Assembly: GCF_009807095.1 (NCBI RefSeq)
Contig: NZ_WUCC01000007.1
Location: 62,001 to 126,000, forward strand
Origin: Rathayibacter sp. VKM Ac-2754
Lineage (GTDB): Bacteria; Actinomycetota; Actinomycetes; Actinomycetales; Microbacteriaceae
DNA: 64,000 nucleotides
Direction: 5' to 3'
Below the pieces are notes generated by a model. It saw only the letters and a program-made list of their open reading frames with translations. It was not told the DNA's origin and made no database searches. Positions 1 to 64,000 of the stretch are shown in pieces. The stretch's first letter is position 1, and each line of letters opens with the position of its first letter. Both the position numbers and the translations under genes were made by a program.

Positions 1-2
1 GA

Positions 3-491
3 CTGCTCGCGGTGAAGTTCGCGGCATCGGTGGCGTTCTGCCTCGCCGCGGCCCTGACCGTCATGGTCGTGGGCATCGTGATCGGCCTCGCCCTGTTCCC
101 GGCCGGCCCCGTCACGCTGCTCTCGGGCAGCACCGTCCCGCTCGGCGATGCGATCGGGCGCGCAATCGCCATCGCGGTCTACGCGGCGCTCTCGCTGGTC
201 GGCCTCGCCGCGATCGGACTCTTCATCTCGACGCTGACCGATGTGCCGGTCGGGGCGATGGCGGCCACCGTGGTCGTCTCGATCGCCGCGCAGATCGTCG
301 GCTCGCTCTCGCAGCTCGACGCGCTGCACCCCTTCCTGTTCACGGACCGCTGGTTCGACTTCGCCGATCTGCTGCGCGACCCGATCGCCTGGGGCTCCCT
401 CGGCGAGAACGCGCTCCTGCAGCTCGCGTACGTCGCGGTGTTCGGCTCGCTGGCCATCGGGCGCTTCACGACGCGCGACGTCCTGTCCTGA
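3..491 (+). CDS. ABC-2 type transporter permease, C-terminal part (5' end outside window)
   Basis: The reading frame is open from the window edge, so this is the C-terminal ~162 residues of a longer protein. It has about four hydrophobic segments (near the start, around VYAALSLVGLAAIGLFIST, VVSIAAQIVG, and ALLQLAYVAVFGSLAIG) with a short polar tail, the pattern of the last helices of an ABC-2 family permease. Such proteins pair with a cytoplasmic ATPase that should lie upstream of the window. The ATG at 12 is probably an internal Met, because coding continues before it. Substrate unknown. A perfect 18-bp hairpin directly follows the stop. Confidence 0.75.
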   Translation: MLAVKFAASVAFCLAAALTVMVVGIVIGLALFPAGPVTLLSGSTVPLGDAIGRAIAIAVYAALSLVGLAAIGLFISTLTDVPVGAMAATVVVSIAAQIVGSLSQLDALHPFLFTDRWFDFADLLRDPIAWGSLGENALLQLAYVAVFGSLAIGRFTTRDVLS

Positions 492-498
492 GGGCTCC

Positions 499-547
499 AC
501 CACCGAGGCCGCCCTCCCGCGTCGGCGGTGAGGGCGGCCTCGGTGGT
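499..547. terminator. Bidirectional intrinsic terminator-like hairpin
   Basis: An 18-bp perfect inverted repeat (499-516 against 530-547, arm ACCACCGAGGCCGCCCTC) with a 13-nt loop sits between two convergent genes ending at 491 and 558. There is no long T run, as is common for high-GC actinobacterial terminators. Confidence 0.8.
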
Positions 548-557
548 CGATCGGGCG

Positions 558-842
558 TCAGGCCTGGGGTGCGACGCCGAAGCTGACGGAGCCCGACTCG
601 TCGACCTGGGCGTCGAGCACCTTGTCGTCGAGCGCGGCCGAGGCGACGACGTCGAGGAACACGCGCGCGCCGTCCTGCTCGACGACGGCGTCGGTCGTCT
701 CGGGGGCCGCCGCGACGGTGACGGCGAGGTTGCGGGCGTCGAGGTCGTCGCCGCTGATGCGGAGACCGCCCTCCGCGGGCACCTCGGTCTGGCTGGTGAT
801 GGTCGTGACGATCGAGCTGGCACTGTCGGTGAGGGTGAGCAT
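558..842 (-). CDS. HesB/IscA-like small protein without the Fe-S cysteines
   Basis: 94 residues. The beta-rich pattern (MLTLTDSASSIVTTI, then GGLRISGDD, then DGARVFLD and VLDAQVD) resembles the A-type iron-sulfur carrier fold (HesB/IscA family). No cysteine is present, so it cannot be a classical cluster carrier. Similar proteins are often annotated as Fe-S cluster assembly HesB or adhesin in Microbacteriaceae. The start at 842 is chosen because GGAAGGA lies 6-12 bases upstream; the open frame upstream to 950 lacks protein-like sequence. It converges on the ABC permease and diverges from the YchJ-like gene. Function not known. Confidence 0.7.
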   Translation of the reverse strand: MLTLTDSASSIVTTITSQTEVPAEGGLRISGDDLDARNLAVTVAAAPETTDAVVEQDGARVFLDVVASAALDDKVLDAQVDESGSVSFGVAPQA

Positions 843-979
843 CGTGTCGTTCCTTCCGTCCGGGATCGATGAGGGAGCCACGATGCCGAGGTCCCGACCG
901 CATCTCAAGGCGCTTTCCCCGACGCGGAGGCGATGCACACCTCGCTGCAAGGCGCCGCGGTGCCTGCCACACTGACCGG

Positions 980-1375
980 ATGCACCCCGCCGACGCCTGC
1001 CCCTGCGGAAGCCGCCGCCACTACGCCGACTGCTGCCGGCCCGCGCACCTCGGCGAGACTCCGTCGCCGACCGCGGAGCGCCTGATGCGCAGCCGCTACA
1101 GCGCCAACGTGCTCGGCAGCGCCGCCTACCTCCTCGCGAGCTGGCACCCCTCGACCCGGCCGCCGCGGGTCGACCTCGCCGACGACGTGCGCTGGCGGCG
1201 GCTGCAGATCGTCGACACGTCGTTCGGAGGCGAGGACGACGAGGAGGGACTGGTCGAGTTCCGCGCGTCCTACCGCTCGGCCCAGGGCGCCGGTCTCGTG
1301 CACGAGCGCAGCCGCTTCCTCCGCGAGGACGGTCGCTGGTACTACGTCGACGGCGATCTGCTCGACGGCGTGTGA
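980..1375 (+). CDS. YchJ-family (UPF0225) SEC-C motif protein
   Basis: 131 residues. The N-terminus carries a zinc-binding SEC-C motif, C-x-C-x8-C-C (residues 7-19, ACPCGSRRHYADCC). A compact alpha/beta NTF2-like domain follows, with the family signature around LMRSRYSANVLGSAAYLLAS and the closing REDGRWYYVDGD. This is the YchJ/UPF0225 architecture at its usual length. Biochemical function is unknown. The start is placed at 980, where the conserved MHPADACPCG begins; the frame upstream is low-complexity Arg-rich shadow. Confidence 0.85.
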   Translation: MHPADACPCGSRRHYADCCRPAHLGETPSPTAERLMRSRYSANVLGSAAYLLASWHPSTRPPRVDLADDVRWRRLQIVDTSFGGEDDEEGLVEFRASYRSAQGAGLVHERSRFLREDGRWYYVDGDLLDGV

Positions 1376-1404
1376 TGCGGCCAGGACCGTCCTACCCTGG
1401 AGTC

Positions 1405-1701
1405 ATGGCCAAGGAGTTCCGCAGGGCGGACGACGCGTCGCGCTACGAGCTGCACCTCGACGGGACGCTGGTGGGCGTCCTCGACTACCGCGAGAACGAC
1501 GAGAGCGTGTCGCTGGTGCGCTCGTTCACCTCGCCGCCGTTCCGCGGGCGCGGGCTGGCGGGCGAGCTCGTGGCCTTCGCGGTCGACGACATCGAGTCCT
1601 CCGGCGAGCGCTCGGTCGTGCCGATGTGCTGGTACGTCGGGCAGTGGTTCGACGAGCACCCCGAGAAGTCCGGGCTCCTGAGTCGCGGCACCACGGCCTG
1701 A
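1405..1701 (+). CDS. GNAT-like N-acetyltransferase (YjdJ type)
   Basis: 98 residues, the short GNAT_2/YjdJ type. The acetyl-CoA binding motif A is visible as SPPFRGRGLAGELVAFAVDD (about residues 42-62), preceded by the LHLDGTLVGVLDYREN beta hairpin. The C-terminus has CWYVGQWFDEHPE, the WYVxxWFxxHPE signature of this subfamily. It probably acetylates a small molecule or protein; the substrate is unknown. The ATG at 1405 starts the conserved sequence. It converges on nnrE, whose stop codon is 3 bases away. Confidence 0.85.
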   Translation: MAKEFRRADDASRYELHLDGTLVGVLDYRENDESVSLVRSFTSPPFRGRGLAGELVAFAVDDIESSGERSVVPMCWYVGQWFDEHPEKSGLLSRGTTA

Positions 1702-1704
1702 GCG

Positions 1705-2394
1705 TCAGGTCGTGACGATCGGCTCCACGTCGGCGAGGTCCGGCCCGAGACCTATGTCGACAAGGTGGATCCGGCCCGCGTAGGACGAGCCGGGCGGCAG
1801 CAGCAGGCCCGCCTTGATCGCCCCGAACGTCACCGTCAGGTCGGCGCGCAGCACCGTCGGATCGGGCACCGCCCCGTCGTCCGGCCCGATCCCGCTCGGC
1901 AGGTCGACCGCCACGACGGTCGGCGGTGACTCGCGCCGGGAGACGTAGTCGATGACGACGGCGACGACCTCGCGAGCCCGACCGCGGAGGGCCGGAGCGG
2001 CCGTCCCGATGCCGAGGATCCCGTCCACGATGACGTCGGCCCGGGCGACCGCGGCGGCGAGCGCGTTGGCATCGCCGGCGCTCACGGTGGCGCAGCCCTC
2101 GTCGAGCGCGATGGCGAACCCGCGCGGGTGGGCCTTCTCGCCGGTCAGCACGAGGGTCACGTCGCTCCCGGAGGCGGCGATCTCGGCGGCCGCGTAGAGC
2201 GCGTCCCCGCCGTTGTTGCCTGGCCCGACCAGCACGAGCACACTGCCCGCGCCGCGCCTCTCGGGCCGGGCGGCGAGAACCGCCCGCAGCTCGCGCGCCA
2301 GCCCGCCCGCCGCCCTCTGCATCAGCGGTTCGCGCCGCGCCAGATGCGGCGCCTCGGCGGCCCGCACCTGCGCGGAGGAGTATCCCTCGGCCAT
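1705..2394 (-). CDS. nnrE: NAD(P)H-hydrate epimerase, stand-alone YjeF N-terminal domain
   Basis: 229 residues. It is a Rossmann-like YjeF_N domain that epimerises damaged (R)- and (S)-NAD(P)HX so a dehydratase can repair it. The signature VLVLVGPGNNGGDALYAA (about residues 51-68) holds the substrate-binding NNGGD, and AVDLPSGIGPDDG matches the second family motif. Many bacteria fuse this domain to an ADP/ATP-dependent NAD(P)HX dehydratase (YjeF C-terminal). Here it is single-domain, and no dehydratase is in the window. The frame is open to 2562 but reads through a dispersed repeat, so the start is set at the ATG at 2394 just before MAEGYSSAQVRAAE. Confidence 0.88.
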   Translation of the reverse strand: MAEGYSSAQVRAAEAPHLARREPLMQRAAGGLARELRAVLAARPERRGAGSVLVLVGPGNNGGDALYAAAEIAASGSDVTLVLTGEKAHPRGFAIALDEGCATVSAGDANALAAAVARADVIVDGILGIGTAAPALRGRAREVVAVVIDYVSRRESPPTVVAVDLPSGIGPDDGAVPDPTVLRADLTVTFGAIKAGLLLPPGSSYAGRIHLVDIGLGPDLADVEPIVTT

Positions 2395-2437
2395 CGACCC
2401 AGTGTCGGCCTCCGTCGCCGGTTCAGCAACCCGCACG

Positions 2438-2655
2438 CTGGTCGAGCAGGCGGCGTATCGAGCGGCGAAGCCGCTTCGCGTCAGGGTGGGGAGGGACAAG
2501 AGGGCGCCCATCGCCATCCCTGCTGGTCGAGTAGCCGCCGTAGGCGGCGTATCGAGACCCACCAGCGTCAGCAGATCAGGCTTCGGCTCTTGTCTTCTGA
2601 CGGACGTGGATCTCGAGACGCCCGCTCAGCCGGCTGCGGGCTCGATCAGCGAGGG
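2438..2655. repeat. Family A dispersed intergenic repeat (copy 1, with partial copy)
   Basis: A complete unit spans 2521-2655. It begins GCTGGTCGAGTAGCCGCC, has the partner GGCGGCGTATCGAGACCC (an imperfect hairpin), then ACCAGCGTCAGCAGATCAGG, and closes with GTGGATCTCGAGACGCCCGC and GGGCTCGATCAGCGAGG. A truncated left end lies at 2438-2462, followed by GCGGCGAAGCCGCTTCGCG, a segment also seen between units at 31 kb. It lies between the 5' end of nnrE and the 3' end of the FadR-type regulator. Confidence 0.85.
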
Positions 2656-2687
2656 GTGCGGGGCGCGGGAGGAGGGGGCATCCGCCG

Positions 2688-3383
2688 TCACGACTCCTGG
2701 ACCGCGCGGTCCGCCTCCTCGACGATCGACCGCATCGCCCGCTCCGCGGCGGCGGCGTCGCCCTCGGCGACCGCCGTCGCGACCGCGCGGTGCAGGCGCA
2801 CCGCCTCCGAGTCGGCCTCGCGCGGCATGAGCGCATTGCGCGTGCGCCCCGCCAGGACCTCCGACACCAGATCGGCGAGCTGCGCGAGCAGCGGGTTCCC
2901 GGAGGCGCCGAGCAGCGTCCGGTGGAAGAGCGTGTCGGCCGCGAGGTAGGCGGCCTGGTCGGCCGAGTGCGCCTCCGCCGCCATCGCGCGGACCGCCTCG
3001 ACCAGCGTCGACCGGTGCTCGGGAGTGGCGTTGACGGCCGCGAGCCGTGCCGCCAGCGGCTCGACTCCGAGGCGCAGCTCGCTGAGGCGGTGCAGCTGCA
3101 GCTGCCGGTCGGGGCCGTCGAGACTCCACGCGATCACCCGCGGGTCGAGGGCGTTCCAGCACTCCCGGGGCTGCACGCACGTCCCGGCCCGCCGCCGCGA
3201 GACGACCAGCCCGAGCGACTCGAGGACGCGGACCGCCTCGCGCATCACCGAGCGCGAGACTCCGCTGCGCTCGGCGCGATCGTCGGCGCTGAACGCGGTG
3301 CCGGGCGCCAGCTCGCCGCGCACGATCTGCGACCCCAGCTCGTCGAGGATCGAGGAGTGCAGAGAGGGCGACGGCGCGGTCAT
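2688..3383 (-). CDS. FadR-subfamily GntR transcriptional regulator of gluconate genes
   Basis: 231 residues. The N-terminal winged helix (about 10-75) reads ILDELGSQIVRGELAPGT, then SGVSRSVMREAVRVLESLGL, the typical GntR HTH. The C-terminal FCD-type all-helical effector domain (about 95-225) includes FHRTLLGASGNPLLAQLADL, with conserved metal/ligand-type Asp, His and Arg positions. It diverges from the gluconate permease-kinase operon across a 117-bp spacer holding inverted TGTCSGACA-type sites, so it very likely represses that operon in response to gluconate or a derivative. The 689-aa open frame reading further upstream is a shadow of the permease. Confidence 0.9.
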   Translation of the reverse strand: MTAPSPSLHSSILDELGSQIVRGELAPGTAFSADDRAERSGVSRSVMREAVRVLESLGLVVSRRRAGTCVQPRECWNALDPRVIAWSLDGPDRQLQLHRLSELRLGVEPLAARLAAVNATPEHRSTLVEAVRAMAAEAHSADQAAYLAADTLFHRTLLGASGNPLLAQLADLVSEVLAGRTRNALMPREADSEAVRLHRAVATAVAEGDAAAAERAMRSIVEEADRAVQES

Positions 3384-3424
3384 GCGATCAGTATTCCGGA
3401 CGGAGGGTGGCGATCCGCCTAATC

Positions 3425-3464
3425 GTCCGACATAATCGAGCAGCAATCTGGTTATGTCGGACAT
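3425..3464. promoter_or_regulatory. Putative operator of the FadR-type regulator
   Basis: Two copies of an ATGTCGGAC-type site face each other: GTCCGACAT at 3425-3433 and ATGTCGGACAT at 3454-3464. The second is itself a near-perfect palindrome (ATGTC-G-GACAT). This fits the T-G-T-n3-A-C-A pattern typical of FCD-type GntR regulators. A further GTCCG follows at 3469. The sites lie in the divergent spacer 37-76 bases before the permease start. Confidence 0.55.
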
Positions 3465-3500
3465 ATTGTCCGCGAACCGTCGGACCGACCAAGGACGCTC

Positions 3501-4907
3501 ATGACACCGACTCTTCCCACTCTGCTCCGCGCCGCGGGCGAGACCGAGGCCGCGACCACGGCACCGCAGGGGCAGCTCATCGCCGCCGCGATCCTCGGCA
3601 TCGCGGTGATCGTCGTGCTGATCACCTGGCTCAAGCTGCACCCGTTCGTCGCCCTGCTGATCGGCGCGCTGACCACGGGACTCGTCGCCGCGATGCCGGC
3701 CGCCGACGCCGTCGCGAGCTTCGCGCTCGGCTTCGGCAACACGATGGGCGGCGTCGGCATCCTGATCGGCCTCGGCGCGATGTACGGCAAGCTCCTCGCC
3801 GACTCGGGCGGCGCCGACCGCATCGTCGACACCCTGGTCGCCCGCGCGAGCACGCGGGCGCTGCCCTGGATGATGGGCTTCGTCGGCGCGCTGATCGGCC
3901 TGCCGATGTTCTTCGAGGTCGGACTCGTCCTCCTCATCCCGGTCGTCATCCTGGTCGCCCGCCGCAGCGGACTTCCGCTGATGACGATCGCCATCCCGAC
4001 CCTCGCCGGCCTGTCGGTCATGCACGGCCTCGTGCCGCCGCACCCGGGCCCGCTGGTCGCGATCGACGCGCTCGGCGCCAACCTCGGCGTGACGCTCGCG
4101 TTCGGCGTCCTCGTCGCGATCCCGACGGTCGTCGTCGCAGGCCCCCTCTTCGGCCGCCTCGCCGCGAAGTGGGCGCCGGTCGAGACTCCTCCGCTCTTCG
4201 GCGAGGGTGCGGGAGACGCCCGCGCGCACCGCCCCGGCTTCGTCGCGGCCGTCGCGAGCATCCTGCTCCCCGTCGTGCTGATGCTCGGGAAGGCCGTCGC
4301 CGACATCGCGGCGCCCGGCTCGACCGACGCCTGGAAGGCGCTCCTCGACTTCCTCGGCACCCCGACCATCGCCCTCGCCATCGCCCTGCTCGCCGGCTTC
4401 GTCCTGCTCGGCCGCGGCGGGCGGATGGACCGCGCCGAGCTGCAGACCTCGCTCTCGAGCGCACTCCCGCCGATCGCGGGCATCCTGCTGATCGTCGGTG
4501 CGGGCGGAGGCTTCAAGCAGGTCCTCGTCGACACCGGCATCGGCAGCGTGGTCGCCCAGCTCGCCGAGGGCAGCGGCGCCTCGGCCCTGCTGCTCGCCTG
4601 GCTGGTCGCGGTCGTCATCCGCGTCGCCACCGGCTCCGCGACCGTCGCCACGGTGACCGCCGCGGGCATCCTGCAGCCCCTGACCGAGTCGATGGACGGC
4701 CCGATGGTCGCCCTGATGGTGCTGGCGATCGGCGCCGGCTCCGTGTTCCTCTCGCACGTCAACGACGCCGGCTTCTGGCTCGTCAAGGAGTACCTGGGCC
4801 TCAGCATCGGGCAGACACTGAAGACATGGACCGTGATGGAGTGCCTCGTGTCGGTGACCGGTCTCGCCGGGGTCCTGATCATCGGGCTGTTCGTGGGGGG
4901 TCTGTGA
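3501..4907 (+). CDS. gntP: Gluconate:H+ symporter, GntP family
   Basis: 468 residues, usual for the GntP/GntT family, with about 12-14 hydrophobic segments. Family features include ITWLKLHPFVALLIGALTTG, GFGNTMGGVGILIGLGAMYG, the internal VPPHPGPLVAIDALGAN segment and the C-terminal VFLSHVNDAGFWLVKEY. It imports gluconate across the cytoplasmic membrane. Its stop codon overlaps the start of gntK (TGATG), so the two are translationally coupled. Control is probably by the divergent FadR-type regulator. Confidence 0.95.
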   Translation: MTPTLPTLLRAAGETEAATTAPQGQLIAAAILGIAVIVVLITWLKLHPFVALLIGALTTGLVAAMPAADAVASFALGFGNTMGGVGILIGLGAMYGKLLADSGGADRIVDTLVARASTRALPWMMGFVGALIGLPMFFEVGLVLLIPVVILVARRSGLPLMTIAIPTLAGLSVMHGLVPPHPGPLVAIDALGANLGVTLAFGVLVAIPTVVVAGPLFGRLAAKWAPVETPPLFGEGAGDARAHRPGFVAAVASILLPVVLMLGKAVADIAAPGSTDAWKALLDFLGTPTIALAIALLAGFVLLGRGGRMDRAELQTSLSSALPPIAGILLIVGAGGGFKQVLVDTGIGSVVAQLAEGSGASALLLAWLVAVVIRVATGSATVATVTAAGILQPLTESMDGPMVALMVLAIGAGSVFLSHVNDAGFWLVKEYLGLSIGQTLKTWTVMECLVSVTGLAGVLIIGLFVGGL

Positions 4908-5425
4908 TGGCCCGCGACAGCGCAGGCACCGTCCGCGCGATCGTCGTGATGGGCGTCTCCGGCAGCGGCAAGTCGACCGTCGCCGCGCTCCTCGCGGGGC
5001 AGCTCGGCTGGAGCTTCCTCGAGGGCGACGACCTGCACCCCCAGGCCAACGTCGACAAGATGGCGGCCGGCACTCCGCTCACCGACGACGACCGCGCGCC
5101 GTGGCTCGCCGAGATCGCCCGGACCGTCGACGAGCGGATCGAGGCGGGCGGCTCTGTCGTGATCACCTGCTCGGCGCTGCGCCGGCGGTACCGCGACGTC
5201 CTGCGCCGACCCGACCTGGTCTTCGTGCACCTGTCGGGCTCGCGCGACGTCGTCGCCGGCCGGCTCGCCTCGCGCCTCGACCACTTCATGCCGAGCACGC
5301 TGCTCGACTCGCAGTTCGGCACCCTCGAGCCGCTCGGTGACGATGAGCGGCACCTGACCGTCGACGTCGGTCGCCCCCCGGAGGAGGAGGTCGCCGAGAT
5401 CGTCGAGACGCTCGGCCTGCGCTGA
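4907..5425 (+). CDS. gntK: Gluconokinase
   Basis: 172 residues, the size of GntK-type gluconokinases. The P-loop is GVSGSGKST (about residues 15-23), followed by the substrate region LEGDDLHPQANVDKMAAGTPLTDDDR and CSALRRRYRD, both diagnostic for the family. It phosphorylates gluconate to 6-phosphogluconate, feeding the pentose phosphate pathway (zwf is at 39.3 kb). The ATG at 4907 overlaps the permease stop. A 164-bp inverted-repeat element begins 8 bases after the stop. Confidence 0.95.
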   Translation: MARDSAGTVRAIVVMGVSGSGKSTVAALLAGQLGWSFLEGDDLHPQANVDKMAAGTPLTDDDRAPWLAEIARTVDERIEAGGSVVITCSALRRRYRDVLRRPDLVFVHLSGSRDVVAGRLASRLDHFMPSTLLDSQFGTLEPLGDDERHLTVDVGRPPEEEVAEIVETLGLR

Positions 5426-5432
5426 GCGCCGC

Positions 5433-5596
5433 TAGGGCCTGTTGGACACGAGACCGCCGTCGCGAGCACGGTCTGATCGTGCGAGATGCAAGGAGCGGAT
5501 CGAAGGCCCATGCGGGGCATGGGACGAGATTCGCGACGCCGCAGATCGTGCGATCAGGCCGAGCGGAGCACGCGGGATCGTGTTCGACAGGCCCTA
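5433..5596. repeat. 164-bp element with 19-bp terminal inverted repeats (MITE-like)
   Basis: The ends are TAGGGCCTGTTGGACACGA (5433-5451) and TCGTGTTCGACAGGCCCTA (5578-5596), inverted repeats with two mismatches. Inside is a smaller perfect hairpin, CCCATGC-GGG-GCATGGG (5507-5523), and matching arms around GATCGTGCGA. There is no coding potential. The right end supplies the TAG stop codon of ald (5594-5596), so the element abuts that gene exactly. It could be a small non-autonomous transposable element or a large bidirectional terminator structure. Confidence 0.6.
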
Positions 5597-6709
5597 GGCG
5601 AGCAGCTCGGCGAGGTCGGCGACCGGCAGGTCGAACGCCGCGGCGACGGCCTCGTTGACCACGCGTCCGTCGTGCGTGCTGAGCCCCTTCGCCAGTGCCG
5701 GATCCGCCGCCAGGGCGCCCTTCCAGCCGCGGTCCGCGAGCGCGACGACGTAGGGGAGCGTCGCGTTGGTCAGGGCGCGGGTCGAGGTCTCCGGCACCGC
5801 GCCGGGCATGTTCGCCACGCAGTAGTAGACGCTGTCGTGCACGGCGAAGACCGGGTCGTCGTGCGTGGTCGGGCGCGAGCCCTCGAAGCAGCCGCCCTGG
5901 TCGATCGCGATGTCGACCAGCACCGAGCCGGCCTTCATGGTCGCGACCATCTCGTCGGTGACGAGCTTGGGAGCCTTCGCGCCGGGGATGAGGACGGAGC
6001 CGATCACGAGGTCGGCCTCCCTGATCTGCGCGGCGATCTCGTAGGTCGAGGAGGCGCGGGTCTGGATGCGGCCGTCGAAGCGGTTCTCGAGCTCGCGGAG
6101 CCGGGGGAGCGACAGGTCGACGATCGTCACGTCGGCGCCCATCCCGAGCGCGTTCGCCGCGGCGTGCTCGCCCGCGACGCCTCCGCCGATGACGACGACC
6201 TTCGCCTTGGGCGTGCCGGGCACCCCGCCGAGGAGGGTGCCGCGCCCGCCCGCGGCGCGCATGAGGTGGTAGGCGCCGACGGTGATCGACAGGCGTCCGG
6301 CGACCTCGCTCATCGGCGAGAGGAGGGGGAGCTGGCGGTTCGGCAGCTGGACGGTCTCATAGGCGATCGCGGTGGTGCCGGCGGCGAGCAGCGCCTCCGT
6401 GCACGCGCGGGAGGCGGCGAGGTGCAGGTAGGTGAAGAGCACCTGGCCCGAGCGCATCCGCGGGTACTCGGCCTCGATCGGCTCCTTGACCTTCAGCACG
6501 AGGTCGGCCTCGCTCCAGACCTCGTCGGCGTCGGCGGCGATCCGGGCGCCCGCCGCGACGAAGTCCTCGTCGGACAGCCGGGAGCCGAGGCCTGCACCCG
6601 ACTGCACGAGCACCTCGTGCCCGCGACGCACCAGCTCGTGCACGCCGGCCGGTGTCGCGGCGACGCGGTTCTCGTTGTTCTTGATCTCGGTGGGGATGCC
6701 GATGCGCAT
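5594..6709 (-). CDS. ald: Alanine dehydrogenase
   Basis: 371 residues, the standard length. It catalyses reversible NAD-dependent deamination of L-alanine to pyruvate and ammonia. The N-terminus [17 protein letters not shown] is the family signature (substrate Arg15 region). [13 protein letters not shown] carries the catalytic-type Lys, the Rossmann loop is [14 protein letters not shown] (about 169-182), and [16 protein letters not shown] is the C-terminal signature. AGGAG lies 6-10 bases before the ATG at 6709. It diverges from an Lrp/AsnC regulator, the usual AldR arrangement. The stop codon lies inside the end of the 164-bp inverted-repeat element, which may have replaced the original 3' end. 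Confidence 0.95.
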
Positions 6710-6808
6710 GACGACTCCTGTCCAGTCGAACCGCCGGTCGGCGGTCGGCGCCGATCCTGCGCCGGCACTGCCCCTATCGTGCGAAGATCGTGTTTCCTGC
6801 AGGTGACG

Positions 6809-6851
6809 TTCCGCAGGATCGTTCGATTCGGTCTCCTCTTCCGCAGGATCG
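6809..6851. promoter_or_regulatory. Direct repeats between ald and the Lrp-type regulator
   Basis: TTCCGCAGGATCG occurs twice, at 6809-6821 and 6839-6851, exactly 30 bp apart (about three helical turns). A related TTTCCTGCAGG lies at 6793. Helically phased repeats in the divergent spacer are what an octameric Lrp/AsnC protein would bind. The right copy overlaps the region just before the ATG at 6855, which favours the downstream GTG start for the regulator. Confidence 0.45.
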
Positions 6852-6875
6852 CCGATGCAGAGGCAGGAGACCCGC

Positions 6876-7361
6876 GTGCGAGCGAAGGATCTGCACGACC
6901 TCGGCGACCTCGACACGGTCGACCGCGCGCTGGTGCGCCTGCTCCGCGCCGACGCCCGCACGCCGAACAGCCGCCTGGCCGAGCAGGCGGGCATCGCCCC
7001 GTCGACGTGCGTCTCGCGCGTCCGCTCCCTGGTCGACCGCGGGATCATCACGGGCTTCACCGCCGAGCTCGACCCGGCGGCCCTCGGACTCACGCTGCAG
7101 GCGCTGATCAGCGTCGGCATCCGGGTCGGTCAGCGACAGGCGATCACGCGGTTCGCCGACGAGATCCGGGCCCTCCCCGAGGTGGTGCAGCTGTTCTTCC
7201 TGGGCGGCTCCGAGGACTTCATCATCCACGTGGCCGTCCGCGACTCGAACGACGTGCGCGACTTCGTCGTGTCGAACCTGTCGGCGCACCCGGCGGTCGC
7301 CTCGACGCGCACGAGCATCGTGTTCGACCATCACCGCAAGGGGCCTGCCGTCCCGGAGTAG
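6876..7361 (+). CDS. Lrp/AsnC-family regulator, probably AldR-like
   Basis: 161 residues from GTG 6876. An alternative ATG at 6855 would add 7 residues; the GTG is preferred because AGGAGA sits 5 bases upstream. The N-terminal HTH (about 10-60) reads LDTVDRALVRLLRADARTPN, then AGIAPSTCVSRVRSLVDRG. The C-terminal RAM/AsnC domain has the beta-alpha-beta pattern with ALPEVVQLFFLGGSEDFIIH, the G-x-x-D ligand-loop type. It is divergent from ald, so activation of ald by alanine or another amino acid is likely. Confidence 0.9.
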   Translation: MRAKDLHDLGDLDTVDRALVRLLRADARTPNSRLAEQAGIAPSTCVSRVRSLVDRGIITGFTAELDPAALGLTLQALISVGIRVGQRQAITRFADEIRALPEVVQLFFLGGSEDFIIHVAVRDSNDVRDFVVSNLSAHPAVASTRTSIVFDHHRKGPAVPE

Positions 7362-7368
7362 GGCCGGG

Positions 7369-7773
7369 TCACCAGGCGTAGATCCGGGAGATGATCTCGG
7401 GTCGAGGGTGCTGAGACGGCCCCGGGAAGCTGATGACGACGGGCAGGCCGTCCGGTCCTTCGCCCTCGACCAGGGTGAAGCCGTCGAGCTCTCGGCGCGA
7501 GACCCGAGTCGACCTCTCGCGCAGCAGCTCCTCGCAGCGATCGAGCTCGGCCGGGTCGGATGCGGTCCAGATCAGGTACTGGATGCCGACGGCGCCGAGC
7601 GGGTGCTGGTCGCGATCGCCGACGGCGCGGAGGTAGAGCTGGTCCTTCTCCGGTCCGACGAGCAGCGCCGCTGACGGGGTCCGCACGGAGGTCCGTGCGG
7701 TGAGCAGCTGCTCGTAGAAGTGGACGCTGGCGTCGAGGTCGGTCACGAACATCACGGCGGAGGCGAGCTTCAC
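7369..7773 (-). CDS. VOC (glyoxalase/bleomycin resistance) family protein
   Basis: 134 residues, one vicinal oxygen chelate unit made of two beta-alpha-beta3 modules. The opening AVMFVTDLDASVHFYEQLL is the classical start of the fold, and the second half has GIQYLIWTASDPAELDRCEELL and a closing RPEIISRIYAW. Conserved metal-ligand candidates are not obvious by eye. Its ATG overlaps the stop of the upstream USP gene (ATGA, 7770-7773), so it is the second gene of an operon that appears to be under DosR-type control. Substrate unknown. Confidence 0.85.
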   Translation of the reverse strand: MKLASAVMFVTDLDASVHFYEQLLTARTSVRTPSAALLVGPEKDQLYLRAVGDRDQHPLGAVGIQYLIWTASDPAELDRCEELLRERSTRVSRRELDGFTLVEGEGPDGLPVVISFPGPSQHPRPEIISRIYAW

Positions 7774-8627
7774 GGCCTGATCGCCCCGACCACGGCATCG
7801 GGAGCCGCGACGCGCACGGTACAGCCCGCCGGGATGATGGCGACGGCGGTGTGCATCCGCATCACCACCGCGTGGTCGGTGCTCTCACCGGCGCTGGTGC
7901 GGGAGAGATCGTCCGTGCCCAGCACGAGGAGGCCGGCGCCGCCGGCGGTCGCGAGGAGACCCTGCACCGTCTCACCGTGCGCGAACCGGAGGGTGACCGC
8001 GAGGCCGGGATACCGCTCTCGGAGGGGCGCGATGACGCCGGCGGCCTCGAGTCGCCTGCCGTCGAGCTCCTCGTCGAACCGGCCCGCGGGAGCGTCGGCC
8101 GCGTCCTCCTCGACCGGGTGCAGCCGCCAGCTCCGCGCGACGACGAGCGATTCGGAGCGGCGATCGGCCTCGGCGGCGGCGAACTCGAGCGCGGCCTGCG
8201 ACGCGGGCGACCCGTCGAACCCGATGACGAAGCCGGGGGCGCCGTGACGAGCGTCGATCGGCACGATGACGACCGGGACGACGCCGCGCTGGCTCAGCGC
8301 CATGCCGAGCGAGTGCTCGAAGCGGCCGGGGTGCTCGTTGCGGGTGTCGGTTCCGACCACCAGGAGCGAGCCGTCCCGGCCGCGTCGTTCGAGCTGCTCG
8401 ACGGGGTCGCCGTGCAGCAGCTCGGCGGTGAAGCGGATGCCGGAGCGGTCCTGCTGGAGCGTCGCGGCGAGGTCGTCGAGTGCGGCCTTCGAGAGAGGGC
8501 GCTCGTCGGACGGCCCCGCGACGTGGCAGAGGATCACGTGGCGGTCGAGCAGGTACTCGCGGATGATGGCCCAGTCGAGGGCGGTGCGGGCGGCGGCGGT
8601 GCCGGTCCAGGCGACGAGGGTGGTCAT
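7770..8627 (-). CDS. Universal stress protein, two USP domains
   Basis: 285 residues, with tandem USP domains at about 1-140 (MTTLVAWTGTAAARTALDWA to VVPVVIVPID) and 148-280 (GFVIGFDGSPASQAALEFAA to AVAIIPAG). The ATP-binding G-x2-G-x9-G-S/T motif is degenerate in both (VVGTDTRNEHPGRF and VLGTDDLSRTSAG), so nucleotide binding is uncertain. AAGGAG lies 10-15 bases before the ATG at 8627. It is transcribed away from the four-domain USP gene; the 334-bp spacer holds two DosR-type boxes. Tandem USPs are typical members of DosR regulons. Confidence 0.93.
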   Translation of the reverse strand: MTTLVAWTGTAAARTALDWAIIREYLLDRHVILCHVAGPSDERPLSKAALDDLAATLQQDRSGIRFTAELLHGDPVEQLERRGRDGSLLVVGTDTRNEHPGRFEHSLGMALSQRGVVPVVIVPIDARHGAPGFVIGFDGSPASQAALEFAAAEADRRSESLVVARSWRLHPVEEDAADAPAGRFDEELDGRRLEAAGVIAPLRERYPGLAVTLRFAHGETVQGLLATAGGAGLLVLGTDDLSRTSAGESTDHAVVMRMHTAVAIIPAGCTVRVAAPDAVVGAIRP

Positions 8628-8795
8628 GGCGGTCTCCTTCGTGGTCGGCGGATCAGTCGGTGGAGAGCGCGTCGATCGCCACGGTGACGCGCGCAGTGTG
8701 CCCGAGCAGCGCACCCCGCGCGCGGGCCCGGTCGAGCTCGGAGGGGCGGGGAGGGCCGTCGACTCCACCGTGCGCGCGTCCCAGCCCCCGGACCA

Positions 8796-8809
8796 GGGCC
8801 GTTGGTCCC
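8796..8809 (-). promoter_or_regulatory. DosR/DevR-type box
   Basis: On the minus strand it reads GGGACCAACGGCCC, matching the GGGAC-n4-GKCCC layout of actinobacterial DosR sites. It lies in the spacer between divergent USP genes, 168 bp before the left one and 152 bp before the right one. Confidence 0.6.
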
Positions 8810-8880
8810 GAGATCGAAGCCCGTCCGGGGCCGTGCACCGACGTGCGTCGAGCCTCCGGTGCGCGGTTCGGCACGACCGC

Positions 8881-8894
8881 GGGACGTTCGGCCC
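8881..8894 (+). promoter_or_regulatory. DosR/DevR-type box
   Basis: GGGACGTTCGGCCC, a close match to the local consensus, 67 bp before the start of the four-domain USP gene. The rest of the 334-bp spacer (8628-8961) shows no gene. Confidence 0.7.
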
Positions 8895-8961
8895 TGTCAG
8901 CGTCACCCCGCGCGGGTGACGCTGGAGTGAGCCGGATCCGGCTGCCAGCAAGGGATGCCTG

Positions 8962-10737
8962 ATGAATGCACAGCTCGTCGTCGGATGGGACGGCTCCGCT
9001 TCGGCGCGACACGCGCTCGCGTGGGCTCTGGCGCAGACCTCTGAGGAGGCGCAGGCCCGGGGACTCCTCCTCGTCGAGGTCGTCGACGGCCTCGATCGCT
9101 TCAGCGGCACCGACTTCAGCGCTGATCCGCGGGCCGCCGAGGCCGTCTCGCTCGAGACCGCGGCCGCCGACGCCGAGCGCGCGCATCCCGGCTCGCGGAT
9201 CGACACCCGCCTCCTCACCGGCGACCCGGTCGAGCAGCTCGCGCGTCTCGCCGGACCGGACACCCTCCTCGTCGTCGGAGACCGCCGGCGCACCGTGCTC
9301 CCGATGCGGGGCGCCTGGAGCGTCGGCGCCCGGCTCGCCGCTCGCGCCGCAGGGCCCGTCGCGATCATCACCCACGACGCGCCGAGCGACGGGACCGGCG
9401 TCCTCGTCGGGATCGACGACTCCGACGACGCTCGCGCCGCCCTCGAGTTCGCGGCCGGCTGGGCCGCGCGCACCCGGCAGACGCTGCACGTGCTGCACGC
9501 CTGGCGCACCCCGTTCCTCTGGAACGACAGGGTCCCGCACGCGATCCTCGTCGAGGAGGTGGCGGCGCAGCACGCCGAGCTCCTCGCCGACGCGGTCGCC
9601 GAGGCGCGGAGGCTGCACCCCGGGCTCGTCGTCGAGGGCATCGAGGTCGACGGAGTCGCCGCCCGCACGCTCCTCGAGGCCGCTCCCGGTCGCGCGCTGC
9701 TCGTCGTCGGCGACGGAGGAGTCTCGCGCCTCGAGCGGATGCTGATCGGCTCCGTCGGTCACGACATCCTCGTGAATCTCGCGGTTCCCACCGTGATTAT
9801 CGGGCGGAAGACCCGCGCTCCGAAGCCGAAGCCCGTCGCCGCGGCGCCCGCGCCGCTGACGGCGCCGACCAGGACGATCGTCGCGTGGGGCGGCGACGAG
9901 CCGTCCCGGACCGCCGTCGAGTGGGCCCTGGCCCGCCAGGCCTCCGGCAGCGTCGAGGTGGTCATGATCGCAGACGAGTCGGCCGGCGTCCCCGACCCGG
10001 CCGCCGCCGCCGAGGTCGTCGCACTCGACGAGCGCGCCGTCGACCGCCTGATCGAGCAGGTCGGGAGCACGGACGTCGTCCTGCACGGCCGCGTGGTGCG
10101 CGGCTCCGTGCTGCACACCCTCGCCGGTCTGACGGATTCCGACACCCTCCTGGTCGTCGGCACCGAGGACCGCGAGGGTCCGCGCCTCCGCTTCGGCCTC
10201 TCGGTCGGCGCGCACCTGCCCGCTCTCGCCCGAGGACCGATCGCGATCGTCCCGCGCACGGTCGACTCGTCGCTGCGCGGAGTCGCGGTCGGAGTCGACG
10301 GCTCGGCGGCGTCGAACGCGGCGATCGTGGTGGCGGCCGCCGAGGCCGCGCGCCGCGACGAGACCCTGCACCTGGTGCACGCGTGGACGGAGCCGGCCCT
10401 CTACGACAGCACGTTCCTCCTCGACGGCGAGTTCATCCGCTCGCTCGAGGCCGACCACTGCGCGATCCTGCACGCGGCGGAGCAGGTGGCCCTGCTGAGC
10501 GACGTGCGGATCGAGACCCATCTGGTCGGCGGCGACCCGGCCCACGCCCTCGCCGAGATCAGAGCGGCGATGATCGTGATCGGTACCCGCGGGCTCACGG
10601 GATGGCGCCGCCTCCTGCTCGGATCGGTCAGCCGCGACCTGATCCTGAATCTCGACGCCCCCCTCATCGTGGTACGGCATCCGGAGGCCGCTCGGTCGAT
10701 CAGCAGCCTCGTCCGCGACCGGGCGGTGTCCGCATGA
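8962..10737 (+). CDS. Universal stress protein with four tandem USP domains
   Basis: 591 residues, about twice the usual tandem USP length. The four domains are roughly 1-140, 145-285, 305-435 and 440-575. Domains 2 and 4 keep the ATP-binding G-x2-G-x9-G-S motif ([18 protein letters not shown] and [18 protein letters not shown]). Domains 1 and 3 are degenerate ([31 protein letters not shown]). A Pro/Ala-rich linker ([16 protein letters not shown]) joins the halves, suggesting internal duplication of a two-domain protein. Its stop overlaps the phosphoketolase start (ATGA), so the two are co-translated. Two DosR-type boxes precede it. Confidence 0.93.
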
Positions 10738-13235
10738 GCGTCCTCGACCTCCCGTCGATCACCTGGCCGTCCCGCACTCCCGAGCCCCTGTCCGAGCGCA
10801 CGCTCGATGAGCTGGACGCGTGGTGGCGGGCCGCGAACTACCTCTCGATCGGGCAGATCTACCTGCTCGACAACCCGCTCCTGCGCGAACCGCTCGCGGC
10901 GGAGCACATCAAGCCGCGCCTGCTCGGGCACTGGGGGACGACTCCGGGGCTCACCTTCGTCTACGCGCACCTCAACCGGGTGATCCGCGAGCGCGATCTG
11001 AACGCGATCTTCGTCACCGGGCCGGGACACGGCGGCCCGGGGATGGTCGCCAGCACCTACCTCGACGGCACCTACAGCGAGGTGTACGACGACATCGACC
11101 GGAGTGTCGACGGTGTCCGGAAGCTGTTCCGGCAGTTCTCGTTCCCCGGCGGCATCCCCAGCCACGTCGCCCCCGAGACACCGGGCTCGATCCACGAGGG
11201 CGGCGAGCTCGGCTACTCGCTCTCGCACGCCTACGGCGCCGTGTTCGACAACCCCGACCTGCTGGTCGCGGCGGTCGTCGGCGACGGCGAGGCCGAGACC
11301 GGACCGCTGGCGACGAGCTGGCACTCGAACAAGTTCATCGACCCGCTGCACGACGGCGTGGTCCTGCCGATCCTGCACCTCAACGGGTACAAGATCGCCA
11401 ACCCGACCGTCCTCGCCCGCATCCCCGAGCGCGAGCTCGAGCAGCTGATGCGCGGTTACGGCCATACGCCGTACCTCGTCTCCGGAGGCTTCGACGGCGA
11501 GGATCCGCGCGCCGTCCACCGCCGCCTCGCCACCGCGATGGACCTGGCGCTCAACCAGATAGCCGAGATCAAGGCGGATGCCCTGTCGGGTCGCCTCGAC
11601 GGTCGGCCCGCGTGGCCGATGATCATCCTCCGCACGCCGAAGGGCTGGACGTGCCCGCCGGTGATCGACGGTCTGCCCGCCGAGGACAGCTGGCGCTCGC
11701 ACCAGGTGCCGCTGGCGAACGTGCGCGAGCGGCCCGAGCACATCGCCGTTCTCGAGGGGTGGCTGCGCTCCTACCGGCCCGAGGAGCTCTTCGACGAGGC
11801 CGGCGCCCCGATGCCGCTCGTCACCGCCCTCGCGCCGGTCGGTGAGCGCCGGATGAGCGCGAACCCCGTCGCCAACGGCGGACTGCTGCGGAAGCCGCTG
11901 CACCTGCCCGACTTCCGCGACTACGCCGTCGACGTGCCCTCGCCCGGAGCGACGACCAGCTCGGCGACCACCGTGCTCGGGACGTGGCTGCGCGACGTCA
12001 TCGTCGCCAACCCGCACGACTTCCGCATCTTCGGACCGGACGAGACCGCGTCGAACCGGCTGCAGGCCGTCTTCGAGGTCACCGACAAGCAGTGGGACGC
12101 CGAGGTGCGGGTCGCCGACTTCGACAACCACCTCGCCCGCTCCGGCCGGGTCGTCGAGATGCTGAGCGAGCACCAGTGCCAGGGCTGGCTCGAGGGCTAC
12201 CTGCTCACCGGCCGCCACGGGCTGATCAACTCCTACGAGGCGTTCGTGCACATCGTCGACTCGATGGTCAACCAGCACGCGAAGTGGCTGAAGTCCTCGC
12301 GCGAGATCGCGTGGCGGCGGCCCGCCTCGTCGCTGAACTACCTGCTCAGCTCGCACGTCTGGCGGCAGGATCACAACGGCACCTCGCACCAGGACCCGGG
12401 CTTCATCGACCACGTGATGAACAAGAAGTCCGGCATCGTGCGGGTCTACCTGCCGTTCGACGCGAACACGCTGCTCTCGACCTACGACCACTGCCTCCGC
12501 TCGGTCGACTACATCAACGTGGTCGTCGCCGGGAAGCAGCAGGAGGCGAATTGGCTGTCGATGCCCGAGGCGATCGAGCACTGCACGCGGGGCCTGGGCA
12601 TCTTCGCCTGGGCCGGCTCCGAGGTCGCGGGGGAGGAGCCGGATGTGGTTCTCGCCTGTGCCGGCGACGTCCCGACCCTCGAGGTGCTCGCCGCGGTGGC
12701 CCTGCTGCGCGCCGAGGTGCCGACGCTGAAGGTGCGGGTCGTGAACGTCGTCGACCTGATGCGCCTGCAGAGCGAGGGCGAGCACCCGCACGGGCTGAGC
12801 GACGCCGACTACGACGCCGTGTTCACGACCGACAAGCCGGTGGTCTTCGCGTACCACGGCTATCCGTGGCTGATCCACCGGCTCACCTACCGCCGCCACG
12901 GGCACGCGAACCTGCACGTGCGCGGCTTCATCGAGGAGGGCACCACGACCACGCCGTTCGACATGGTGATGCTGAACGACCTCGACCGCTATCGACTCGT
13001 CCTCGATGTGCTCGACCGCGTCCCCGGTCTCGCCGCGCGCGAGGCCGTGTTCCGCCAGCGGATGCAGGACGCGCGCCTCGAGGCCCGCGCCTACACCCGC
13101 GCGCACGGCGAGGACATCCCCTCCGTCGCCCAGTGGAGCTGGACGGGGAGCGGACCGCAGGGCGCGACGTACCATCGCGCCGACGTGCTCCCGCACGAGC
13201 ACGAGGCGGCGGAGCGCGCGGCACAACTGCAGTGA
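10734..13235 (+). CDS. xfp: Xylulose-5-phosphate/fructose-6-phosphate phosphoketolase
   Basis: 833 residues, close to the ~800-825 usual for Xfp. This TPP enzyme cleaves xylulose 5-P or fructose 6-P with phosphate to acetyl phosphate plus glyceraldehyde 3-P or erythrose 4-P. Signatures: [17 protein letters not shown] near the N-terminus, [30 protein letters not shown] (TPP/Mg site), the mid-domain [11 protein letters not shown] and the C-terminal [20 protein letters not shown] 10734 overlaps the USP stop. Co-expression with a USP under a DosR-type box suggests an oxygen-limited acetyl-phosphate/ATP route through acetate kinase; no ackA or pta is visible in the window. Confidence 0.96.
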
Positions 13236-13312
13236 TCCGGTGCGGCGAGACTCCTCGCTCGGGTGCGGCTCGGGGAGTCGGCGGTACGGCTCGCTGAAGG
13301 CGCGCTCGAGTG

Positions 13313-14647
13313 TCAGAACGGTGGCGGTGCGTCGACGAAGCGGGGTCGCGGGGGAGGATCCGGTGGGCCCGGGAGGACGACGGCGGGTCGAGTGGTGACC
13401 CGGCGGCCCGTCGGCGTGGTCCACTCCGCGGTGCCGTCGGGATGGAGGCGGTAGGTCCAGCGGTCGCCGTGGCGGACGTGATGGTGGGCCATGCAGAGGG
13501 AAGCCAGGTTGTCGAGGGCTGTCTCGCCCCCGTTCCGCCACTCGACCGTGGGGTCGGCCTCGCTGGTGGAGGCGGGCCGAGTGCAGCCGGGGAACCGGCA
13601 GGTCCGGTCCCGCAGCTGCAGGTGGAGGCGCATCCGCGGCGGTGGGACGCGGTGCGTCCGTCCCACGGAGGCCACGGTGCCGGTGTCCGGGTCGGTCAGG
13701 ATCCGGGTGAAGGAGGCGCCGACGCCGACCAGCTCTCGGGCGATGCCTGCGGGAACGAGGCCGTACCCGTCGAGGTCGGCCGGGGCGTCATCGGCTCCGG
13801 AGGCGGTGCTCGCGGCGAGCGTGAGCCGCACCTCGGCCCGCACGCCCGGTACGAACGTCGGCGAGGCCGTCGGCCCGTCGGCGTTCGGGGTGGTGCCGGC
13901 GATGTCGCCGTCGCAGAGCAGGTCGGCGAGCGCGTCGGCGCGCAGCTGGGCGAGCGTGCGGTCATCGCCCGAGCTCTCGCCGTCGCGGAGCGACCGGGCG
14001 ATCCGGTCGAGGCGGTTGTACGCGCCCATCGCTTCAGGCGCGGGCAGCAGTGCGCAGAGCGTCGCCATCCCGTCGATCTCCGGGCTTACCCACACCGCTC
14101 GATCCTGCCGGGCGCGGACGTGCCGCACGGCGAGAGGCTCGTCGTGAAGGGCGTCCCTCATCCGCGCCACCGCGCGGCGCAGCTGGGTCGGAGTCCTCGT
14201 GAGCGCCATCTCGACCGCACGCTCGTCCAGCGCGCCGCGGGATGCGGCCGGAAGAGAGGCCGCGGCGTCGCAGATCACCTCGACCGCCTCCCACAGCAGC
14301 CGGCCCTCGGCGAGCGCCGCCCGCGTGCGGGGCAGGTCCTCGAACAGCAGCTGCGCGAGCTCGAGGGTGCGCGTCACGGCGCGCTCCGTCATCCCCTGGC
14401 CGACCGCTAGCTCGGCGCGGATCGACCGCTCGAACAGCTCGTGCGACTCGTTGCGCGACAGGCAGCCGCCCCGGGCGAACGCCTCCGGGATCTCCGACGC
14501 CACACCGTAGGCGAGGTGCAGCGCCGCCGCCCGCGCGTACAGCATCTGCGCGGACGTGAACCCCGCACGTGCTGCGAGCTCGGTGAGCGACTCGATCGCA
14601 CCGAGCCGCTCCGCCACCTCCGGCGAGCTCTTGTCTTCGTCATTCAT
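13313..14647 (-). CDS. DUF222 / HNH endonuclease domain protein
   Basis: 444 residues. The long helical DUF222 region (about 20-320) is followed by an HNH nuclease motif near 345-395: RDRTCRFPGCTRPA, then EADPTVEWRNGGETALDN, then LCMAHHHVRHGDRW. These proteins are multicopy in actinobacterial genomes and have been called mobile, although a role is unproven. It sits among DosR-type genes but has only a weak candidate box upstream (14663-14676, 12 of 14 matches to the local pattern). The catalytic His/Asn pattern looks intact. It converges on the phosphoketolase. Confidence 0.88.
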   Translation of the reverse strand: MNDEDKSSPEVAERLGAIESLTELAARAGFTSAQMLYARAAALHLAYGVASEIPEAFARGGCLSRNESHELFERSIRAELAVGQGMTERAVTRTLELAQLLFEDLPRTRAALAEGRLLWEAVEVICDAAASLPAASRGALDERAVEMALTRTPTQLRRAVARMRDALHDEPLAVRHVRARQDRAVWVSPEIDGMATLCALLPAPEAMGAYNRLDRIARSLRDGESSGDDRTLAQLRADALADLLCDGDIAGTTPNADGPTASPTFVPGVRAEVRLTLAASTASGADDAPADLDGYGLVPAGIARELVGVGASFTRILTDPDTGTVASVGRTHRVPPPRMRLHLQLRDRTCRFPGCTRPASTSEADPTVEWRNGGETALDNLASLCMAHHHVRHGDRWTYRLHPDGTAEWTTPTGRRVTTRPAVVLPGPPDPPPRPRFVDAPPPF

Positions 14648-14662
14648 ACGAGTATTGAACCA

Positions 14663-14676
14663 GGGACCTCCGACAC
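14663..14676 (+). promoter_or_regulatory. Weak candidate DosR-type box
   Basis: GGGACCTCCGACAC differs at two positions from the best local sites. It is 16 bp upstream of the HNH gene start, but its relevance is doubtful. Confidence 0.25.
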
Positions 14677-14817
14677 GGAACCGCCCTCACGGCCGGAACC
14701 GGACGACCCGCCCGCGATCAGCGCCTGTGGAGGAGCCTCGGGGCCCCGTGACTGATCGCCGGTGATGCCCGGGCGCCCGCACCCGGAACGAGGTCCCGAC
14801 CGCCGACCGTCGCGGCC

Positions 14818-15603
14818 CTAGGCGGGGACGACGACAGTCGGCCCGGCGAGGTTCATCAGAACGTCGTGCGTCGTCCGTCCGACCGCCCCGTCGGCGCCCT
14901 GCCCGCTCGACGCGGCGAGGACCACGAGAGCACTCGTGGGGGAGGCGTCGGCGAGCGCTACGGCGGCCGGCAGCCGCACCGAGCGCAGGCGGACGCTCAG
15001 GCCCGGTGCCGTCGCGATCGCGAGATCCCGAGCGGCGGAGAGGAGGAGGTCCGAGCGATTCGCCGCGTCGACATCGAGGCCGGACACCGCCGCGCTCTCG
15101 TCCCCGTGCACGAGGATCAACTCCTCATCGAGCGCCTCGGCCTCCGCCGCGGCGAACCGGACCGCCCGGTCGCTCGAGGGCGCTGCGCCGACCCCGACCG
15201 TCACGCCGTGCCGCGCCCGGCCCGACGACTCCGGGATGATGGCGACCGGGCAGAGCGCACCGGCGACGAGGCACAGGCTCTGCGACCCGAACACGCGCCC
15301 GCGGAGGAATCCGGTCTTGTGGCTGCCGACGACGACGATCGCGGCGCCGGCGGAGGCGGTGATCAGCTCCTCCATCGCGTCACCGTCGACCCCGAGCCCG
15401 CGCACCGCCGCGACGCCGGGGTGGGATCGGGCGGTCATCACCGCACGGTCGAGGAGGAAGGCGCCGCGGGACGCATCGCCACTCTTCGACACGTGCAGGA
15501 GCTCCATCCGCAGGCCGAGACGCGCGGCGCGCTCGATCGCCCAGTGCGTCGCCGCATCGCTCGGCCCAGACCCGTCGACCCCGACGAGAACCGTCTGTGA
15601 CAT
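14818..15603 (-). CDS. Universal stress protein, two USP domains
   Basis: 261 residues. Domain 1 (about 1-128) starts TVLVGVDGSGPSDAATHWA and has VVGSHKTGFLRGRVFGSQ, a near-canonical ATP motif. Domain 2 (about 133-261) ends VLAASSGQGADGAVGRTTHDVLMN and is degenerate. GGAGG lies 8-12 bases before the ATG at 15603. It diverges from the DosS-like sensor kinase, with a DosR-type box 49 bp upstream. The pairing of a USP with the sensor-regulator operon also occurs in mycobacterial dormancy clusters. Confidence 0.92.
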   Translation of the reverse strand: MSQTVLVGVDGSGPSDAATHWAIERAARLGLRMELLHVSKSGDASRGAFLLDRAVMTARSHPGVAAVRGLGVDGDAMEELITASAGAAIVVVGSHKTGFLRGRVFGSQSLCLVAGALCPVAIIPESSGRARHGVTVGVGAAPSSDRAVRFAAAEAEALDEELILVHGDESAAVSGLDVDAANRSDLLLSAARDLAIATAPGLSVRLRSVRLPAAVALADASPTSALVVLAASSGQGADGAVGRTTHDVLMNLAGPTVVVPA

Positions 15604-15651
15604 CGCGTCACCTCCTGCCTCGAGCCTGGACGGAGCGCGCGGCTCTGCCCA

Positions 15652-15665
15652 GTGCCGAACGTCCC
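15652..15665 (-). promoter_or_regulatory. DosR/DevR-type box
   Basis: The minus strand reads GGGACGTTCGGCAC. It lies 49 bp before the USP start and 112 bp before the sensor kinase start, so it could also autoregulate the two-component operon. Confidence 0.65.
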
Positions 15666-15776
15666 GCCCAGATGTCGGTCAGCCGTCGATGTGCCACTTC
15701 CATTAGTGGATCGCGCCTGATGCGAGGAGGGTGGGGAGGAGTCAGGTCAGCCGACCGAAGGCGGAGCGGAGCAGTC

Positions 15777-17450
15777 ATGCCCCATCTCGACCCCTCGTCC
15801 CTCCCCGGACAGGACGGGATCCCGTGGGCCGACGGGACCTCCGGCCGACTCCGCGCCCTCCTCCGCGCCAACCGCGCTGTCGTCGAGGACATCGATCTCC
15901 CCGCGGTCCTGCGCCGCATCGTCGACGCCGCCGTCGAGCTCGTCGACGCCCGCTACGGAGCGATCGGCGTCATCGGGAGTGACGGATCCCTGGACGAGTT
16001 CATCCACGTCGGCATGGATCCCGAGCGGGTGGAGGCGATCGGGCATCTGCCCGAGGGCCACGGCCTCCTCGGCGCGGTCATCAGCGATCCGCACCCGATC
16101 CGGGTCGCCGATCTCGGCGCCGACGCCCGCGCTCACGGATTCCCGGCGGCGCACCCCCCGATGCGGTCCTTCCTCGGGGTGCCGATCCGCGTGCGTGACC
16201 AGGTGTTCGGCAACCTCTACCTCACCGACGCCCGCGCCGGCGCATTCACCTCGAACGACGAGCACCTCGTCATCGCGCTCGCCGCGACGGCCGGAGTCGC
16301 GATCGACAACGCCCGCCTCTTCGCCGAGACCCGGATGCGGCAGCGCTGGGCGCAGGCCGCCGCCGAGATGACCGCGGCGGTCCTCGCCTCGGACGGTGAC
16401 GACGTCATCGGCCTGGTCGCCGCCCGCATCCTCGACCTCGCCGACGCCGATCTCGTCGGCGTCGTCTTCCCGACCGAGGATCCCGAGCAGCTGCGCGTCG
16501 GCGTCGCCCGCGGCGACGGGGCCGAGGCGTTCCAGGGCCGGCTGATCCCGGCACGCTCCTCCGTCTCGGGCAGCGTCTTCACGGGCGGACAGCCGCGCGT
16601 GCTCGACCACCTGTCGACGTCCACGAGCGGAGGGATGCCGACCTCCGGCGGTCCTGTGCTCGCCGTGCCCCTGATCGCCGCCTCCCGATCGCTCGGCGTG
16701 CTCGTCGTCACCCGGCGCACGGGCCGTCCCGTCTTCACGACGGCCGATCTCGAGATGGTGTCCGACTTCGCCTCCTACATCAGCGTCGCGATGGAGCTCT
16801 CGTCGGCGCGCGCCGATCAGCAGCGGATGGCGCTCCTCGAGGACCGCGGCCGCATCGCCCGCGACCTGCACGATCACGTCATCCAGGAGCTCTTCGCCAC
16901 CGGCCTCGATCTCCACCAGGCCGCCGGAGCGCTGCCGCCGGGACGCGCGGCGTCGAGGATCGAGCGCGCCGTCGAGAGCCTCGACGAGAGCATCTCCCAC
17001 ATCCGCACGGTCATCTTCGCCCTGAACGCGAGCAGCGACGACACCTCGACGGTCCGGCACCGGATCCTCGACCTGGCCAACGAGCTCTCCTCCGTCCTCG
17101 TGCGCACCCCGAACATCAGCTTCGCGGGCGCGGTCGACCTGCTCGTCGTGGACGAGCTCGCGGACGACGTGGTCGCCGTCGGCCGCGAGGCGCTCACCAA
17201 CATCGCGCGGCACGCCGAGGCCAACATCGTCACGCTGCACCTCACCGCCGCCGACGGCGTGATCGTCCTCGAGATCAGCGACGACGGTCGCGGGTTCACC
17301 GGCGGCACCGGTCGGCGCAGTGGCCTCGCCAACCTCCAGCAGCGAGCGGAGGCGCGCGGAGGCACCTTCACGATCACCAGCGTCCCCGGCGACACCCGCG
17401 TGCGCTGGAGCGTCCCCTTCCCCCCGACACCCTCATCGGAGACCCCATGA
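15777..17450 (+). CDS. devS: DosS/DosT-like GAF-GAF sensor histidine kinase
   Basis: 557 residues: GAF-A (about 30-180), GAF-B (about 190-340), HisKA_3 dimerisation domain with H365 in RDLHDHVIQ, and HATPase (about 465-550; N-box GREALTNIARHAEA, G-box SDDGRGF). It is soluble, with no membrane segment. By comparison with M. tuberculosis DosS from memory, H126 (AAHPPMRSFLGVP) aligns with haem ligand His149, and Y148 (FGNLYLTD) with distal Tyr171. DosS Glu87 aligns with G64, as in the oxygen sensor DosT. So it probably binds haem and senses O2, NO or CO. The start at ATG 15777 is preceded by GGAG. It overlaps devR by 4 bases (ATGA). Confidence 0.93.
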   Translation: MPHLDPSSLPGQDGIPWADGTSGRLRALLRANRAVVEDIDLPAVLRRIVDAAVELVDARYGAIGVIGSDGSLDEFIHVGMDPERVEAIGHLPEGHGLLGAVISDPHPIRVADLGADARAHGFPAAHPPMRSFLGVPIRVRDQVFGNLYLTDARAGAFTSNDEHLVIALAATAGVAIDNARLFAETRMRQRWAQAAAEMTAAVLASDGDDVIGLVAARILDLADADLVGVVFPTEDPEQLRVGVARGDGAEAFQGRLIPARSSVSGSVFTGGQPRVLDHLSTSTSGGMPTSGGPVLAVPLIAASRSLGVLVVTRRTGRPVFTTADLEMVSDFASYISVAMELSSARADQQRMALLEDRGRIARDLHDHVIQELFATGLDLHQAAGALPPGRAASRIERAVESLDESISHIRTVIFALNASSDDTSTVRHRILDLANELSSVLVRTPNISFAGAVDLLVVDELADDVVAVGREALTNIARHAEANIVTLHLTAADGVIVLEISDDGRGFTGGTGRRSGLANLQQRAEARGGTFTITSVPGDTRVRWSVPFPPTPSSETP

Positions 17451-18136
17451 CCCGCGTCTTCCTCCTCGACGACCACGAGATCGTGCGCCGAGGTCTGGCG
17501 GAGCTCCTCGGCTCCGAGCCCGACCTCGAGATCGTCGGCCAGACCGGTACCGCTGCCTCGGGGCTCCGCGAGATCCTCGCGCTGCGGCCCGATGTCGCCG
17601 TGCTCGACGTCCGGCTGCCCGACGGCAGCGGGATCGACGTGTGCCGCGACGTGCGCTCGCGCGACCCGCGCATCCGCTGCCTGATCCTCACCGCGTACGA
17701 CGACGACAAGGCGCTCTACGCCGCCGTCATCGCCGGCGCCTCCGGCTACGTGCTCAAGGACATCCGCGGCAAGGGGCTCATCGACGCCGTCCGTTCCGCC
17801 GCCGTAGGCGACATCCTCCTCGAACCGGCGGTCGTCGCCGCCGTCACGGCACGCCTGCGCGGAGAGCACGCCGTCGACCCGCGCCTCGCGGGCCTCAGCG
17901 AGCGCGAGCGGCAGATCCTCGCGCTGATCGCCGACGGCCTGACCAACCGGCAGATCGGAGTCGAGCTCTCCCTCGCCGAGAAGACCATCAAGAACTACGT
18001 CTCGAGCGTCCTGAGCAAGCTCGGCCTCGAGCGGCGCACCCAGGCGGCGGTGCTGCAGACGGAGCTGCGGCCTCCCTCGTCCGGCTCGTCCGAGCGTCCC
18101 CGCCGCGATCGATCCGCCACGAACAGTTCGTCCTGA
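17447..18136 (+). CDS. devR: DosR/DevR-like NarL-family response regulator
   Basis: 229 residues: receiver domain 1-120 and LuxR-type HTH about 148-212. The receiver has DDH at 8-10, phospho-acceptor D54 (VLDVRLPDG), T82 and K104 (YVLKDI). The HTH reads LSERERQILALIADGLTNRQ and AEKTIKNYVSSVLSKLGLER. Compared with M. tuberculosis DosR from memory, numbering is colinear: D54, K104, DNA-contacting K179, K182 and N183, and PknH-target T198 and T205 are all present. This supports orthology and predicts recognition of the GGGAC-type boxes listed here. The C-terminal ~17 residues (Pro/Ser/Arg-rich) are an extension. Confidence 0.94.
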   Translation: MTRVFLLDDHEIVRRGLAELLGSEPDLEIVGQTGTAASGLREILALRPDVAVLDVRLPDGSGIDVCRDVRSRDPRIRCLILTAYDDDKALYAAVIAGASGYVLKDIRGKGLIDAVRSAAVGDILLEPAVVAAVTARLRGEHAVDPRLAGLSERERQILALIADGLTNRQIGVELSLAEKTIKNYVSSVLSKLGLERRTQAAVLQTELRPPSSGSSERPRRDRSATNSSS

Positions 18137-18197
18137 AGCGGATGCATCGACCGTTGGTGACGGATCGGTCTCGTCCCACGGGAGAGTGACGCCGCCG

Positions 18198-19271
18198 TCA
18201 GGACGCGTCGCCGATCTGCGGCCGCACGAGGATCTTCACCGCGGTCTCCTTGTGCTTGATCAGGGTGTCGAAGCCTCCGGCGATGAGTCGGTCGAGCGGG
18301 ATGCGCGCGGTGATGGAGGGCTCGAGGTCGACTTTCCCGGACTGCACGAGGGCGATCGTCGCGGGGTGGTCGTCCACGTAGGCGATCGTGCCCCGCAGGT
18401 CGATCTCCTTGAGCACCAGCTTCTGCATGTCGATGCTCGCCCTGGTGCCCCAGATCGACACGTTGACGATCACGCCCGCCGGCTTGACGGCGTCGATGAG
18501 CTGGTCGAGGACGGCGTTGATGCTCGAGCACTCGAAGGCGACGTCGACGCCGTTGCCGTCGGTCAGCTCGTGCACCCGGGCGAGGAGGTCCTCGGTCATC
18601 GGGTCGATGACGACGTCGGCGACTCCGGTCTCGCGCGCTTTCGCCTGGCGGGCGGCGCCGGGCTCGGACATGATCACCCGGACACCTTCGGCCGTGAGCA
18701 CCGCGGCGAGCAGGAGCCCGATCGGCCCCGCTCCTCCGATGAGAGCCGTGTCGCCGCGCTGGGCGCCGCTGCGGGTGAACGCGTGGTGCCCGACGGCGAG
18801 CGGCTCGATCAGTGCGGCCTGGTCGAGGGGGATGTCGCCGATCGGGTGCACCCAGCGCCGGTCGACGACGACCTTCTCGCTGAGTCCGCCGCCGCCTCCT
18901 GCGAGCCCGATGAAGCCCATGTTCGTGCAGAGGTTGTAGTGCCCGGCCAGGCACGGCGCGCAGTGCCCGCAGACGAAGTACGGCTCGACCACGACGTTCG
19001 CGCCCACCTCGAGATCGGTGACGCCCTCGCCGAGCGCGGTGATCGTGCCGCTGAACTCGTGTCCCATCACAACAGGCACCTGCTCGTGCGTCAGCGGGTG
19101 GGGGTGTCCGGCGGGCGGGATGAAGATCGGGCCCTCGAGGTACTCGTGCAGGTCGGTGCCGCAGATGCCGCACCAGGCGACGTCGATGGCGACCGCTCCG
19201 GGGCGCAGAGCGGGCTCGGCGATGTCGTCGATGCGGATGTCGTGCGGGCCGTGGAAGCGTGCGGCTCTCAT
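18198..19271 (-). CDS. Zinc-dependent medium-chain dehydrogenase, (R,R)-butanediol dehydrogenase-like
   Basis: 357 residues. It has a catalytic zinc Cys in WCGICGTDLHEYLEG (C37) and GHEFSG, and a structural zinc cluster C-x2-C-x2-C-x7-C in CGHCAPCLAGHYNLC. The Rossmann loop is GGAGPIGLLLAA. The DLHEY signature and overall length fit the 2,3-butanediol/acetoin dehydrogenase branch (BdhA type), which would regenerate NAD+ under low oxygen; another secondary alcohol is possible. It lies 37 bp downstream of the BON gene on the same strand and is likely co-transcribed from the DosR-type promoter at 20.1 kb. Confidence 0.88.
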   Translation of the reverse strand: MRAARFHGPHDIRIDDIAEPALRPGAVAIDVAWCGICGTDLHEYLEGPIFIPPAGHPHPLTHEQVPVVMGHEFSGTITALGEGVTDLEVGANVVVEPYFVCGHCAPCLAGHYNLCTNMGFIGLAGGGGGLSEKVVVDRRWVHPIGDIPLDQAALIEPLAVGHHAFTRSGAQRGDTALIGGAGPIGLLLAAVLTAEGVRVIMSEPGAARQAKARETGVADVVIDPMTEDLLARVHELTDGNGVDVAFECSSINAVLDQLIDAVKPAGVIVNVSIWGTRASIDMQKLVLKEIDLRGTIAYVDDHPATIALVQSGKVDLEPSITARIPLDRLIAGGFDTLIKHKETAVKILVRPQIGDAS

Positions 19272-19308
19272 GGGGTTCTCGATTCGGTTCGTGGGGGTGG
19301 AGGCGGGC

Positions 19309-19980
19309 TCAGTAGGAGGTGACGACGAGGTCGTTCTGGAGGTGGGTGATGCTGGGGGAGGACCAGGCCGCGCGCTCGGCGGCGCGGCGCTCGGGCCAGC
19401 TGCTCACGGTCCCGCTGAGGGTGAGGCGGGTGCCGTCGAGACGGGCTTCGATCCGCCCGGCGTCGACCGTCGCGTCGCGCACGAGAGCCTCGCTGATGCG
19501 CTGCAGGGCGTCGGTCGCGGACGGCCGTGCGCGCAGCGTGATCACCGAGGTGACGTCCTCGACGCCGTTCACCCGGGCGACGGCCTTGCGTGCGCTCTCG
19601 CGTTCGTAGTCCCAGTGCACCTCACCCATCAGGACCACGGAGCGGCCGTGGATCTCGGCCTTCACCGTCTCGGGGACGAACACCTCACTCGTCAGAGCGC
19701 CCTGGACGCTCTCGGCGAAGTCGGTCTCGTTGATCGTGAGGGACCGCTCGGAGCGCACCGCCAGCTCGTCCACCAGGGTGCGGACGCCGTGCACGCGCAA
19801 CGCGGCGCGGCAGGCGGAGAGCCGTTCGACGTAGGTCCTGACCTCGCCGGAGAGAGTCACGGCTCCGTGCTCCACGGCGACGCCGATCTGCGCGGCGTGG
19901 ACACCGGAGGTCCAGTTCAGCTCATCCTGGACGGCGATCTGGATCATCTGGTCGGTGCGTGCGGGGGCTTCGGAAGTCAT
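19309..19980 (-). CDS. Triple-BON-domain protein
   Basis: 223 residues with three BON domains at about 10-75, 82-148 and 155-222. Each shows the alpha-beta-alpha-beta2 pattern with the conserved V-x-L-x-G motif: AVTLSGEVRTYVER, SVVLMGEVHWDYERE and RLTLSGTVSSWPERR. No signal peptide is seen, so unlike OsmY it is probably cytoplasmic. BON proteins of this type accompany stress regulons. The start at ATG 19980 has a distant GGAGAA. It is first in an operon with the butanediol dehydrogenase-like gene, and diverges from a USP gene across a region with two DosR-type boxes. Confidence 0.85.
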   Translation of the reverse strand: MTSEAPARTDQMIQIAVQDELNWTSGVHAAQIGVAVEHGAVTLSGEVRTYVERLSACRAALRVHGVRTLVDELAVRSERSLTINETDFAESVQGALTSEVFVPETVKAEIHGRSVVLMGEVHWDYERESARKAVARVNGVEDVTSVITLRARPSATDALQRISEALVRDATVDAGRIEARLDGTRLTLSGTVSSWPERRAAERAAWSSPSITHLQNDLVVTSY

Positions 19981-20098
19981 GGCGGTCGGGTTCTTCTCCG
20001 CCCGCGATCGGGCATCGCGGAGACGGCTCACGATCGTGCGATGCGCTCGTGCCGCCGCTCCTGCCTCCGACGCTAGGCATCCCGCCGGAGCGGTCCCA

Positions 20099-20112
20099 GG
20101 GCCGAAGGTCCC
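20099..20112 (-). promoter_or_regulatory. DosR/DevR-type box facing the BON operon
   Basis: The minus strand reads GGGACCTTCGGCCC, the best match of the set, 119 bp before the BON gene. It abuts a second box in the opposite orientation. Confidence 0.7.
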
Positions 20113-20126
20113 GGGACGTTCGCCTC
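20113..20126 (+). promoter_or_regulatory. DosR/DevR-type box facing the USP operon
   Basis: GGGACGTTCGCCTC directly abuts the preceding box back to back, giving a symmetric GGTCCC-GGGACG centre. It lies 84 bp before the USP start at 20210. Confidence 0.55.
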
Positions 20127-20209
20127 TACCTCCGGCACCACCGCCCGCGCAGACTCGGTCGCGGAGCTCCATCGCCGCACCGCGCGGCACCGGGGCGGAA
20201 TCGAGCGTC

Positions 20210-21079
20210 ATGAACGCGCCCATCGTCGTCGGGCTCTCCGACTCCTCCCACAGCCGCGCCGCCCTCGACTGGGCGCTGCACCGCGCGAAGCTCTCCGGCA
20301 CCCCCGTCCTCGCCGTGTTCGTGTCCGACACGGACGCCGCCGCCGGCCACCCCGGCGCGGCCACGATCCAGGCCGCGCACGGCGAGGTCGTCCTCGCCCG
20401 CGACGCGTTCGGCTCCGCGTCGAAGGCGCCCGACATCGCCGTCACCACCGCCCTCCGACGCGGCCGCCCGGTCGACGTGCTGACCGAGGACGCCCGCGGT
20501 GCCCGGATGATCGTCGTCGGCACCCACGACCACCGCGACGGATCCGAGACGAGCACCCGGCACTCGCCCGCCGTGGATCTCGCCGCCCGCTCCACTGCCC
20601 CTGTCGCAGTCGTCCCGCTCCCCGAGTCCGGTCATCACGGCGGCGTCCTCGTCGGCATCGACGGGTCGCCGGCCGCGCACGCCGCTGTCCTCTTCGCCGC
20701 CCGCGACGCAGCGGAGCTCGACGAGCCGCTCACTGTGGTGAACGTCTGGACACCGCTGCAGGCGTGGGTCCCCGGCTTCGTGCCGGACCAGGGCTTCTAC
20801 GACCTGCTCCGCACCGCCAGCCTCGACATGCTCGCTCTCGAAGTCGCGGCCGCTCGCGAGCAGTTCCCCGAGCTCACGGTGCGCAGCACCTCCGAGACAG
20901 GCGACCCCGCGACCGTCCTCACCCGCCTCGGGAAGGACGCCCTCGAGATCGTCGTCGGCGCCACCTCGCGTCACGGCCTCCAGCGCCTGCTCCTCGGCTC
21001 CGTCGCCCACGACATCCTCCGCGGCGCCTCCCGTCCCGTGATCGTCGTCCCCGACCCCGCCGTCTCGTCAGCGGTCTGA
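20210..21079 (+). CDS. Universal stress protein, two USP domains
   Basis: 289 residues. Domain 1 spans about 1-138 (MNAPIVVGLSDSSHSRAALD to APVAVVPLP). Domain 2 spans about 145-285 (GGVLVGIDGSPAAHAAVLFA), with a near-canonical ATP loop VVGATSRHGLQRLLLGSVAH. The frame is open upstream to 19955, but the conserved domain begins at ATG 20210. It is followed after 20 bp by the VIT1-like transporter, so the two probably form an operon under the back-to-back DosR-type boxes. A broken copy of its 3' end lies at 23.8 kb. Confidence 0.92.
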   Translation: MNAPIVVGLSDSSHSRAALDWALHRAKLSGTPVLAVFVSDTDAAAGHPGAATIQAAHGEVVLARDAFGSASKAPDIAVTTALRRGRPVDVLTEDARGARMIVVGTHDHRDGSETSTRHSPAVDLAARSTAPVAVVPLPESGHHGGVLVGIDGSPAAHAAVLFAARDAAELDEPLTVVNVWTPLQAWVPGFVPDQGFYDLLRTASLDMLALEVAAAREQFPELTVRSTSETGDPATVLTRLGKDALEIVVGATSRHGLQRLLLGSVAHDILRGASRPVIVVPDPAVSSAV

Positions 21080-21099
21080 AATCGTCGAGAGGATCCAGG

Positions 21100-21834
21100 A
21101 TGACCTCCACCACGGATCCGACTCCCGGCGCGCATCGCGACGAACCTCACGGCGGGGCGATCCAGGCGCGGCTGAACCGGCTGCGCGCCGGCGTTCTCGG
21201 CGCGAACGACGGCATCGTGTCTGTCGCATCGCTCGTCGTCGGAGTCGCCGGAGCGACCACGCAGACCTCTGTTCTTCTGACGGCCAGAGTCGCCGGAGTC
21301 GTCGGTGGCGCGATCTCCATGGGCCTAGGAGAGTACGTCTCCGTGAGCAGTCAGCGCGACAGCCAGCGCGCCCTGATCGCGAAGGAGCGCCGCGAGCTCG
21401 CGGAGGATCCTGTCGCAGAACTGGTGGAACTCGCCGGGCTCTACGAAGCCGAGGGTCTCAGCGCGACGACGGCACGACAGGTCGCGTCGGAGCTGACCGA
21501 GCACGATGGTCTTGCTGCGCATCTCGAGACCGAGCTCGGGCTCTCCGAGGAGACCGTCGCGAGCCCGCTCCAAGCAGCCGGCGCGTCAGCACTCGCCTTC
21601 ACGATCGGCGCACTGCTCCCGCTCCTCGCGATCCTGCTGCCGCCTGCAGAGTGGCGGGTCCCCGCCACCTTCGCCGTCGTGCTTCTCGCCCTCGCGCTCA
21701 CGGGGTACGTCAGTGCCCGCATCGGCGGCAGCCCGCCGCTGCGTCCCACGGTGCGGGTGGTCGTCGGGGGCGCGCTCGCTCTCGCGGCGACGTTCGCCAT
21801 CGGATCGTTGGTGGGGACCTCCGGCGCCGTCTGA
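21100..21834 (+). CDS. VIT1/CCC1-family Fe2+/Mn2+ transporter
   Basis: 244 residues. The N-terminal RLRAGVLGANDGIVSVASLV signature and GGAISMGLGEYVSVSSQRDS are diagnostic of the VIT1/CCC1 family. About five membrane helices are visible: two before residue 85, a cytoplasmic metal-binding-type helical insert (about 85-155, Glu-rich), and three at the C-terminus. It moves iron or manganese out of the cytoplasm; vacuolar storage in eukaryotic relatives is irrelevant here. GAGAGGATCCAGG precedes the ATG. Its place behind a USP in a DosR-type operon suggests a role in iron handling during respiration arrest. Confidence 0.92.
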   Translation: MTSTTDPTPGAHRDEPHGGAIQARLNRLRAGVLGANDGIVSVASLVVGVAGATTQTSVLLTARVAGVVGGAISMGLGEYVSVSSQRDSQRALIAKERRELAEDPVAELVELAGLYEAEGLSATTARQVASELTEHDGLAAHLETELGLSEETVASPLQAAGASALAFTIGALLPLLAILLPPAEWRVPATFAVVLLALALTGYVSARIGGSPPLRPTVRVVVGGALALAATFAIGSLVGTSGAV

Positions 21835-21856
21835 CCGACGCACGCGCGGCGCGTTC

Positions 21857-21876
21857 GCAGGGAACTTCTTCCCCTG
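21857..21876 (+). terminator. Weak hairpin after the VIT1-like gene
   Basis: GCAGGGAA faces TTCCCCTGC with a short loop and a bulge, 23 bp after the stop. There is no T run, so only moderate support. Confidence 0.35.
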
Positions 21877-21949
21877 CTTCCGATCGCCGGCTGATCCGAC
21901 CCGCCGAAGAGGTGCTGCGGTCCCGCAGCGGTCGTCAGGGTGGGCGCGG

Positions 21950-22297
21950 CTAGCGGAGGGGTGTCGTCGGTGCCGGTGCGGTCGCGAGCCCGGCGGTGCG
22001 GTTCTCGGGTTCCGGGCTGACACGGAGCCCGTTGACGGTGTAGGAGTCCTGCACGAGCTGATGGATCCATGCGGGGTTGATGCTGGGCGACCGGTTGCCC
22101 GCGAAGGGGAACTCCAGGGGAATCGCGGGGTGCAGCCATATGGCGCATCGTCCGCTTCCTCCCTCGATCCCGTTCTTCCACGAGAGGTAGAAGGACTCGC
22201 CCTTGCTGAGCTTGGTGCCGATCACCAGCTGAAGGTGCGCGAGCAGACGGTCGTTGAACTCAGCGCTGGTGCCGGAGTTGTAGTGCAGCTTGCCCAT
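21950..22297 (-). CDS. DUF7882-like small protein
   Basis: 115 residues. The pattern MGKLHYNSG, then FNDRLLAHLQLVIGTKLSKG, then CAIWLHPAIPLEFPFAGN, then INPAWIHQLVQDSY matches a short protein family that I recall as common in Microbacteriaceae (DUF7882; sometimes mislabelled as ATP-dependent DNA ligase). The core is about 95 residues, with a Pro/Thr-rich tail. Function is unknown. The conserved sequence begins at ATG 22297, and the reading frame upstream to 22552 is not protein-like. It converges on the VIT1-like gene. Confidence 0.75.
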   Translation of the reverse strand: MGKLHYNSGTSAEFNDRLLAHLQLVIGTKLSKGESFYLSWKNGIEGGSGRCAIWLHPAIPLEFPFAGNRSPSINPAWIHQLVQDSYTVNGLRVSPEPENRTAGLATAPAPTTPLR

Positions 22298-22621
22298 GGG
22301 GCGTCCCGCCGATGCCTGCACCCGAGAAGGGTGCTGTTCGCCACGCGAAGGGTTCGGATGGGGCTCTGAGACTAGCCTCTGCTCCGACGACGTCGTGCCG
22401 TCTCGGGCATCGTGAAGGTCCGACGGGCAGCAGGGGGAGAGCGCAGCGACCACACGCTGATTCCCTGGTCCGGATGGAGTTCGCTGCTGAATCCCCATGA
22501 GGTGAGGCGTGCGCGTACCGTGGCTGCCGCCGGCCGCTTCGCGGAGGTGCACGAACCTTCTCGTTCAAGATCGACTGTCACCGCTGGCCGAGAGGGCCTC
22601 CTCCTATCGAGTCGAGCCGTC
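22298..22621. other. 324-bp spacer without a recognised gene
   Basis: It lies between the DUF7882-like gene (leftward) and a small rightward ORF. Several frames stay open, but none gives protein-like sequence. I see no clear hairpin, DosR-type box or RNA gene. Confidence 0.4.
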
Positions 22622-22873
22622 ATGTCCCCCCAGGATCAGAGTCAGCAGGACGTCATCCGAGTGCTTCGCGATCTGATCGCCGCTCTCTCGCCACCGGGTG
22701 ACGTCCATCCCGGCCATGCTGCGCACGTCGTCGCGGAGTCTGCGGAGCTTCTCCGCTCGGCGGAGGCAGCGGTCGCTGACGCCAGGCGCCGACGCCTGCC
22801 CACGTGGATGCTCCCGCGAGCGGACGGGTTCGACCTGCTCCGTCCGCGGCTCTTCCCCCCGGCAGTCCTCTGA
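22622..22873 (+). CDS. Hypothetical small protein
   Basis: 83 residues with a helical, Ala-rich middle (VRVLRDLIAAL to ESAELLRSAEAAVADARRRR) and a Pro/Leu-rich C-terminus. I do not recognise the family. There is no good ribosome binding site, and the frame is open for 210 bases upstream, so the true start or even its reality is uncertain. Its composition is more protein-like than the neighbouring frames. Confidence 0.4.
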   Translation: MSPQDQSQQDVIRVLRDLIAALSPPGDVHPGHAAHVVAESAELLRSAEAAVADARRRRLPTWMLPRADGFDLLRPRLFPPAVL

Positions 22874-23116
22874 GTGCTGGGAACGGCGCGCAGAGGGCAG
22901 CGTCACCTCCGTCGTACGACTCGTTCGCTCGCGGGTCGGAAGATCCCCTCTCGGAGCACTCGACGAGGGGCGCCCGTCACGGACGACTGCTCAGCCCGGG
23001 TGGTATCCCGTTCGGCTGGCAGGTCGTGCAGGAGCGCGACGTAGGGTCGACGGATCGCATTCCGGTCCCCGGTGCCCTGAACGACGTTCGTGGGGCCCTG
23101 ACCGAAGGACGACTTC

Positions 23117-23479
23117 ATGATGACCCTGTCTTACACCGGCGGCTCGCTCCAGCTCGAGGACGCGACCGCTTCCGCCGTGGTGCGGTACTCGATGACTCTG
23201 GCGCAGCACCACGAGATGGGAACCGTCACGCTCGATGACGCGGCGACCCCTGCGCCCAGGTCTCAGGTGATCCTCGTCGTGGGCTCTGGGGTCCCGCTGT
23301 CGGTCCGGACCGCCCGACGCACCGCCGACAGCTCCGAGCACGGCGAGACCGGGCAGGACCTCGATCACCGGACAGACGCCCGGAACTCACCCCCGAACGT
23401 GCTCGCCGCCACGGCGGAGGAGTCGAGGCTGGACGCGGAGAACGCGCGCGTCTTCGACAGCGGGTTCGACCTCTTCTGA
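23117..23479 (+). CDS. Hypothetical protein within the stress island
   Basis: 120 residues. The first ~65 form a likely beta-rich domain (MMTLSYTGGSLQLEDATASA, then SRVILVV-like strands); the rest is charged and probably disordered, ending FDSGFDLF. GAAGGA lies 8-13 bases before the start, which supports translation. No family recognised. It sits between the USP/VIT1 operon and the PNPOx-like gene, but no convincing DosR-type box precedes it. Confidence 0.5.
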   Translation: MMTLSYTGGSLQLEDATASAVVRYSMTLAQHHEMGTVTLDDAATPAPRSQVILVVGSGVPLSVRTARRTADSSEHGETGQDLDHRTDARNSPPNVLAATAEESRLDAENARVFDSGFDLF

Positions 23480-23662
23480 CGACGACCATCGCTCGCCCCG
23501 CAGGCCGACGGAGCCACACCCGGAGAACGCGCTGCCGACGTCCTCCGCAACTCGACGGGAAGCCGGCGGTCCGTCATCGGCTTCATCGCAGTCGCACTCG
23601 TCTGCGCGGGCATCGATTCGTTCGGCAGCGGAGGGGACGCTTCCGCACGGAGGCGGGTAGTC

Positions 23663-23676
23663 GGGACCTTCGGCAC
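23663..23676 (+). promoter_or_regulatory. DosR/DevR-type box
   Basis: GGGACCTTCGGCAC, 224 bp before the PNPOx-like gene and 81 bp before the USP remnant. The original USP promoter may have been captured by the flavoprotein gene. Confidence 0.6.
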
Positions 23677-23756
23677 TCGATTCGGATCACCAGGTCGGGC
23701 AGCGTAGCTGTCGCGGCGGTCGAGATACGAGCGACGTCGGACGGTCAGGAGACCTC

Positions 23757-23867
23757 ATGATCACCAGCATCAGCACCGCCCACACTGCTCCTCGGCTCCG
23801 TCGCCCCCGACACCCTCCGCGGCGCCTCCGCCCCGTGATCGTCGTCCCCGTCCCCGCCGCCGCCTGA
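23757..23867 (+). pseudogene. Remnant of a universal stress protein gene (3' end)
   Basis: Bases 23789-23858 closely repeat the 3' end of the USP gene at 20991-21060 (GCTCCTCGGCTCCGTCGCCC..., then CTCCGCGGCGCCTCC and GTGATCGTCGTCCCC). One base is lost in the Ala-Ser-Arg-Pro region, which shifts the frame. An ATG at 23757 opens a 36-residue frame that enters the old gene out of frame and exits in the original frame as VIVVPVPAAA. The 5' ~90% of the gene is missing. It looks like a decayed duplicate of a USP. Confidence 0.7.
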
Positions 23868-23899
23868 TGGCCCCCACCCGATCACGTCAGAAGGACCTC

Positions 23900-24403
23900 A
23901 TGCCCACCGCTGGCAACACGACCCTCCGCGAGATCACCACCGAGGAGTGCTGGCGGCTGGCGCGCACCACCGACATCGGCCGCCTCGCCGTCATCGATCA
24001 CCGCCCCTCCACGCGTGGCCCGAGCGCCGCGATCGTGCCCGTCAACTTCCTCGTGCACGACGGAGCGCTCTTCTTCCGCAGCGGGTCGGGCAGCAAGATG
24101 ATCGATCTCACCCAGCACCCGAGGGTCGCGTTCGAGTTCGACGGGCACCGGGGCCGCCGTCACTGGAGCGTCATCGTCCACGGCGACGCCCACCGTCTGC
24201 ACTCCGACATCGACATCGAGAACGCCGGCATCCAGCAGCTCGAGGCGTTCCACGACGACGACAAGAACAACTTCGTCCGCATCGACGTCGAGTCCATCAC
24301 CGGCCGGTCGTTCTACCGCTGGCCCGTGTACCGGCTACGCCGGGCCCTGCGCACCATGCGCGCCCGCCGCCCGAGCCCGACCAGCCTGCGCACCGCGGAG
24401 TAG
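23900..24403 (+). CDS. Pyridoxamine 5'-phosphate oxidase-family flavoprotein
   Basis: 167 residues, a single split-barrel FMN-binding fold. ECWRLARTTDIGRLAV is the usual first strand-helix, VPVNFLVHDGALFFRSGSGSK contains the conserved barrel strand with phosphate-binding Arg and Ser/Lys, and HPRVAFEFD and WSVIVHGDAHRL complete it. Members reduce F420, FMN or biliverdin-type substrates, and related proteins occur in the mycobacterial DosR regulon. ATG 23900 is preceded by GAAGGA. An upstream DosR-type box and a strong shared terminator bracket the gene. Confidence 0.88.
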   Translation: MPTAGNTTLREITTEECWRLARTTDIGRLAVIDHRPSTRGPSAAIVPVNFLVHDGALFFRSGSGSKMIDLTQHPRVAFEFDGHRGRRHWSVIVHGDAHRLHSDIDIENAGIQQLEAFHDDDKNNFVRIDVESITGRSFYRWPVYRLRRALRTMRARRPSPTSLRTAE

Positions 24404-24420
24404 CGACACGAGTCGTTCGC

Positions 24421-24482
24421 AACCGAGGGTGAGACGACCGATCCCCGCCGTGAGGCAGGGATCCTCGCTCTCACCCTCGGTT
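24421..24482. terminator. Bidirectional hairpin terminator
   Basis: The outer stem is AACCGAGGGTGAGA (24421-24434) against TCTCACCCTCGGTT (24469-24482), 14 perfect pairs, with an inner GATCCC/GGGATC pair. It separates the convergent PNPOx-like and P-type ATPase genes. Confidence 0.8.
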
Positions 24483-24507
24483 CTGCACGCCGAACGGCCG
24501 GCTCCCG

Positions 24508-27210
24508 TCAGGCGGGGCCGACCGCTCGCCGCGCCAGCAGCCCGCGCTCGACAGCCTTCCCCGCCTCGGTCAAGAGGAGGATCGCCGCGGCGATCACCGC
24601 GGTGTACGCCCACTCGCGCACGCCCAGCGGCGCCGAATGGAACCACGGGTGCATGAACGGCGCGTACACGAACACCAGCTGCAGCAGCAGGAGGGTCGCA
24701 CCCGAGATCCAGACCGCCCGGTTGCCGCGCAGCACCGCGAGCCGGAGGCTCGACGCCCGCAGGAACCGGCAGCTGAACAGGAACGCGAGCTGGCCGAGGG
24801 TGAGCATCGTGACGGCCGTGGTCTGCGCCTGGGCGCTGCTCGCCCCGGCGCCGATCTCGAAGAAGAAGACGCCGATGGTCGCCGCGGTGATCAGCGCGGT
24901 CACCCAGACGATCCGTCCGACGTAGCTGCGGTCGAGGATCCCGCGACCGGGTCGCGTGGGCGGCCGCCGCATGATCCCGGGCTCGGCCGGCTCGGTCGCG
25001 AGGGCCAGCGACAGGGTGATCGCGGTGATCAGGTTGACCCAGAGGATCTGCGTCGCCTGGAGCGGCAGGGTGAACCCGATCAGGACCGCGAGCAGCAGGA
25101 CGAGCGCCTGCGCGGAGGTCGTCGGCAGCAGGAAGAGGATCGACTTCTGCAGGTTGTCGCGGATGCGGCGCCCCTCCTTCACCGCGTGCCCGATGGTCGC
25201 GAAGTCGTCGTCCGCGAGGACGATGTCGGCCGCCTCCTTCGTCGTCTCGGTCCCCTTGATCCCCATCGCGACGCCGATGTCGGCCCGGCGGAGGGCGGGT
25301 GCGTCGTTGACCCCGTCGCCGGTCATCGCCACGACCTCGCCGCGCGACTGCAGCGCGGCGACGATGCGCAGCTTGTGCTCGGGGCTCGTGCGGGCGTACA
25401 CGTCGACGATCGGTGCCGCCTCGGCGAGCTGCTCGTCGGTCATCGCCTCGACGGCGTCCCCGGTGAGCACGGCGGAGTCGGCCTCGGCGATCCCCATCTC
25501 GCGCGCGATGGCGAGCGCGGTGCCGGCGTGGTCGCCGGTGATCATCTTCACGCGGATGCCCGCGGCGTGCATGCGTGCGATCGCTGCGACGGCCTCGGGG
25601 CGCGGCGGGTCGAGGATCCCGGCGACCCCGAGGAACACCAGGCCGGAGTCGAACTCCGACTCGCCGAGCGTGGTCGGCTCGGCGGTCGCGTGCGAGCGGG
25701 CGGCGGCGAGGACGCGCAGGCCCCGGGCGCCGAGCTCGTCGACGATCCGCGCCCAGCGGGCCCGGTCGAGCGGTGCGGTGCCGCCGTCGGCCCGCAGCTC
25801 GTGACTGCAGTGCTCGAGGACGACTCCGGGAGCGCCCTTGAGGAGGATGCGGGTCGTCCCCTCCGCGACCCGTGTCCGGGTGGCCATGTACTTCGTCTCG
25901 GCCGCGAACGGGACGACGGCGAGGCGCTCGGCGCCGTCGTCGTCGAATCCGCCCTTGCGGGCGAGGGTGCGCAGCGCCCCCTCGGTCGGGTCGCCGACGA
26001 TCTGCCAGCCGCCCTCGCCGTCGACGAGGTGCGCGTCGTTGCAGAGGGCGAACGCCTCGATCAGGGCGTCCAGCTCGCTCTCGCCCGCGGGCGTGATCGC
26101 GCCCTCGGGCGCGTAGCCCGTGCCGGCGACGTGGTGGCTGCCGGAGCCGGTGACGACCGTGCGTACCGTCATCTCGTTGCGGGTCAGGGTGCCGGTCTTG
26201 TCGGTGCAGATCGTGGTCACGGAGCCGAGGGTCTCCACGGCCGTCAGCTTGCGGACTATCGCGTGGTGCGAGGCCATCTGCCGCACGCCCAGCGCGAGGG
26301 TGATCGTGATGAGCGCGGGGAGCCCCTCGGGGATCGCGGCGACGGCGAAGCCGATGGTCGCCGGGACAAGCTCGGCGAGTTCGCGGTCGTGCAGGAGCCG
26401 GCCGACGAGCAGCATCACGCCGGCGACGGCGATGATCAGCAGCGAGATCCGCCTGCTGAAGGAGTCGAGCTGGCGGGTCAGGGGGGTGGTGGTGCTCTTC
26501 GTGCCGGTGACGAGGGCGTGGATGCGCCCGATCTCGGTGTCCAGACCTGTGGCGGTGATGACGGCGGTGCCGTCGCCCGCCGTGACGTGGGTGCCCGAGA
26601 AGACCATGTCGGTGCGGTCGCCGATCCCGCTGGCCGCTGGGACGGGCGCGGTGCTCTTCTCGGTCGGCAGCGATTCCCCGGTGAGGGCGGACTCGTCGAC
26701 GCGGAGGGTGCTCGCACCCAGCAGTCGGGCGTCGGCGGGGATCCTGTCGCCCGGTTCGACCCGGACGACATCACCGGTGACGAGGTCGGCCGCGTCGATG
26801 TTGACCCACGCACCCTGGCGTTTCGCCTTCGCCGAGAGCGAGAGCATCGCCCGGATCCCGTCGAGCGCCCGTTGCGTGCGCCCGTCCTGAACGACTCCGA
26901 CGATCGCGTTGATCACCGTCACCGAGAGGATCACGATCGCGTCGATCCCGTCGCCGACGACGAAGGTGACGATCGCCGAGGCGAGCAGGACGTAGATCAG
27001 GATGTCGTGGAACTGCCGCAGGAACGTCAGGACCGCGTTCGGGCGGCGCTGGGCGGGCAGCGCGTTCGGGCCGTGCTCGGTCAGCCGCTGCGCGGCGTCG
27101 GTCGCACTCAGGCCGCCCTCGCTCGCACCCAGCTCGGTCAGCACCTCCTCGGCGGTCCGGGCGTGGGCCGCGGTCTCCCAGGCAGGGGGTGCGAGCGAGA
27201 GCGAGGCCAT
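24508..27210 (-). CDS. P-type cation-transporting ATPase, CtpF/SERCA-like
   Basis: 900 residues: actuator domain with TGES (177-180), phosphorylation site D337 in CTDKTGTLT, M4 motif PEGLP (294-298), hinge TGDGVNDAPAL, and a C-terminal cation ATPase domain with about six membrane helices (VNLITAITLSLALATEP). The N-terminal cation_ATPase_N region is intact. This is the P2-type layout (Ca2+/Mn2+/Na+ class) shared with M. tuberculosis CtpF, a DosR regulon member. Ion specificity cannot be read by eye. ATG 27210 overlaps the stop of the DoxX-like gene by one base. The long open frame upstream is the DoxX shadow. Confidence 0.94.
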   Translation of the reverse strand: MASLSLAPPAWETAAHARTAEEVLTELGASEGGLSATDAAQRLTEHGPNALPAQRRPNAVLTFLRQFHDILIYVLLASAIVTFVVGDGIDAIVILSVTVINAIVGVVQDGRTQRALDGIRAMLSLSAKAKRQGAWVNIDAADLVTGDVVRVEPGDRIPADARLLGASTLRVDESALTGESLPTEKSTAPVPAASGIGDRTDMVFSGTHVTAGDGTAVITATGLDTEIGRIHALVTGTKSTTTPLTRQLDSFSRRISLLIIAVAGVMLLVGRLLHDRELAELVPATIGFAVAAIPEGLPALITITLALGVRQMASHHAIVRKLTAVETLGSVTTICTDKTGTLTRNEMTVRTVVTGSGSHHVAGTGYAPEGAITPAGESELDALIEAFALCNDAHLVDGEGGWQIVGDPTEGALRTLARKGGFDDDGAERLAVVPFAAETKYMATRTRVAEGTTRILLKGAPGVVLEHCSHELRADGGTAPLDRARWARIVDELGARGLRVLAAARSHATAEPTTLGESEFDSGLVFLGVAGILDPPRPEAVAAIARMHAAGIRVKMITGDHAGTALAIAREMGIAEADSAVLTGDAVEAMTDEQLAEAAPIVDVYARTSPEHKLRIVAALQSRGEVVAMTGDGVNDAPALRRADIGVAMGIKGTETTKEAADIVLADDDFATIGHAVKEGRRIRDNLQKSILFLLPTTSAQALVLLLAVLIGFTLPLQATQILWVNLITAITLSLALATEPAEPGIMRRPPTRPGRGILDRSYVGRIVWVTALITAATIGVFFFEIGAGASSAQAQTTAVTMLTLGQLAFLFSCRFLRASSLRLAVLRGNRAVWISGATLLLLQLVFVYAPFMHPWFHSAPLGVREWAYTAVIAAAILLLTEAGKAVERGLLARRAVGPA

Positions 27211-27791
27211 CAGACGAGCCAGGGGAGGCGCTGGACGAGGGGCAGCTTCTTCCAGCGGTCCCCGAGGCCCCAGGTGTCGCCGGCCGAGAGCACAGCGACC
27301 GCGATCAGGGCCAGCGCGTAGACGATGTGGTAGTCGACCAGCGGATTCGTCGACGCGGCGTTCGCGCCGAACGGCCACTCCGCGAGGTACATCAGCATCA
27401 TCATGTAGCTTCCGACCACGGCGCTGACGCGCAGGCCGATGCCGAGCATCACCGCGACTCCGACGCCGAGCATGCCCAGCTGGAAGAGCACGTCGGTCGC
27501 GGGGCTCGCGATCGCCGTGAAGAACGGCTTCAGCGGCCCGACGACGCCGTCGCCGAGGAGGAAGCCCTGACTCGGCGTGCCGCCGGCGACCCACGCGCGC
27601 TCGGCGGGCGTCGAGAAGCCGAGGCCGAACGTCTTGTCGAGGAAAGCCCAGAGGAAGATGAAGCCGGTCGCCAGGCGGAGCACGGCGAGGACGCGTCGCC
27701 CGAGGCTGCTGGAGACCGGGGTGCCGGTGGCGAGTGGTTCTGAGCCGCGCAGAGTGCTCGGGCGCTGATCGAGGTCGGTGGGTGCGGTCAT
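27210..27791 (-). CDS. DoxX-like membrane protein
   Basis: 193 residues with four hydrophobic segments: VLAVLRLATGFIFLWAFLDK, VLFQLGMLGVGVAVMLGIG, VSAVVGSYMMMLMYLAEWPF and YHIVYALALIAVAVLSAGD. The first matches the DoxX opening, and the long loop with FGLGFSTPAERAWVAGG resembles the DoxD/DoxX group (quinone-linked). It is first in an operon with the CtpF-like ATPase and has a DosR-type box 75 bp before its start at 27791. A role in membrane redox control during hypoxia is plausible but inferred. Confidence 0.85.
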   Translation of the reverse strand: MTAPTDLDQRPSTLRGSEPLATGTPVSSSLGRRVLAVLRLATGFIFLWAFLDKTFGLGFSTPAERAWVAGGTPSQGFLLGDGVVGPLKPFFTAIASPATDVLFQLGMLGVGVAVMLGIGLRVSAVVGSYMMMLMYLAEWPFGANAASTNPLVDYHIVYALALIAVAVLSAGDTWGLGDRWKKLPLVQRLPWLV

Positions 27792-27865
27792 CGGAGAGCC
27801 TCTCGGTTCGAGACCACGGAGTGCGGCCTCAGGGCCAGACTCCGGCACCCCTCCTCGACCGGACA

Positions 27866-27879
27866 GAGGCGAAGGTCCC
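27866..27879 (-). promoter_or_regulatory. DosR/DevR-type box
   Basis: The minus strand reads GGGACCTTCGCCTC, 75 bp before the DoxX/ATPase operon. It shares the CGCCTC right half with the box at 20113. Confidence 0.6.
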
Positions 27880-27911
27880 TCCTCGGGTCGCTCCGCCCGC
27901 GGCGCCCCGGC

Positions 27912-28169
27912 TCAGTGCGCTCCGGGGCTCAGATCCCCGCCGCCGCGCTGCGTCAGTCCGGGGATCCGCTTCGCGAGACCCGGGATGCTCGCCTCCGGGA
28001 TCTCGATCCGCGTGTCGCGCAGCCGCTGCCGCAGCAGCGCCTCGACGTCCTCCTCCGGACGCAGCTGCGAGTCGCCGGCGACCTGCAGCAGCACGCCGCG
28101 CAGCTTCTCGTCGAGCACCGCGTCGTCGCTGCCGTGCTGGATCGGGTGGTCCTGGGATGCGTTCGTCAT
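27912..28169 (-). CDS. Hypothetical small acidic protein
   Basis: 85 residues. The N-terminus is polar (MTNASQDHPIQHGSDD), followed by a helix rich in Leu and Arg/Glu (LDEKLRGVLLQVAGDS, VEALLRQRLRDTRIEI) and a Gly-rich end. No family recognised; it could be a small DNA- or protein-binding factor. GGAG lies shortly before the ATG at 28169. It is on the same strand as the DoxX operon but separated by 120 bp, so it is probably independent. Confidence 0.55.
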   Translation of the reverse strand: MTNASQDHPIQHGSDDAVLDEKLRGVLLQVAGDSQLRPEEDVEALLRQRLRDTRIEIPEASIPGLAKRIPGLTQRGGGDLSPGAH

Positions 28170-28227
28170 GACTCCATGCTGACACCCGCGCCGCACGCCC
28201 GAGAGACCTTGCGGGCAGGATGGAGCC

Positions 28228-28800
28228 ATGCCGTTCACCCGCGCCGAGCTCGCCTCGTACCGCGACCGCACCGTCGAGGACCTCCTGGGCGACGACGTCC
28301 GCCTCCTCTTCGTGGGCATCAACCCCGGCCTGTGGACGGCGGCGACCGGCGCGCACTTCGCGCACCCGGGCAACCGCTTCTACCCGGCCCTCCTCGCCGC
28401 GGGCATCCTCGAGCACCCGATGCGCGTCTCCGAGGGGATGAGCGACGACGACCGCCGCACCCTGGTCGACCGCGGCGTCGGCATCACCAACCTGGCCGCT
28501 CGGGCGACCGCGCGAGCCGACGAGCTGACGCCGGAGGAGTTGCGGGCGGGTGCCGACCGCCTGGTCCGCACCGTCGAGCGCGTCCACCCCCGCGCCGTCG
28601 CGATGGTCGGCATCACCGCCTACCGCGCCGCCTTCGGCCGGGCCAAGGCCAGGCAGGGGCGCCAGGAGGAGCTGATCGCCGGCGTCCCGCTCTGGGTGCT
28701 CCCCAACCCCAGCGGACTCAACGCCCACGACACCGTGGAGTCGCTCGGTCGGGCCTACCGCGAGCCGGCCGTCGCCGCCGGACTCGTGCCCCAGGAATAG
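28228..28800 (+). CDS. mug: G/U mismatch-specific DNA glycosylase, Mug family
   Basis: 190 residues. It belongs to the uracil-DNA glycosylase superfamily and should remove uracil (and ethenocytosine) from G:U mispairs. Motif 1, LLFVGINPGLWTAATGAHFA (about 25-44), has the catalytic-loop Asn of Mug/TDG, and motif 2, WVLPNPSGLNAH (about 154-165), inserts into DNA. TNLAARATARADELTPEE is the typical middle segment. It diverges from the small acidic gene. Confidence 0.93.
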   Translation: MPFTRAELASYRDRTVEDLLGDDVRLLFVGINPGLWTAATGAHFAHPGNRFYPALLAAGILEHPMRVSEGMSDDDRRTLVDRGVGITNLAARATARADELTPEELRAGADRLVRTVERVHPRAVAMVGITAYRAAFGRAKARQGRQEELIAGVPLWVLPNPSGLNAHDTVESLGRAYREPAVAAGLVPQE

Positions 28801-28829
28801 TCCGCGCAGGCGAGAGGTTGCAGAATTCC

Positions 28830-29873
28830 ATGAGTACGCATGAAGTCAAGTTCGGTGTCGACACCTTCGGAGATGTGACGGCGGGGCCCGACGGCACTCC
28901 GCTCTCCCACGGCCAGGTCCTGCGCGACGTGGTCGAGGAGGGGGTCTTCGCCGACCAGGTCGGCCTCGACTTCTTCGGCGTCGGCGAGCACCACCGCGCC
29001 GACTTCGCCGTGAGCGCCCCCGACGTCGTGCTGGCCGCCATCGCCGCGCGCACCGAGCGCATCCATGTCGGCTCTGCCGTGACCGTCCTCTCCTCCGACG
29101 ACCCGGTGCGCGTCTACCAGCGCTTCGCCACTCTCGACGGCATCTCGGGCGGTCGCGCCGAGGTCATCCTCGGCCGCGGCTCCTTCACGGAGTCGTTCCC
29201 CCTCTTCGGCTACGACCTCACGCAGTACGAGCTGCTGTTCGAGGAGAAGCTCGAGCTCTTCCACGCCCTCGTCCAGGGCGGTCCGGTGACATGGCAGGGC
29301 AAGACCCGCCCGGCCCTGAACCAGCAGAGCGTCTTCCCCACGGTCGAGAACGGCCCGCTGCGCACCTGGATCGGAGTCGGAGGCAGCCCCGAGTCCGTCG
29401 TCCGCGCCGCCCGCTTCGGCTTCCCCCTGGTCCTGGCGATCCTCGGGGGCTCGCCCTCGCGCTTCCGCCCCTACGTCGATCTCTTCGGCCGCGCCCTCGA
29501 CCAGCTCGAGCAGCCCCGCCTGCCCGTCGCCGTGCACGTGCCGGGCTTCATCGCCGACACCGACGAGGAGGCTCGCGATCTCTTCTTCCCGCACCACAAG
29601 GCGATGATGGACGCGATCGGCCGCGAGCGCGGCTGGTCGCCGATGACGCGGGACCGCTTCGAGGAGGAGGTGGCGCCCGACGGCGCGCTGCACCTCGGCT
29701 CTCCCGAGACGGTCGCGCAGAAGATCGCGAAGACCGTCGACGCTCTCGGCCTCGAGCGCATCGACCTGAAGTACAGCGCCGGAACCCTGCCGCACTCCGC
29801 GATCATGCACAACCTCGAGCTGTACGGCACGCAGGTCGTCCCGCGCGTGCGGGAGCTGCTCGCCGCTCGCTGA
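28830..29873 (+). CDS. LLM-class flavin-dependent oxidoreductase
   Basis: 347 residues, a luciferase-like (beta/alpha)8 monooxygenase. FGVDTFGDVTAGPDG is the N-terminal strand, followed by DFFGVGEHHR, the GEHH signature of this subfamily, and VTVLSSDDPVRVYQRFATLD. The middle has RAEVILGRGSFTESFPLFGYD and the C-terminus HLGSPETVAQKIA. FMNH2 or F420 may be the cofactor; this subgroup often uses FMN. Substrate unknown. It starts 29 bp after mug, but a shared transcript is uncertain. A hairpin terminator follows. Confidence 0.92.
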   Translation: MSTHEVKFGVDTFGDVTAGPDGTPLSHGQVLRDVVEEGVFADQVGLDFFGVGEHHRADFAVSAPDVVLAAIAARTERIHVGSAVTVLSSDDPVRVYQRFATLDGISGGRAEVILGRGSFTESFPLFGYDLTQYELLFEEKLELFHALVQGGPVTWQGKTRPALNQQSVFPTVENGPLRTWIGVGGSPESVVRAARFGFPLVLAILGGSPSRFRPYVDLFGRALDQLEQPRLPVAVHVPGFIADTDEEARDLFFPHHKAMMDAIGRERGWSPMTRDRFEEEVAPDGALHLGSPETVAQKIAKTVDALGLERIDLKYSAGTLPHSAIMHNLELYGTQVVPRVRELLAAR

Positions 29874-29880
29874 GCCGCTC

Positions 29881-29910
29881 GGGAGTCGCGGCCTGCGGGT
29901 CGCGGCTCCC
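29881..29910 (+). terminator. Hairpin terminator after the LLM oxidoreductase
   Basis: GGGAGTCGCGGCC (29881-29893) pairs with GGTCGCGGCTCCC (29898-29910) using two G-T wobbles, with a 4-nt loop, 8 bp after the stop. Confidence 0.6.
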
Positions 29911-30015
29911 TGCTCGTTCCGAGTGTTCGTCGTGCGCGCTCCCACCGGGCGCTCGGCGGGCGCCGATATGCTCGAGGACCCGGTGTCCGCACCGCCCCCG
30001 ACACTCCGAGAGACC

Positions 30016-30936
30016 ATGCCCGACAGCCACGCCGCCCGCACCCCCTACGAGGTGCTGGGCGTCGCCCCCTCCGCCTCCGACGACGAGCTCCGCCGGGCCT
30101 ACCGGCGACTCCTGCGCGAGACGCATCCCGACACCGGAGGCGACGCCTCCTCGTTCCACGCCGTCCAGCTCGCGTGGGAGCGCATCGGGAGCGCCTCCGC
30201 GCGCAGCGACTACGACCGGGGCGCGCCCGCGACGGGTCACGCGTCGCCCCAGCAGCCCTACACCGGCTCGCCGCGCCCGCAGAGCGCCTCCGCCGTCCGC
30301 GCGAGGTCGTACGGGCACCCCGGAGGCGCCGCCCGCGAGCACTACCTGCGGCTCGTCCGCGAGTGGGTGGGTCGCGGCGTCGAGATCGACGACCCGTTCG
30401 ACCCCGCGCTCGTGCGCTCGGCCCCCCGCGAGGTGCGCTCGTGGCTGGCGAAGGCGCAGGCCGAGGAGGCCACCGCCTCTCTCGTCGGAGCCCTCGGCAT
30501 CGCCTACACGATCTGGAACGACGTCGCCGTGGGCGACGGCGGGCTTAAGGTCGACCACCTCGTCCTCGGCCCCTCCGGCCTGCTCGCGCTGACCTCGGCC
30601 GACTGGGGCGACCCGGTCCGCCTGCGCAAGGGTGAGCTCGAGGGCGCCGGCATCGCCGAGGACGAGAAGCCCTTCGCCTCGCTCACCAAGGCGGCCCGCC
30701 GTCTCGGCCGCGAGCTCGGCGTCCGCTTCTCGGCGAGCGTCGTCGTGGTGCCCGACGACGCCCTGGAGCAGCCCTTCGAGCAGGTCGAGCGGGGCCGCCA
30801 CCAGGGTGCGGTCGTCATCCGGCGCTCCCTCCTGCCGCAGCTGCTGCGCTCCGGCACCGACGACCCCCGCCTCGGCGGCTACGGCGAGTCCTTCGAGGTC
30901 CGCACCCGCGTCCAGAACCGCGTCCGCTTCGTCTGA
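30016..30936 (+). CDS. J-domain protein with a C-terminal NERD-like domain
   Basis: 306 residues. The N-terminal J domain (about 8-66) reads TPYEVLGVAPSASDDELRRA, with the HPD motif in ETHPDTGGD. A polar linker (67-110) is followed by a ~190-residue domain: IAYTIWNDVAVGDGGLKVDH, HLVLGPSGLLALTSADWGDP, then VVVVPDDALEQPF. The N-D-x(10)-V-D-H-x3-G-x-x-G-L layout resembles the NERD (nuclease-related) domain; the K of the usual E-x-K is not obvious, so nuclease activity is uncertain. J domains recruit DnaK. ATG 30016 precedes the conserved J domain; no GrpE or DnaK is nearby. Confidence 0.82.
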   Translation: MPDSHAARTPYEVLGVAPSASDDELRRAYRRLLRETHPDTGGDASSFHAVQLAWERIGSASARSDYDRGAPATGHASPQQPYTGSPRPQSASAVRARSYGHPGGAAREHYLRLVREWVGRGVEIDDPFDPALVRSAPREVRSWLAKAQAEEATASLVGALGIAYTIWNDVAVGDGGLKVDHLVLGPSGLLALTSADWGDPVRLRKGELEGAGIAEDEKPFASLTKAARRLGRELGVRFSASVVVVPDDALEQPFEQVERGRHQGAVVIRRSLLPQLLRSGTDDPRLGGYGESFEVRTRVQNRVRFV

Positions 30937-30962
30937 CCCACGGCGCGCAGCCGCCCCAAGGC

Positions 30963-31500
30963 CTGCTGGTCGAGCCCGCAGGCGGCGGATGGACGGCGAC
31001 GCCGCTTCGCGTCTCCGTGGTGGGGGAAAGAGGGCGCCCGTCGCCCCGGCATGCTGGTCGAGTAGCCCCGGAGGGGCGTATCGAGACCCGCCGGCGTCAG
31101 CAGGTCGGGCTTCTGATGTGCACTCTGACGCTGGTGGATCTCGATACGCCCGCTGCGCGGTCTACTCGATCAGCGAGGAGGGGAGCGGCGACGCCGCTTC
31201 GCGTCTCGCTGGGGAGGGAGAAATCGGCGTCCGGCCCCTCCATGCTGGTCGAGTAGCCCCGCAGGGGCGTATCGAGACCCGCCAGCGTCAGCAGATCGTG
31301 CTTCTGACCTGTACTTCTGATGCTGGTGAATCTAGTGGGAAGAGACATCCGCAAGCATGCTGGTCGAGTAGCCCCGCAGGGGCGTATCGAGACCCATCTC
31401 CCTACGAACGGCGGTCTCCTCCACGTCCTGCGCTGGTGCCGAAGGCGCCCCTCCGCTCGATACGCCCGCTGCGCGGGCTGCGGGCTCGATCAGCGAGGAG
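30963..31500. repeat. Family A repeat cluster (one partial and three larger units)
   Basis: A partial copy lies at 30963-30990. Larger units run 31051-31180, 31241-31335 (right end decayed) and 31356-31500. Each starts CATGCTGGTCGAGTAGCCCC, has GGGGCGTATCGAGACCC, and usually closes GATCTCGATACGCCCGCTGC. Between units, GACGCCGCTTCGCGTCTC and GGGGAGGGA recur, so the whole ~190-bp unit has been duplicated. No gene is seen from 30937 to 31700. Confidence 0.85.
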
Positions 31501-31700
31501 GGGACCGCACGCAGGAAGTCACTTCTCCTGAGAGACCCATCTCATTTCGAACGTCTGCGGGCCCTCTCCCGCCCTGCCTCGGACCCCGGAACGTCCGCGT
31601 TACCCCGCCCCCGCACACCGAGCAAGGGGCTACCCGCCCGCCGGGACTCAGCTCACGATGGAGCACGTACCCCAACGACGAGCGGAACAGAGGACGGACC

Positions 31701-32681
31701 ATGGTGCGATTCGGCTACACCCTGATGACCGAGCAGAGCGGACCCAAGCAGCTGGTGGGCTACGCGGTCGACGCCGAGAGGCTCGGCTTCGACTTCGCCG
31801 TCTCGAGCGATCACTACTCGCCCTGGCTGACCGAGCAGGGTCACGCCTCCTACGCCTGGACGCTGCTCGGAGCGGTCGCGCAGGCCACCTCGACCATCGA
31901 CCTGATGACCTACGTGACGGCACCGACCATCCGCTATCACCCCGCCGTCGTGGCGCAGAAGGCGGCGACGCTGGCGATCCTGTCCGACGACCGCTTCGTC
32001 CTCGGCCTCGGCTCGGGCGAGAACCTCAACGAGCACACCGTCGGCGAGGGCTGGCCGGCCGTCTCGGTGCGGCAGGACATGCTCGAGGAGGCGGTGCACA
32101 TCATCCGCGCACTGCACACCGGTGAGCTGGTCACCTGGGAGGGCGCGTACTTCCGCGTCGACTCCGCCCGCCTCTGGGATCTCCCCGGGAAGCCGCTCGA
32201 GATCGGCCTCGCCGTCTCGGGCGCGAAGTCCGTCGAGCGTTTCGCACCCCTGGGCGACCACCTGATCACCACCGAGCCCGAGGCCGAGCTGATCACGCAG
32301 TGGAGTGACGCACGCGGCCCCGGTGCCGCCCCCTCGCGCTCGATCGGCCAGATCCCGATCTGCTGGGCTCCCGACAAGGAGCAGGCCGTCGCCCTCGCGC
32401 ACGAGCAGTTCCGCTGGTTCGCCGGCGGCTGGTCGGTCAACGCCGATCTCCCGACCACCGCCGGGTTCGCCGGCGCCAGCCAGTTCGTCCGGCCGGAGGA
32501 CGTCGCCGACTCGATCGCGTGCGGCCCCGATCTCGACGAGCTCGCCGAGAGCGTCCTGCCCTTCGTCGAGGCGGGGTTCACCGACATCGCCCTGGTGCAG
32601 GTCGGCGACGCGCTCCAGCAGCGCTTCCTCGACGAGGTGGCGGAGGATCTGCTCTCGCGGGTCCGCGCGCTCGCTCCCTGA
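31701..32681 (+). CDS. F420-dependent G6PDH-type LLM oxidoreductase
   Basis: 326 residues, a luciferase-like TIM barrel of the TIGR03557 (FGD-like) group. The opening MVRFGYTLMTEQSGPKQLV, DFAVSSDHYSPWLTEQGHA (SDH with the F420-contacting His and Trp), VTAPTIRYHPAVVAQKAATL and LGLGSGENLNEH are diagnostic. It likely reduces F420 or uses F420H2. Whether glucose 6-phosphate is the substrate is unclear, since many homologues are F420-dependent reductases of other substrates. The start at ATG 31701 follows GAGGACGG. Confidence 0.9.
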   Translation: MVRFGYTLMTEQSGPKQLVGYAVDAERLGFDFAVSSDHYSPWLTEQGHASYAWTLLGAVAQATSTIDLMTYVTAPTIRYHPAVVAQKAATLAILSDDRFVLGLGSGENLNEHTVGEGWPAVSVRQDMLEEAVHIIRALHTGELVTWEGAYFRVDSARLWDLPGKPLEIGLAVSGAKSVERFAPLGDHLITTEPEAELITQWSDARGPGAAPSRSIGQIPICWAPDKEQAVALAHEQFRWFAGGWSVNADLPTTAGFAGASQFVRPEDVADSIACGPDLDELAESVLPFVEAGFTDIALVQVGDALQQRFLDEVAEDLLSRVRALAP

Positions 32682-32688
32682 CCTGGCC

Positions 32689-33066
32689 TCAGAACCCGCG
32701 CAGCCGCTCGATGTCGCGCCGGTCGCGCTTGGTCGGCCGGCCGGCCCCGCGGTCGCGCACGATGACCGCGGGGGCGGCCTCGCGCGGCGGGGGCGGCGGT
32801 GTGCGGTCCTCGAAGCACTCCACGGCCACCGGGGCGCCGACCCGCTTCACGACCAGTCCGCGGACCACCAGCTCGCGGTCGAAGCCGCCGATGCGGGCTC
32901 GCACCTCGTCACCGACCCGGACGGTCTGCGCGGCCTTCGCCCGCTCCCCGTTCACGCGGATGTGACCGGCCCGGGCGGCCGCGGTCGCCGCCGACCGGGT
33001 CTTGTAGATCCGGATCGCCCACAGCCACGCGTCCACTCGCACGGAGCCGGTCACCGGAATCTGCAT
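32689..33066 (-). CDS. S4-domain RNA-binding protein (Hsp15-like)
   Basis: 125 residues. The S4 domain (about 9-70) reads VRVDAWLWAIRIYKTRSAAT, then GHIRVNGERAKAAQTVRVGD, the Hsp15/RluB-type signature. The C-terminal ~45 residues are basic and Pro-rich (TPPPPPREAAPAVIVRDRGA). Hsp15 proteins bind stalled 50S-peptidyl tRNA complexes; that role is known for the family and inferred here. It converges on the F420-dependent oxidoreductase 7 bp away. Confidence 0.9.
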   Translation of the reverse strand: MQIPVTGSVRVDAWLWAIRIYKTRSAATAAARAGHIRVNGERAKAAQTVRVGDEVRARIGGFDRELVVRGLVVKRVGAPVAVECFEDRTPPPPPREAAPAVIVRDRGAGRPTKRDRRDIERLRGF

Positions 33067-33159
33067 CCGCTCAGTCTACGAATCCCTTCCCGGCGCCGAC
33101 ATGGTCCCGAGAAGCCCACCACGCGGTCCGACCCGGGCCGCCCAGCACGGAGGTCCACC

Positions 33160-33699
33160 ATGAACGACGACCACATCACCAGCGGCAGCTCCTACACGGG
33201 CGCCGACGACGACGACCGCATGCTCGCGGCGAACGGCACCGGCAGCACCGCGGGCGGCACCCGCGGTGACGTCGGCATGAGCGTCGCCAGCGGCACGAGC
33301 GACGACGGCACCCCCGGAGTCCCCACTCGCGGTGCCCCCGCCCACAGCGGCATCCCGGCCGAGATGCACGACACCGCCTTCGAGCACTCGGGCCGCGAGT
33401 ACGCGCTCGTGCCGTCCGGGCACGAGGAGTGGCAGATCCGGCACCCCGACGGACGCACCGTCGGGCTCCTCGCCGTCATCTCGCACGCGGGCGAGGAGTC
33501 GGAGGCGGTGTTCGTCACCCGTCGCGTCGGCTCCGACGACGCCGTCGCCGAGGGGACGGACTGGCGGGGAATCGTCGCGGCCGTCATCAACGACGAGGCC
33601 GCAGATCAGCGCGATCCCGTGCAGCTCGACCCCACCGTCGAGCACGTCCGCGGCGGTCTGATCGGTCGCGGCCCGGCCGACGTCGACGGCCTCTCCTGA
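33160..33699 (+). CDS. Hypothetical protein with disordered N-terminus
   Basis: 179 residues. Residues 1-65 are Gly/Ser/Thr/Asp-rich low complexity (TSGSSYTGADDDDR, GTGSTAGGTRGD). Residues 68-179 look folded, with GREYALVPSGHEEWQIRHPD, TVGLLAVISHAGEESEAVFV and DWRGIVAAVINDEA. A good GGAGG lies 6-10 bases before the ATG. No family recognised. It diverges from the S4 gene and converges on the pabC-like gene. Confidence 0.6.
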   Translation: MNDDHITSGSSYTGADDDDRMLAANGTGSTAGGTRGDVGMSVASGTSDDGTPGVPTRGAPAHSGIPAEMHDTAFEHSGREYALVPSGHEEWQIRHPDGRTVGLLAVISHAGEESEAVFVTRRVGSDDAVAEGTDWRGIVAAVINDEAADQRDPVQLDPTVEHVRGGLIGRGPADVDGLS

Positions 33700-33711
33700 C
33701 CGGCAGCGCTC

Positions 33712-34587
33712 TCAGCGGGCGAGCAGCGCGGCGTTGATCCGGGAGGAGAGCTCCGCGTCGATGCGGAGCTCCCTCCCGTCGACGGCACGGATCGGAGCGG
33801 CGTTGCGCGCGCTCGAGACCAGCCAGGCGGCGTCGGCGCCCTCGAGGTCCTCGGCCCGGAGGGCCCGGTAGGCCGTCTCGAGCCCGAGGCCGCCGGCGAG
33901 GCCGAACAGGTCGGCCTGCGTCGTGCCGGGCAGCAGTCCGAGGGTCGGCGGGGGCGTCACCAGTGTCCCCGCAGTCAGAACCACCAGGTTCGAGGTCGGC
34001 CCCTCGAGAAGGAGCCCGTCGCTCGAGACGAAGAGCGCGTCGTCCGCCCTGCGCCGCACCGCCTCCCGCGAGGCCGCCCGGTTGACCGCGTACGAGAGCG
34101 TCTTCGCTCCCGCGAGCAGCCACGGCGACGTCTCCTGCACGTCCGAGCGCAGCCCCCGGTCGAGCAGCACGACTCGCACTCCGTCGCGGCGAGCAGGCCC
34201 GAAGTCGGGACTCGTCTGCACGAAGACCAGGCCTGTCGGCCGCCCCTCGCCCTCGATCCCGTGGGTGAGGATCGTCTTGACCATCGCCTCCGGGACCCGC
34301 GGGTGCTCGGCCACCGCGAGCGCGATCGCCTCGAGCCAGGCGTCGCGGTCCGGAGTCGGCAGGTCCAGCATCCGCGCCGATCGCGCGAACCGGTCGAGGT
34401 GCGCATCGAGCGCCTGCAGGCGGCCGTCGACGAGGTTGATCGTCTCGAAGACCCCGTCGCCGCGGGTGAAGCCGAGGTCGGTCGCGTCGATGCCACCGGT
34501 CCCACTCGGGTCGAGGGTGGCACCGGTGCGTGCGTCGCCGGTCTCGAGGGAGGGACGAGCGAGGCGGACGAGGGTCTCAGCGGGCAT
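33712..34587 (-). CDS. pabC: Aminodeoxychorismate lyase-like PLP aminotransferase (class IV)
   Basis: 291 residues, fold-type IV PLP enzyme. LGFTRGDGVFETINLVDGRL is the N-terminal signature, K162 in AGAKTLSYAVNR is the probable Schiff-base lysine, and E195 in LLLEGPTSNLV the conserved Glu. It would convert aminodeoxychorismate to 4-aminobenzoate and pyruvate for folate. A branched-chain or D-amino acid aminotransferase role cannot be excluded from sequence alone. No pabB is in the window. It overlaps the upstream VanZ gene by 11 bases, so the two are translationally coupled. Confidence 0.85.
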   Translation of the reverse strand: MPAETLVRLARPSLETGDARTGATLDPSGTGGIDATDLGFTRGDGVFETINLVDGRLQALDAHLDRFARSARMLDLPTPDRDAWLEAIALAVAEHPRVPEAMVKTILTHGIEGEGRPTGLVFVQTSPDFGPARRDGVRVVLLDRGLRSDVQETSPWLLAGAKTLSYAVNRAASREAVRRRADDALFVSSDGLLLEGPTSNLVVLTAGTLVTPPPTLGLLPGTTQADLFGLAGGLGLETAYRALRAEDLEGADAAWLVSSARNAAPIRAVDGRELRIDAELSSRINAALLAR

Positions 34588-35020
34588 GGGCGGTGCGGTC
34601 CTTCCGGAGGGGGCGGCGGGGGAGCAGGACCACGATCAGCAGTGACCCGAGGAGCGATCCGGTGCCGTTCGAGACGAGGTCGCGGACGTCGGCGACCCGC
34701 GAGGGCAGCCACAGCAGCTGGGCCGTCTCGACCAGCACCGAGACGGCGAGGCCGATCAGCGCGGCGAGGAGGCGGCGGCGCGGAGGCAGCTGCGCGGCGA
34801 GCAGGGCTCCGAGCGGCACGAACATCAGCACGTTCGCCGTGAATTCGGCGACGTCGTAGTCGAACCACGCCGTCAGCGGAGTGGACCCGAGGAACGCGAT
34901 GATCGCGCGGACCAGATCGGAGGACTCGCCCGGCGGCCGCGGGTTCGGAGTCAGCGTGATCAGCGCGATGACGCCGAGCCAGGCGAGCGTCGCGAGGGGG
35001 AGGACTCTCGAGCGGCGCAT
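34577..35020 (-). CDS. VanZ-family membrane protein
   Basis: 147 residues with four hydrophobic segments: VLPLATLAWLGVIALITLTP, EFTANVLMFVPLGALLAAQL, LLAALIGLAVSVLVETAQLL and GSLLGSLLIVVLLP. The NVLMFVPLGALL and ETAQLLWLPSRVADVRDLVSN motifs are the VanZ signature. The function of stand-alone VanZ proteins is unclear; some give low-level teicoplanin resistance. The last codons overlap the start of the pabC-like gene. Confidence 0.88.
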   Translation of the reverse strand: MRRSRVLPLATLAWLGVIALITLTPNPRPPGESSDLVRAIIAFLGSTPLTAWFDYDVAEFTANVLMFVPLGALLAAQLPPRRRLLAALIGLAVSVLVETAQLLWLPSRVADVRDLVSNGTGSLLGSLLIVVLLPRRPLRKDRTAHAR

Positions 35021-35091
35021 CGTCCGATTGTGCCATCCGGACGGTCCTCTCCCGTCGGGCGCGCGCCGCCCGGTGTGGGAGGCTGGAGGGC

Positions 35092-36018
35092 ATGACGGGC
35101 GACGACATCGGCGGCGACGCCGTGCCTCCGCGCCCGCACTTCGACCCCGCCCTCGGCGACGGCTGGGTCGAGATCGGCGACGGGCGGCGCTTCTGGGGCC
35201 GCTTCGGCGCGGCGGGACTGCTGCTGCGCGATCCCGACGGCCGGATCCTCCTCCAGCACCGTGTCAGCTGGAGCCACTTCGGCGATACCTGGGGTCTCCC
35301 GGGCGGCGCCAGGCACCCCGACGAGACCGCCTTCGAGGCCGCCCTGCGCGAGTCGGCGGAGGAGGCCGGCGTCCCACCCGAACTGGTCCTGCCCGTCCTG
35401 GCCAGCGTCGTCACCGTCGGCCCGTGGAGCTACACCACCGTCGTCGCCTCGGCCGTCGAGCACTTCGAGCCGCGGATCATGGACCTCGAGAGCAACGAGC
35501 TGCGCTGGGTCGCGCCCGACGAGGTCGACTCCCTGCCGCTGCACCCGGGCTTCGGCGCCTCCTGGTCCGGGCTCCGCGACCTCGACTCCGAGATGCCGGT
35601 GCTCGTCGTCGACGCGGCGAACGTCGTCGGCTCCCGGCCCGACGGCTGGTGGCGCGATCGTGCCGGAGCCGCGCAGCGCCTCCTCGAGAGCCTCGGCCGC
35701 CTCGCCGCCCTGGGTCTCCCCGGCGACGCGGTGGGCCTCGGCGCCGACACCGCCTGGCCCCGCATCGTCGTGGTCCTCGAGGGCGAGGCCCGCGCGGCCG
35801 ACGCCGGCCGGGCGCTGGCGTCCGCACCGCGATCCCGACTCGTCGTAGAGCAGGCGGAGGGATCGGGCGACGACGCGATCGTCGCCGCGGTCGCCGCTCT
35901 CGGCTCCGTCTGCCGGGTGGTCACCGCCGACCGCGGCCTCATCGCGCGGATCGAGGCGCTCGGCGCCTCGGCGATCGGCCCCCGCACCCTGCTCGACCTG
36001 CTCGACCGCGGGGAATAG
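35092..36018 (+). CDS. NUDIX hydrolase fused to a NYN/PIN-like domain
   Basis: 308 residues. The N-terminal NUDIX domain (about 30-165) has a complete Nudix box, G-x5-E-x7-R-E-x2-E-E-x-G-V, in GGARHPDETAFEAALRESAE and EAGV. The C-terminal ~140 residues read MPVLVVDAANVVGSRPDGWW, then VVVLEGEARAADAGRALA, then SGDDAIVAAVAALG, then CRVVTADRGLIARIEALGA. This D-A-N-V ... D-D ... T-x-D-R-G pattern is that of NYN/YacP-type PIN nucleases, with acidic residues at the usual positions. Nucleotide-sanitising plus RNA-cleaving activities in one protein are inferred. ATG 35092 diverges from the VanZ gene. Confidence 0.85.
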   Translation: MTGDDIGGDAVPPRPHFDPALGDGWVEIGDGRRFWGRFGAAGLLLRDPDGRILLQHRVSWSHFGDTWGLPGGARHPDETAFEAALRESAEEAGVPPELVLPVLASVVTVGPWSYTTVVASAVEHFEPRIMDLESNELRWVAPDEVDSLPLHPGFGASWSGLRDLDSEMPVLVVDAANVVGSRPDGWWRDRAGAAQRLLESLGRLAALGLPGDAVGLGADTAWPRIVVVLEGEARAADAGRALASAPRSRLVVEQAEGSGDDAIVAAVAALGSVCRVVTADRGLIARIEALGASAIGPRTLLDLLDRGE

Positions 36019-36046
36019 CCCGCGTCGCGGCTCGGTTGCATCCTCC

Positions 36047-36454
36047 ATGGCCACGACCACGATGACTCTCGACACCCACGACCAGACCGTCTCCGACGGC
36101 ATCGTCCTGATCGACTTCTGGGCCGCCTGGTGCGGTCCGTGTCGTCAGTTCGCCCCCGTCTTCGAGGCGTCGAGCGACAAGAACGCCGACGTCACCTTCG
36201 CCAAGGTCGACACGGAGGATCAGCAGCAGCTCGCCGCGAGCTACGGCATCTCGTCGATCCCGACCCTCGTGGTCTACCGCGACGGCATCCCGCTGATGGC
36301 GCAGCCCGGCGCGCTCCCCGCTCCGGCCCTCGACAGCCTCATCGAGCAGGTCCGCGGCCTCGACATGGTCGAGGTCCGCAAGCAGTACGACGAGGCGAAG
36401 GCCGCCCAGGAGGCGGGCGAGCCCCAGACGTTCGACCACGGCGCCCAGATCTGA
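36047..36454 (+). CDS. trxA: Thioredoxin
   Basis: 135 residues, a thioredoxin fold with the redox pair C29-C32 in WCGPC, FAKVDTEDQQQLAASYGISS and cis-Pro in SIPTLVVY. The C-terminal ~25-residue tail (VRKQYDEAKAAQEAGEPQT) is longer than in E. coli TrxA. It is a cytoplasmic disulfide reductase, probably working with a thioredoxin reductase or alongside mycothiol. It is 28 bp after the NUDIX-NYN gene, and a strong terminator follows. Confidence 0.93.
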   Translation: MATTTMTLDTHDQTVSDGIVLIDFWAAWCGPCRQFAPVFEASSDKNADVTFAKVDTEDQQQLAASYGISSIPTLVVYRDGIPLMAQPGALPAPALDSLIEQVRGLDMVEVRKQYDEAKAAQEAGEPQTFDHGAQI

Positions 36455-36476
36455 CGCACCGCCCCGCGAACGAGCG

Positions 36477-36509
36477 AACCCCCGGCAGCCGCAGTGGCCG
36501 CCGGGGGTT
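36477..36509. terminator. Intrinsic terminator between trxA and ppc
   Basis: AACCCCCGGC (36477-36486) pairs perfectly with GCCGGGGGTT (36500-36509). It lies 22 bp after trxA and 21 bp after the end of the convergent ppc gene, so it can serve both. Confidence 0.85.
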
Positions 36510-36530
36510 CCGTCGTTCGAGGGGCGTCGA

Positions 36531-39203
<2,673 letters not shown>

Positions 39204-39311
39204 CCGACAGACTTTAGCGATCCCGTGTATCGGGCGGATGACGGGGGCGTCATGATCAGCCCCGTCCCGCGAAGCGCCCACCCGCGAGACCGGACCTGGA
39301 ATGATCGAGGG

Positions 39312-40781
39312 GTGACCGCGACTCCTGCACCTCCCGCACCCACCGTCCAGACCGAGCAGGCCGCCCCCCACGTGGTCGTCCTGTTCGGCGCGGTCGGCGA
39401 TCTGTCCCGGCGCAAGCTCATCCCGGGGATGGCGCATCTGGCGCTCTCGTCCCTGGCGCCCGACCTCCAGATCGTCGGCACCTCGCTCGAGGAGCACGAC
39501 GACGAGTCGTTCCGGGCGTTCGCCAAGCTCGCCTACGACGAGTTCGGCAGCCGCTCGCTGACCCCGGCCCAGTGGGACGAGTTCGCCTCGAAGCTGCGCT
39601 ACGTGCCCCAGTCGGCCGGCCCCGCGGCGCTGGCCGAGGCGGTCACCGAGGCCGAGAAGGTGCTCGGCCCGGACGTCAGCCGGCTGCACTACCTCAGCGT
39701 CCCGCCCAAGGCCGCGCTCTCCGTGGTGCGGATGCTCGCCGAGGCCGGCCTGGTCGAGCGCTCTCGGATCATCATGGAGAAGCCCTTCGGCGTCGACCTC
39801 GAGAGCGCGGTGATCCTCAACGCCGAGCTGCACGAGACCTTCGACGAGCAGCAGATCTTCCGGATCGACCACTTCCTCGGCAAGGAGCCGGCGCAGAACA
39901 TCCTCGCCTTCCGCTTCGCCAACGGCCTCTTCGAGCCGATCTGGAACCGCAACTTCATCGACCACGTGCAGATCGACATCCCCGAGAAGCTCACCCTCGA
40001 CCGCCGTGCCGAGTTCTACGAGTCGACCGGCGCCTACAAGGACATGGTCGTCACCCACCTCTTCCAGGTGCTCGCCTTCATGGCGATGGAGCCGCCGACG
40101 GCCCTCGAGCCCAAGGCGATCAGCGAGGAGAAGAACAAGGTCTTCCGCTCGATGCGGCTGCTCAACCCCGAGAACGTGGTGCGCGGGCAGTACATCGGCT
40201 ACCGCGAGGAGCCGGGGGTCGCCCCCGACTCCGAGACCGACACCTTCGTCGCGCTCAAGTGCGAGATCGACAACTGGCGCTGGGCCGGCGTGCCGTTCTA
40301 CCTCCGCACGGGCAAGCGCATGGCGGAGGGGCAGCGCATCATCTCGATCGCGTTCCGCGAGCCGCCGAAGAGCATGTTCCCGCAGGGCTCCGGAGTCGGC
40401 GCCCACGGCCCCGACCATCTCACGTTCGACCTGGCCGACGCCTCGAAGGTCTCGCTCTCGTTCTACGGCAAGCGCCCGGGCCCGGGTATGCGCCTCGACA
40501 AGCTGAGCATGCAGTTCGCGCTGCAGGAGACGGATCGGGCCGGCGACGCGCTCGAGGCGTACGAGCGTCTCATCCTCGATGCGATGCGCGGCGACCACAC
40601 GCTGTTCACCACCGCCGAGGGCATCGAGCGCCTCTGGGAGGTGTCGGCGCCGCTGCTGCAGGATCCGCCGCCCGTCCGCCTCTACGCCCCCGGATCCTGG
40701 GGCCCGAACGCCATCCACCAGCTGATCGCCCCGCACGCCTGGCGACTCCCGTTCGAGCGAGTCTGGCGCGACAAGCGCTGA
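39312..40781 (+). CDS. zwf: Glucose-6-phosphate 1-dehydrogenase
   Basis: 489 residues from the GTG at 39312. It oxidises glucose 6-P to 6-phosphogluconolactone with NADP+. The Rossmann loop is FGAVGDLSRRKLIPGM; the catalytic motif RIDHFLGKEPAQN has the His and Lys of the active site; EKPFGVDLESA and FVALKCEIDNWRWAGVPFYL are also family signatures. Bases CGAGGG just upstream support the GTG start. It diverges from ppc, and the CDP-alcohol transferase gene starts 15 bases after its stop. Confidence 0.95.
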   Translation: MTATPAPPAPTVQTEQAAPHVVVLFGAVGDLSRRKLIPGMAHLALSSLAPDLQIVGTSLEEHDDESFRAFAKLAYDEFGSRSLTPAQWDEFASKLRYVPQSAGPAALAEAVTEAEKVLGPDVSRLHYLSVPPKAALSVVRMLAEAGLVERSRIIMEKPFGVDLESAVILNAELHETFDEQQIFRIDHFLGKEPAQNILAFRFANGLFEPIWNRNFIDHVQIDIPEKLTLDRRAEFYESTGAYKDMVVTHLFQVLAFMAMEPPTALEPKAISEEKNKVFRSMRLLNPENVVRGQYIGYREEPGVAPDSETDTFVALKCEIDNWRWAGVPFYLRTGKRMAEGQRIISIAFREPPKSMFPQGSGVGAHGPDHLTFDLADASKVSLSFYGKRPGPGMRLDKLSMQFALQETDRAGDALEAYERLILDAMRGDHTLFTTAEGIERLWEVSAPLLQDPPPVRLYAPGSWGPNAIHQLIAPHAWRLPFERVWRDKR

Positions 40782-40795
40782 TCGGGGCAGGCGGC

Positions 40796-41416
40796 GTGGT
40801 GCGCACGGGCGAGGACCGCATCTGGACGGTCCCGAACATCCTCAGCATGGTGCGTCTCGCACTGGTGCCGGTGTTCCTCGTGCTCGTCGTGCAGGGCGAG
40901 GACGCCCTGGCGCTGGTGACGCTCGTCGTCTCGAGCCTCACCGACTACCTCGACGGCTGGATCGCGCGCCGCTTCGACCAGATGACGCGCCTCGGCCGCA
41001 TCCTCGACCCCGCCGCCGATCGGCTCTACATCTTCGCCACCGTCATCGGCCTGGCGTTCCGCGAGCTCGTGCCCTGGTGGCTCGTCGCGGTCCTCGTGGC
41101 GCGCGACCTCCTGCTCGTCGTGCTCGCCGTGATCCTCGCGAACCACGGCTACGGACCGCTGCCGGTGCACCACCTGGGCAAGTTCGCGACCTTCTGCCTC
41201 TTCTACGCCCTCCCGCTGATCATGCTCGGCCAGGCGTTCCCCGCCATCGCGTCCGCGTCGGCGCCGATCGCCTGGGCGTTCGCGCTGTGGGGAGCGTTCC
41301 TCTACTGGTGGGCGGGAATCGTCTACGCGGTGCAGACGCGGGATCTGGTCCGCGGCGCGGGACGAGCGATTCCGGCGTCCGGCGCCCCCTCCGATTCGGA
41401 TACGCTGGACAGGTAG
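40796..41416 (+). CDS. CDP-alcohol phosphatidyltransferase-family protein
   Basis: 206 residues from the GTG at 40796 (a second GTG at 40799 is equally possible). The CDP-alcohol motif D-G-x2-A-R-x8-G-x3-D-x3-D is complete in DGWIARRFDQMTRLGRILDP and AADR. About six membrane helices follow. It is probably a phosphatidylglycerophosphate or cardiolipin synthase-type enzyme; the exact alcohol acceptor cannot be told from sequence. It follows zwf closely and is followed after 10 bases by the FHA gene, so a transcript through to ftsR is likely. Confidence 0.9.
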   Translation: MVRTGEDRIWTVPNILSMVRLALVPVFLVLVVQGEDALALVTLVVSSLTDYLDGWIARRFDQMTRLGRILDPAADRLYIFATVIGLAFRELVPWWLVAVLVARDLLLVVLAVILANHGYGPLPVHHLGKFATFCLFYALPLIMLGQAFPAIASASAPIAWAFALWGAFLYWWAGIVYAVQTRDLVRGAGRAIPASGAPSDSDTLDR

Positions 41417-41426
41417 GAGGTACGTC

Positions 41427-41918
41427 TTGGTCGAGCCCGTGCGCGGAGAGTCATCCGCAGAACCGCTGAAGTCCGAGTCCGTCGAGCTCTCGACCGACAC
41501 GACGCTCACGTTCACCGACGACATCGGCGCGCAGCTCGCTGCGCTCGACAACCGCGCGTCCCGCGAGGAGGCCGAGGCGGTGGGCGCCCTGCCCTCGGGA
41601 TCGGCGCTCCTGGTCGTCCGCCGCGGTCCCAACACGGGTGCGCGGTTCCTTCTCGACACCGACTCCACGACCGTCGGCCGCCACCCCGATGCGGGCATCT
41701 TCCTCGACGACGTCACCGTCTCCCGCCGCCACGCGGAGTTCGTCCGCCGCGGCACGTCCTTCGAGGTCCGCGATCTCGGCTCGCTCAACGGGACCTACTT
41801 CGACGGAGTGCGGATCGAGTCCGCACTCCTCACCGACGGCTCCGAGGTCCAGGTCGGCAAGTTCCGCCTCACCTTCTACGCGTCCCGCGCCGACCTCGTC
41901 GCCGCTCCGGACGCGTAG
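41427..41918 (+). CDS. FHA-domain protein, GarA/OdhI-like
   Basis: 163 residues from a TTG start with GGAGG 8 bases upstream. The FHA domain (about 58-150) carries the phosphothreonine-binding motifs G-R in TVGRHPDAGI, S-x2-H in SRRHAEF and N-G-T in GSLNGTYF. In mycobacterial GarA and corynebacterial OdhI, an N-terminal ETTS motif is phosphorylated by PknB/PknG and switches inhibition of 2-oxoglutarate metabolism. Here the matching segment is STDTTLTFTDDIG, with Thr residues but not the exact motif. The gene lies directly before ftsR, the conserved neighbourhood for OdhI/GarA. Confidence 0.88.
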   Translation: MVEPVRGESSAEPLKSESVELSTDTTLTFTDDIGAQLAALDNRASREEAEAVGALPSGSALLVVRRGPNTGARFLLDTDSTTVGRHPDAGIFLDDVTVSRRHAEFVRRGTSFEVRDLGSLNGTYFDGVRIESALLTDGSEVQVGKFRLTFYASRADLVAAPDA

Positions 41919-41921
41919 ACC

Positions 41922-42626
41922 GTGGGTCGTTCCACCGCGCGGGCCGTCCCGCCGGGCTCGACCGCCCTGCTGGGCATCGGTCAGGTCCTGGCCCGGCTGA
42001 CGTCCGAGTTCCCCGACGTCACGCCGTCCAAGCTCCGCTTCCTCGAGGAGCAGGGCCTCGTCTCCCCGGCGCGCACCGACTCCGGCTACCGCAAGTTCTC
42101 CTCGGCCGACGTCGAGCGTCTGCGGATGATCCTCGCGCTGCAGCGCGACCACTACCTGCCGCTCAAGGTGATCCGCGGCTATCTCGACGACGTCGACGCC
42201 GGTCGCGAGCCGTCTCTGCCCGCCGGTGTCGGCGGTGGTCCCGCGTCGCTGCTCGCCCCTGCCACCCGTCTCACCCGCGACCGGCTGGCGGCCGAGTCGG
42301 GTGCGAGCGGCGCCCTCGTGCAGGAGGCGATCGCGGTCGGTCTCGTGCGCGGCGGCGAGTTCTTCGGCGACGAGGCGGTGACGACGCTCAAGGCGCTCGT
42401 CGAGCTCGGCCGCTCGGGGATCGAGCCGCGGCACCTCCGACCCCTGCGTGTCGCGGTGGAGCGCGAGATGTCCCTCATCGAGAGCGTCGTGGCCTCGAGC
42501 GCTCGACGCCAGGACGCGTCGGGAGCGGTCGGTGCCGCCGAGAACGCGATGGCGCTCGCCTCGCAGCTCGGCACGATCCGCGGCGCCATGGTGCGCAGCG
42601 CCCTCGGTCGACTCTCGCGCTCGTGA
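41922..42626 (+). CDS. ftsR: MerR-family regulator, FtsR-like
   Basis: 234 residues from the GTG at 41922, 3 bases after the FHA gene. The MerR HTH begins GIGQVLARLTSEFPDVTPSK and LRFLEEQGLVSPARTDSGYR, followed by VERLRMILALQRDHYLPLKV. The C-terminal ~120 residues form a helical domain typical of the FtsR group, described in Corynebacterium as an activator of ftsZ expression. Position after an FHA gene and before a second MerR gene matches that cluster. Confidence 0.88.
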   Translation: MGRSTARAVPPGSTALLGIGQVLARLTSEFPDVTPSKLRFLEEQGLVSPARTDSGYRKFSSADVERLRMILALQRDHYLPLKVIRGYLDDVDAGREPSLPAGVGGGPASLLAPATRLTRDRLAAESGASGALVQEAIAVGLVRGGEFFGDEAVTTLKALVELGRSGIEPRHLRPLRVAVEREMSLIESVVASSARRQDASGAVGAAENAMALASQLGTIRGAMVRSALGRLSRS

Positions 42627-42777
42627 CGTGCGCCGGGCCGTCGCCCAGCGGCGAATGCGCGCGAAGGACGCGACACGCCTGCGCCCTCGGCCGGATGTCG
42701 TTTACTCGGCAGCCCCCGGTCGGTACCGTAGGGAGCGCGTTCGGAGGATCCGGCGATCGGAACCGAGAGGCGACAGA

Positions 42778-43323
42778 ATGAGAGAAGTCAGCCGCGACTC
42801 ACGCGGCCAGCGCGACCTCGTCCTGTTCACCGACGGGCTGCCCGATCTCGATGCGCACGCCGGCTACCGCGGCGCCGTCGCCGCCCGGGCCGCCGGGATC
42901 ACCTACCGCCAGCTCGACTACTGGGCCCGCACCGAGCTCGTCGCTCCGACCGTGCGCGGTGCCTCGGGCTCGGGGACGCAGCGCCTCTACGGCTTCCGCG
43001 ACATCCTCGTGCTCAAGCTGGTCAAGCGCCTGCTCGACACCGGCATCTCGCTCCAGCAGATCCGCACGGCGGTCAACCAGCTCCGCGAGTCCGGCGTCGA
43101 CGATCTCGCCCAGACCACGCTGATGAGCGACGGAGCGAGCGTCTACCTCTGCACCTCCAACGACGAGGTCATCGACCTCCTCAGCCGCGGCCAGGGCGTC
43201 TTCGGCATCGCCGTCGGCAAGGTCCTCCGCGAGGTCGAGTCCAGCCTCGTCGACCTCGACCCCCAGACCCTCGACCCCCTGGACGAGCTGGCCCAGCGCC
43301 GCGCCTCCCGCAAGGTCGGCTGA
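42778..43323 (+). CDS. MerR-family regulator, second gene of the FHA-FtsR cluster
   Basis: 181 residues. The MerR HTH has GITYRQLDYWARTELVAPTV and LYGFRDILVLKLVKRLLDTG, then LQQIRTAVNQLRESGVDDLA. The C-terminal half (LAQTTLMSDGASVYLCTSND to the end) is a small effector-like domain shared by this actinobacterial paralogue. No cysteine metal-binding pattern is visible. GAGAGG lies 7-12 bases before the ATG. In relatives a bifunctional nuclease gene sits between the two merR genes; here only a 151-bp spacer does. Confidence 0.88.
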   Translation: MREVSRDSRGQRDLVLFTDGLPDLDAHAGYRGAVAARAAGITYRQLDYWARTELVAPTVRGASGSGTQRLYGFRDILVLKLVKRLLDTGISLQQIRTAVNQLRESGVDDLAQTTLMSDGASVYLCTSNDEVIDLLSRGQGVFGIAVGKVLREVESSLVDLDPQTLDPLDELAQRRASRKVG

Positions 43324-43348
43324 CCCGCCCGTCCGGCCTGCACCGTCC

Positions 43349-43460
43349 GCCCCTCTGCAGCGGCGCCCGAGCATGCTCCTGCCCCTCTGCAGCGGACTCG
43401 AGCATGCCGAGCATGCTCCAGCCCCTCTGCAGCGGGGCCCGAGCGTGCCGAGCATGCTGG
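43349..43460. repeat. Short tandem repeat, about 40-bp unit
   Basis: Three units start at 43349, 43381 and 43421 with GCCCCTCTGCAGCGG and end in CGAGCATGCTCC-type sequence. The first is shortened to 32 bp. The array runs straight into a family A half copy. Confidence 0.85.
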
Positions 43461-43510
43461 TCGAGTAGCCGCCGCAGGCGGCGTATCGAGACCCGTCTCC
43501 CTACGAACTC
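43452..43510. repeat. Family A repeat, left half only (copy 3)
   Basis: It reads GCATGCTGGTCGAGTAGCCG, then GGCGGCGTATCGAGACCC. It ends GTCTCCCTACGAACTC, matching the ATCTCCCTACGAAC variant of the third unit at 31 kb, so the two share a recent ancestor. The right half is absent. Confidence 0.8.
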
Positions 43511-43539
43511 CGGGCACCCACAAGCCCCTCATGGGCAAC

Positions 43540-43606
43540 GAGGGAACCCCGGCCCGTCGAGGGATCCAGCCCTTGCGGGCGGCCTCGACGGTCCGCGGTT
43601 CCCTCG
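43540..43606. terminator. Long hairpin between convergent merR and parA genes
   Basis: GAGGGAACC (43540-43548) pairs with GGTTCCCTC (43598-43606), and inside it CCGTCGAGG (43554-43562) pairs with CCTCGACGG (43583-43591). It lies 14 bases after the parA stop on the minus strand, so it probably terminates both genes. Confidence 0.7.
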
Positions 43607-43619
43607 GTCCGTCCCGCGG

Positions 43620-44429
43620 CTACTTCGCCGCCGGGACCTGCTCGCCGATGCGGCCGGTGCGGATGACGCGGTCGAGCAGGAGGTCGAAGTTGTGCGCCAT
43701 CTCCTGCGCGCTCTCACCCGGCCACACGTGCACCGGCTTCGCAGCGCCCTGCGCCTGCTGCAGCGAGGTGCGCTCCGGCAGCTGCGGGCTCAGCACGAGC
43801 GGCCCGAACATGTCGCGCAGCTCCTTGATCCGGAACTGGTGCTCGAGCGACTGCACGCGAGCGCGGTTGACGATGATGCCGAGCGGCTGGAGGCGCGGGC
43901 TGAGTCCGCGGCGGATCTCCTCGATCGCGCGGAGCGCGCGGTCGGCGGCGGCGACCGAGAAGAGTCCCGGCTCGGTGACGACGGCGACGCGGTCGCTGGC
44001 GGCCCAGGCCGTGCGGGTGAGCGCGTTGAGCGACGGGGCGCAGTCGATGAGCACCAGGTCGTAGTCGGCCTCGACGCTCGCCAGCGCCTCCTCGAGCTTC
44101 CAGATGTCGCGGATGCTGGGGTGCGGGCCGTCGAAGTTGATCGCCGAGGGGCTGCCGATCAGGACGTCGATCGTGCCGTGGTGCTCCTTCGTCCAGCCGG
44201 AGGGGGCGATCGCCGAGCGGACGATCTTCTCCTTGGGCGACGTCAGGACGTCCGCGATGTTCAGATGACCGGCGACGTTGATGTCCATGCCGGTCGAGAC
44301 GTCGGACTGCGGATCGAGGTCGACGACCAGCGTTCGCAGACCCTTCGAGAACGCCGCGGAGGCGAGGCCGAGGGTCACCGTCGTCTTGCCGACGCCGCCC
44401 TTGAGGGAGCTCACGCTGAGTACATGCAT
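43620..44429 (-). CDS. ParA/Soj-family ATPase (orphan)
   Basis: 269 residues. The deviant Walker A is KGGVGKTT (about 10-17), switch I is DLDPQSDVSTG, and Walker B is YDLVLIDCAPSLN. IVNRARVQSLEHQFRIKELR and the C-terminal helix follow. It should form ATP-dependent dimers that bind DNA or position cargo. No parB, parS-like site or replication gene is next to it, so it is not the chromosomal parA. It diverges from pyc. A conserved neighbour in Microbacteriaceae may give the cargo. Confidence 0.88.
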   Translation of the reverse strand: MHVLSVSSLKGGVGKTTVTLGLASAAFSKGLRTLVVDLDPQSDVSTGMDINVAGHLNIADVLTSPKEKIVRSAIAPSGWTKEHHGTIDVLIGSPSAINFDGPHPSIRDIWKLEEALASVEADYDLVLIDCAPSLNALTRTAWAASDRVAVVTEPGLFSVAAADRALRAIEEIRRGLSPRLQPLGIIVNRARVQSLEHQFRIKELRDMFGPLVLSPQLPERTSLQQAQGAAKPVHVWPGESAQEMAHNFDLLLDRVIRTGRIGEQVPAAK

Positions 44430-44571
44430 GGCTGACTACTTTACGTTCACTAGGGTGGAGAACCTAACCGTTCCCTGCGCGCCTGCCCGGCCCGGGATGC
44501 GGAGGCGGGAATCGCACGGTCGCGACTCCGGCTCCCTCGTCGCTCGCGGAGGACCCACCCGAAGGACTGCC

Positions 44572-47500
44572 ATGTTCTCGAAGATCCTTGTGGCCAACCG
44601 CGGCGAGATCGCGATCCGGGCGTTCCGCGCGGCGTACGAGCTCGGCGCCCGCACGGTGGCGGTGTACCCCTACGAGGACCGCAACTCGATGCACCGGCTG
44701 AAGGCCGACGAGGCGTACCAGATCGGCGAGCGGGGCCACCCGGTGCGCGCCTACCTCGATGTGGCCGAGATCGTCCGGGTCGCCCGCGAGAGCGGCGCCG
44801 ACGCGATCTACCCGGGCTACGGCTTCCTCTCCGAGAACCCCGAGCTCGCGCGCGCCGCCGCCGAGGCCGGCATCGCCTTCATCGGTCCGCCCGCTCGGGT
44901 GCTCGAGATGGCGGGCAACAAGGTCACCGCGAAGGAGCATGCGACCGCGGCCGGCGTCCCCGTCCTCCGCTCCACCCCCGCCTCGCGCGACGTCGACGAG
45001 CTGATCGCCGGCGCCGAGGCGATCGGCTTCCCGATCTTCGCCAAGGCGGTCGCGGGCGGCGGCGGTCGCGGCATGCGGAGGGTCGCGACGGCCGAGGAGC
45101 TGCGTCCCGCGCTCGAGGCGGCCATGCGCGAGGCCGACAGCGCCTTCGGCGACCCGACGATGTTCCTCGAGCAGGCCGTGGTCCGGCCCCGCCACATCGA
45201 GGTGCAGATCCTCGCCGATGCGACCGGCGAGACCGTGCACCTCTTCGAGCGCGACTGCTCGGTGCAGCGGCGGCACCAGAAGGTGGTCGAGATCGCTCCG
45301 GCGCCGAACCTCGACGAGGCCACGCGCCAGGCGATGCACCGCGACGCCATCGCCTTCGCCCGCTCGATCGGCTACGAGAACGCGGGGACGGTGGAGTTCC
45401 TCCTGGACACCGCGGGGGAGCGGGCGGGCGAGCACGTCTTCATCGAGATGAACCCGCGCATCCAGGTCGAGCACACCGTGACGGAGGAGGTCACCGACGT
45501 CGATCTCGTCGCGAGCCAGATGCGCATCGCCTCGGGTCAGACCCTCGTCGAGCTCGGGCTGACGCAGGGCGAGCTGCGTCTGCACGGGGCGGCGCTGCAG
45601 TGCCGCATCACCACCGAGGACCCGTCGGCGGGCTTCCGGCCCGACACCGGCAAGATCACCACCTACCGCTCGCCCGGCGGCGGCGGCATCCGCCTCGACG
45701 GCGGCACGATCAATCCGGGCGCGCAGATCAGCCCGCACTTCGACTCGATGCTGGCCAAGCTGACCTGCCGCGGACGCGACTTCCCGGCCGCCGTCGGCCG
45801 TGCCAAGCGCGCACTGGCCGAGTTCCGGATCCGCGGCGTCTCGACCAACATCCCGTTCCTGCAGGCCGTGCTCGATGATCCCGCGTTCGCCGTCGGCGAC
45901 CTGAGCACCTCGTTCATCGACGAGCGCCCCCAGCTCCTCGCGGGCAGGGAGTCGCGCGACCGCGGGACGAAGCTGCTCACCTGGCTCGCCGAGGTGACGG
46001 TCAACCAGCCGAACGGCCCGAGGCCAGACGGTCTCCCGCCGGTCGAGAAGCTGCCGCGCGTCGACACGGCGGCGCCGGCTCCGGAGGGGTCGCGCCAGCG
46101 CCTCCTCGAGCTCGGCCCGGTCGGGTTCGCCGCGGCGCTGCGCGCCCAGACCGCTCTGGCGGTGACCGACACCACGTTCCGCGACGCGCACCAGTCGCTG
46201 CTCGCGACGCGGGTGCGCTCGCGCGACCTGCTCGCCGTGGCGCCCGCGGTCGCGCGCCTGACTCCGGAGCTGCTCTCGGTCGAAGCCTGGGGCGGCGCGA
46301 CCTACGACGTCGCCCTGCGCTTCCTCGGCGAGGACCCGTGGGCGCGGCTGGCCTCCCTGCGCGAGGCGCTGCCGAACGTCGCGATCCAGATGCTGCTGCG
46401 CGGCCGCAACACGGTCGGGTACACGCCGTACCCGACGGAGGTGACCGACGCCTTCGTCCGCGAGGCCGACGCGACCGGTGTCGACGTCTTCCGGATCTTC
46501 GACGCGCTCAACGACGTGTCGCAGATGCGGCCGGCCATCGACGCCGTCCTGGCGACCGGCAGCACCGTCGCCGAGGTCGCCGTCTGCTACACGGGCGACC
46601 TTCTCGATCCCGCCGAGGACCTGTACACCCTCGACTACTACCTGCGGCTCGCCGAGCAGATCGTCGAGGCGGGAGCGCACGTCCTCGCCGTCAAGGACAT
46701 GGCGGGGCTGCTGCGGCCGTACGCCGCGTCGAGGCTGGTCTCGGCGCTGCGCGAGCGCTTCGACCTCCCGGTGCACGTGCACACGCACGACACCCCCGGC
46801 GGTCAGCTGGCGACGCTCCTCGCCGCGGCCGAGGCCGGCGCCGACGCGGTCGACGCCGCCTCCGCTCCGATGGCGGGCACCACCAGCCAGCCGTCGCTGT
46901 CGGCCCTCGTCGCCGCCCTCGCGCACACCCCGCGCGACACCGGGCTGAGCCTCGCCGCCGTCTCCGACCTCGAGCCCTACTGGGAGGCCGTCCGGGCGCT
47001 GTACCGGCCGTTCGAGTCCGGGCTGCCCGGGCCGACCGGCCGCGTGTACCGGCACGAGATCCCCGGCGGCCAGCTCTCGAACCTGCGCCAGCAGGCCATC
47101 GCGCTGGGGCTCGCCGACCGCTTCGAGGTCGTCGAGGACCTCTACGCGGCGGCCGACCGCATCCTGGGTCGTGTGCCGAAGGTCACTCCGTCGTCGAAGG
47201 TCGTCGGCGACCTGGCGCTGCACCTCGCGGCGGTCGACGCCGACCCGGCCGACTTCGCCGAGAACCCGCAGAACTACGACATCCCCGACTCCGTCGTCGG
47301 CTTCATGGCGGGCGAGCTGGGCGAGCTGCCCGGCGGCTGGCCCGAGCCGTTCCGCTCGCGCGTGCTCGAGGGTCGCGACATCCGGATCGGCGTGACAGAG
47401 GTGTCGGCCGAGGACGCCGCCGTGCTCGCCGGAGACGACTCCGCCGCCCGTCGCGCGACGCTCAACCGGCTGCTCTTCCCCGGCCCGGCGAAGCAGTTCG

Positions 47501-47979
47501 AGCAGGTGCGCGAGACCTACGGCGACGTGTCGGCGCTCGACACCGCCGACTACCTCTACGGGCTCCGCCAGGGCGAGGAGCACGTCGTCGAGATCGCCAG
47601 GGGCGTGCGGCTGTTCGTGGGCCTGGAGGCGATCGGCGATGCCGACGACCGGGGCATGCGGACCGTGATGACCACGCTGAACGGTCAGCTCCGCCCCGTC
47701 TTCGTGCGGGACGCGACGATCACCGTCGACACCGTCAGCGCCGAGCGGGCCGACCGCTCCGATCCGGGGCAGGTCGCGGCGCCGTTCGCCGGAGTCGTGA
47801 CCCTCAAGGTCGCGGTGGGCGACCGGATCGAGGCGGGCTCGGCGGTCGCCACGATCGAGGCGATGAAGATGGAGGCGGCGATCACCTCCTCCGTCGGCGG
47901 AGTCGTGCGGCGCCTGGCCGTCCCCGCCACGCAGCAGGTCGACGCGGGCGACCTGCTCGTCGTCGTGGACCCGTCCTAG
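44572..47979 (+). CDS. pyc: Pyruvate carboxylase
   Basis: 1135 residues. It is a single-chain biotin enzyme making oxaloacetate from pyruvate. The biotin carboxylase domain (1-~455) opens MFSKILVANRGEIAIRAFRA, has the ATP-loop AVAGGGGRGMRRV and FIEMNPRIQVEHTVTEEVTD. The carboxyltransferase domain (~530-1000) has TDTTFRDAHQSLLATRVR and AVKDMAGLL. The biotinyl domain ends the protein with EAMKMEA (about 1098-1104), so the biotin Lys is present. GAAGGA precedes the ATG. A 1375-aa open frame opposite is a shadow. Confidence 0.97.
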   Translation: MFSKILVANRGEIAIRAFRAAYELGARTVAVYPYEDRNSMHRLKADEAYQIGERGHPVRAYLDVAEIVRVARESGADAIYPGYGFLSENPELARAAAEAGIAFIGPPARVLEMAGNKVTAKEHATAAGVPVLRSTPASRDVDELIAGAEAIGFPIFAKAVAGGGGRGMRRVATAEELRPALEAAMREADSAFGDPTMFLEQAVVRPRHIEVQILADATGETVHLFERDCSVQRRHQKVVEIAPAPNLDEATRQAMHRDAIAFARSIGYENAGTVEFLLDTAGERAGEHVFIEMNPRIQVEHTVTEEVTDVDLVASQMRIASGQTLVELGLTQGELRLHGAALQCRITTEDPSAGFRPDTGKITTYRSPGGGGIRLDGGTINPGAQISPHFDSMLAKLTCRGRDFPAAVGRAKRALAEFRIRGVSTNIPFLQAVLDDPAFAVGDLSTSFIDERPQLLAGRESRDRGTKLLTWLAEVTVNQPNGPRPDGLPPVEKLPRVDTAAPAPEGSRQRLLELGPVGFAAALRAQTALAVTDTTFRDAHQSLLATRVRSRDLLAVAPAVARLTPELLSVEAWGGATYDVALRFLGEDPWARLASLREALPNVAIQMLLRGRNTVGYTPYPTEVTDAFVREADATGVDVFRIFDALNDVSQMRPAIDAVLATGSTVAEVAVCYTGDLLDPAEDLYTLDYYLRLAEQIVEAGAHVLAVKDMAGLLRPYAASRLVSALRERFDLPVHVHTHDTPGGQLATLLAAAEAGADAVDAASAPMAGTTSQPSLSALVAALAHTPRDTGLSLAAVSDLEPYWEAVRALYRPFESGLPGPTGRVYRHEIPGGQLSNLRQQAIALGLADRFEVVEDLYAAADRILGRVPKVTPSSKVVGDLALHLAAVDADPADFAENPQNYDIPDSVVGFMAGELGELPGGWPEPFRSRVLEGRDIRIGVTEVSAEDAAVLAGDDSAARRATLNRLLFPGPAKQFEQVRETYGDVSALDTADYLYGLRQGEEHVVEIARGVRLFVGLEAIGDADDRGMRTVMTTLNGQLRPVFVRDATITVDTVSAERADRSDPGQVAAPFAGVVTLKVAVGDRIEAGSAVATIEAMKMEAAITSSVGGVVRRLAVPATQQVDAGDLLVVVDPS

Positions 47980-48064
47980 CAGGACTTCTCGACCGGGCTC
48001 CAGCCCAGGGGGCCGCCACGAGGCCCTCGGTAGACTGACCGCAAGCGGAAGGAGGCTCGTTCGC

Positions 48065-49480
48065 ATGGATGAGCGCAACGACGAACAGCCCGACACCGGC
48101 CCCACGCCCCGCACCGCGCTCGACGCGGCTCGGGAGTCGGCGCAGTACGTGCCGCGGGCGAGCGACACGGCTCCGACGCGCATCCCGGACGGTATCCGCC
48201 TCGATCCGCCGCCGATGCGCCGCTCGAGTGCGCCCCCGCCCGTCGAGGACGAGTCGATCGACGTCGGCACGCTGGGCATCCCGACGACTCGCTCGGTCGA
48301 CGTCGTCCCGGCTCCGGTCGATGCGCCGGCTCCGGCGGACGTGCCGGGAGCGATCCGGCCCGTCTCGGCCGGGTACCCGTCGCGCGACGACGTCTCGGTC
48401 CTCCCCGAGGACACGGGCGAGCGTCCGCGCGGCCGCGGCGAGAGTCGCGAGCCCGAGCCCTCCGAGGCGGAGACAGCCCGGGGCGAGACCCGCCGCGACC
48501 GCCTCCGCGCCGAGCACGGCGGCCCGGGGACAGGCGCTCCCGAGTCATCGTCGATGCTCACCCCCGACCGCCTGCTCGAGGTCAACCGCAAGACGCGCCC
48601 CGCACCGACCGGGGGCTGGAACCGCTTCGTCTACGGGCTCACGTTCCACGCGGTCAACCTCGGCGACTCCGCCAAGGTGCAGGCCTGGAAGGCGATGGAC
48701 GAGCGGATCGGCCGCCAGTTCGAGGGCGGCACGCGCTTCGTCCCTGTGATGACCCGCAAGGGCGGCGTCGGCAAGACCACCGTGACGACCCTCCTCGGCA
48801 TGGCCCTCGCCGACGCGCGGGAGGACCGCATCATCGCGGTCGACGCCAACCCCGACCGCGGCACGCTCGCCGAGCGCGTCCCGAAGCAGACGCGCTCCAC
48901 CGTCCGCGACGTCGTCAACCGCGCCTCCGGAGTCACCGGGTTCACCGACTTCTCGACGATGGTGTCGCGTGACGAGACGCGTCTCGACGTGCTCGCCTCC
49001 GACACCGACCCGCAGCTGTCCGAGGCCTTCGACGAGGACGACTACAACATCGTCGCCGATCTCGTCGAGCGCTTCTACTCGATCATGCTCACCGACTGCG
49101 GCACGGGCATCGTGCACTCGGTCATGCGCCCCACCCTGCAGCGCGCCGACACCGTCGTGATCGTCTCCGGCGGCAGCATCGACGAGGCCCGTCTCGCCTC
49201 CGAGACGCTGACCTGGCTCGACGCCAACGGCCACGGCGACCTGGTCAAGAACGCGGTCGTCGCGCTCAACACGGCGACCGACAGCGCCAGCCTGGTGAAG
49301 CTCGAGGAGATCGAGTCGCACTTCCGGTCGCGGGTGCGCGACATCGTCCGCATCCCCTACGACCCGGTGCTCGCCGCAGGTTCCGTGGTGAAGTGGCAGC
49401 AGCTGCGCCCCGCGACGAAGGAGGCCGCTCGCCGGCTCGCCGCGCTGGTCGTCGAGGGCATGCCGGTTCGACGTGCCTGA
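48065..49480 (+). CDS. MinD/ParA-like ATPase with long disordered N-terminus
   Basis: 471 residues. The first ~165 are Pro/Asp/Arg-rich and probably disordered (PAPVDAPAPADVPGA). From ~215 a MinD/ParA ATPase domain begins: RFVPVMTRKGGVGKTTVTTL (deviant Walker A), VDANPDRGTLAER (switch I), ADLVERFYSIMLTDCGTGIV (Walker B). The layout resembles actinobacterial secretion- or cell-pole-associated ParA-like proteins. GGAAGGAGG lies upstream. It overlaps the mycothione reductase start by 8 bases. The partner is unknown; no ParB is nearby. Confidence 0.87.
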   Translation: MDERNDEQPDTGPTPRTALDAARESAQYVPRASDTAPTRIPDGIRLDPPPMRRSSAPPPVEDESIDVGTLGIPTTRSVDVVPAPVDAPAPADVPGAIRPVSAGYPSRDDVSVLPEDTGERPRGRGESREPEPSEAETARGETRRDRLRAEHGGPGTGAPESSSMLTPDRLLEVNRKTRPAPTGGWNRFVYGLTFHAVNLGDSAKVQAWKAMDERIGRQFEGGTRFVPVMTRKGGVGKTTVTTLLGMALADAREDRIIAVDANPDRGTLAERVPKQTRSTVRDVVNRASGVTGFTDFSTMVSRDETRLDVLASDTDPQLSEAFDEDDYNIVADLVERFYSIMLTDCGTGIVHSVMRPTLQRADTVVIVSGGSIDEARLASETLTWLDANGHGDLVKNAVVALNTATDSASLVKLEEIESHFRSRVRDIVRIPYDPVLAAGSVVKWQQLRPATKEAARRLAALVVEGMPVRRA

Positions 49481-50939
49481 GGCCGTCGTCGCAGAGCCGA
49501 TCGACGCCGAGGTGATCGACGCTCCTGAGGCGTTCGACCTGATCGTCATCGGCGCAGGTTCGGGCAACTCCATCGTCGGGCCCGAGTTCGCCGGATCCCG
49601 CGTCGCCCTGCTCGACGACGGCGAGTGGTTCGGCGGGACGTGCCTCAACGCGGGCTGCATCCCGACGAAGATGTTCGTGCACGTCGCCGACGTGGTCACC
49701 GACGTCGACCAGGCCGCGCCGATCGGACTGCACTCCTCCGTCGCTCGCCCGAGCTGGCCAGAGGTGCGCGACCGCGTCTTCGGGCGGACCGACGCGATCA
49801 GCGAGGGCGGCCTCGACTACCGGGCGCACCGCTCCGAGAACGTCACCCTTTTCCGCGAGAGCTTCGGCTTCGAGTCCCTCGGCGACGGCGACCGCCCCCA
49901 CGTCCTGGCGAGCGCGAGCGGCACGCGCATCAGCGCGCCGACCGTCGTCATCGCCGCGGGGTCCCGGCCGCGGCCGCTGCTGGCCGCGTACGAGCCCGAC
50001 CCGCGGATCCACGACTCGTCGTCGATCATGCGCATCGACGAGCTGCCCCGGCGCATGGTGATCCTCGGAGGCGGCGCCGTCGCCGTCGAGTTCGCCCACG
50101 TCTTCTCGGCGTTCGGCACCGCGGTGACCGTCGCCGTTCGGAGCGACCGCCTCCTCCGCGCACTCGACGAGGGGATCTCGCAGCGCTTCACCGACCTCGC
50201 GCGCGAGCGCTGGGACGTCCGGACCGGGGTCTCGACCTCTGGCATCGACGCGACCGGCGACTCCCTCACCGTGACCTTCGACGACGACTCGAAGGTCGAG
50301 ACCGACGTCGTGCTGGTCGCCCTCGGGCGCGAGCCCAACAGCGACACCATCGCGGCCGCCTCCGTCGGGATCGACCTGCACGACGACGGCCGCGTCGCGG
50401 TCGACACCGAGCAGAGGGTCCTCTCGGGCGGTCGCCCGGTGCCCGGTCTCTTCGCGCTCGGCGACATCTCGTCCGAATGGCAGTTGAAGCACGTCGCGAA
50501 CCACGAGGCGCGGATCGTCGCGCACAACCTGCTGCACCCGGCCGAGCTGCTTTCGAACACGCTCTCGCCGGTGCCGTCAGCGATCTTCGCGCATCCGCAG
50601 CTGGCCTACTTCGGCATGACGGCGGCGGAGGCGTCGGACACGGGCGTCGAGTTCGTGACGGTCACGCAGGAGTACGGCTCGACCGCGTACGGCTGGGCTC
50701 TCGAGGACGACTCGAGCGTGTGCACCCTGGTCGTCGGACTCGACGGCGAGCTGCTCGGCGCCCACCTGATGGGTCCGCAGGCGAGTATCCTCATTCAGCC
50801 GCTCGTCCAGGCCGCCAGCGCCGGAGCCGGCATCCGCGGACTCGCCCGCAGCCAGTACTGGCCGCACCCCGCGGCGAGCGAAGTCATCGAGAACGCCCTC
50901 CTGTCGGCGGAGGAGGCCCTGAGGGAGCGCACCACATGA
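49473..50939 (+). CDS. mtr: Mycothione reductase
   Basis: 488 residues from the GTG at 49473. Pyridine nucleotide-disulfide oxidoreductase: FAD motif [13 protein letters not shown], redox pair in [13 protein letters not shown] (C-x4-C), NAD(P)H motif [19 protein letters not shown] motif 2 GLFALGDIS, and C-terminal catalytic His in [16 protein letters not shown], the mycothione-type form. GSGNSI replaces the GxGSGG of other family members, as known for mycothione reductase. It reduces mycothiol disulfide, implying mycothiol biosynthesis elsewhere. It overlaps def by 4 bases (ATGA). Confidence 0.94.
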
Positions 50940-51427
50940 CCGAACGCCAGATCCGACTCTTCGGGGACCCGGTGCTGAAGACCGTGTCCGACCCGATCGG
51001 CGAGATCGACGACGGCATCCGCGGTCTCGTCGAGGACCTCGTCGACAGCGTCCGGCCCGACGGCCGCGCCGGCGTCGCAGCTCCCCAGATCGGCGTGAAC
51101 CTCCGTGCGTTCAGCTACAACGTGGACGGCGTCATCGGCTACATCCTCAACCCCGAGATCGTCGAGCTCAGCGGCGAGCCCCAGCCCGTCGACGAGGGCT
51201 GCCTCTCGGTCCCCAACCTCTGGTACCCCGCGGTCCGCTACCCCCACGCGAAGGTGCGCGGCACCGACCTCGACGGCAACGAGGTCGTCCTCGAGGGCGA
51301 CGGGCTGATGGCCCAGGCCCTCCAGCACGAGTGCGACCACCTCGACGGCCGCCTCTACCTCGACCGCCTCTCGAAGGACGACCGCCGGAGCGCGATGAAG
51401 TCCGTACGAGAGCAACCGTGGTTCTGA
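50936..51427 (+). CDS. def: Peptide deformylase
   Basis: 163 residues. It removes the N-formyl group from nascent proteins. All three metal motifs are present: GVAAPQIG (about 46-53), EGCLS (about 90-94, metal Cys) and QHECDHLDG (HExxH, about 131-139). Translationally coupled to mtr. A small hairpin (51436-51458) follows, then a repeat block. Confidence 0.96.
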
Positions 51428-51435
51428 ACCACCTC

Positions 51436-51458
51436 TGAGCCGCTCCCCGCGCGGCTCA
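51436..51458 (+). terminator. Hairpin after def
   Basis: TGAGCCGC (51436-51443) pairs perfectly with GCGGCTCA (51451-51458), 8 bp after the stop. The right arm is also the left end of the first family B repeat. Confidence 0.5.
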
Positions 51459-51668
51459 GCGCAGTCGGCTTCCGAGGATGGTTGCGTCCCAGAGAGCGTC
51501 CGGCGTTCGCCGACGGGAAAGCGCTGACACGCGCTTTCCCGGCTACGCGGTTCCTCCTTCTGAGCCGGAGGCCGGCTCAGCGCAGTCGGCTTCCGAGGAT
51601 GGTTGCGTCCCAGAAAGCGTCCGGCGTTCGCCGACGGGAAAGCGCTGACACGCGCTTTCCCGGCTACG
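51453..51668. repeat. Family B hairpin repeat, two direct copies
   Basis: Two ~95-bp copies at 51453-51547 and 51574-51668 (121-bp spacing). Both read GGATGGTTGCGTCCCAGA, then GCGTCCGGCGTTCGCCGAC. Each ends in a perfect hairpin, GGGAAAGCGC-TGACAC-GCGCTTTCCC, at 51515-51540 and 51636-51661. They are nearly identical. Confidence 0.9.
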
Positions 51669-51726
51669 GCTCGAGGACGCCGGGAATCTGCAGGCTGACC
51701 GTCGCAGGAGCGGGGTTCGCAGCCTG

Positions 51727-52112
51727 CTGATCGAGTAGCCCGCGGAGCGGGCGTATCGAGATCCACCAGCTCCAGAAGGCGGGATCGATGGCGCCATCTG
51801 TTGACGGTGGTGGGTCTCGATACGCCCCTGCGGGGCTACTCGACCAGCAGGCGGGGGAGAGTCGCCTCCTCGTGCTGGTGCTGAGGCCGGCCTCGCTGAT
51901 CGAGTAGCCCGCGGAGCGGGCGTATCGAGATCCACCAGCTTCAAAAGGCGGGATCGATGGCGCCATCTGTTGACGGTGGTGGGTCTCGATACGCCCCTGC
52001 GGGGCTACTCGACCAGCAGGCGGGGGAGAGTCGCCTCCTCGTGCTGGTGCTGAGGCCGGCCTCGCCGATCGAGTAGCCCGCGCAGCGGGCGTATCGAGAT
52101 CCACCACCTCCG
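51727..52112. repeat. Family A tandem array, 169-bp unit (copy 4)
   Basis: About 2.3 units start at 51727, 51896 and 52065. Each has CTGATCGAGTAGCCCGCG...GCGGGCGTATCGAGATCC, then GTTGACGGTGGTGGGTCTCG, then ACGCCCCTGCGGGGCTACTC. Units 1 and 2 differ at only a few bases, so duplication is recent. All ORFs here are repeat-derived. Confidence 0.9.
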
Positions 52113-52171
52113 GACGGCAGTGCCCTCTCACTCCTTACGCACCTGCACCTGCAGATCGGCCGACCCCTTCG

Positions 52172-52277
52172 AGCCGTATCCGGGAAAGCGCGTCGAGCGC
52201 TTTCCCGTCGGCGAACGCTCGACGCTCCTCCCCACCCACCCACCCACCCGCGGCAGCCGACTGCGCTGAGCCGGGCA
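52172..52277. repeat. Family B hairpin repeat, inverted copy
   Basis: In the opposite orientation to the copies at 51.5 kb: hairpin GGGAAAGCGC (52182-52191), loop GTCGA, GCGCTTTCCC (52197-52206). It is followed by GTCGGCGAACGCTCGACGCT and ends with GCAGCCGACTGCGCTGAGCC. A short ACCC run interrupts it at 52234-52248. With the left copies it encloses the family A array. Confidence 0.85.
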
Positions 52278-52330
52278 GGGACCGGCTCAGAGCGGCGCTG
52301 ACCCCGGACAGAAGCAGCCGGACACGCAGC

Positions 52331-54154
52331 TCACCTCAGGCTGATGCCCTCAGTAGCCGGCGCCGCTGTATACACAGCCCCGATGGTGTCCGCGTAGTCC
52401 GCCAGGATCACGTTGCGCTTGATGCTCATCTTGGGGGTGAGGTGGCCGCTGGCCTCGGTGAACTCGGTGGGCAGGATCACGAACTTGCGGATCGACTCCG
52501 CGCGGGACACGGTGGCATTGGCGGCGTCGACGGCTCGCTGCACCTCGGCGAGGACCGCCGGATTCACCGCCGCGTCCTCGAGCGAGAGGCTCGCGCTCTG
52601 GCCGTTGTTCTTCAGCCAGGTCGGCAGCATCTCGGGGTCGAGCGTGACGAGTGCGGCGATGAACGGACGCTGGTCGCCGACGACCACGACCTGGCCGACG
52701 AGCGGGTTCGCACGGATCGGGTCCTCGAGCGCGGCCGGGGCGACGTTCTTGCCGCCCGCGGTGACGATGATCTCCTTCTTGCGGCCGGTGACGCGCAGGT
52801 AGCCCTCCTCGTCCAGCGTGCCCAGGTCGCCGGTGCGGAACCACTCGCCGTCGAACGCCTCGGCGGTCGCCGTCTCGTTGTTCCAGTAGCCGCCGAACAC
52901 GTCGATCCCGCGCACCTGGATCTCGCCGTCGTCCGCGATCCGGACCGAGACTCCGGGCATCGCAGGGCCGACGGTGCCGATCTTGAAGCGCTCGGTGCGG
53001 TTGACGGTCGCGGGTGCGGTGGTCTCGGTCAGCCCGTAGCCCTCGAGGATCTTGATGCCGAGGCTGTGGAAGAAGTGCCCCAGCCTGTCGCCCAGCGGAG
53101 CTGATCCGGACACCGCGAAGCGCACGTTGCCGCCCATGGCGGTGCGCAGCTTCGAGTAGACGAGGCGGTCGAAGAGCAGGAACTGCAGCTTGAGCGCGAG
53201 CGGGACCGATCCCGCCTCCACGGCGATCGAGTGGGCGACGGCGACGTCGGCCGCCCTGCGGAAGATCTTGCCCTTGCCGCCGGCCTCGGCCTTCTGCTCG
53301 GCCGAGTTGTAGACCTTCTCGAAGACCCGGGGGACCGCGAGGAGGAACGTCGGCTTGAAGGATCCGAGCGAGGGGAGCAGCTGCTTCGTGTCGGCCTGGT
53401 GCCCGACCTTCACTCCGCCGTGCACGCAGAGGATCGCGATGAAGCGGGCGAAGACGTGGGCGGTCGTGATGAAGAGGAGCGTCGAGGCGCCGGGCTGGTG
53501 GATCAGCTCGGTCAGCGCGACGGCCGAGTTGCGGCTCAGCTCGACGAAGTTCGAGTGGCGGATGATGCAGCCCTTGGGGCGGCCGGTCGATCCGGACGTG
53601 TAGATGATCGTCGCGATGTCGGCGCCGGTCGCGAGCGAGCGGCGGCGCTCGATCTCGCTGTCCGGCACGTCGACGCCTCGCGCGGCGAGCTTCTCGAGGT
53701 CGCCGAGCCCGATCTGCCAGGCCGAGCGCACGTCGGGCAGATCGGCGCGGATCTCGTCGAAGCGGGCGAAATGGTCCGCCGTCTCGACGATGACCGCGTG
53801 CGCACCGGAGTCGGCGAGGTTCCACTGCACCTGGGCGGGGGAGGAGGTCTCGTACACCGGCACGAGGACGCCGCCCGCGAACCAGACGGCGAAGTCGATC
53901 AGCGTCCACTCGTAGCGCGTCTTGCAGATCAGGCCGACCTTCTCGCCGGGCTCGATGCCCGAGGCGACCAGTCCCTTGGCGAGCGCGACCACCTGGTCGA
54001 GGAACTCCTTCGCCGTGACGTCGCGCCAGCCGTCGCCGTCCGGCAGGGCGAAGAGGGGGCGGTCGGGAGTCTCGCGCACGCGGTCGAGCAGCAGTGCCGT
54101 CGTGTTCGCTTGCGGGTCTGCGGCCACCACGAGGGGCGAATCGAACTGTTCCAC
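52331..54154 (-). CDS. fadD: Long-chain fatty-acid-CoA ligase, FadD15-like
   Basis: 607 residues. AMP-forming acyl-CoA synthetase: P-loop IIYTSGSTGRPKGCI (about 185-200), ILEGYGLTETTAP (A5), WFRTGDLGTLDEEGYLRVTG (A7-A8) and KEIIVTAGGKNVAP. It activates fatty acids to acyl-CoA in the cytoplasm for lipid synthesis or oxidation. It belongs to the group near FadD15 (Rv2187), consistent with the neighbouring plsC, aroG and PASTA-kinase genes. The C-terminus NVILADYADTIGAVYTA differs from some relatives. Confidence 0.94.
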   Translation of the reverse strand: MEQFDSPLVVAADPQANTTALLLDRVRETPDRPLFALPDGDGWRDVTAKEFLDQVVALAKGLVASGIEPGEKVGLICKTRYEWTLIDFAVWFAGGVLVPVYETSSPAQVQWNLADSGAHAVIVETADHFARFDEIRADLPDVRSAWQIGLGDLEKLAARGVDVPDSEIERRRSLATGADIATIIYTSGSTGRPKGCIIRHSNFVELSRNSAVALTELIHQPGASTLLFITTAHVFARFIAILCVHGGVKVGHQADTKQLLPSLGSFKPTFLLAVPRVFEKVYNSAEQKAEAGGKGKIFRRAADVAVAHSIAVEAGSVPLALKLQFLLFDRLVYSKLRTAMGGNVRFAVSGSAPLGDRLGHFFHSLGIKILEGYGLTETTAPATVNRTERFKIGTVGPAMPGVSVRIADDGEIQVRGIDVFGGYWNNETATAEAFDGEWFRTGDLGTLDEEGYLRVTGRKKEIIVTAGGKNVAPAALEDPIRANPLVGQVVVVGDQRPFIAALVTLDPEMLPTWLKNNGQSASLSLEDAAVNPAVLAEVQRAVDAANATVSRAESIRKFVILPTEFTEASGHLTPKMSIKRNVILADYADTIGAVYTAAPATEGISLR

Positions 54155-54211
54155 GGCAACTCCTTCGTAACCTGAACGAACGTCGGCTCCAGCCTACCGA
54201 AGGAGCCGAAG

Positions 54212-54245
54212 CTGTAGATCCACTCAGACTGTAGATCCACTCGGA
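54212..54245. repeat. 17-bp tandem duplication upstream of fadD
   Basis: CTGTAGATCCACTC occurs at 54212-54225 and 54229-54242 (17-bp period), about 58-90 bases before the fadD start in the divergent spacer to glucokinase. It may be an operator or a chance slip duplication. Confidence 0.5.
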
Positions 54246-54402
54246 AGGTCCGTCCGCTCGGGTCGGCGACCGACGTGGAGGCTCCTCCGACACGGACGCC
54301 CGACCCCTTCGCAGGCCCACCCGGTCACTACACTCGTTGTGGCCGCCGAACAGGGCGGATCGACGGCGCTCCGGCGCCGACGGCGAGGGAAGGGCGGTTC
54401 GC

Positions 54403-55362
54403 GTGCACGCGATCGGTATCGACATCGGCGGCACGAAGATCGCGGGAGCGCTCGTCGACGAGTTCGGCGGGATCCTCCGCGAGGACCGTCAGCCGACTCC
54501 CGCCGGTCACCCCGAGCTCATCGTCGACGTGGTCGTCGAGATGGTCGCCCGCCTCCGCGAGGGTCTGCCCGCGGGAGACGTCGCCGCGGTCGGAGTCGCC
54601 GCAGCAGGGTTCATCGACGCGTCGCAGTCGATCGTCTACTACGCCCCCAACATCAACTGGCGCAACGAGCCGTTCCGCGAGAAGCTCTCGGCCCGGATCG
54701 ACCTGCCCATCATCATCGAGAACGACGCGAACGCCGCGGGCTGGGCCGAGTTCCGCTACGGCTCCGGTCGTCTCGTCAGCGACATGCTGATGCTGACCAT
54801 CGGCACCGGAGTGGGCGGCGCCATCGTGATCAACGACCGGCTCCTTCGCGGGGGCTTCGGAGCCGCCGCCGAGATCGGCCACATGCGCGTCGTGCCGGGC
54901 GGCCTCCCGTGCGGCTGCGGGGCCAGGGGCTGCATCGAGCAGTACGGCTCGGGCCGGGCCCTGCAGCGCTTCGCGAACGAGCTCGCCGACGCCGGCGGAA
55001 TCGGCCAGGGCATCGCCGACGCGCGCGCCCGCAACGGCGGATCGCTCGACGGGCGCATCATCTCGGAGCTGATCACCAGCGGCGACCTCGGTGCCCTTGC
55101 GGCCCTGCGCCAGCTCGGCCACTGGCTCGGCGAGGCCGCGGCCAGCCTGAGCGCCGTGCTCGACCCCCAGATGTTCGTGATCGGCGGCGGGGTCGCCCAG
55201 GCCGGGGATCTGCTGCTCGACCCGATCCGCCAGGCCTATCTCGACAACCTGCCGGCCCGGGGGTACCACCCCGAGCCGGAGTTCCGCATCGCGGAGCTGG
55301 TGAACGACGCGGGAGTCGTGGGGGCGGCCGACCTGGCCCGCCTGCACGCCAGCACCCTCTGA
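54403..55362 (+). CDS. glk: ROK-family glucokinase
   Basis: 319 residues from the GTG at 54403. N-terminal phosphate loop AIGIDIGGTKIAGALVDE, catalytic D in IIENDANAAGWAEF, and the ROK zinc motif C-G-C-x4-C in CGCGARGCIEQYGSG. It likely phosphorylates glucose; polyphosphate use cannot be excluded but the PPGK-specific signatures are not evident. AAGGGCGG precedes the start. It diverges from fadD and is followed by plsC after 64 bp. Confidence 0.92.
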   Translation: MHAIGIDIGGTKIAGALVDEFGGILREDRQPTPAGHPELIVDVVVEMVARLREGLPAGDVAAVGVAAAGFIDASQSIVYYAPNINWRNEPFREKLSARIDLPIIIENDANAAGWAEFRYGSGRLVSDMLMLTIGTGVGGAIVINDRLLRGGFGAAAEIGHMRVVPGGLPCGCGARGCIEQYGSGRALQRFANELADAGGIGQGIADARARNGGSLDGRIISELITSGDLGALAALRQLGHWLGEAAASLSAVLDPQMFVIGGGVAQAGDLLLDPIRQAYLDNLPARGYHPEPEFRIAELVNDAGVVGAADLARLHASTL

Positions 55363-55426
55363 GCGCCGCTCGAGACGCTGCCACGCTCATCCACCGACCT
55401 GCACTGATTCGCCGAGGAGTCGACCG

Positions 55427-56116
55427 TTGTTCTACTGGTTCATGAAGCACATCGTCGCGGGTCCGCTGCTCAAGACGATCTTCCGCCCGTGGGTGGTCGG
55501 GGCCGACCGCGTCCCGGCGACGGGCGGCGTGATCCTCGCCAGCAACCACCTCTCGTTCATCGACTCCGTCTTCCTGCCGCTGGTCATCGAGCGGAACATG
55601 GTCTTCCTCGCCAAGAGCGACTACTTCACGGGCAAGGGTCTGAAGGGCTGGGCGACCAAGCTGTTCTTCACGGCGACCGGCATGCTGCCGATCGACCGGT
55701 CGGGCGGCAAGGCGTCGGAGGCGTCGCTCAACACCGGCCTGCGGGTCCTCGCCAGCGGCGAGGCCCTCGGCATCTATCCCGAGGGCACCCGCAGCCCCGA
55801 CGGGCGCATGTACCGCGGCCGCACCGGAGTGGCGCGCATGGTCCTCGAGGCGCGCGTGCCCGTCATCCCCGTCGCGATGATCGACACCGCGCGGATCATG
55901 CCCATCGGCAGCCGCCTCCCCAGGCTCGGTCGCATCGGCATCGTCTTCGGCGAGCCGCTCGACTTCAGCCGCTTCGAGGGCATGGAGGGCGACCGGTTCA
56001 TCCTCCGCTCGATCACCGACGAGATCATGTACGAGCTGCTGGCCCTGAGCGGCCAGGAGTACCTCGACGTCTACGCCACCTCGGTCAAGGAGAAGCGCGC
56101 GGCGCTCACCCGCTGA
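55427..56116 (+). CDS. plsC: 1-acyl-sn-glycerol-3-phosphate acyltransferase
   Basis: 229 residues from a TTG at 55427; GAGGAG about 8 bases upstream supports it over the ATG at 55442. Catalytic NHLSFID (H-x4-D, about 40-46), FLAKSDYF, and the glycerol-phosphate motif GIYPEGTRSPDG are intact. It transfers an acyl group to lysophosphatidic acid in membrane lipid synthesis, using acyl-CoA such as that made by the nearby FadD. A hydrophobic N-terminus anchors it to the membrane. Confidence 0.93.
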   Translation: MFYWFMKHIVAGPLLKTIFRPWVVGADRVPATGGVILASNHLSFIDSVFLPLVIERNMVFLAKSDYFTGKGLKGWATKLFFTATGMLPIDRSGGKASEASLNTGLRVLASGEALGIYPEGTRSPDGRMYRGRTGVARMVLEARVPVIPVAMIDTARIMPIGSRLPRLGRIGIVFGEPLDFSRFEGMEGDRFILRSITDEIMYELLALSGQEYLDVYATSVKEKRAALTR

Positions 56117-56248
56117 GTGCGCGCCGAGCGCTCCGCCCCCGGCCCGGGGGAGGGCCTCCCGAGGCGATAGGCTCGTCAACCGCTGCCGTCCGTCCGGACG
56201 GTGGCCCGCTCGCGCGCACGGCGCGCACGTCAGAACCAGGACACCCTC

Positions 56249-57622
56249 GTGGTCATCGATCCGAACGAACCGTACGTCCAAGCCGCCCCCTCCGTGGTCG
56301 CCGGCCTGGACTACTGGCGCGAGCTCGAGATCAAGCAGCAGCCGCAGTGGCCCGACGCCGACGCGGTGAGCGCCGCGTCCGCCGAGGTCGCCGGCCTGCC
56401 TCCGCTGGTCTTCGCCGGCGAGGTCGACCAGCTGCGCGAGCGCCTCGGCAACGCGGCCCGCGGCGAGGCTTTCCTCCTGCAGGGCGGCGACTGCGCCGAG
56501 ACCTTCGCAGGCGCCACCGCCGACCAGATCCGCAACCGCGTCAAGACGGTGCTGCAGATGGCGGTCGTCCTGACCTACGGCGCGAGCATGCCCGTCATCA
56601 AGATGGGGCGGATGGCCGGCCAGTTCGCCAAGCCCCGCTCGAGCGACCTCGAGACGCGCGGCGACGTGACGCTGCCCGCCTACCGCGGCGACATCGTGAA
56701 CGGCTACGAGTTCACTCCGGAGTCGCGCGCGGCCGACCCGCGCCGCATCGTGCAGGCGTACCACACGGCCGCCTCGACGCTGAACCTCATCCGCGCCTTC
56801 ACGCAGGGCGGCTTCGCCGACCTGCGGCTCGTGCACTACTGGAACAAGGGCTTCACCGAGAACCCGCAGAACCAGCGCTACGAGCAGCTCGCGCGCGAGA
56901 TCGACCGAGCGGTGAAGTTCATGGTCGCCTGCGGAGCCGACTTCGAGGGCATGAAGCGCACCGAGTTCTACACGGGTCACGAGGGTCTGCTGATGGACTA
57001 CGAGCGCCCGATGACGCGGATCGACTCGCGCACCGGCACGCCGTACAACACTTCGAGCCACTTCATCTGGATCGGCGAGCGCACCCGCGACCTCGACGGC
57101 GCGCACGTCGACTTCCTGTCGCGCGTCCGCAACCCGATCGGCGTGAAGCTCGGCCCCTCGACGACGCCCGAGACGATGCTCGAGCTCATCGAGAAGCTCG
57201 ACCCGAACCGCGAGCCCGGCCGCCTGACCTTCATCACCCGGATGGGCGCGGGGAAGATCCGCGACGCCCTCCCGCCCCTGCTCGAGGCCGTCAAGCGGAG
57301 CGACGCCCTGCCGCTCTGGGTCACCGATCCGATGCACGGCAACGGCCTGACGACCCCCACCGGCTACAAGACCCGTCGCTTCGACGACGTCGTCGACGAG
57401 GTCAAGGGCTTCTTCGAGGCGCACCGCGCCGTCGGCACGCACCCCGGAGGCATTCACGTCGAGCTCACCGGCGACGACGTCACCGAGTGCCTGGGCGGCT
57501 CCGAGCAGATCGACGAGGCCGACCTCGCCACCCGCTACGAGTCGGTCTGCGACCCCCGCCTCAACCACATGCAGTCGCTGGAGCTCGCCTTCCTCGTCGC
57601 CGAGGAGCTCCGGCAGCGCTGA
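56249..57622 (+). CDS. aroG: Class II DAHP synthase
   Basis: 457 residues. It makes 3-deoxy-D-arabino-heptulosonate 7-phosphate, the first shikimate step, from PEP and erythrose 4-P. LLQGGDCAETFAG, VIKMGRMAGQFAKPRS, YRGDIVNGYEF, TEFYTGHEGLLMDYE and WVTDPMHGNGLTT are class II signatures, with metal Cys, His, Glu and Asp positions present. The start is taken as GTG 56249, because AGGA lies 9 bases before it and relatives begin near here; the ORF opens at 56201 with basic non-conserved residues. It precedes a repeat region and the PASTA kinase, as in mycobacteria (Rv2178c). Confidence 0.94.
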   Translation: MVIDPNEPYVQAAPSVVAGLDYWRELEIKQQPQWPDADAVSAASAEVAGLPPLVFAGEVDQLRERLGNAARGEAFLLQGGDCAETFAGATADQIRNRVKTVLQMAVVLTYGASMPVIKMGRMAGQFAKPRSSDLETRGDVTLPAYRGDIVNGYEFTPESRAADPRRIVQAYHTAASTLNLIRAFTQGGFADLRLVHYWNKGFTENPQNQRYEQLAREIDRAVKFMVACGADFEGMKRTEFYTGHEGLLMDYERPMTRIDSRTGTPYNTSSHFIWIGERTRDLDGAHVDFLSRVRNPIGVKLGPSTTPETMLELIEKLDPNREPGRLTFITRMGAGKIRDALPPLLEAVKRSDALPLWVTDPMHGNGLTTPTGYKTRRFDDVVDEVKGFFEAHRAVGTHPGGIHVELTGDDVTECLGGSEQIDEADLATRYESVCDPRLNHMQSLELAFLVAEELRQR

Positions 57623-57665
57623 GCGGCGCAGCCGCAGCTCCGAGGAGATGAGGGTGCCGTCTGGT

Positions 57666-57905
57666 GGAGGGAGCGCGAGCGCTCCCTCCGCCGCGGTCGT
57701 CATCCAGGGATGGTCGCGATCCGCAGAGCGTCGCGCGAACGGCTAGGACGAATCGCTGGCACGCGATTCGCCCGTTCGGCAGCGCTCTCTCGCGGAGGCG
57801 GCGCGAGCGCCCCCTCCGCTGCGGTCGGAATCCAGGGATGGTCGCGATCCGCAGAGCGTCGTGGGAACGGCTAGGACGAATCGCTGGCACGCGATTCGCC
57901 CGTTC
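57666..57905. repeat. Family B hairpin repeat, two direct copies (second locus)
   Basis: It begins with a perfect 11-bp hairpin, GGAGGGAGCGC (57666-57676) and GCGCTCCCTCC (57679-57689), 44 bp after aroG, possibly its terminator. Then two copies with 128-bp spacing carry GGGATGGTCGCGATCCGCAG, GAACGGCTAGGA and the hairpin CGAATCGC-TGGCAC-GCGATTCG (57749-57770 and 57877-57898). The flanks match the copies at 51.5 kb but the stem sequence differs while staying paired. Confidence 0.85.
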
Positions 57906-58040
57906 GCCTTGGATGTGGCCGGCCGGTCCGGCGGCGGGGCGTCCGGCGCGTGCCGCGTCCGACGCTGGGCGTCAGGCCCTGCCGCCCAGCGTGCATCCCT
58001 GTCGCGGGCGAGAAGCCGCCCGCCCGCCGCTGTCGTCGCC

Positions 58041-58178
58041 ATGCTGGTCGAGCCCGCAGCCCCGCAGGGGCGTATCGAGACCCACCAGCGTCAACAGATC
58101 AGGCTTCTGCCCCGGCCTTCTGACGGACGTGGATCTCGATACGCCCGCTCCGCGCGCTGCGGGCTCGATCAGCGAGGA
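58041..58178. repeat. Family A repeat (copy 5)
   Basis: ATGCTGGTCGAGCCCGCAGC, then CAGGGGCGTATCGAGACCC, ACCAGCGTCAACAGATCAGG, GTGGATCTCGATACGCCCGC and GGGCTCGATCAGCGAGGAC. It is closest to the 2.5-kb copy. It lies between family B copies, as at 52 kb. No gene is seen from 57623 to 58473. Confidence 0.85.
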
Positions 58179-58339
58179 CGGTGCCACCCGCACGAGTACC
58201 GGAAGACGGGACCTCGCGCAGGAGTCCAGCGAGGACGTGGCCACACGCACGAATCCCGCGAGGATGGGTCGTTCCGAGTGCCGTCCGAGAGCCTCGTCGC
58301 GCCGTCGGTCGAGGTGGACCATCCGAGCAAGCGGATCGG

Positions 58340-58465
58340 AAGGTGAAGGCGAACGGGTGAATCGCGATTCAGCGATTCGCCTTCGCCGTTCGCAGGACGC
58401 TCTGCGTGGCGCGACCACCTCGAGGAGCCGACCGCGGTGCAGGGAGCGCGAAGTGCTCCCCGCAC
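58340..58465. repeat. Family B hairpin repeat, inverted copy (second locus)
   Basis: Opposite orientation to the 57.7-kb copies: GAATCGCGATTC (a 12-bp palindrome, 58359-58370) and GCGATTC form the hairpin. They are followed by CGTTCGCAGGACGCTCTGCG, then CGCGACCACC, and the end region ACCGCGGTGCAGGGAGCGCG matches the start of the left block. It ends just before the PASTA kinase stop codon. Confidence 0.75.
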
Positions 58466-58473
58466 AGAACGGC

Positions 58474-60426
58474 TCAAGTCGTGATGGTGATCGACAGCTG
58501 GATGGTGGTGCCGCGCTGGACGGGGTCGCCTGCCTTGTTGGACTGGTTGGTGACCTTCGTGAGCTCGTCGGGGGCTGCATCGATCAGGGGTCCGAGCGTC
58601 GACAGCGAGTAGCTCCAGGTGAGGTCGACCGCGTCGAGGGCCGCCTTCGCCTGGTCGCGGGTCATGCCGACGACGTTCGGGACGGCGACGGGCTCCGGTC
58701 CCTTCGAGACCACGACGCTGATCGTCTGGCCGGTCGTCGCGGGCGCCTCGGGGTTGGCCTGGGTGAGGACGATGCCGGCGGGGACGGTGTCGCTCCAGTC
58801 CTCGCCGCTGCTGTCGAGGGCGAGCCCGGCCTGCTCCGCCGCGTCGGTCGCGGCCTCGAGCGAGAGGCCGACCACGTTCGGGATCGGTCCGAGGCTGACG
58901 ACCATGTCGATGCCGCTGGTCTCGGGGAGGACTGCGGGCAGCTCTCCTCCGCCGGGGAGCGACGCCGAGATCACGCGGCCCCTCTCGACGTCGGCGTCGA
59001 ACACGCTCGTCGTGGCGCCGGCGACGAGGGACGCTCCGGTGAGGGCGGCGGTCGCCTCCTCCTGGGTCAGGCCCGTGAGCGCCGGTACCTCCATCTGGCG
59101 CGGTCCGCTCGAGACCACGAGGGTCACCACCGAGTCCTTGTGGATGCTCTGATCCTGAGGGGGATCCGAGCTCATCACCGTGCCGATGGGCACGGTGAGG
59201 TCCGGCGCCTGCTGCTGCTCGACCTGCAGGTCGCGGGCCTCGAGGAGCGCCGTGGCGTCCTCCTGGCTCAGTCCGACGACGGTCGGGATCGTCCTGATCG
59301 CGCCCGGTCCCTCGCCGAACCAGTAGGCGGTCCCGCCTCCGAGCAGCGCCAGCAGGAGGATGACGATCGTGAGGAGGACACCGCGTCGCCGACGCACCCG
59401 TCGCTTGGCGGCGAGCCGGGCGACGGCTTCGTCGTCCACGTCCTCCTCCGCGGGCGGTCCCTCGAGGACCGTCGTCTGCCCGGGGGTGGCCGGATCGAAG
59501 AGGGCGGCCGTCGCCGGGACCGTGGCGGGCGGCGGCAGCGGAGTGACGGCCTGGGTGTCGCCGCGCCGATCGGTCGGAGTGATGCCCATCAACCGCTCGG
59601 CCTCGAGCAGCTGCGAGAGCATCACGCCCGCGTCGCGGGGGCGCATGTCGGGGTCGCGCTCCGTCGCCCAGAGCACGAGCTCGTCGAGGGAGGTGGGCAC
59701 CGACGGCACCTTGGCGCTGGGGTAGGGCACCGAGTCGTTCGCGTGCTGGTAGGCGATCTGCATCGGCTGCTCGCCCGTGAAGGGCTGCTCGCCGGTGAGC
59801 ATCTCGTAGATCATGATGCCGATGGCGTAGATGTCGCTGCGGGTGTCGGCGGTGCCGCGGGTGACCAGCTCGGGGGAGAGGTAGGCGATCGTGCCGAGCA
59901 GCGCCTGGCCGGAGGCGGTGTTCGCGGTGGCCGCGCGGGCGAGGCCGAAGTCGCCGATCTTGATGCGACCGTCGTCGGCGAGCAGGACGTTCTCGGGCTT
60001 GAGGTCGCGGTGCAGGATCCCGGCGCGGTGCGCCGCGGCGAGCCCGGACAGCACGGAGTGCATGATGTCGACGACCTGCTGGGCGGTCAGCCGTCCGCGC
60101 TCCTTGAGCAGGTCGCGCAGCGTGATGCCGGGCAGGTACTCCATGACCAGGTAGGCCATGTCGGAGTCCTGGCCCTGGTCGAAGACGCTGACGACGTTCG
60201 GGTGCGCCAGTCGTGCGGCCGATCGCGCCTCCTGGACGAACCGGTTCTTGAAGACCTGGTCGTCCGAGAGGTGCCCGTGCATGACCTTGATCGCGACGCG
60301 GCGATCGAGGCGCAGGTCGTTCGCGAGGTAGACCGTCGCCATGCCGCCGCGGGCGATCCTCGAGCGCACCTCGTACCGACCGTCGACGAGACGGCCGAGG
60401 AGGGGGTCGAGCTGGCTGGTGGTCAC
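58474..60426 (-). CDS. pknL: PASTA-domain Ser/Thr kinase in the pknL position
   Basis: 650 residues. The kinase domain (about 15-280) has G-loop IARGGMATVYLA, K47, catalytic D141 in HRDLKPENVL, DFGLA and APE-like SPE. A linker (280-345) is followed by a single membrane helix (GVLLTIVILLLALLGGG, about 350-368) and about four extracellular PASTA repeats (VPALTGLTQEEATAAL; IPNVVGLSLEAATDAA; VPNVVGMTRDQAKAAL). It should sense muropeptides and regulate cell-wall growth. Position next to an Rv2175c-like gene and a prenyl synthase is that of mycobacterial pknL, whose protein, from memory, lacks PASTA repeats. Confidence 0.93.
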   Translation of the reverse strand: MTTSQLDPLLGRLVDGRYEVRSRIARGGMATVYLANDLRLDRRVAIKVMHGHLSDDQVFKNRFVQEARSAARLAHPNVVSVFDQGQDSDMAYLVMEYLPGITLRDLLKERGRLTAQQVVDIMHSVLSGLAAAHRAGILHRDLKPENVLLADDGRIKIGDFGLARAATANTASGQALLGTIAYLSPELVTRGTADTRSDIYAIGIMIYEMLTGEQPFTGEQPMQIAYQHANDSVPYPSAKVPSVPTSLDELVLWATERDPDMRPRDAGVMLSQLLEAERLMGITPTDRRGDTQAVTPLPPPATVPATAALFDPATPGQTTVLEGPPAEEDVDDEAVARLAAKRRVRRRRGVLLTIVILLLALLGGGTAYWFGEGPGAIRTIPTVVGLSQEDATALLEARDLQVEQQQAPDLTVPIGTVMSSDPPQDQSIHKDSVVTLVVSSGPRQMEVPALTGLTQEEATAALTGASLVAGATTSVFDADVERGRVISASLPGGGELPAVLPETSGIDMVVSLGPIPNVVGLSLEAATDAAEQAGLALDSSGEDWSDTVPAGIVLTQANPEAPATTGQTISVVVSKGPEPVAVPNVVGMTRDQAKAALDAVDLTWSYSLSTLGPLIDAAPDELTKVTNQSNKAGDPVQRGTTIQLSITITT

Positions 60427-60538
60427 GCGACGAGTCTAGGCAAGAGCGTCAGCCGAACCCGTGAGCAACGCGGGCGACCGCCCGCCGCAGCGGCTCCGCC
60501 CGCTTGGAGCGGTCGGGGGAGCATGGCAGTCTTGACGG

Positions 60539-60904
60539 GTGACCGACTCGTCAGCCCCCGCCTCCTCCTCGCCCGTCTCCGACACCGAGTGGCTGACGAT
60601 CCCCGATCTCGTCGAGCTGACCGGTCTGAACGTGAGCCGGGTCCGCCGGCTGCTCGAGGAGCGCCACCTGATCGGGACCCGTCGCGACGGCGTCCTCAAG
60701 GTGCCGTCGCTGTTCCTCCGCGACGACGAGCCGATGAGCGAGATCCGCGGCACGGCCGTCCTCCTCGCCGACTCGGGCTTCTCCGACGACGAGGCCGTGC
60801 AATGGCTGCTCTCGACGGAGGAGAGCCTCGGCACGAGTCCCGTCCTCGCACTCCGCGCGGGTCGCAAGGCCGAGGTCCGTCGCGTCGCCCAGGCGCTCGC
60901 CTGA
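60539..60904 (+). CDS. Rv2175c-like winged-helix DNA-binding protein
   Basis: 121 residues from the GTG at 60539. It has a MerR-like HTH, WLTIPDLVELTGLNVSRVRR, then LLEERHLIGTRRDGVLKVPS, and a C-terminal helical part, DEAVQWLLSTEESLGTSPVL. This is the Rv2175c family; in M. tuberculosis it is a DNA-binding substrate of PknL, phosphorylated near the N-terminus. The Ser/Thr-rich N-terminus here (MTDSSAPASSSPVSDTE) could serve the same role with the divergent neighbouring kinase. Confidence 0.88.
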   Translation: MTDSSAPASSSPVSDTEWLTIPDLVELTGLNVSRVRRLLEERHLIGTRRDGVLKVPSLFLRDDEPMSEIRGTAVLLADSGFSDDEAVQWLLSTEESLGTSPVLALRAGRKAEVRRVAQALA

Positions 60905-60935
60905 TCACCGCCCCCTGACGCGACCGCACCTCCGA

Positions 60936-62036
60936 TCAGGCCGCCCGCACGCTGACGCGCTCGGCGAGCTCGCGCAGCTCGGACACGCCCTCCTCGCGCA
61001 GCGGAGCGTCGGGCAGCACGCCGAGCGCGGTGTCGACCTCGCGGAGGATCCGCTCCTCGAGCCGGTCGAGCGCTCCGCTCGTCGAGACGATCTCCTGGGC
61101 GCGGGCGATGTCGGCGGGCGAGGCGTCGCCGCGGCCGACGACGGCGTCGAGCTCGTCCCTCCCGGCCGGGGAGGACGTCGCTCGCGCGAGCCCCAGCAGC
61201 ATGGTGCGCTTGCCCTCGCGCAGGTCGTCGCCGGCCGGCTTGCCGGTCACCGCCGGGTCGCCGAAGACGCCCAGCACGTCGTCGCGGAGCTGGAAGGCGA
61301 TGCCGAGCGGCAGGCCGAAGCGGCGCAGGGCGTCGAGCTGCGCGTCGTCGCCTCCGCCGAGGGAGCCGCCGATCGCCAGCGGAGCCTCGATGCTGTACTT
61401 CGCGCTCTTGTAGACGACGACCCGCTCCGCGCGGGCGAGGTGCTCGTGCTCGGGATGCCCGACCCAGGCGTTCTCCTCGAGGATGTCGAGGTACTGGCCG
61501 AGCGTCACCTCCGTGCGCATCAGGTTGAACTCGGCACGGGCCCGCTCGGCGCTCCGGCGGTCCTCGAGGGACCACTCCGCGTCGGCGAAGATCTCGTCGG
61601 ACCAGACCAGCAGCAGGTCTCCGAGCAGGATCGCGGAGGAGCGTCCGAACTCGTCCCCCGAGCCGGTCCAGCCGCCGGCGCCGTGCAGAGCCGCGAACCG
61701 GCGGTGCGCCGAGGGGGCTCCGCGGCGGGTGTCGGAGTTGTCGATCACGTCGTCGTGGACGAGGGCGGCGGCATGGAAGAGCTCGAGGCTCGCGCCCACC
61801 CGCGCGACGGGGTCGGAGCCGCTCGGGTGCTCCTCGCTCGGGACGGCCGAGACGGCGGTCCAGCCCGCCTCGCAGAAGCGCGCCCTGAAGCGCTTCCCCC
61901 CGCTGAGAAAGTCCCGCGAAAGGTCGCCGAGGGCCCGGACGTCCTCTCCGAGAGAGCGCAGAATTGGCGTGCGCCCGGCGAGGAAGTCTTCGATTCGGAA
62001 CTGGACGCGATCGACCAGACGAGTGCTGTGGTTCAC
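60936..62036 (-). CDS. Polyprenyl diphosphate synthase (GGPP synthase-like)
   Basis: 366 residues. It condenses isoprenyl units with allylic diphosphates. First aspartate-rich motif LVHDDVIDNSDTRRG (D-D-x2-D), second motif FQLRDDVLGVFGD (D-D-x2-D), and KRFRARFC and GGRLPR-like KYSIEAPLA regions are present. The family position matches idsA2 (Rv2173). The chain length cannot be read with confidence; C15-C20 is likely. It converges on the Rv2175c-like gene. Confidence 0.92.
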   Translation of the reverse strand: MNHSTRLVDRVQFRIEDFLAGRTPILRSLGEDVRALGDLSRDFLSGGKRFRARFCEAGWTAVSAVPSEEHPSGSDPVARVGASLELFHAAALVHDDVIDNSDTRRGAPSAHRRFAALHGAGGWTGSGDEFGRSSAILLGDLLLVWSDEIFADAEWSLEDRRSAERARAEFNLMRTEVTLGQYLDILEENAWVGHPEHEHLARAERVVVYKSAKYSIEAPLAIGGSLGGGDDAQLDALRRFGLPLGIAFQLRDDVLGVFGDPAVTGKPAGDDLREGKRTMLLGLARATSSPAGRDELDAVVGRGDASPADIARAQEIVSTSGALDRLEERILREVDTALGVLPDAPLREEGVSELRELAERVSVRAA

Positions 62037-62211
62037 CCGACCAGCCTATGCACGACCGGACGTCGCACGGGTGGCGCCTAGCGCCCGCGCACCGCTCGGT
62101 CTAGAGTGAAGCGCTACCCGCGTGGTCGTCTCCACAGCGCCGTCACCCGCGGCACCGTCCCGCCCGCGCCGACACCACCACCCGCCGACGCCACACCCTG
62201 AAGGGGTCCCG

Positions 62212-62604
62212 ATGCCGCTTTCGGAACACGAGCAACGGCTCCTCGACGAGATGGAGCGCAACCTCTATCAGAACGACGCCGACTTCGTGGCAGCGGTCAG
62301 CAAGGGGCGCGGCGGCACCAACTACCGGGCGCTCGTGCTCGGCATCCTCCTCGCGATCGTCGGCCTGGGCGTCCTCGTCACCGGAGTCGCCGTCCGGCAG
62401 CCCCTCGTCGGCGTCGGCGGCTTCGCCCTGATGCTCGCGGGCGTCGTCGTCGCCATGCGCCCCGCCGCGGGCGGCTCGGACGAGCCCGGCCTGCCGACCG
62501 TCGGACGCCCCGCGAAGCCCCGCTCCTCGGGCAACCGCCAGGGCTCCGGGTTCATGGACCGTCTGAACGAGCGATGGGACAACCGCGGCGACGGTCGCAG
62601 CTAG
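62212..62604 (+). CDS. DUF3040 membrane protein
   Basis: 130 residues. The N-terminal MPLSEHEQRLLDEMERNLYQ, then NDADFVAAVSKG, is the DUF3040 signature, followed by two membrane helices (LVLGILLAIVGLGVLVTGVA and LVGVGGFALMLAGVVVAMRP) and a polar C-terminus. Function unknown, but it is conserved beside mraZ in actinobacteria. GAAGGGG precedes the ATG. A strong intrinsic terminator follows. Confidence 0.9.
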   Translation: MPLSEHEQRLLDEMERNLYQNDADFVAAVSKGRGGTNYRALVLGILLAIVGLGVLVTGVAVRQPLVGVGGFALMLAGVVVAMRPAAGGSDEPGLPTVGRPAKPRSSGNRQGSGFMDRLNERWDNRGDGRS

Positions 62605-62740
62605 CCCCACTCCGCACCACCCACAGGGTCGATCCTCACGGATCGGCCCTTTTTTCATGCCCGGACGCGGCCGTCCCCACTCCGCACCACCAGCAGGGTC
62701 GATCCTCGCCGAGAAACCCCCTTTTCCATGCTCGGATCCT
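62605..62740. repeat. 70-bp tandem duplication containing the terminator
   Basis: CCCCACTCCGCACCACC occurs at 62605 and 62675 with matching downstream GCAGGGTCGATCCTC/CACAGGGTCGATCCTC. The first copy holds an intact T-tailed hairpin. In the second the right stem arm is replaced by CGCCGAGAAACCCCC. Confidence 0.75.
62625..62655 (+). terminator. Rho-independent terminator after DUF3040
   Basis: AGGGTCGATCC (62625-62635) pairs with GGATCGGCCCT (one G-T wobble), with a TCAC loop and a run of six T, the only classical T-tailed terminator noticed here. It isolates the DUF3040 gene from the division cluster. Confidence 0.92.
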
Positions 62741-62848
62741 CCCCGGGAGGCACTCCGCCCTCCACTGCGCTCCACCGCTGCCGTTCCGCGGAATCCCGCG
62801 GATGACGGGGCGGTCTTCGGCGCGCCGCACCCCGCGCCGGGGTTGTGA

Positions 62849-62878
62849 GTGGGGGGAAGTGGAGTACTGTGGGGACCA
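62849..62878 (+). promoter_or_regulatory. MraZ operator: three phased GTGG repeats
   Basis: GTGGGGGGAA, GTGGAGTACT and GTGGGGACCA follow each other at exact 10-bp spacing, 36-65 bases before the mraZ start. This matches the known MraZ target of TGGGN direct repeats separated by 5 bp, so autoregulation of the division cluster is likely. A fourth related GTGGGGGGC lies at 62900, next to the start. Confidence 0.75.
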
Positions 62879-62913
62879 CACCATCCTTGGCCGGAAGAAG
62901 TGGGGGGCAGCCA

Positions 62914-63345
62914 GTGTTCCTCGGCACCTATTCCCCCAAGCTCGACGAGAAGGGCCGCGTGATCCTCCCCGCCAAGTTCCGCGACGAGCTCTCCTCCGGA
63001 GTCGTCGTCACGCGCGGCCAGGAGCGGTGCCTCTACGTGTTCAGCCAGAGCGAGTTCGAGGTGATGCACGAGAAGATCCGGCAGGCGCCCGTCACGAGCA
63101 AGCAGGCCCGTGACTTCCTGCGCGTCTTCCTCTCCGGCGCCAGCGCCGAGACTCCCGACAAGCAGAACCGCGTGACCCTCCCGGCACCGCTGCGGGCCTA
63201 CGCGGGGCTCGACCGCGACCTCACCGTCATCGGTGCGGGCAATCGCGCCGAAATCTGGGCCCAGGACGCCTGGGAGACCTACCTGCAGGAGCAGGAGTCC
63301 GTGTTCTCCGACACCCAGGAGGAGGTGATCCCCGGCCTGTTCTAG
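62914..63345 (+). CDS. mraZ: Transcriptional regulator MraZ
   Basis: 143 residues from the GTG at 62914, where [20 protein letters not shown] begins (the first SpoVT-AbrB-like repeat); the second repeat starts near [20 protein letters not shown]. The ORF is open to 62845 but the usual start is at the FLGTY motif, with a GGGGGG purine run upstream. It forms a ring and controls the dcw cluster and its own promoter. rsmH follows 108 bp later. Confidence 0.95.
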
Positions 63346-63453
63346 CTCCTGCCGCGCGACTCCCAGCCACTCGGCGCCCGGACGCACCTTCCCCGGTGTC
63401 CGGTCGTGAGCTGGATGGGGATCGGGCGGCAGGAACAGGACGACGGGACCACC

Positions 63454-64000
63454 ATGACCGAAGACTCCGACCGCAAGACCGTGCGCCCCACCGAGGAGCG
63501 CCACATCCCGGTGCTCCTCGAGCGCTGCATCGAGCTCCTCGCTCCGGCGATCGAGCGCGACGGCGCCGTCCTCGTCGACGCGACCCTCGGCATGGGCGGC
63601 CACTCGCTCGCCCTGCTCGAGCGCTTCCCGGGGCTCCACCTCGTCGGCCTCGACCGCGACCCCGAGGCCCTCGAGCTCGCGGGGGAGCGGCTGGCGGCGC
63701 ACGCCTCCCGCATCGACCTCGTGCACGCCGTCTACGACGAGCTCCCCGACGTGCTCGACGAGCTCGGCATCGACGAGATCGACGGGGCTCTCTTCGACCT
63801 CGGCGTCTCCTCCCTCCAGCTGGACGAGTCCGAGCGCGGCTTCTCCTACTCCAGGGATGCGCCGCTCGACATGCGGATGGACGCGACCGCCCCGCTCACG
63901 GCGGCGAGCATCCTCGCCGACTACGACGAGCTCTCCCTCCGCCGGATCTTCCACGAGTACGGCGAGGAGCGCCTCGCCGCGCGCTACGCGAAGCGGATCG
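63454..64000 (+). CDS. rsmH: 16S rRNA (cytosine(1402)-N4)-methyltransferase RsmH, 5' part
   Basis: 182 codons are visible and the frame is open at the window end; about 320 residues are usual. [20 protein letters not shown] is the SAM-binding motif, preceded by [17 protein letters not shown], and HIPV plus [16 protein letters not shown] (about 117-132) and PLDMRMD are family signatures. It methylates 16S rRNA C1402. The start is the ATG at 63454, with AGGA-type sequence 10-20 bases upstream. It is the second gene of the division and cell-wall cluster. Confidence 0.95.

What the first reader, a model, noticed from the sequence alone, without database searches (positions are those of the whole stretch)
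7369..27791. A DosR-type dormancy island in a non-mycobacterial actinobacterium
The sensor-regulator pair at 15.8-18.1 kb is flanked by genes of the kinds known in DosR regulons: four USP genes, CtpF-like ATPase, PNPOx-like flavoprotein, BON, DoxX-like and VIT1-like proteins. Additions not typical of mycobacteria are a phosphoketolase co-translated with a USP and a butanediol-dehydrogenase-like gene. The genes lie together, with matching 14-bp boxes in their promoters, so a whole regulon seems packed in one ~20-kb block. Orthology and box placement are seen directly; the physiological role is inferred from the mycobacterial system.
Basis: partly seen in the sequence, partly recalled or inferred. 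Interest (0 to 1): 0.82.

Follow-up and report, generated by a model that had tools for sequence, protein, structure and literature searches.

The report
Portable low-oxygen response gene island
A Rathayibacter bacterium carries, as one inserted 20-kb block, a complete relative of the oxygen-sensing dormancy switch known from tuberculosis bacteria, together with its likely target genes and a fermentation enzyme that such blocks seem to have picked up more than once.

Summary
The window (genus Rathayibacter) has a DosS/DosT-type heme-GAF kinase and a DevR-type regulator among USP, BON, PNPOx, VIT1, P-type ATPase, phosphoketolase and butanediol-dehydrogenase-like genes. A matrix built only from published, mostly predicted, Streptomyces OsdR sites ranks four promoter boxes of this block 1st-4th in 64 kb; three of six perfect palindromic boxes of the genome lie here; boxes are conserved in relatives. 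The box at 27866 is weak by that matrix; two boxes were missed (8796, 20113).

New here: the block is a discrete insertion, 7362-27911, between the stop codons of two convergent genes that lie 0-46 bp apart in eight congeners. Two close relatives have it (one without the kinase-regulator pair) at this site; in three others the site is empty and the block lies elsewhere, once on a plasmid-like contig. Phosphoketolase sits within 10 kb of the kinase in 18 of 67 family genomes (0.6 expected), and these phosphoketolases are polyphyletic.

The kind is known (mycobacterial DosR, Streptomyces OsdR, Rhodococcus equi). The mobility and the phosphoketolase link I did not find in print. Hypoxic/NO induction is inferred, not shown.

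The parts
7362..27911 (.). the island: 20,550-bp insertion between the stop codons of an AsnC/Lrp-type gene (6855-7361 +) and a small gene (27912-28169 -)
   Evidence: blastn of eight empty sites joins window ~7361 to ~27912 with 0-46 bp between; AsnC-type gene by Pfam, small gene without Pfam hit
7369..7773 (-). glyoxalase-superfamily gene
   Evidence: PF00903
7770..8627 (-). USP gene (two Usp stretches)
   Evidence: PF00582
8796..8809 (.).
   Evidence: OsdR matrix, tied 2nd in 64 kb; one of six palindromic genome-wide hits
8881..8894 (.). Dos box GGGACGTTCGGCCC, 81 bp before the tandem USP
   Evidence: OsdR matrix rank 1; aligned box in 5 of 5 relatives compared, with one letter changed in Leaf185 and one in G306
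8962..10737 (+). 591-aa tandem USP protein (3 Usp stretches pass; I read four repeats)
   Evidence: PF00582; only solved relatives at E 1e-8 are 2jax ('TB31.7') and 3cis
10740..13235 (+). phosphoketolase (XFP), 831 aa as read from the GTG 2 bp after the USP stop
   Evidence: PF09364/PF03894/PF09363; NF003619 above cut-off
13313..14647 (-). DUF222 gene, also in the Leaf185 and G302 copies, not in the G301/G299/G306 copies
   Evidence: PF02720; comparison
14818..15603 (-). USP gene
   Evidence: PF00582
15652..15665 (.). Dos box (GGGACGTTCGGCAC on the - strand) shared by a USP and the kinase-regulator operon
   Evidence: OsdR matrix rank 4; aligned in 4 of 5 relatives, absent in G305
15777..17450 (+). 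DosS/DosT-type sensor histidine kinase (GAF-GAF-HisKA_3-HATPase); start set by the ATG aligned in the genus
17447..18136 (+). DevR-type response regulator, overlaps the kinase stop by 4 bp
18198..19271 (-). (R,R)-butanediol-dehydrogenase-like Zn-ADH
   Evidence: PF08240/PF00107; best solved relative 6ie0 E 1.6e-88
19309..19980 (-). BON-domain protein
   Evidence: PF04972, 3 stretches
20099..20112 (.). Dos box GGGCCGAAGGTCCC
   Evidence: OsdR matrix, tied 2nd; aligned box, with changes, in 4 of 4 relatives compared
   Evidence: letter-perfect in the window and 4 of 4 relatives compared; chance-level by the OsdR matrix (rank 60)
20210..21079 (+). USP gene
   Evidence: PF00582
21100..21834 (+). 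VIT1 family protein
   Evidence: PF01988, scanned as part of the longer ORF 20764-21834
23663..23676 (.). Dos box GGGACCTTCGGCAC
   Evidence: OsdR matrix rank 9
23785..23868 (+). remnant of the 3' end of a USP gene between box and PNPOx
   Evidence: window 23785-24415 aligns to the end of the Leaf185 USPc gene plus PNPOx; sequence
23900..24403 (+). PNPOx-like flavoprotein
   Evidence: PF12900; 6eci E 3.7e-15
   Evidence: PF00122/PF00689/PF00690
27210..27791 (-). putative DoxX/DoxD-like membrane protein, adjoining the ATPase gene on the same strand
   Evidence: DoxD E 0.0024, below cut-off
27866..27879 (.). weak Dos-like box before the DoxX-like/ATPase genes
   Evidence: OsdR matrix rank 61, but the same site recurs with small changes in G301 and Leaf185

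Best explanation
The block is a self-contained DosR/OsdR-type regulon island. Inferred working: the kinase binds heme in its first GAF domain through one histidine; O2 on the heme keeps it off; loss of O2, or NO/CO binding, turns it on; it phosphorylates the DevR-type regulator; the regulator binds GGGACSTTCGGCMC-type boxes and switches on its own operon and the units around it: USPs, BON-ADH, VIT1, PNPOx, ATPase, and a USP-phosphoketolase operon. The phosphoketolase (pentose/fructose phosphate to acetyl phosphate, then ATP through acetate kinase) and the butanediol-dehydrogenase-like enzyme would give an oxygen-limited cell ATP and a redox outlet while USPs and other proteins protect it. Shown here: anatomy, homology, residues, boxes, their conservation, the discrete insertion, and copies at other places. 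Inferred: gas sensing, induction, operon structure, metabolic role; that the island entered the ald-UDG site once, in the ancestor of three sampled species; and that related copies have moved between chromosomal sites and at least one plasmid-like replicon.
For: RR and HK homology; heme His in 118 of 118 and distal Tyr in 117 of 118 distinct related kinases, the residues being His149/Tyr171 of DosS and His147/Tyr169 of DosT (PMC4082495 passages). OsdR-matrix ranks; AGGGACCTTCGGCCCC, listed for SCO0167 and SCO0216, holds the same motif. Genome-wide scarcity of perfect boxes. Footprints in relatives. In 112 distinct actinobacterial loci, GGGMCNNNNGKCCC occurs at 0.595/kb upstream of island-type genes, 0.012/kb in their bodies and 0.044/kb in the rest of the loci; the reversed pattern gives 0.031, 0.014 and 0.023. 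Insertion; the filled genomes are one clade of 3 among 12 (100/99). Copies elsewhere: G301, G299, G306. Plasmid-borne relatives: Frondihabitans NZ_CP014514; an Arthrobacter U41 plasmid typed conjugative, with kinase and regulator but no USP cluster annotated. Acetate kinase present.
Against: No expression, heme-binding or footprinting data. Boxes 27866 and 20113 score at chance with the OsdR matrix, and 23663 only 9th. Across the loci, a perfect box lies upstream of only a minority of genes: HK 20 of 111, USP 35 of 138, PNPOx 8 of 56, XFP 6 of 24, CtpF 0 of 33. No integrase among the ORFs scanned, no tRNA, no Rfam match, and no terminal repeat beyond chance (longest shared word of the two ends 9 direct and 8 inverted, random pairs averaging 8.3). 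GC3 is only slightly below that of the other window genes. So how the block moves is unknown. Excess similarity to G301 is seen in some island genes only, and one flank gene (Luc, 70% of 187 four-fold sites) is as high as some of them.
Confidence: 0.85

Rival explanations
1. Same regulator type, different job: the system mainly senses NO or redox state in plant tissue or soil and drives a microaerobic fermentative programme, not dormancy.
For: Phosphoketolase and an ADH, which I recall as untypical of the mycobacterial set, sit in the block. Phosphoketolase recurs beside the kinase. DosS/DosT also bind NO and CO.
Against: USP, PNPOx and USP-ADH targets are shared with the OsdR set, whose genes are reported as induced by low oxygen and by an NO donor in Streptomyces (PMC5069765).
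Confidence: 0.35
2. The island is ancestral at the ald-UDG site and was lost or moved in the other species, rather than inserted.
For: Two genomes, G171 and G305, have no UDG match, so the site could not be read there; the tree of the site is rooted at its midpoint only.
Against: Eight genomes keep tight empty sites with the two stop codons 0-46 bp apart; the filled genomes form one well-supported clade among empties; repeated precise deletion is less simple.
Confidence: 0.12
3. Phosphoketolase lies near the kinase because stress genes cluster, not because it belongs to the regulon.
For: Only 6 of 24 XFP upstream regions hold a perfect box. The window's XFP shares a USP promoter.
Against: 18 of 67 genomes against 0.57 expected within 10 kb; linked XFPs are polyphyletic (at least 6 label changes forced, one-clade tree rejected); the boxed promoter aligns in all six Rathayibacter USP-XFP copies compared.
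Confidence: 0.2

Closest known systems
DosR/DevR-DosS/DosT dormancy regulon of Mycobacterium tuberculosis
   Same: DevR-type regulator with near-identical recognition helix, heme-GAF kinase with the His and Tyr, USP genes around the pair, related box
   Different: One kinase in this block, one compact inserted block, phosphoketolase and butanediol-dehydrogenase-like gene; no hspX-type gene or narK2 among the island ORFs I scanned; the box core is CSTTCG, and the AT-centred box GGGACTTTAGTCCC was not found in the window. Mycobacterial gene content recalled.
OsdKR region of Streptomyces coelicolor (SCO0167-SCO0219; PMC5069765)
   Same: Clustered targets around the pair, USP and Zn-ADH, PNPOx, boxes including GGGACCTTCGGCCC
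   Different: No phosphoketolase named in the paper's main text; nitrate reductase and PPDK there, not among the ORFs scanned here; not described as an insertion in the sections I read
DosR-box regulon of Rhodococcus equi 103S (PMC2947987)
   Same: DosR homologues and boxes outside mycobacteria, and an Xfp noted in the same genome
   Different: The passages and section read do not connect Xfp with DosR; the box table is in a supplement I could not open

Membership tests
DosR/DevR-type response regulator | closest to DevR among solved regulators, with receiver Asp and recognition-helix KT[VI]KN | tested here: met
   phmmer alignment to 3c3w, E 3.6e-73; roles of these residues recalled
DosS/DosT-type sensor kinase | two GAF domains, HisKA_3, HATPase; first GAF with proximal His and distal Tyr | tested here: met
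   domains; residues, with roles from PMC4082495 passages
DosS/DosT-type sensor kinase | binds heme and responds to O2, NO, CO | not testable with these tools
   no protein data
DosR regulon | Dos/Osd box in promoters of the neighbouring genes and of the pair itself | tested here: met
   weaker for 23663 and 27866
DosR regulon | induced by hypoxia/NO through the regulator | not testable with these tools
   no expression data
DosR regulon | mycobacterial core targets (USP, hspX, nitroreductase, PNPOx, P-ATPase; list recalled) | tested here: inconclusive
   USP, PNPOx, type-II P-ATPase present; no Hsp20 or nitroreductase among the island ORFs scanned; the rest of the genome was not searched for them
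Genomic island | patchy presence with empty site and copies elsewhere | tested here: met
Genomic island | integrase, att-like end repeats, tRNA target or odd base composition | tested here: not met
   no tRNA, no integrase among ORFs scanned, end repeats at chance level, GC3 only slightly low; so not filed as an integrative element

The most novel reading that the evidence does not exclude
The DosR regulon here behaves as a portable unit: regulator, sensor and targets travel together between chromosomal sites and plasmids of Microbacteriaceae, and phosphoketolases of different lineages have been drawn into such units repeatedly as a fermentative arm. A bolder addition: acetyl phosphate from the phosphoketolase could itself help phosphorylate the regulator and lock the switch on, as acetyl phosphate phosphorylates OsdR in vitro.
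Probability: 0.5. Interest if true: 0.7.

Novelty: new variant of a known kind. Interest (0 to 1): 0.56.

Why it matters
The DosR switch is mostly studied as a tuberculosis dormancy system. A compact, movable version with its targets, in a genus where 7 of 15 sampled species have the kinase and 8 do not, gives natural with/without pairs for asking what the regulon is for. The recurrent phosphoketolase points to a concrete use (ATP by acetate formation at low oxygen) and bears on the question of why aerobes keep fermentation enzymes.

Tried and rejected
The mycobacterial box GGGACTTTAGTCCC with up to 2 mismatches: no hit in the window, one elsewhere in the genome, so no sign of the AT-centred box. 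Foreign base composition as evidence for transfer: rejected; GC3 of the 17 island genes measured is 0.81-0.96 (mean about 0.91), of 13 other window genes 0.86-0.96 (mean about 0.93) (means worked out by hand). The OsdR matrix on 120 loci from many genera: only modest excess (24 sites at 12 bits or more against 6 in shuffles for 40 family loci, 56 against 22 for 80 named loci), because box centres vary; replaced by the GGGMCNNNNGKCCC pattern with a reversed control. The C19 exact box as a further target: it overlaps a mechanically listed ORF without a Pfam hit; left unclear. An RNA element in the conserved USPc leader: a hairpin is predicted but no pair has a two-sided change and Rfam finds nothing; left open. 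In one search one 'unlinked' XFP (L182) lies on a 27-kb contig and could in truth be linked; it was dropped (44 rows, 8 changes, at least 6 forced). Four linked rows have long branches (L092, L137, L149, L097), whose places are unsure and which weigh on the one-clade test. The XFP place list was truncated, so 18 of 67 is a lower bound on linkage among the 67 genomes with a listed place. DoxX label: only sub-threshold.
Full report
WHAT WAS CHECKED. The window is G000:C22:62001-126000 of a 3.97-Mb genome. A same-genus genome, G263, has a kinase-bearing contig of the same length, 411,026 bases, as Rathayibacter sp. Leaf185, so I take the genus to be Rathayibacter and G263 to be Leaf185. The alanine dehydrogenase next door probably starts near 6718; an AsnC/Lrp-type gene (6855-7361 +) lies between it and the island.

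THE SWITCH. The regulator is closer to DevR (E 3.6e-73) than to any other solved regulator (next VraR, 2e-39). The kinase has GAF-GAF-HisKA_3-HATPase; its first GAF matches DosT and DevS. In the alignment to DosT, His186 and Tyr208 of P0003, 22 residues apart, pair with the DosT His and Tyr of the HPPMR and NLYLT motifs. PMC4082495 (passages) names His147/Tyr169 in DosT and His149/Tyr171 in DosS as heme ligand and gas-discriminating residue. Among 118 distinct related kinases His is kept in 118 and Tyr in 117.

THE BOXES. A matrix made only from the 26 OsdR sites of PMC5069765 Table 1 ranks 8881, 8796, 20099 and 15652 as the four best sites in 64 kb; 23663 is 9th, 20113 and 27866 are 60th and 61st. 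Those 26 sites are that paper's predictions, some tested by EMSA; I read its abstract, part 1 of 3 of its Results, the section on the region around osdRK, and the Discussion. Genome-wide, GGGMCSWWSGKCCC has 6 sites, 3 in the island (P 2.7e-6); the looser GGGACSTTCGGCMC with one mismatch is no longer clearly above its control (20 against 13). The layout is divergent promoters: 8796/8881 between USP-glyoxalase and USP-XFP; 15652 between a USP and the kinase-regulator operon; 20099/20113 between BON-ADH and USP-VIT; 23663 before PNPOx; 27866 before the DoxX-like/ATPase genes. In aligned island copies of the genus the boxes stand out: 8881-type in 5 of 5 relatives (one letter changed in two of them), 15652-type in 4 of 5 (absent in G305), 20099-type with small changes and 20113 letter-perfect in 4 of 4. 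The 27866 site recurs with small changes in G301 and Leaf185. So 20113 and 27866, though weak by the matrix, are probably real. Across 112 distinct loci of 120, GGGMCNNNNGKCCC occurs at 57 places in 95,847 bases upstream of island-type genes, 6 in 516,590 bases of gene bodies and 66 in 1,497,674 of the rest; reversed controls are 3, 7 and 34. Most single genes still lack a perfect box (HK 20 of 111, USP 35 of 138, CtpF 0 of 33 have one).

THE BLOCK IS AN INSERTION. ald and the UDG gene are 21.1 kb apart here, 19.3 kb in Leaf185 and 15.0 kb in G302, but 0.92-0.98 kb in eight other Rathayibacter genomes, 1.37 kb in G304 and about 1.2 kb in G300, where ald matches only in part; G171 and G305 have no UDG match (15 genomes). 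Blastn of the eight joins window ~7361 to ~27912 with 0-46 bp between: the island lies between two convergent stop codons. G302 has the same site filled by USP-XFP-DUF222, ADH, USP and PNPOx without the kinase-regulator pair; its only kinase match is a 56% relative about 280 kb away. G304's right flank is too diverged to read exactly. On a tree of the flanks, the three filled genomes form one clade (100/99) beside nine empty ones (midpoint root). G301, G299 and G306 have empty sites yet carry the island elsewhere. G301's copy lies on a 190-kb contig with a phage-type integrase and a DUF3560 gene; 45% of a 5-kb stretch of it matches an R. festucae plasmid at 84%. A complete plasmid of Frondihabitans (same family) carries kinase, regulator, USP, BON, VIT and PNPOx genes, with transposases nearby. 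Kinase relatives occur on 34 and regulator relatives on 35 of 72,556 plasmid records, but at least one of these is chromosome-sized (11.9 Mb), and of four further contexts viewed, Arthrobacter U41 and Streptomyces F2 show no annotated USP cluster, Rhodococcus WAY2 a PNPOx gene only and S. clavuligerus one USP. At four-fold sites window and G301 agree at 62% of 702 in pyruvate carboxylase, 60% in ald and 62% in UDG, but 75% of 463 in XFP, 74% of 338 in HK and 71% of 549 in the ATPase (Fisher P 4e-6, 1e-4 and 8e-4 against pyruvate carboxylase). Against this: the flank gene Luc is also at 70% (of 187); USP4, USPa, USPb, BON and VIT are at or below background; and towards G299 and G306, XFP (70%), RR (70-72%) and ADH (67-71%) exceed pyruvate carboxylase (59-60%) but HK (59-61%) does not. 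This fits lateral exchange of parts of the island, and does not prove it.

PHOSPHOKETOLASE. The genome has two: the island copy and one on C10 (73% identical), whose closest relatives on the tree sit in congeners, three of them (G045, G116, G171) without the kinase. In the family sample, 94 of 299 genomes have the kinase at E 1e-60 and 161 of 299 a phosphoketolase at E 1e-100; of 67 with both among listed places, 18 have them within 10 kb, 0.57 expected (own genome and Leaf185 included). Linked copies occur also in Frankia, Pseudonocardia, Amycolatopsis, Curtobacterium, Subtercola and others. They do not form one clade (25 linked against 19 unlinked rows, at least 6 changes forced, AU test 1e-56, with long branches among the linked rows). 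Acetate kinase is present on C18. Hence the proposed role: acetyl phosphate to ATP when oxygen fails.

MECHANISM. Shown: anatomy, homology, residues, boxes and conservation, insertion, copies elsewhere. Inferred from DosS/DosT and OsdKR work: gas sensing by heme, phosphotransfer, induction by hypoxia/NO. Inferred from enzyme families: fermentative ATP and redox balance.

WHAT IS KNOWN. OsdR of S. coelicolor controls a clustered set with USP, ADH, PNPOx and related boxes. R. equi has DosR boxes and an Xfp, the latter not tied to DosR in the passages and section read. Searches for DosR with Microbacteriaceae (no paper), phosphoketolase with DosR (41), DosR regulon in non-mycobacteria (29), DevR/Arthrobacter (42, 20 of 87 listed), phosphoketolase with USP/hypoxia (52, 20 of 37 listed), Rathayibacter with hypoxia (53), DosR with plasmid-borne/transfer (87, 10 of 45 listed) and a wider one (91) listed nothing that, by title and start of abstract, describes this island, its mobility or the phosphoketolase link; passages of PMC7856521, PMC6106888 and PMC3388012 did not either. 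The library holds open-licence papers only.

VERDICT. Real, and of a known kind, with two new aspects: an insertion-borne form that lies at different places in related species, and repeated phosphoketolase recruitment.

Noticed in passing
window 20160-20210 and 15740-15777: The 5' leaders of the USPc gene and of the kinase gene are almost letter-invariant in the genus copies compared; a hairpin is predicted for the USPc leader but without compensatory changes.
   Followed up: partly
window 18715-18728: An OsdR-matrix hit (rank 5) lies inside the ADH gene, and hits lie inside ADH in four other island copies and in G302; coding constraint or an intragenic regulator site.
   Followed up: no
window 23663-24403: PNPOx sits behind its own box and the 3' remnant of a USPc-like gene, whereas in four relatives PNPOx directly follows USPc; this suggests duplication of a USPc-PNPOx unit followed by loss of one half of each copy.
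   Followed up: partly
L195 (G302:C1:1637400-1656500): The same insertion site holds a version of the island with targets and weaker boxes but no kinase-regulator pair; a distant pair (56% kinase) may serve it in trans.
   Followed up: partly
L203 (Frondihabitans plasmid NZ_CP014514.1): A plasmid-borne DosR-type set with oleate hydratase, transhydrogenase genes and IS elements; a phosphoketolase fragment without a listed gene lies at about 165.4-166.7 kb of the record.
   Followed up: partly
window 13313-14647: A DUF222 gene (weak HNH hit) lies next to XFP in the window, Leaf185 and G302 copies only; G305 has a more distant DUF222 gene at another place of its locus.
   Followed up: no
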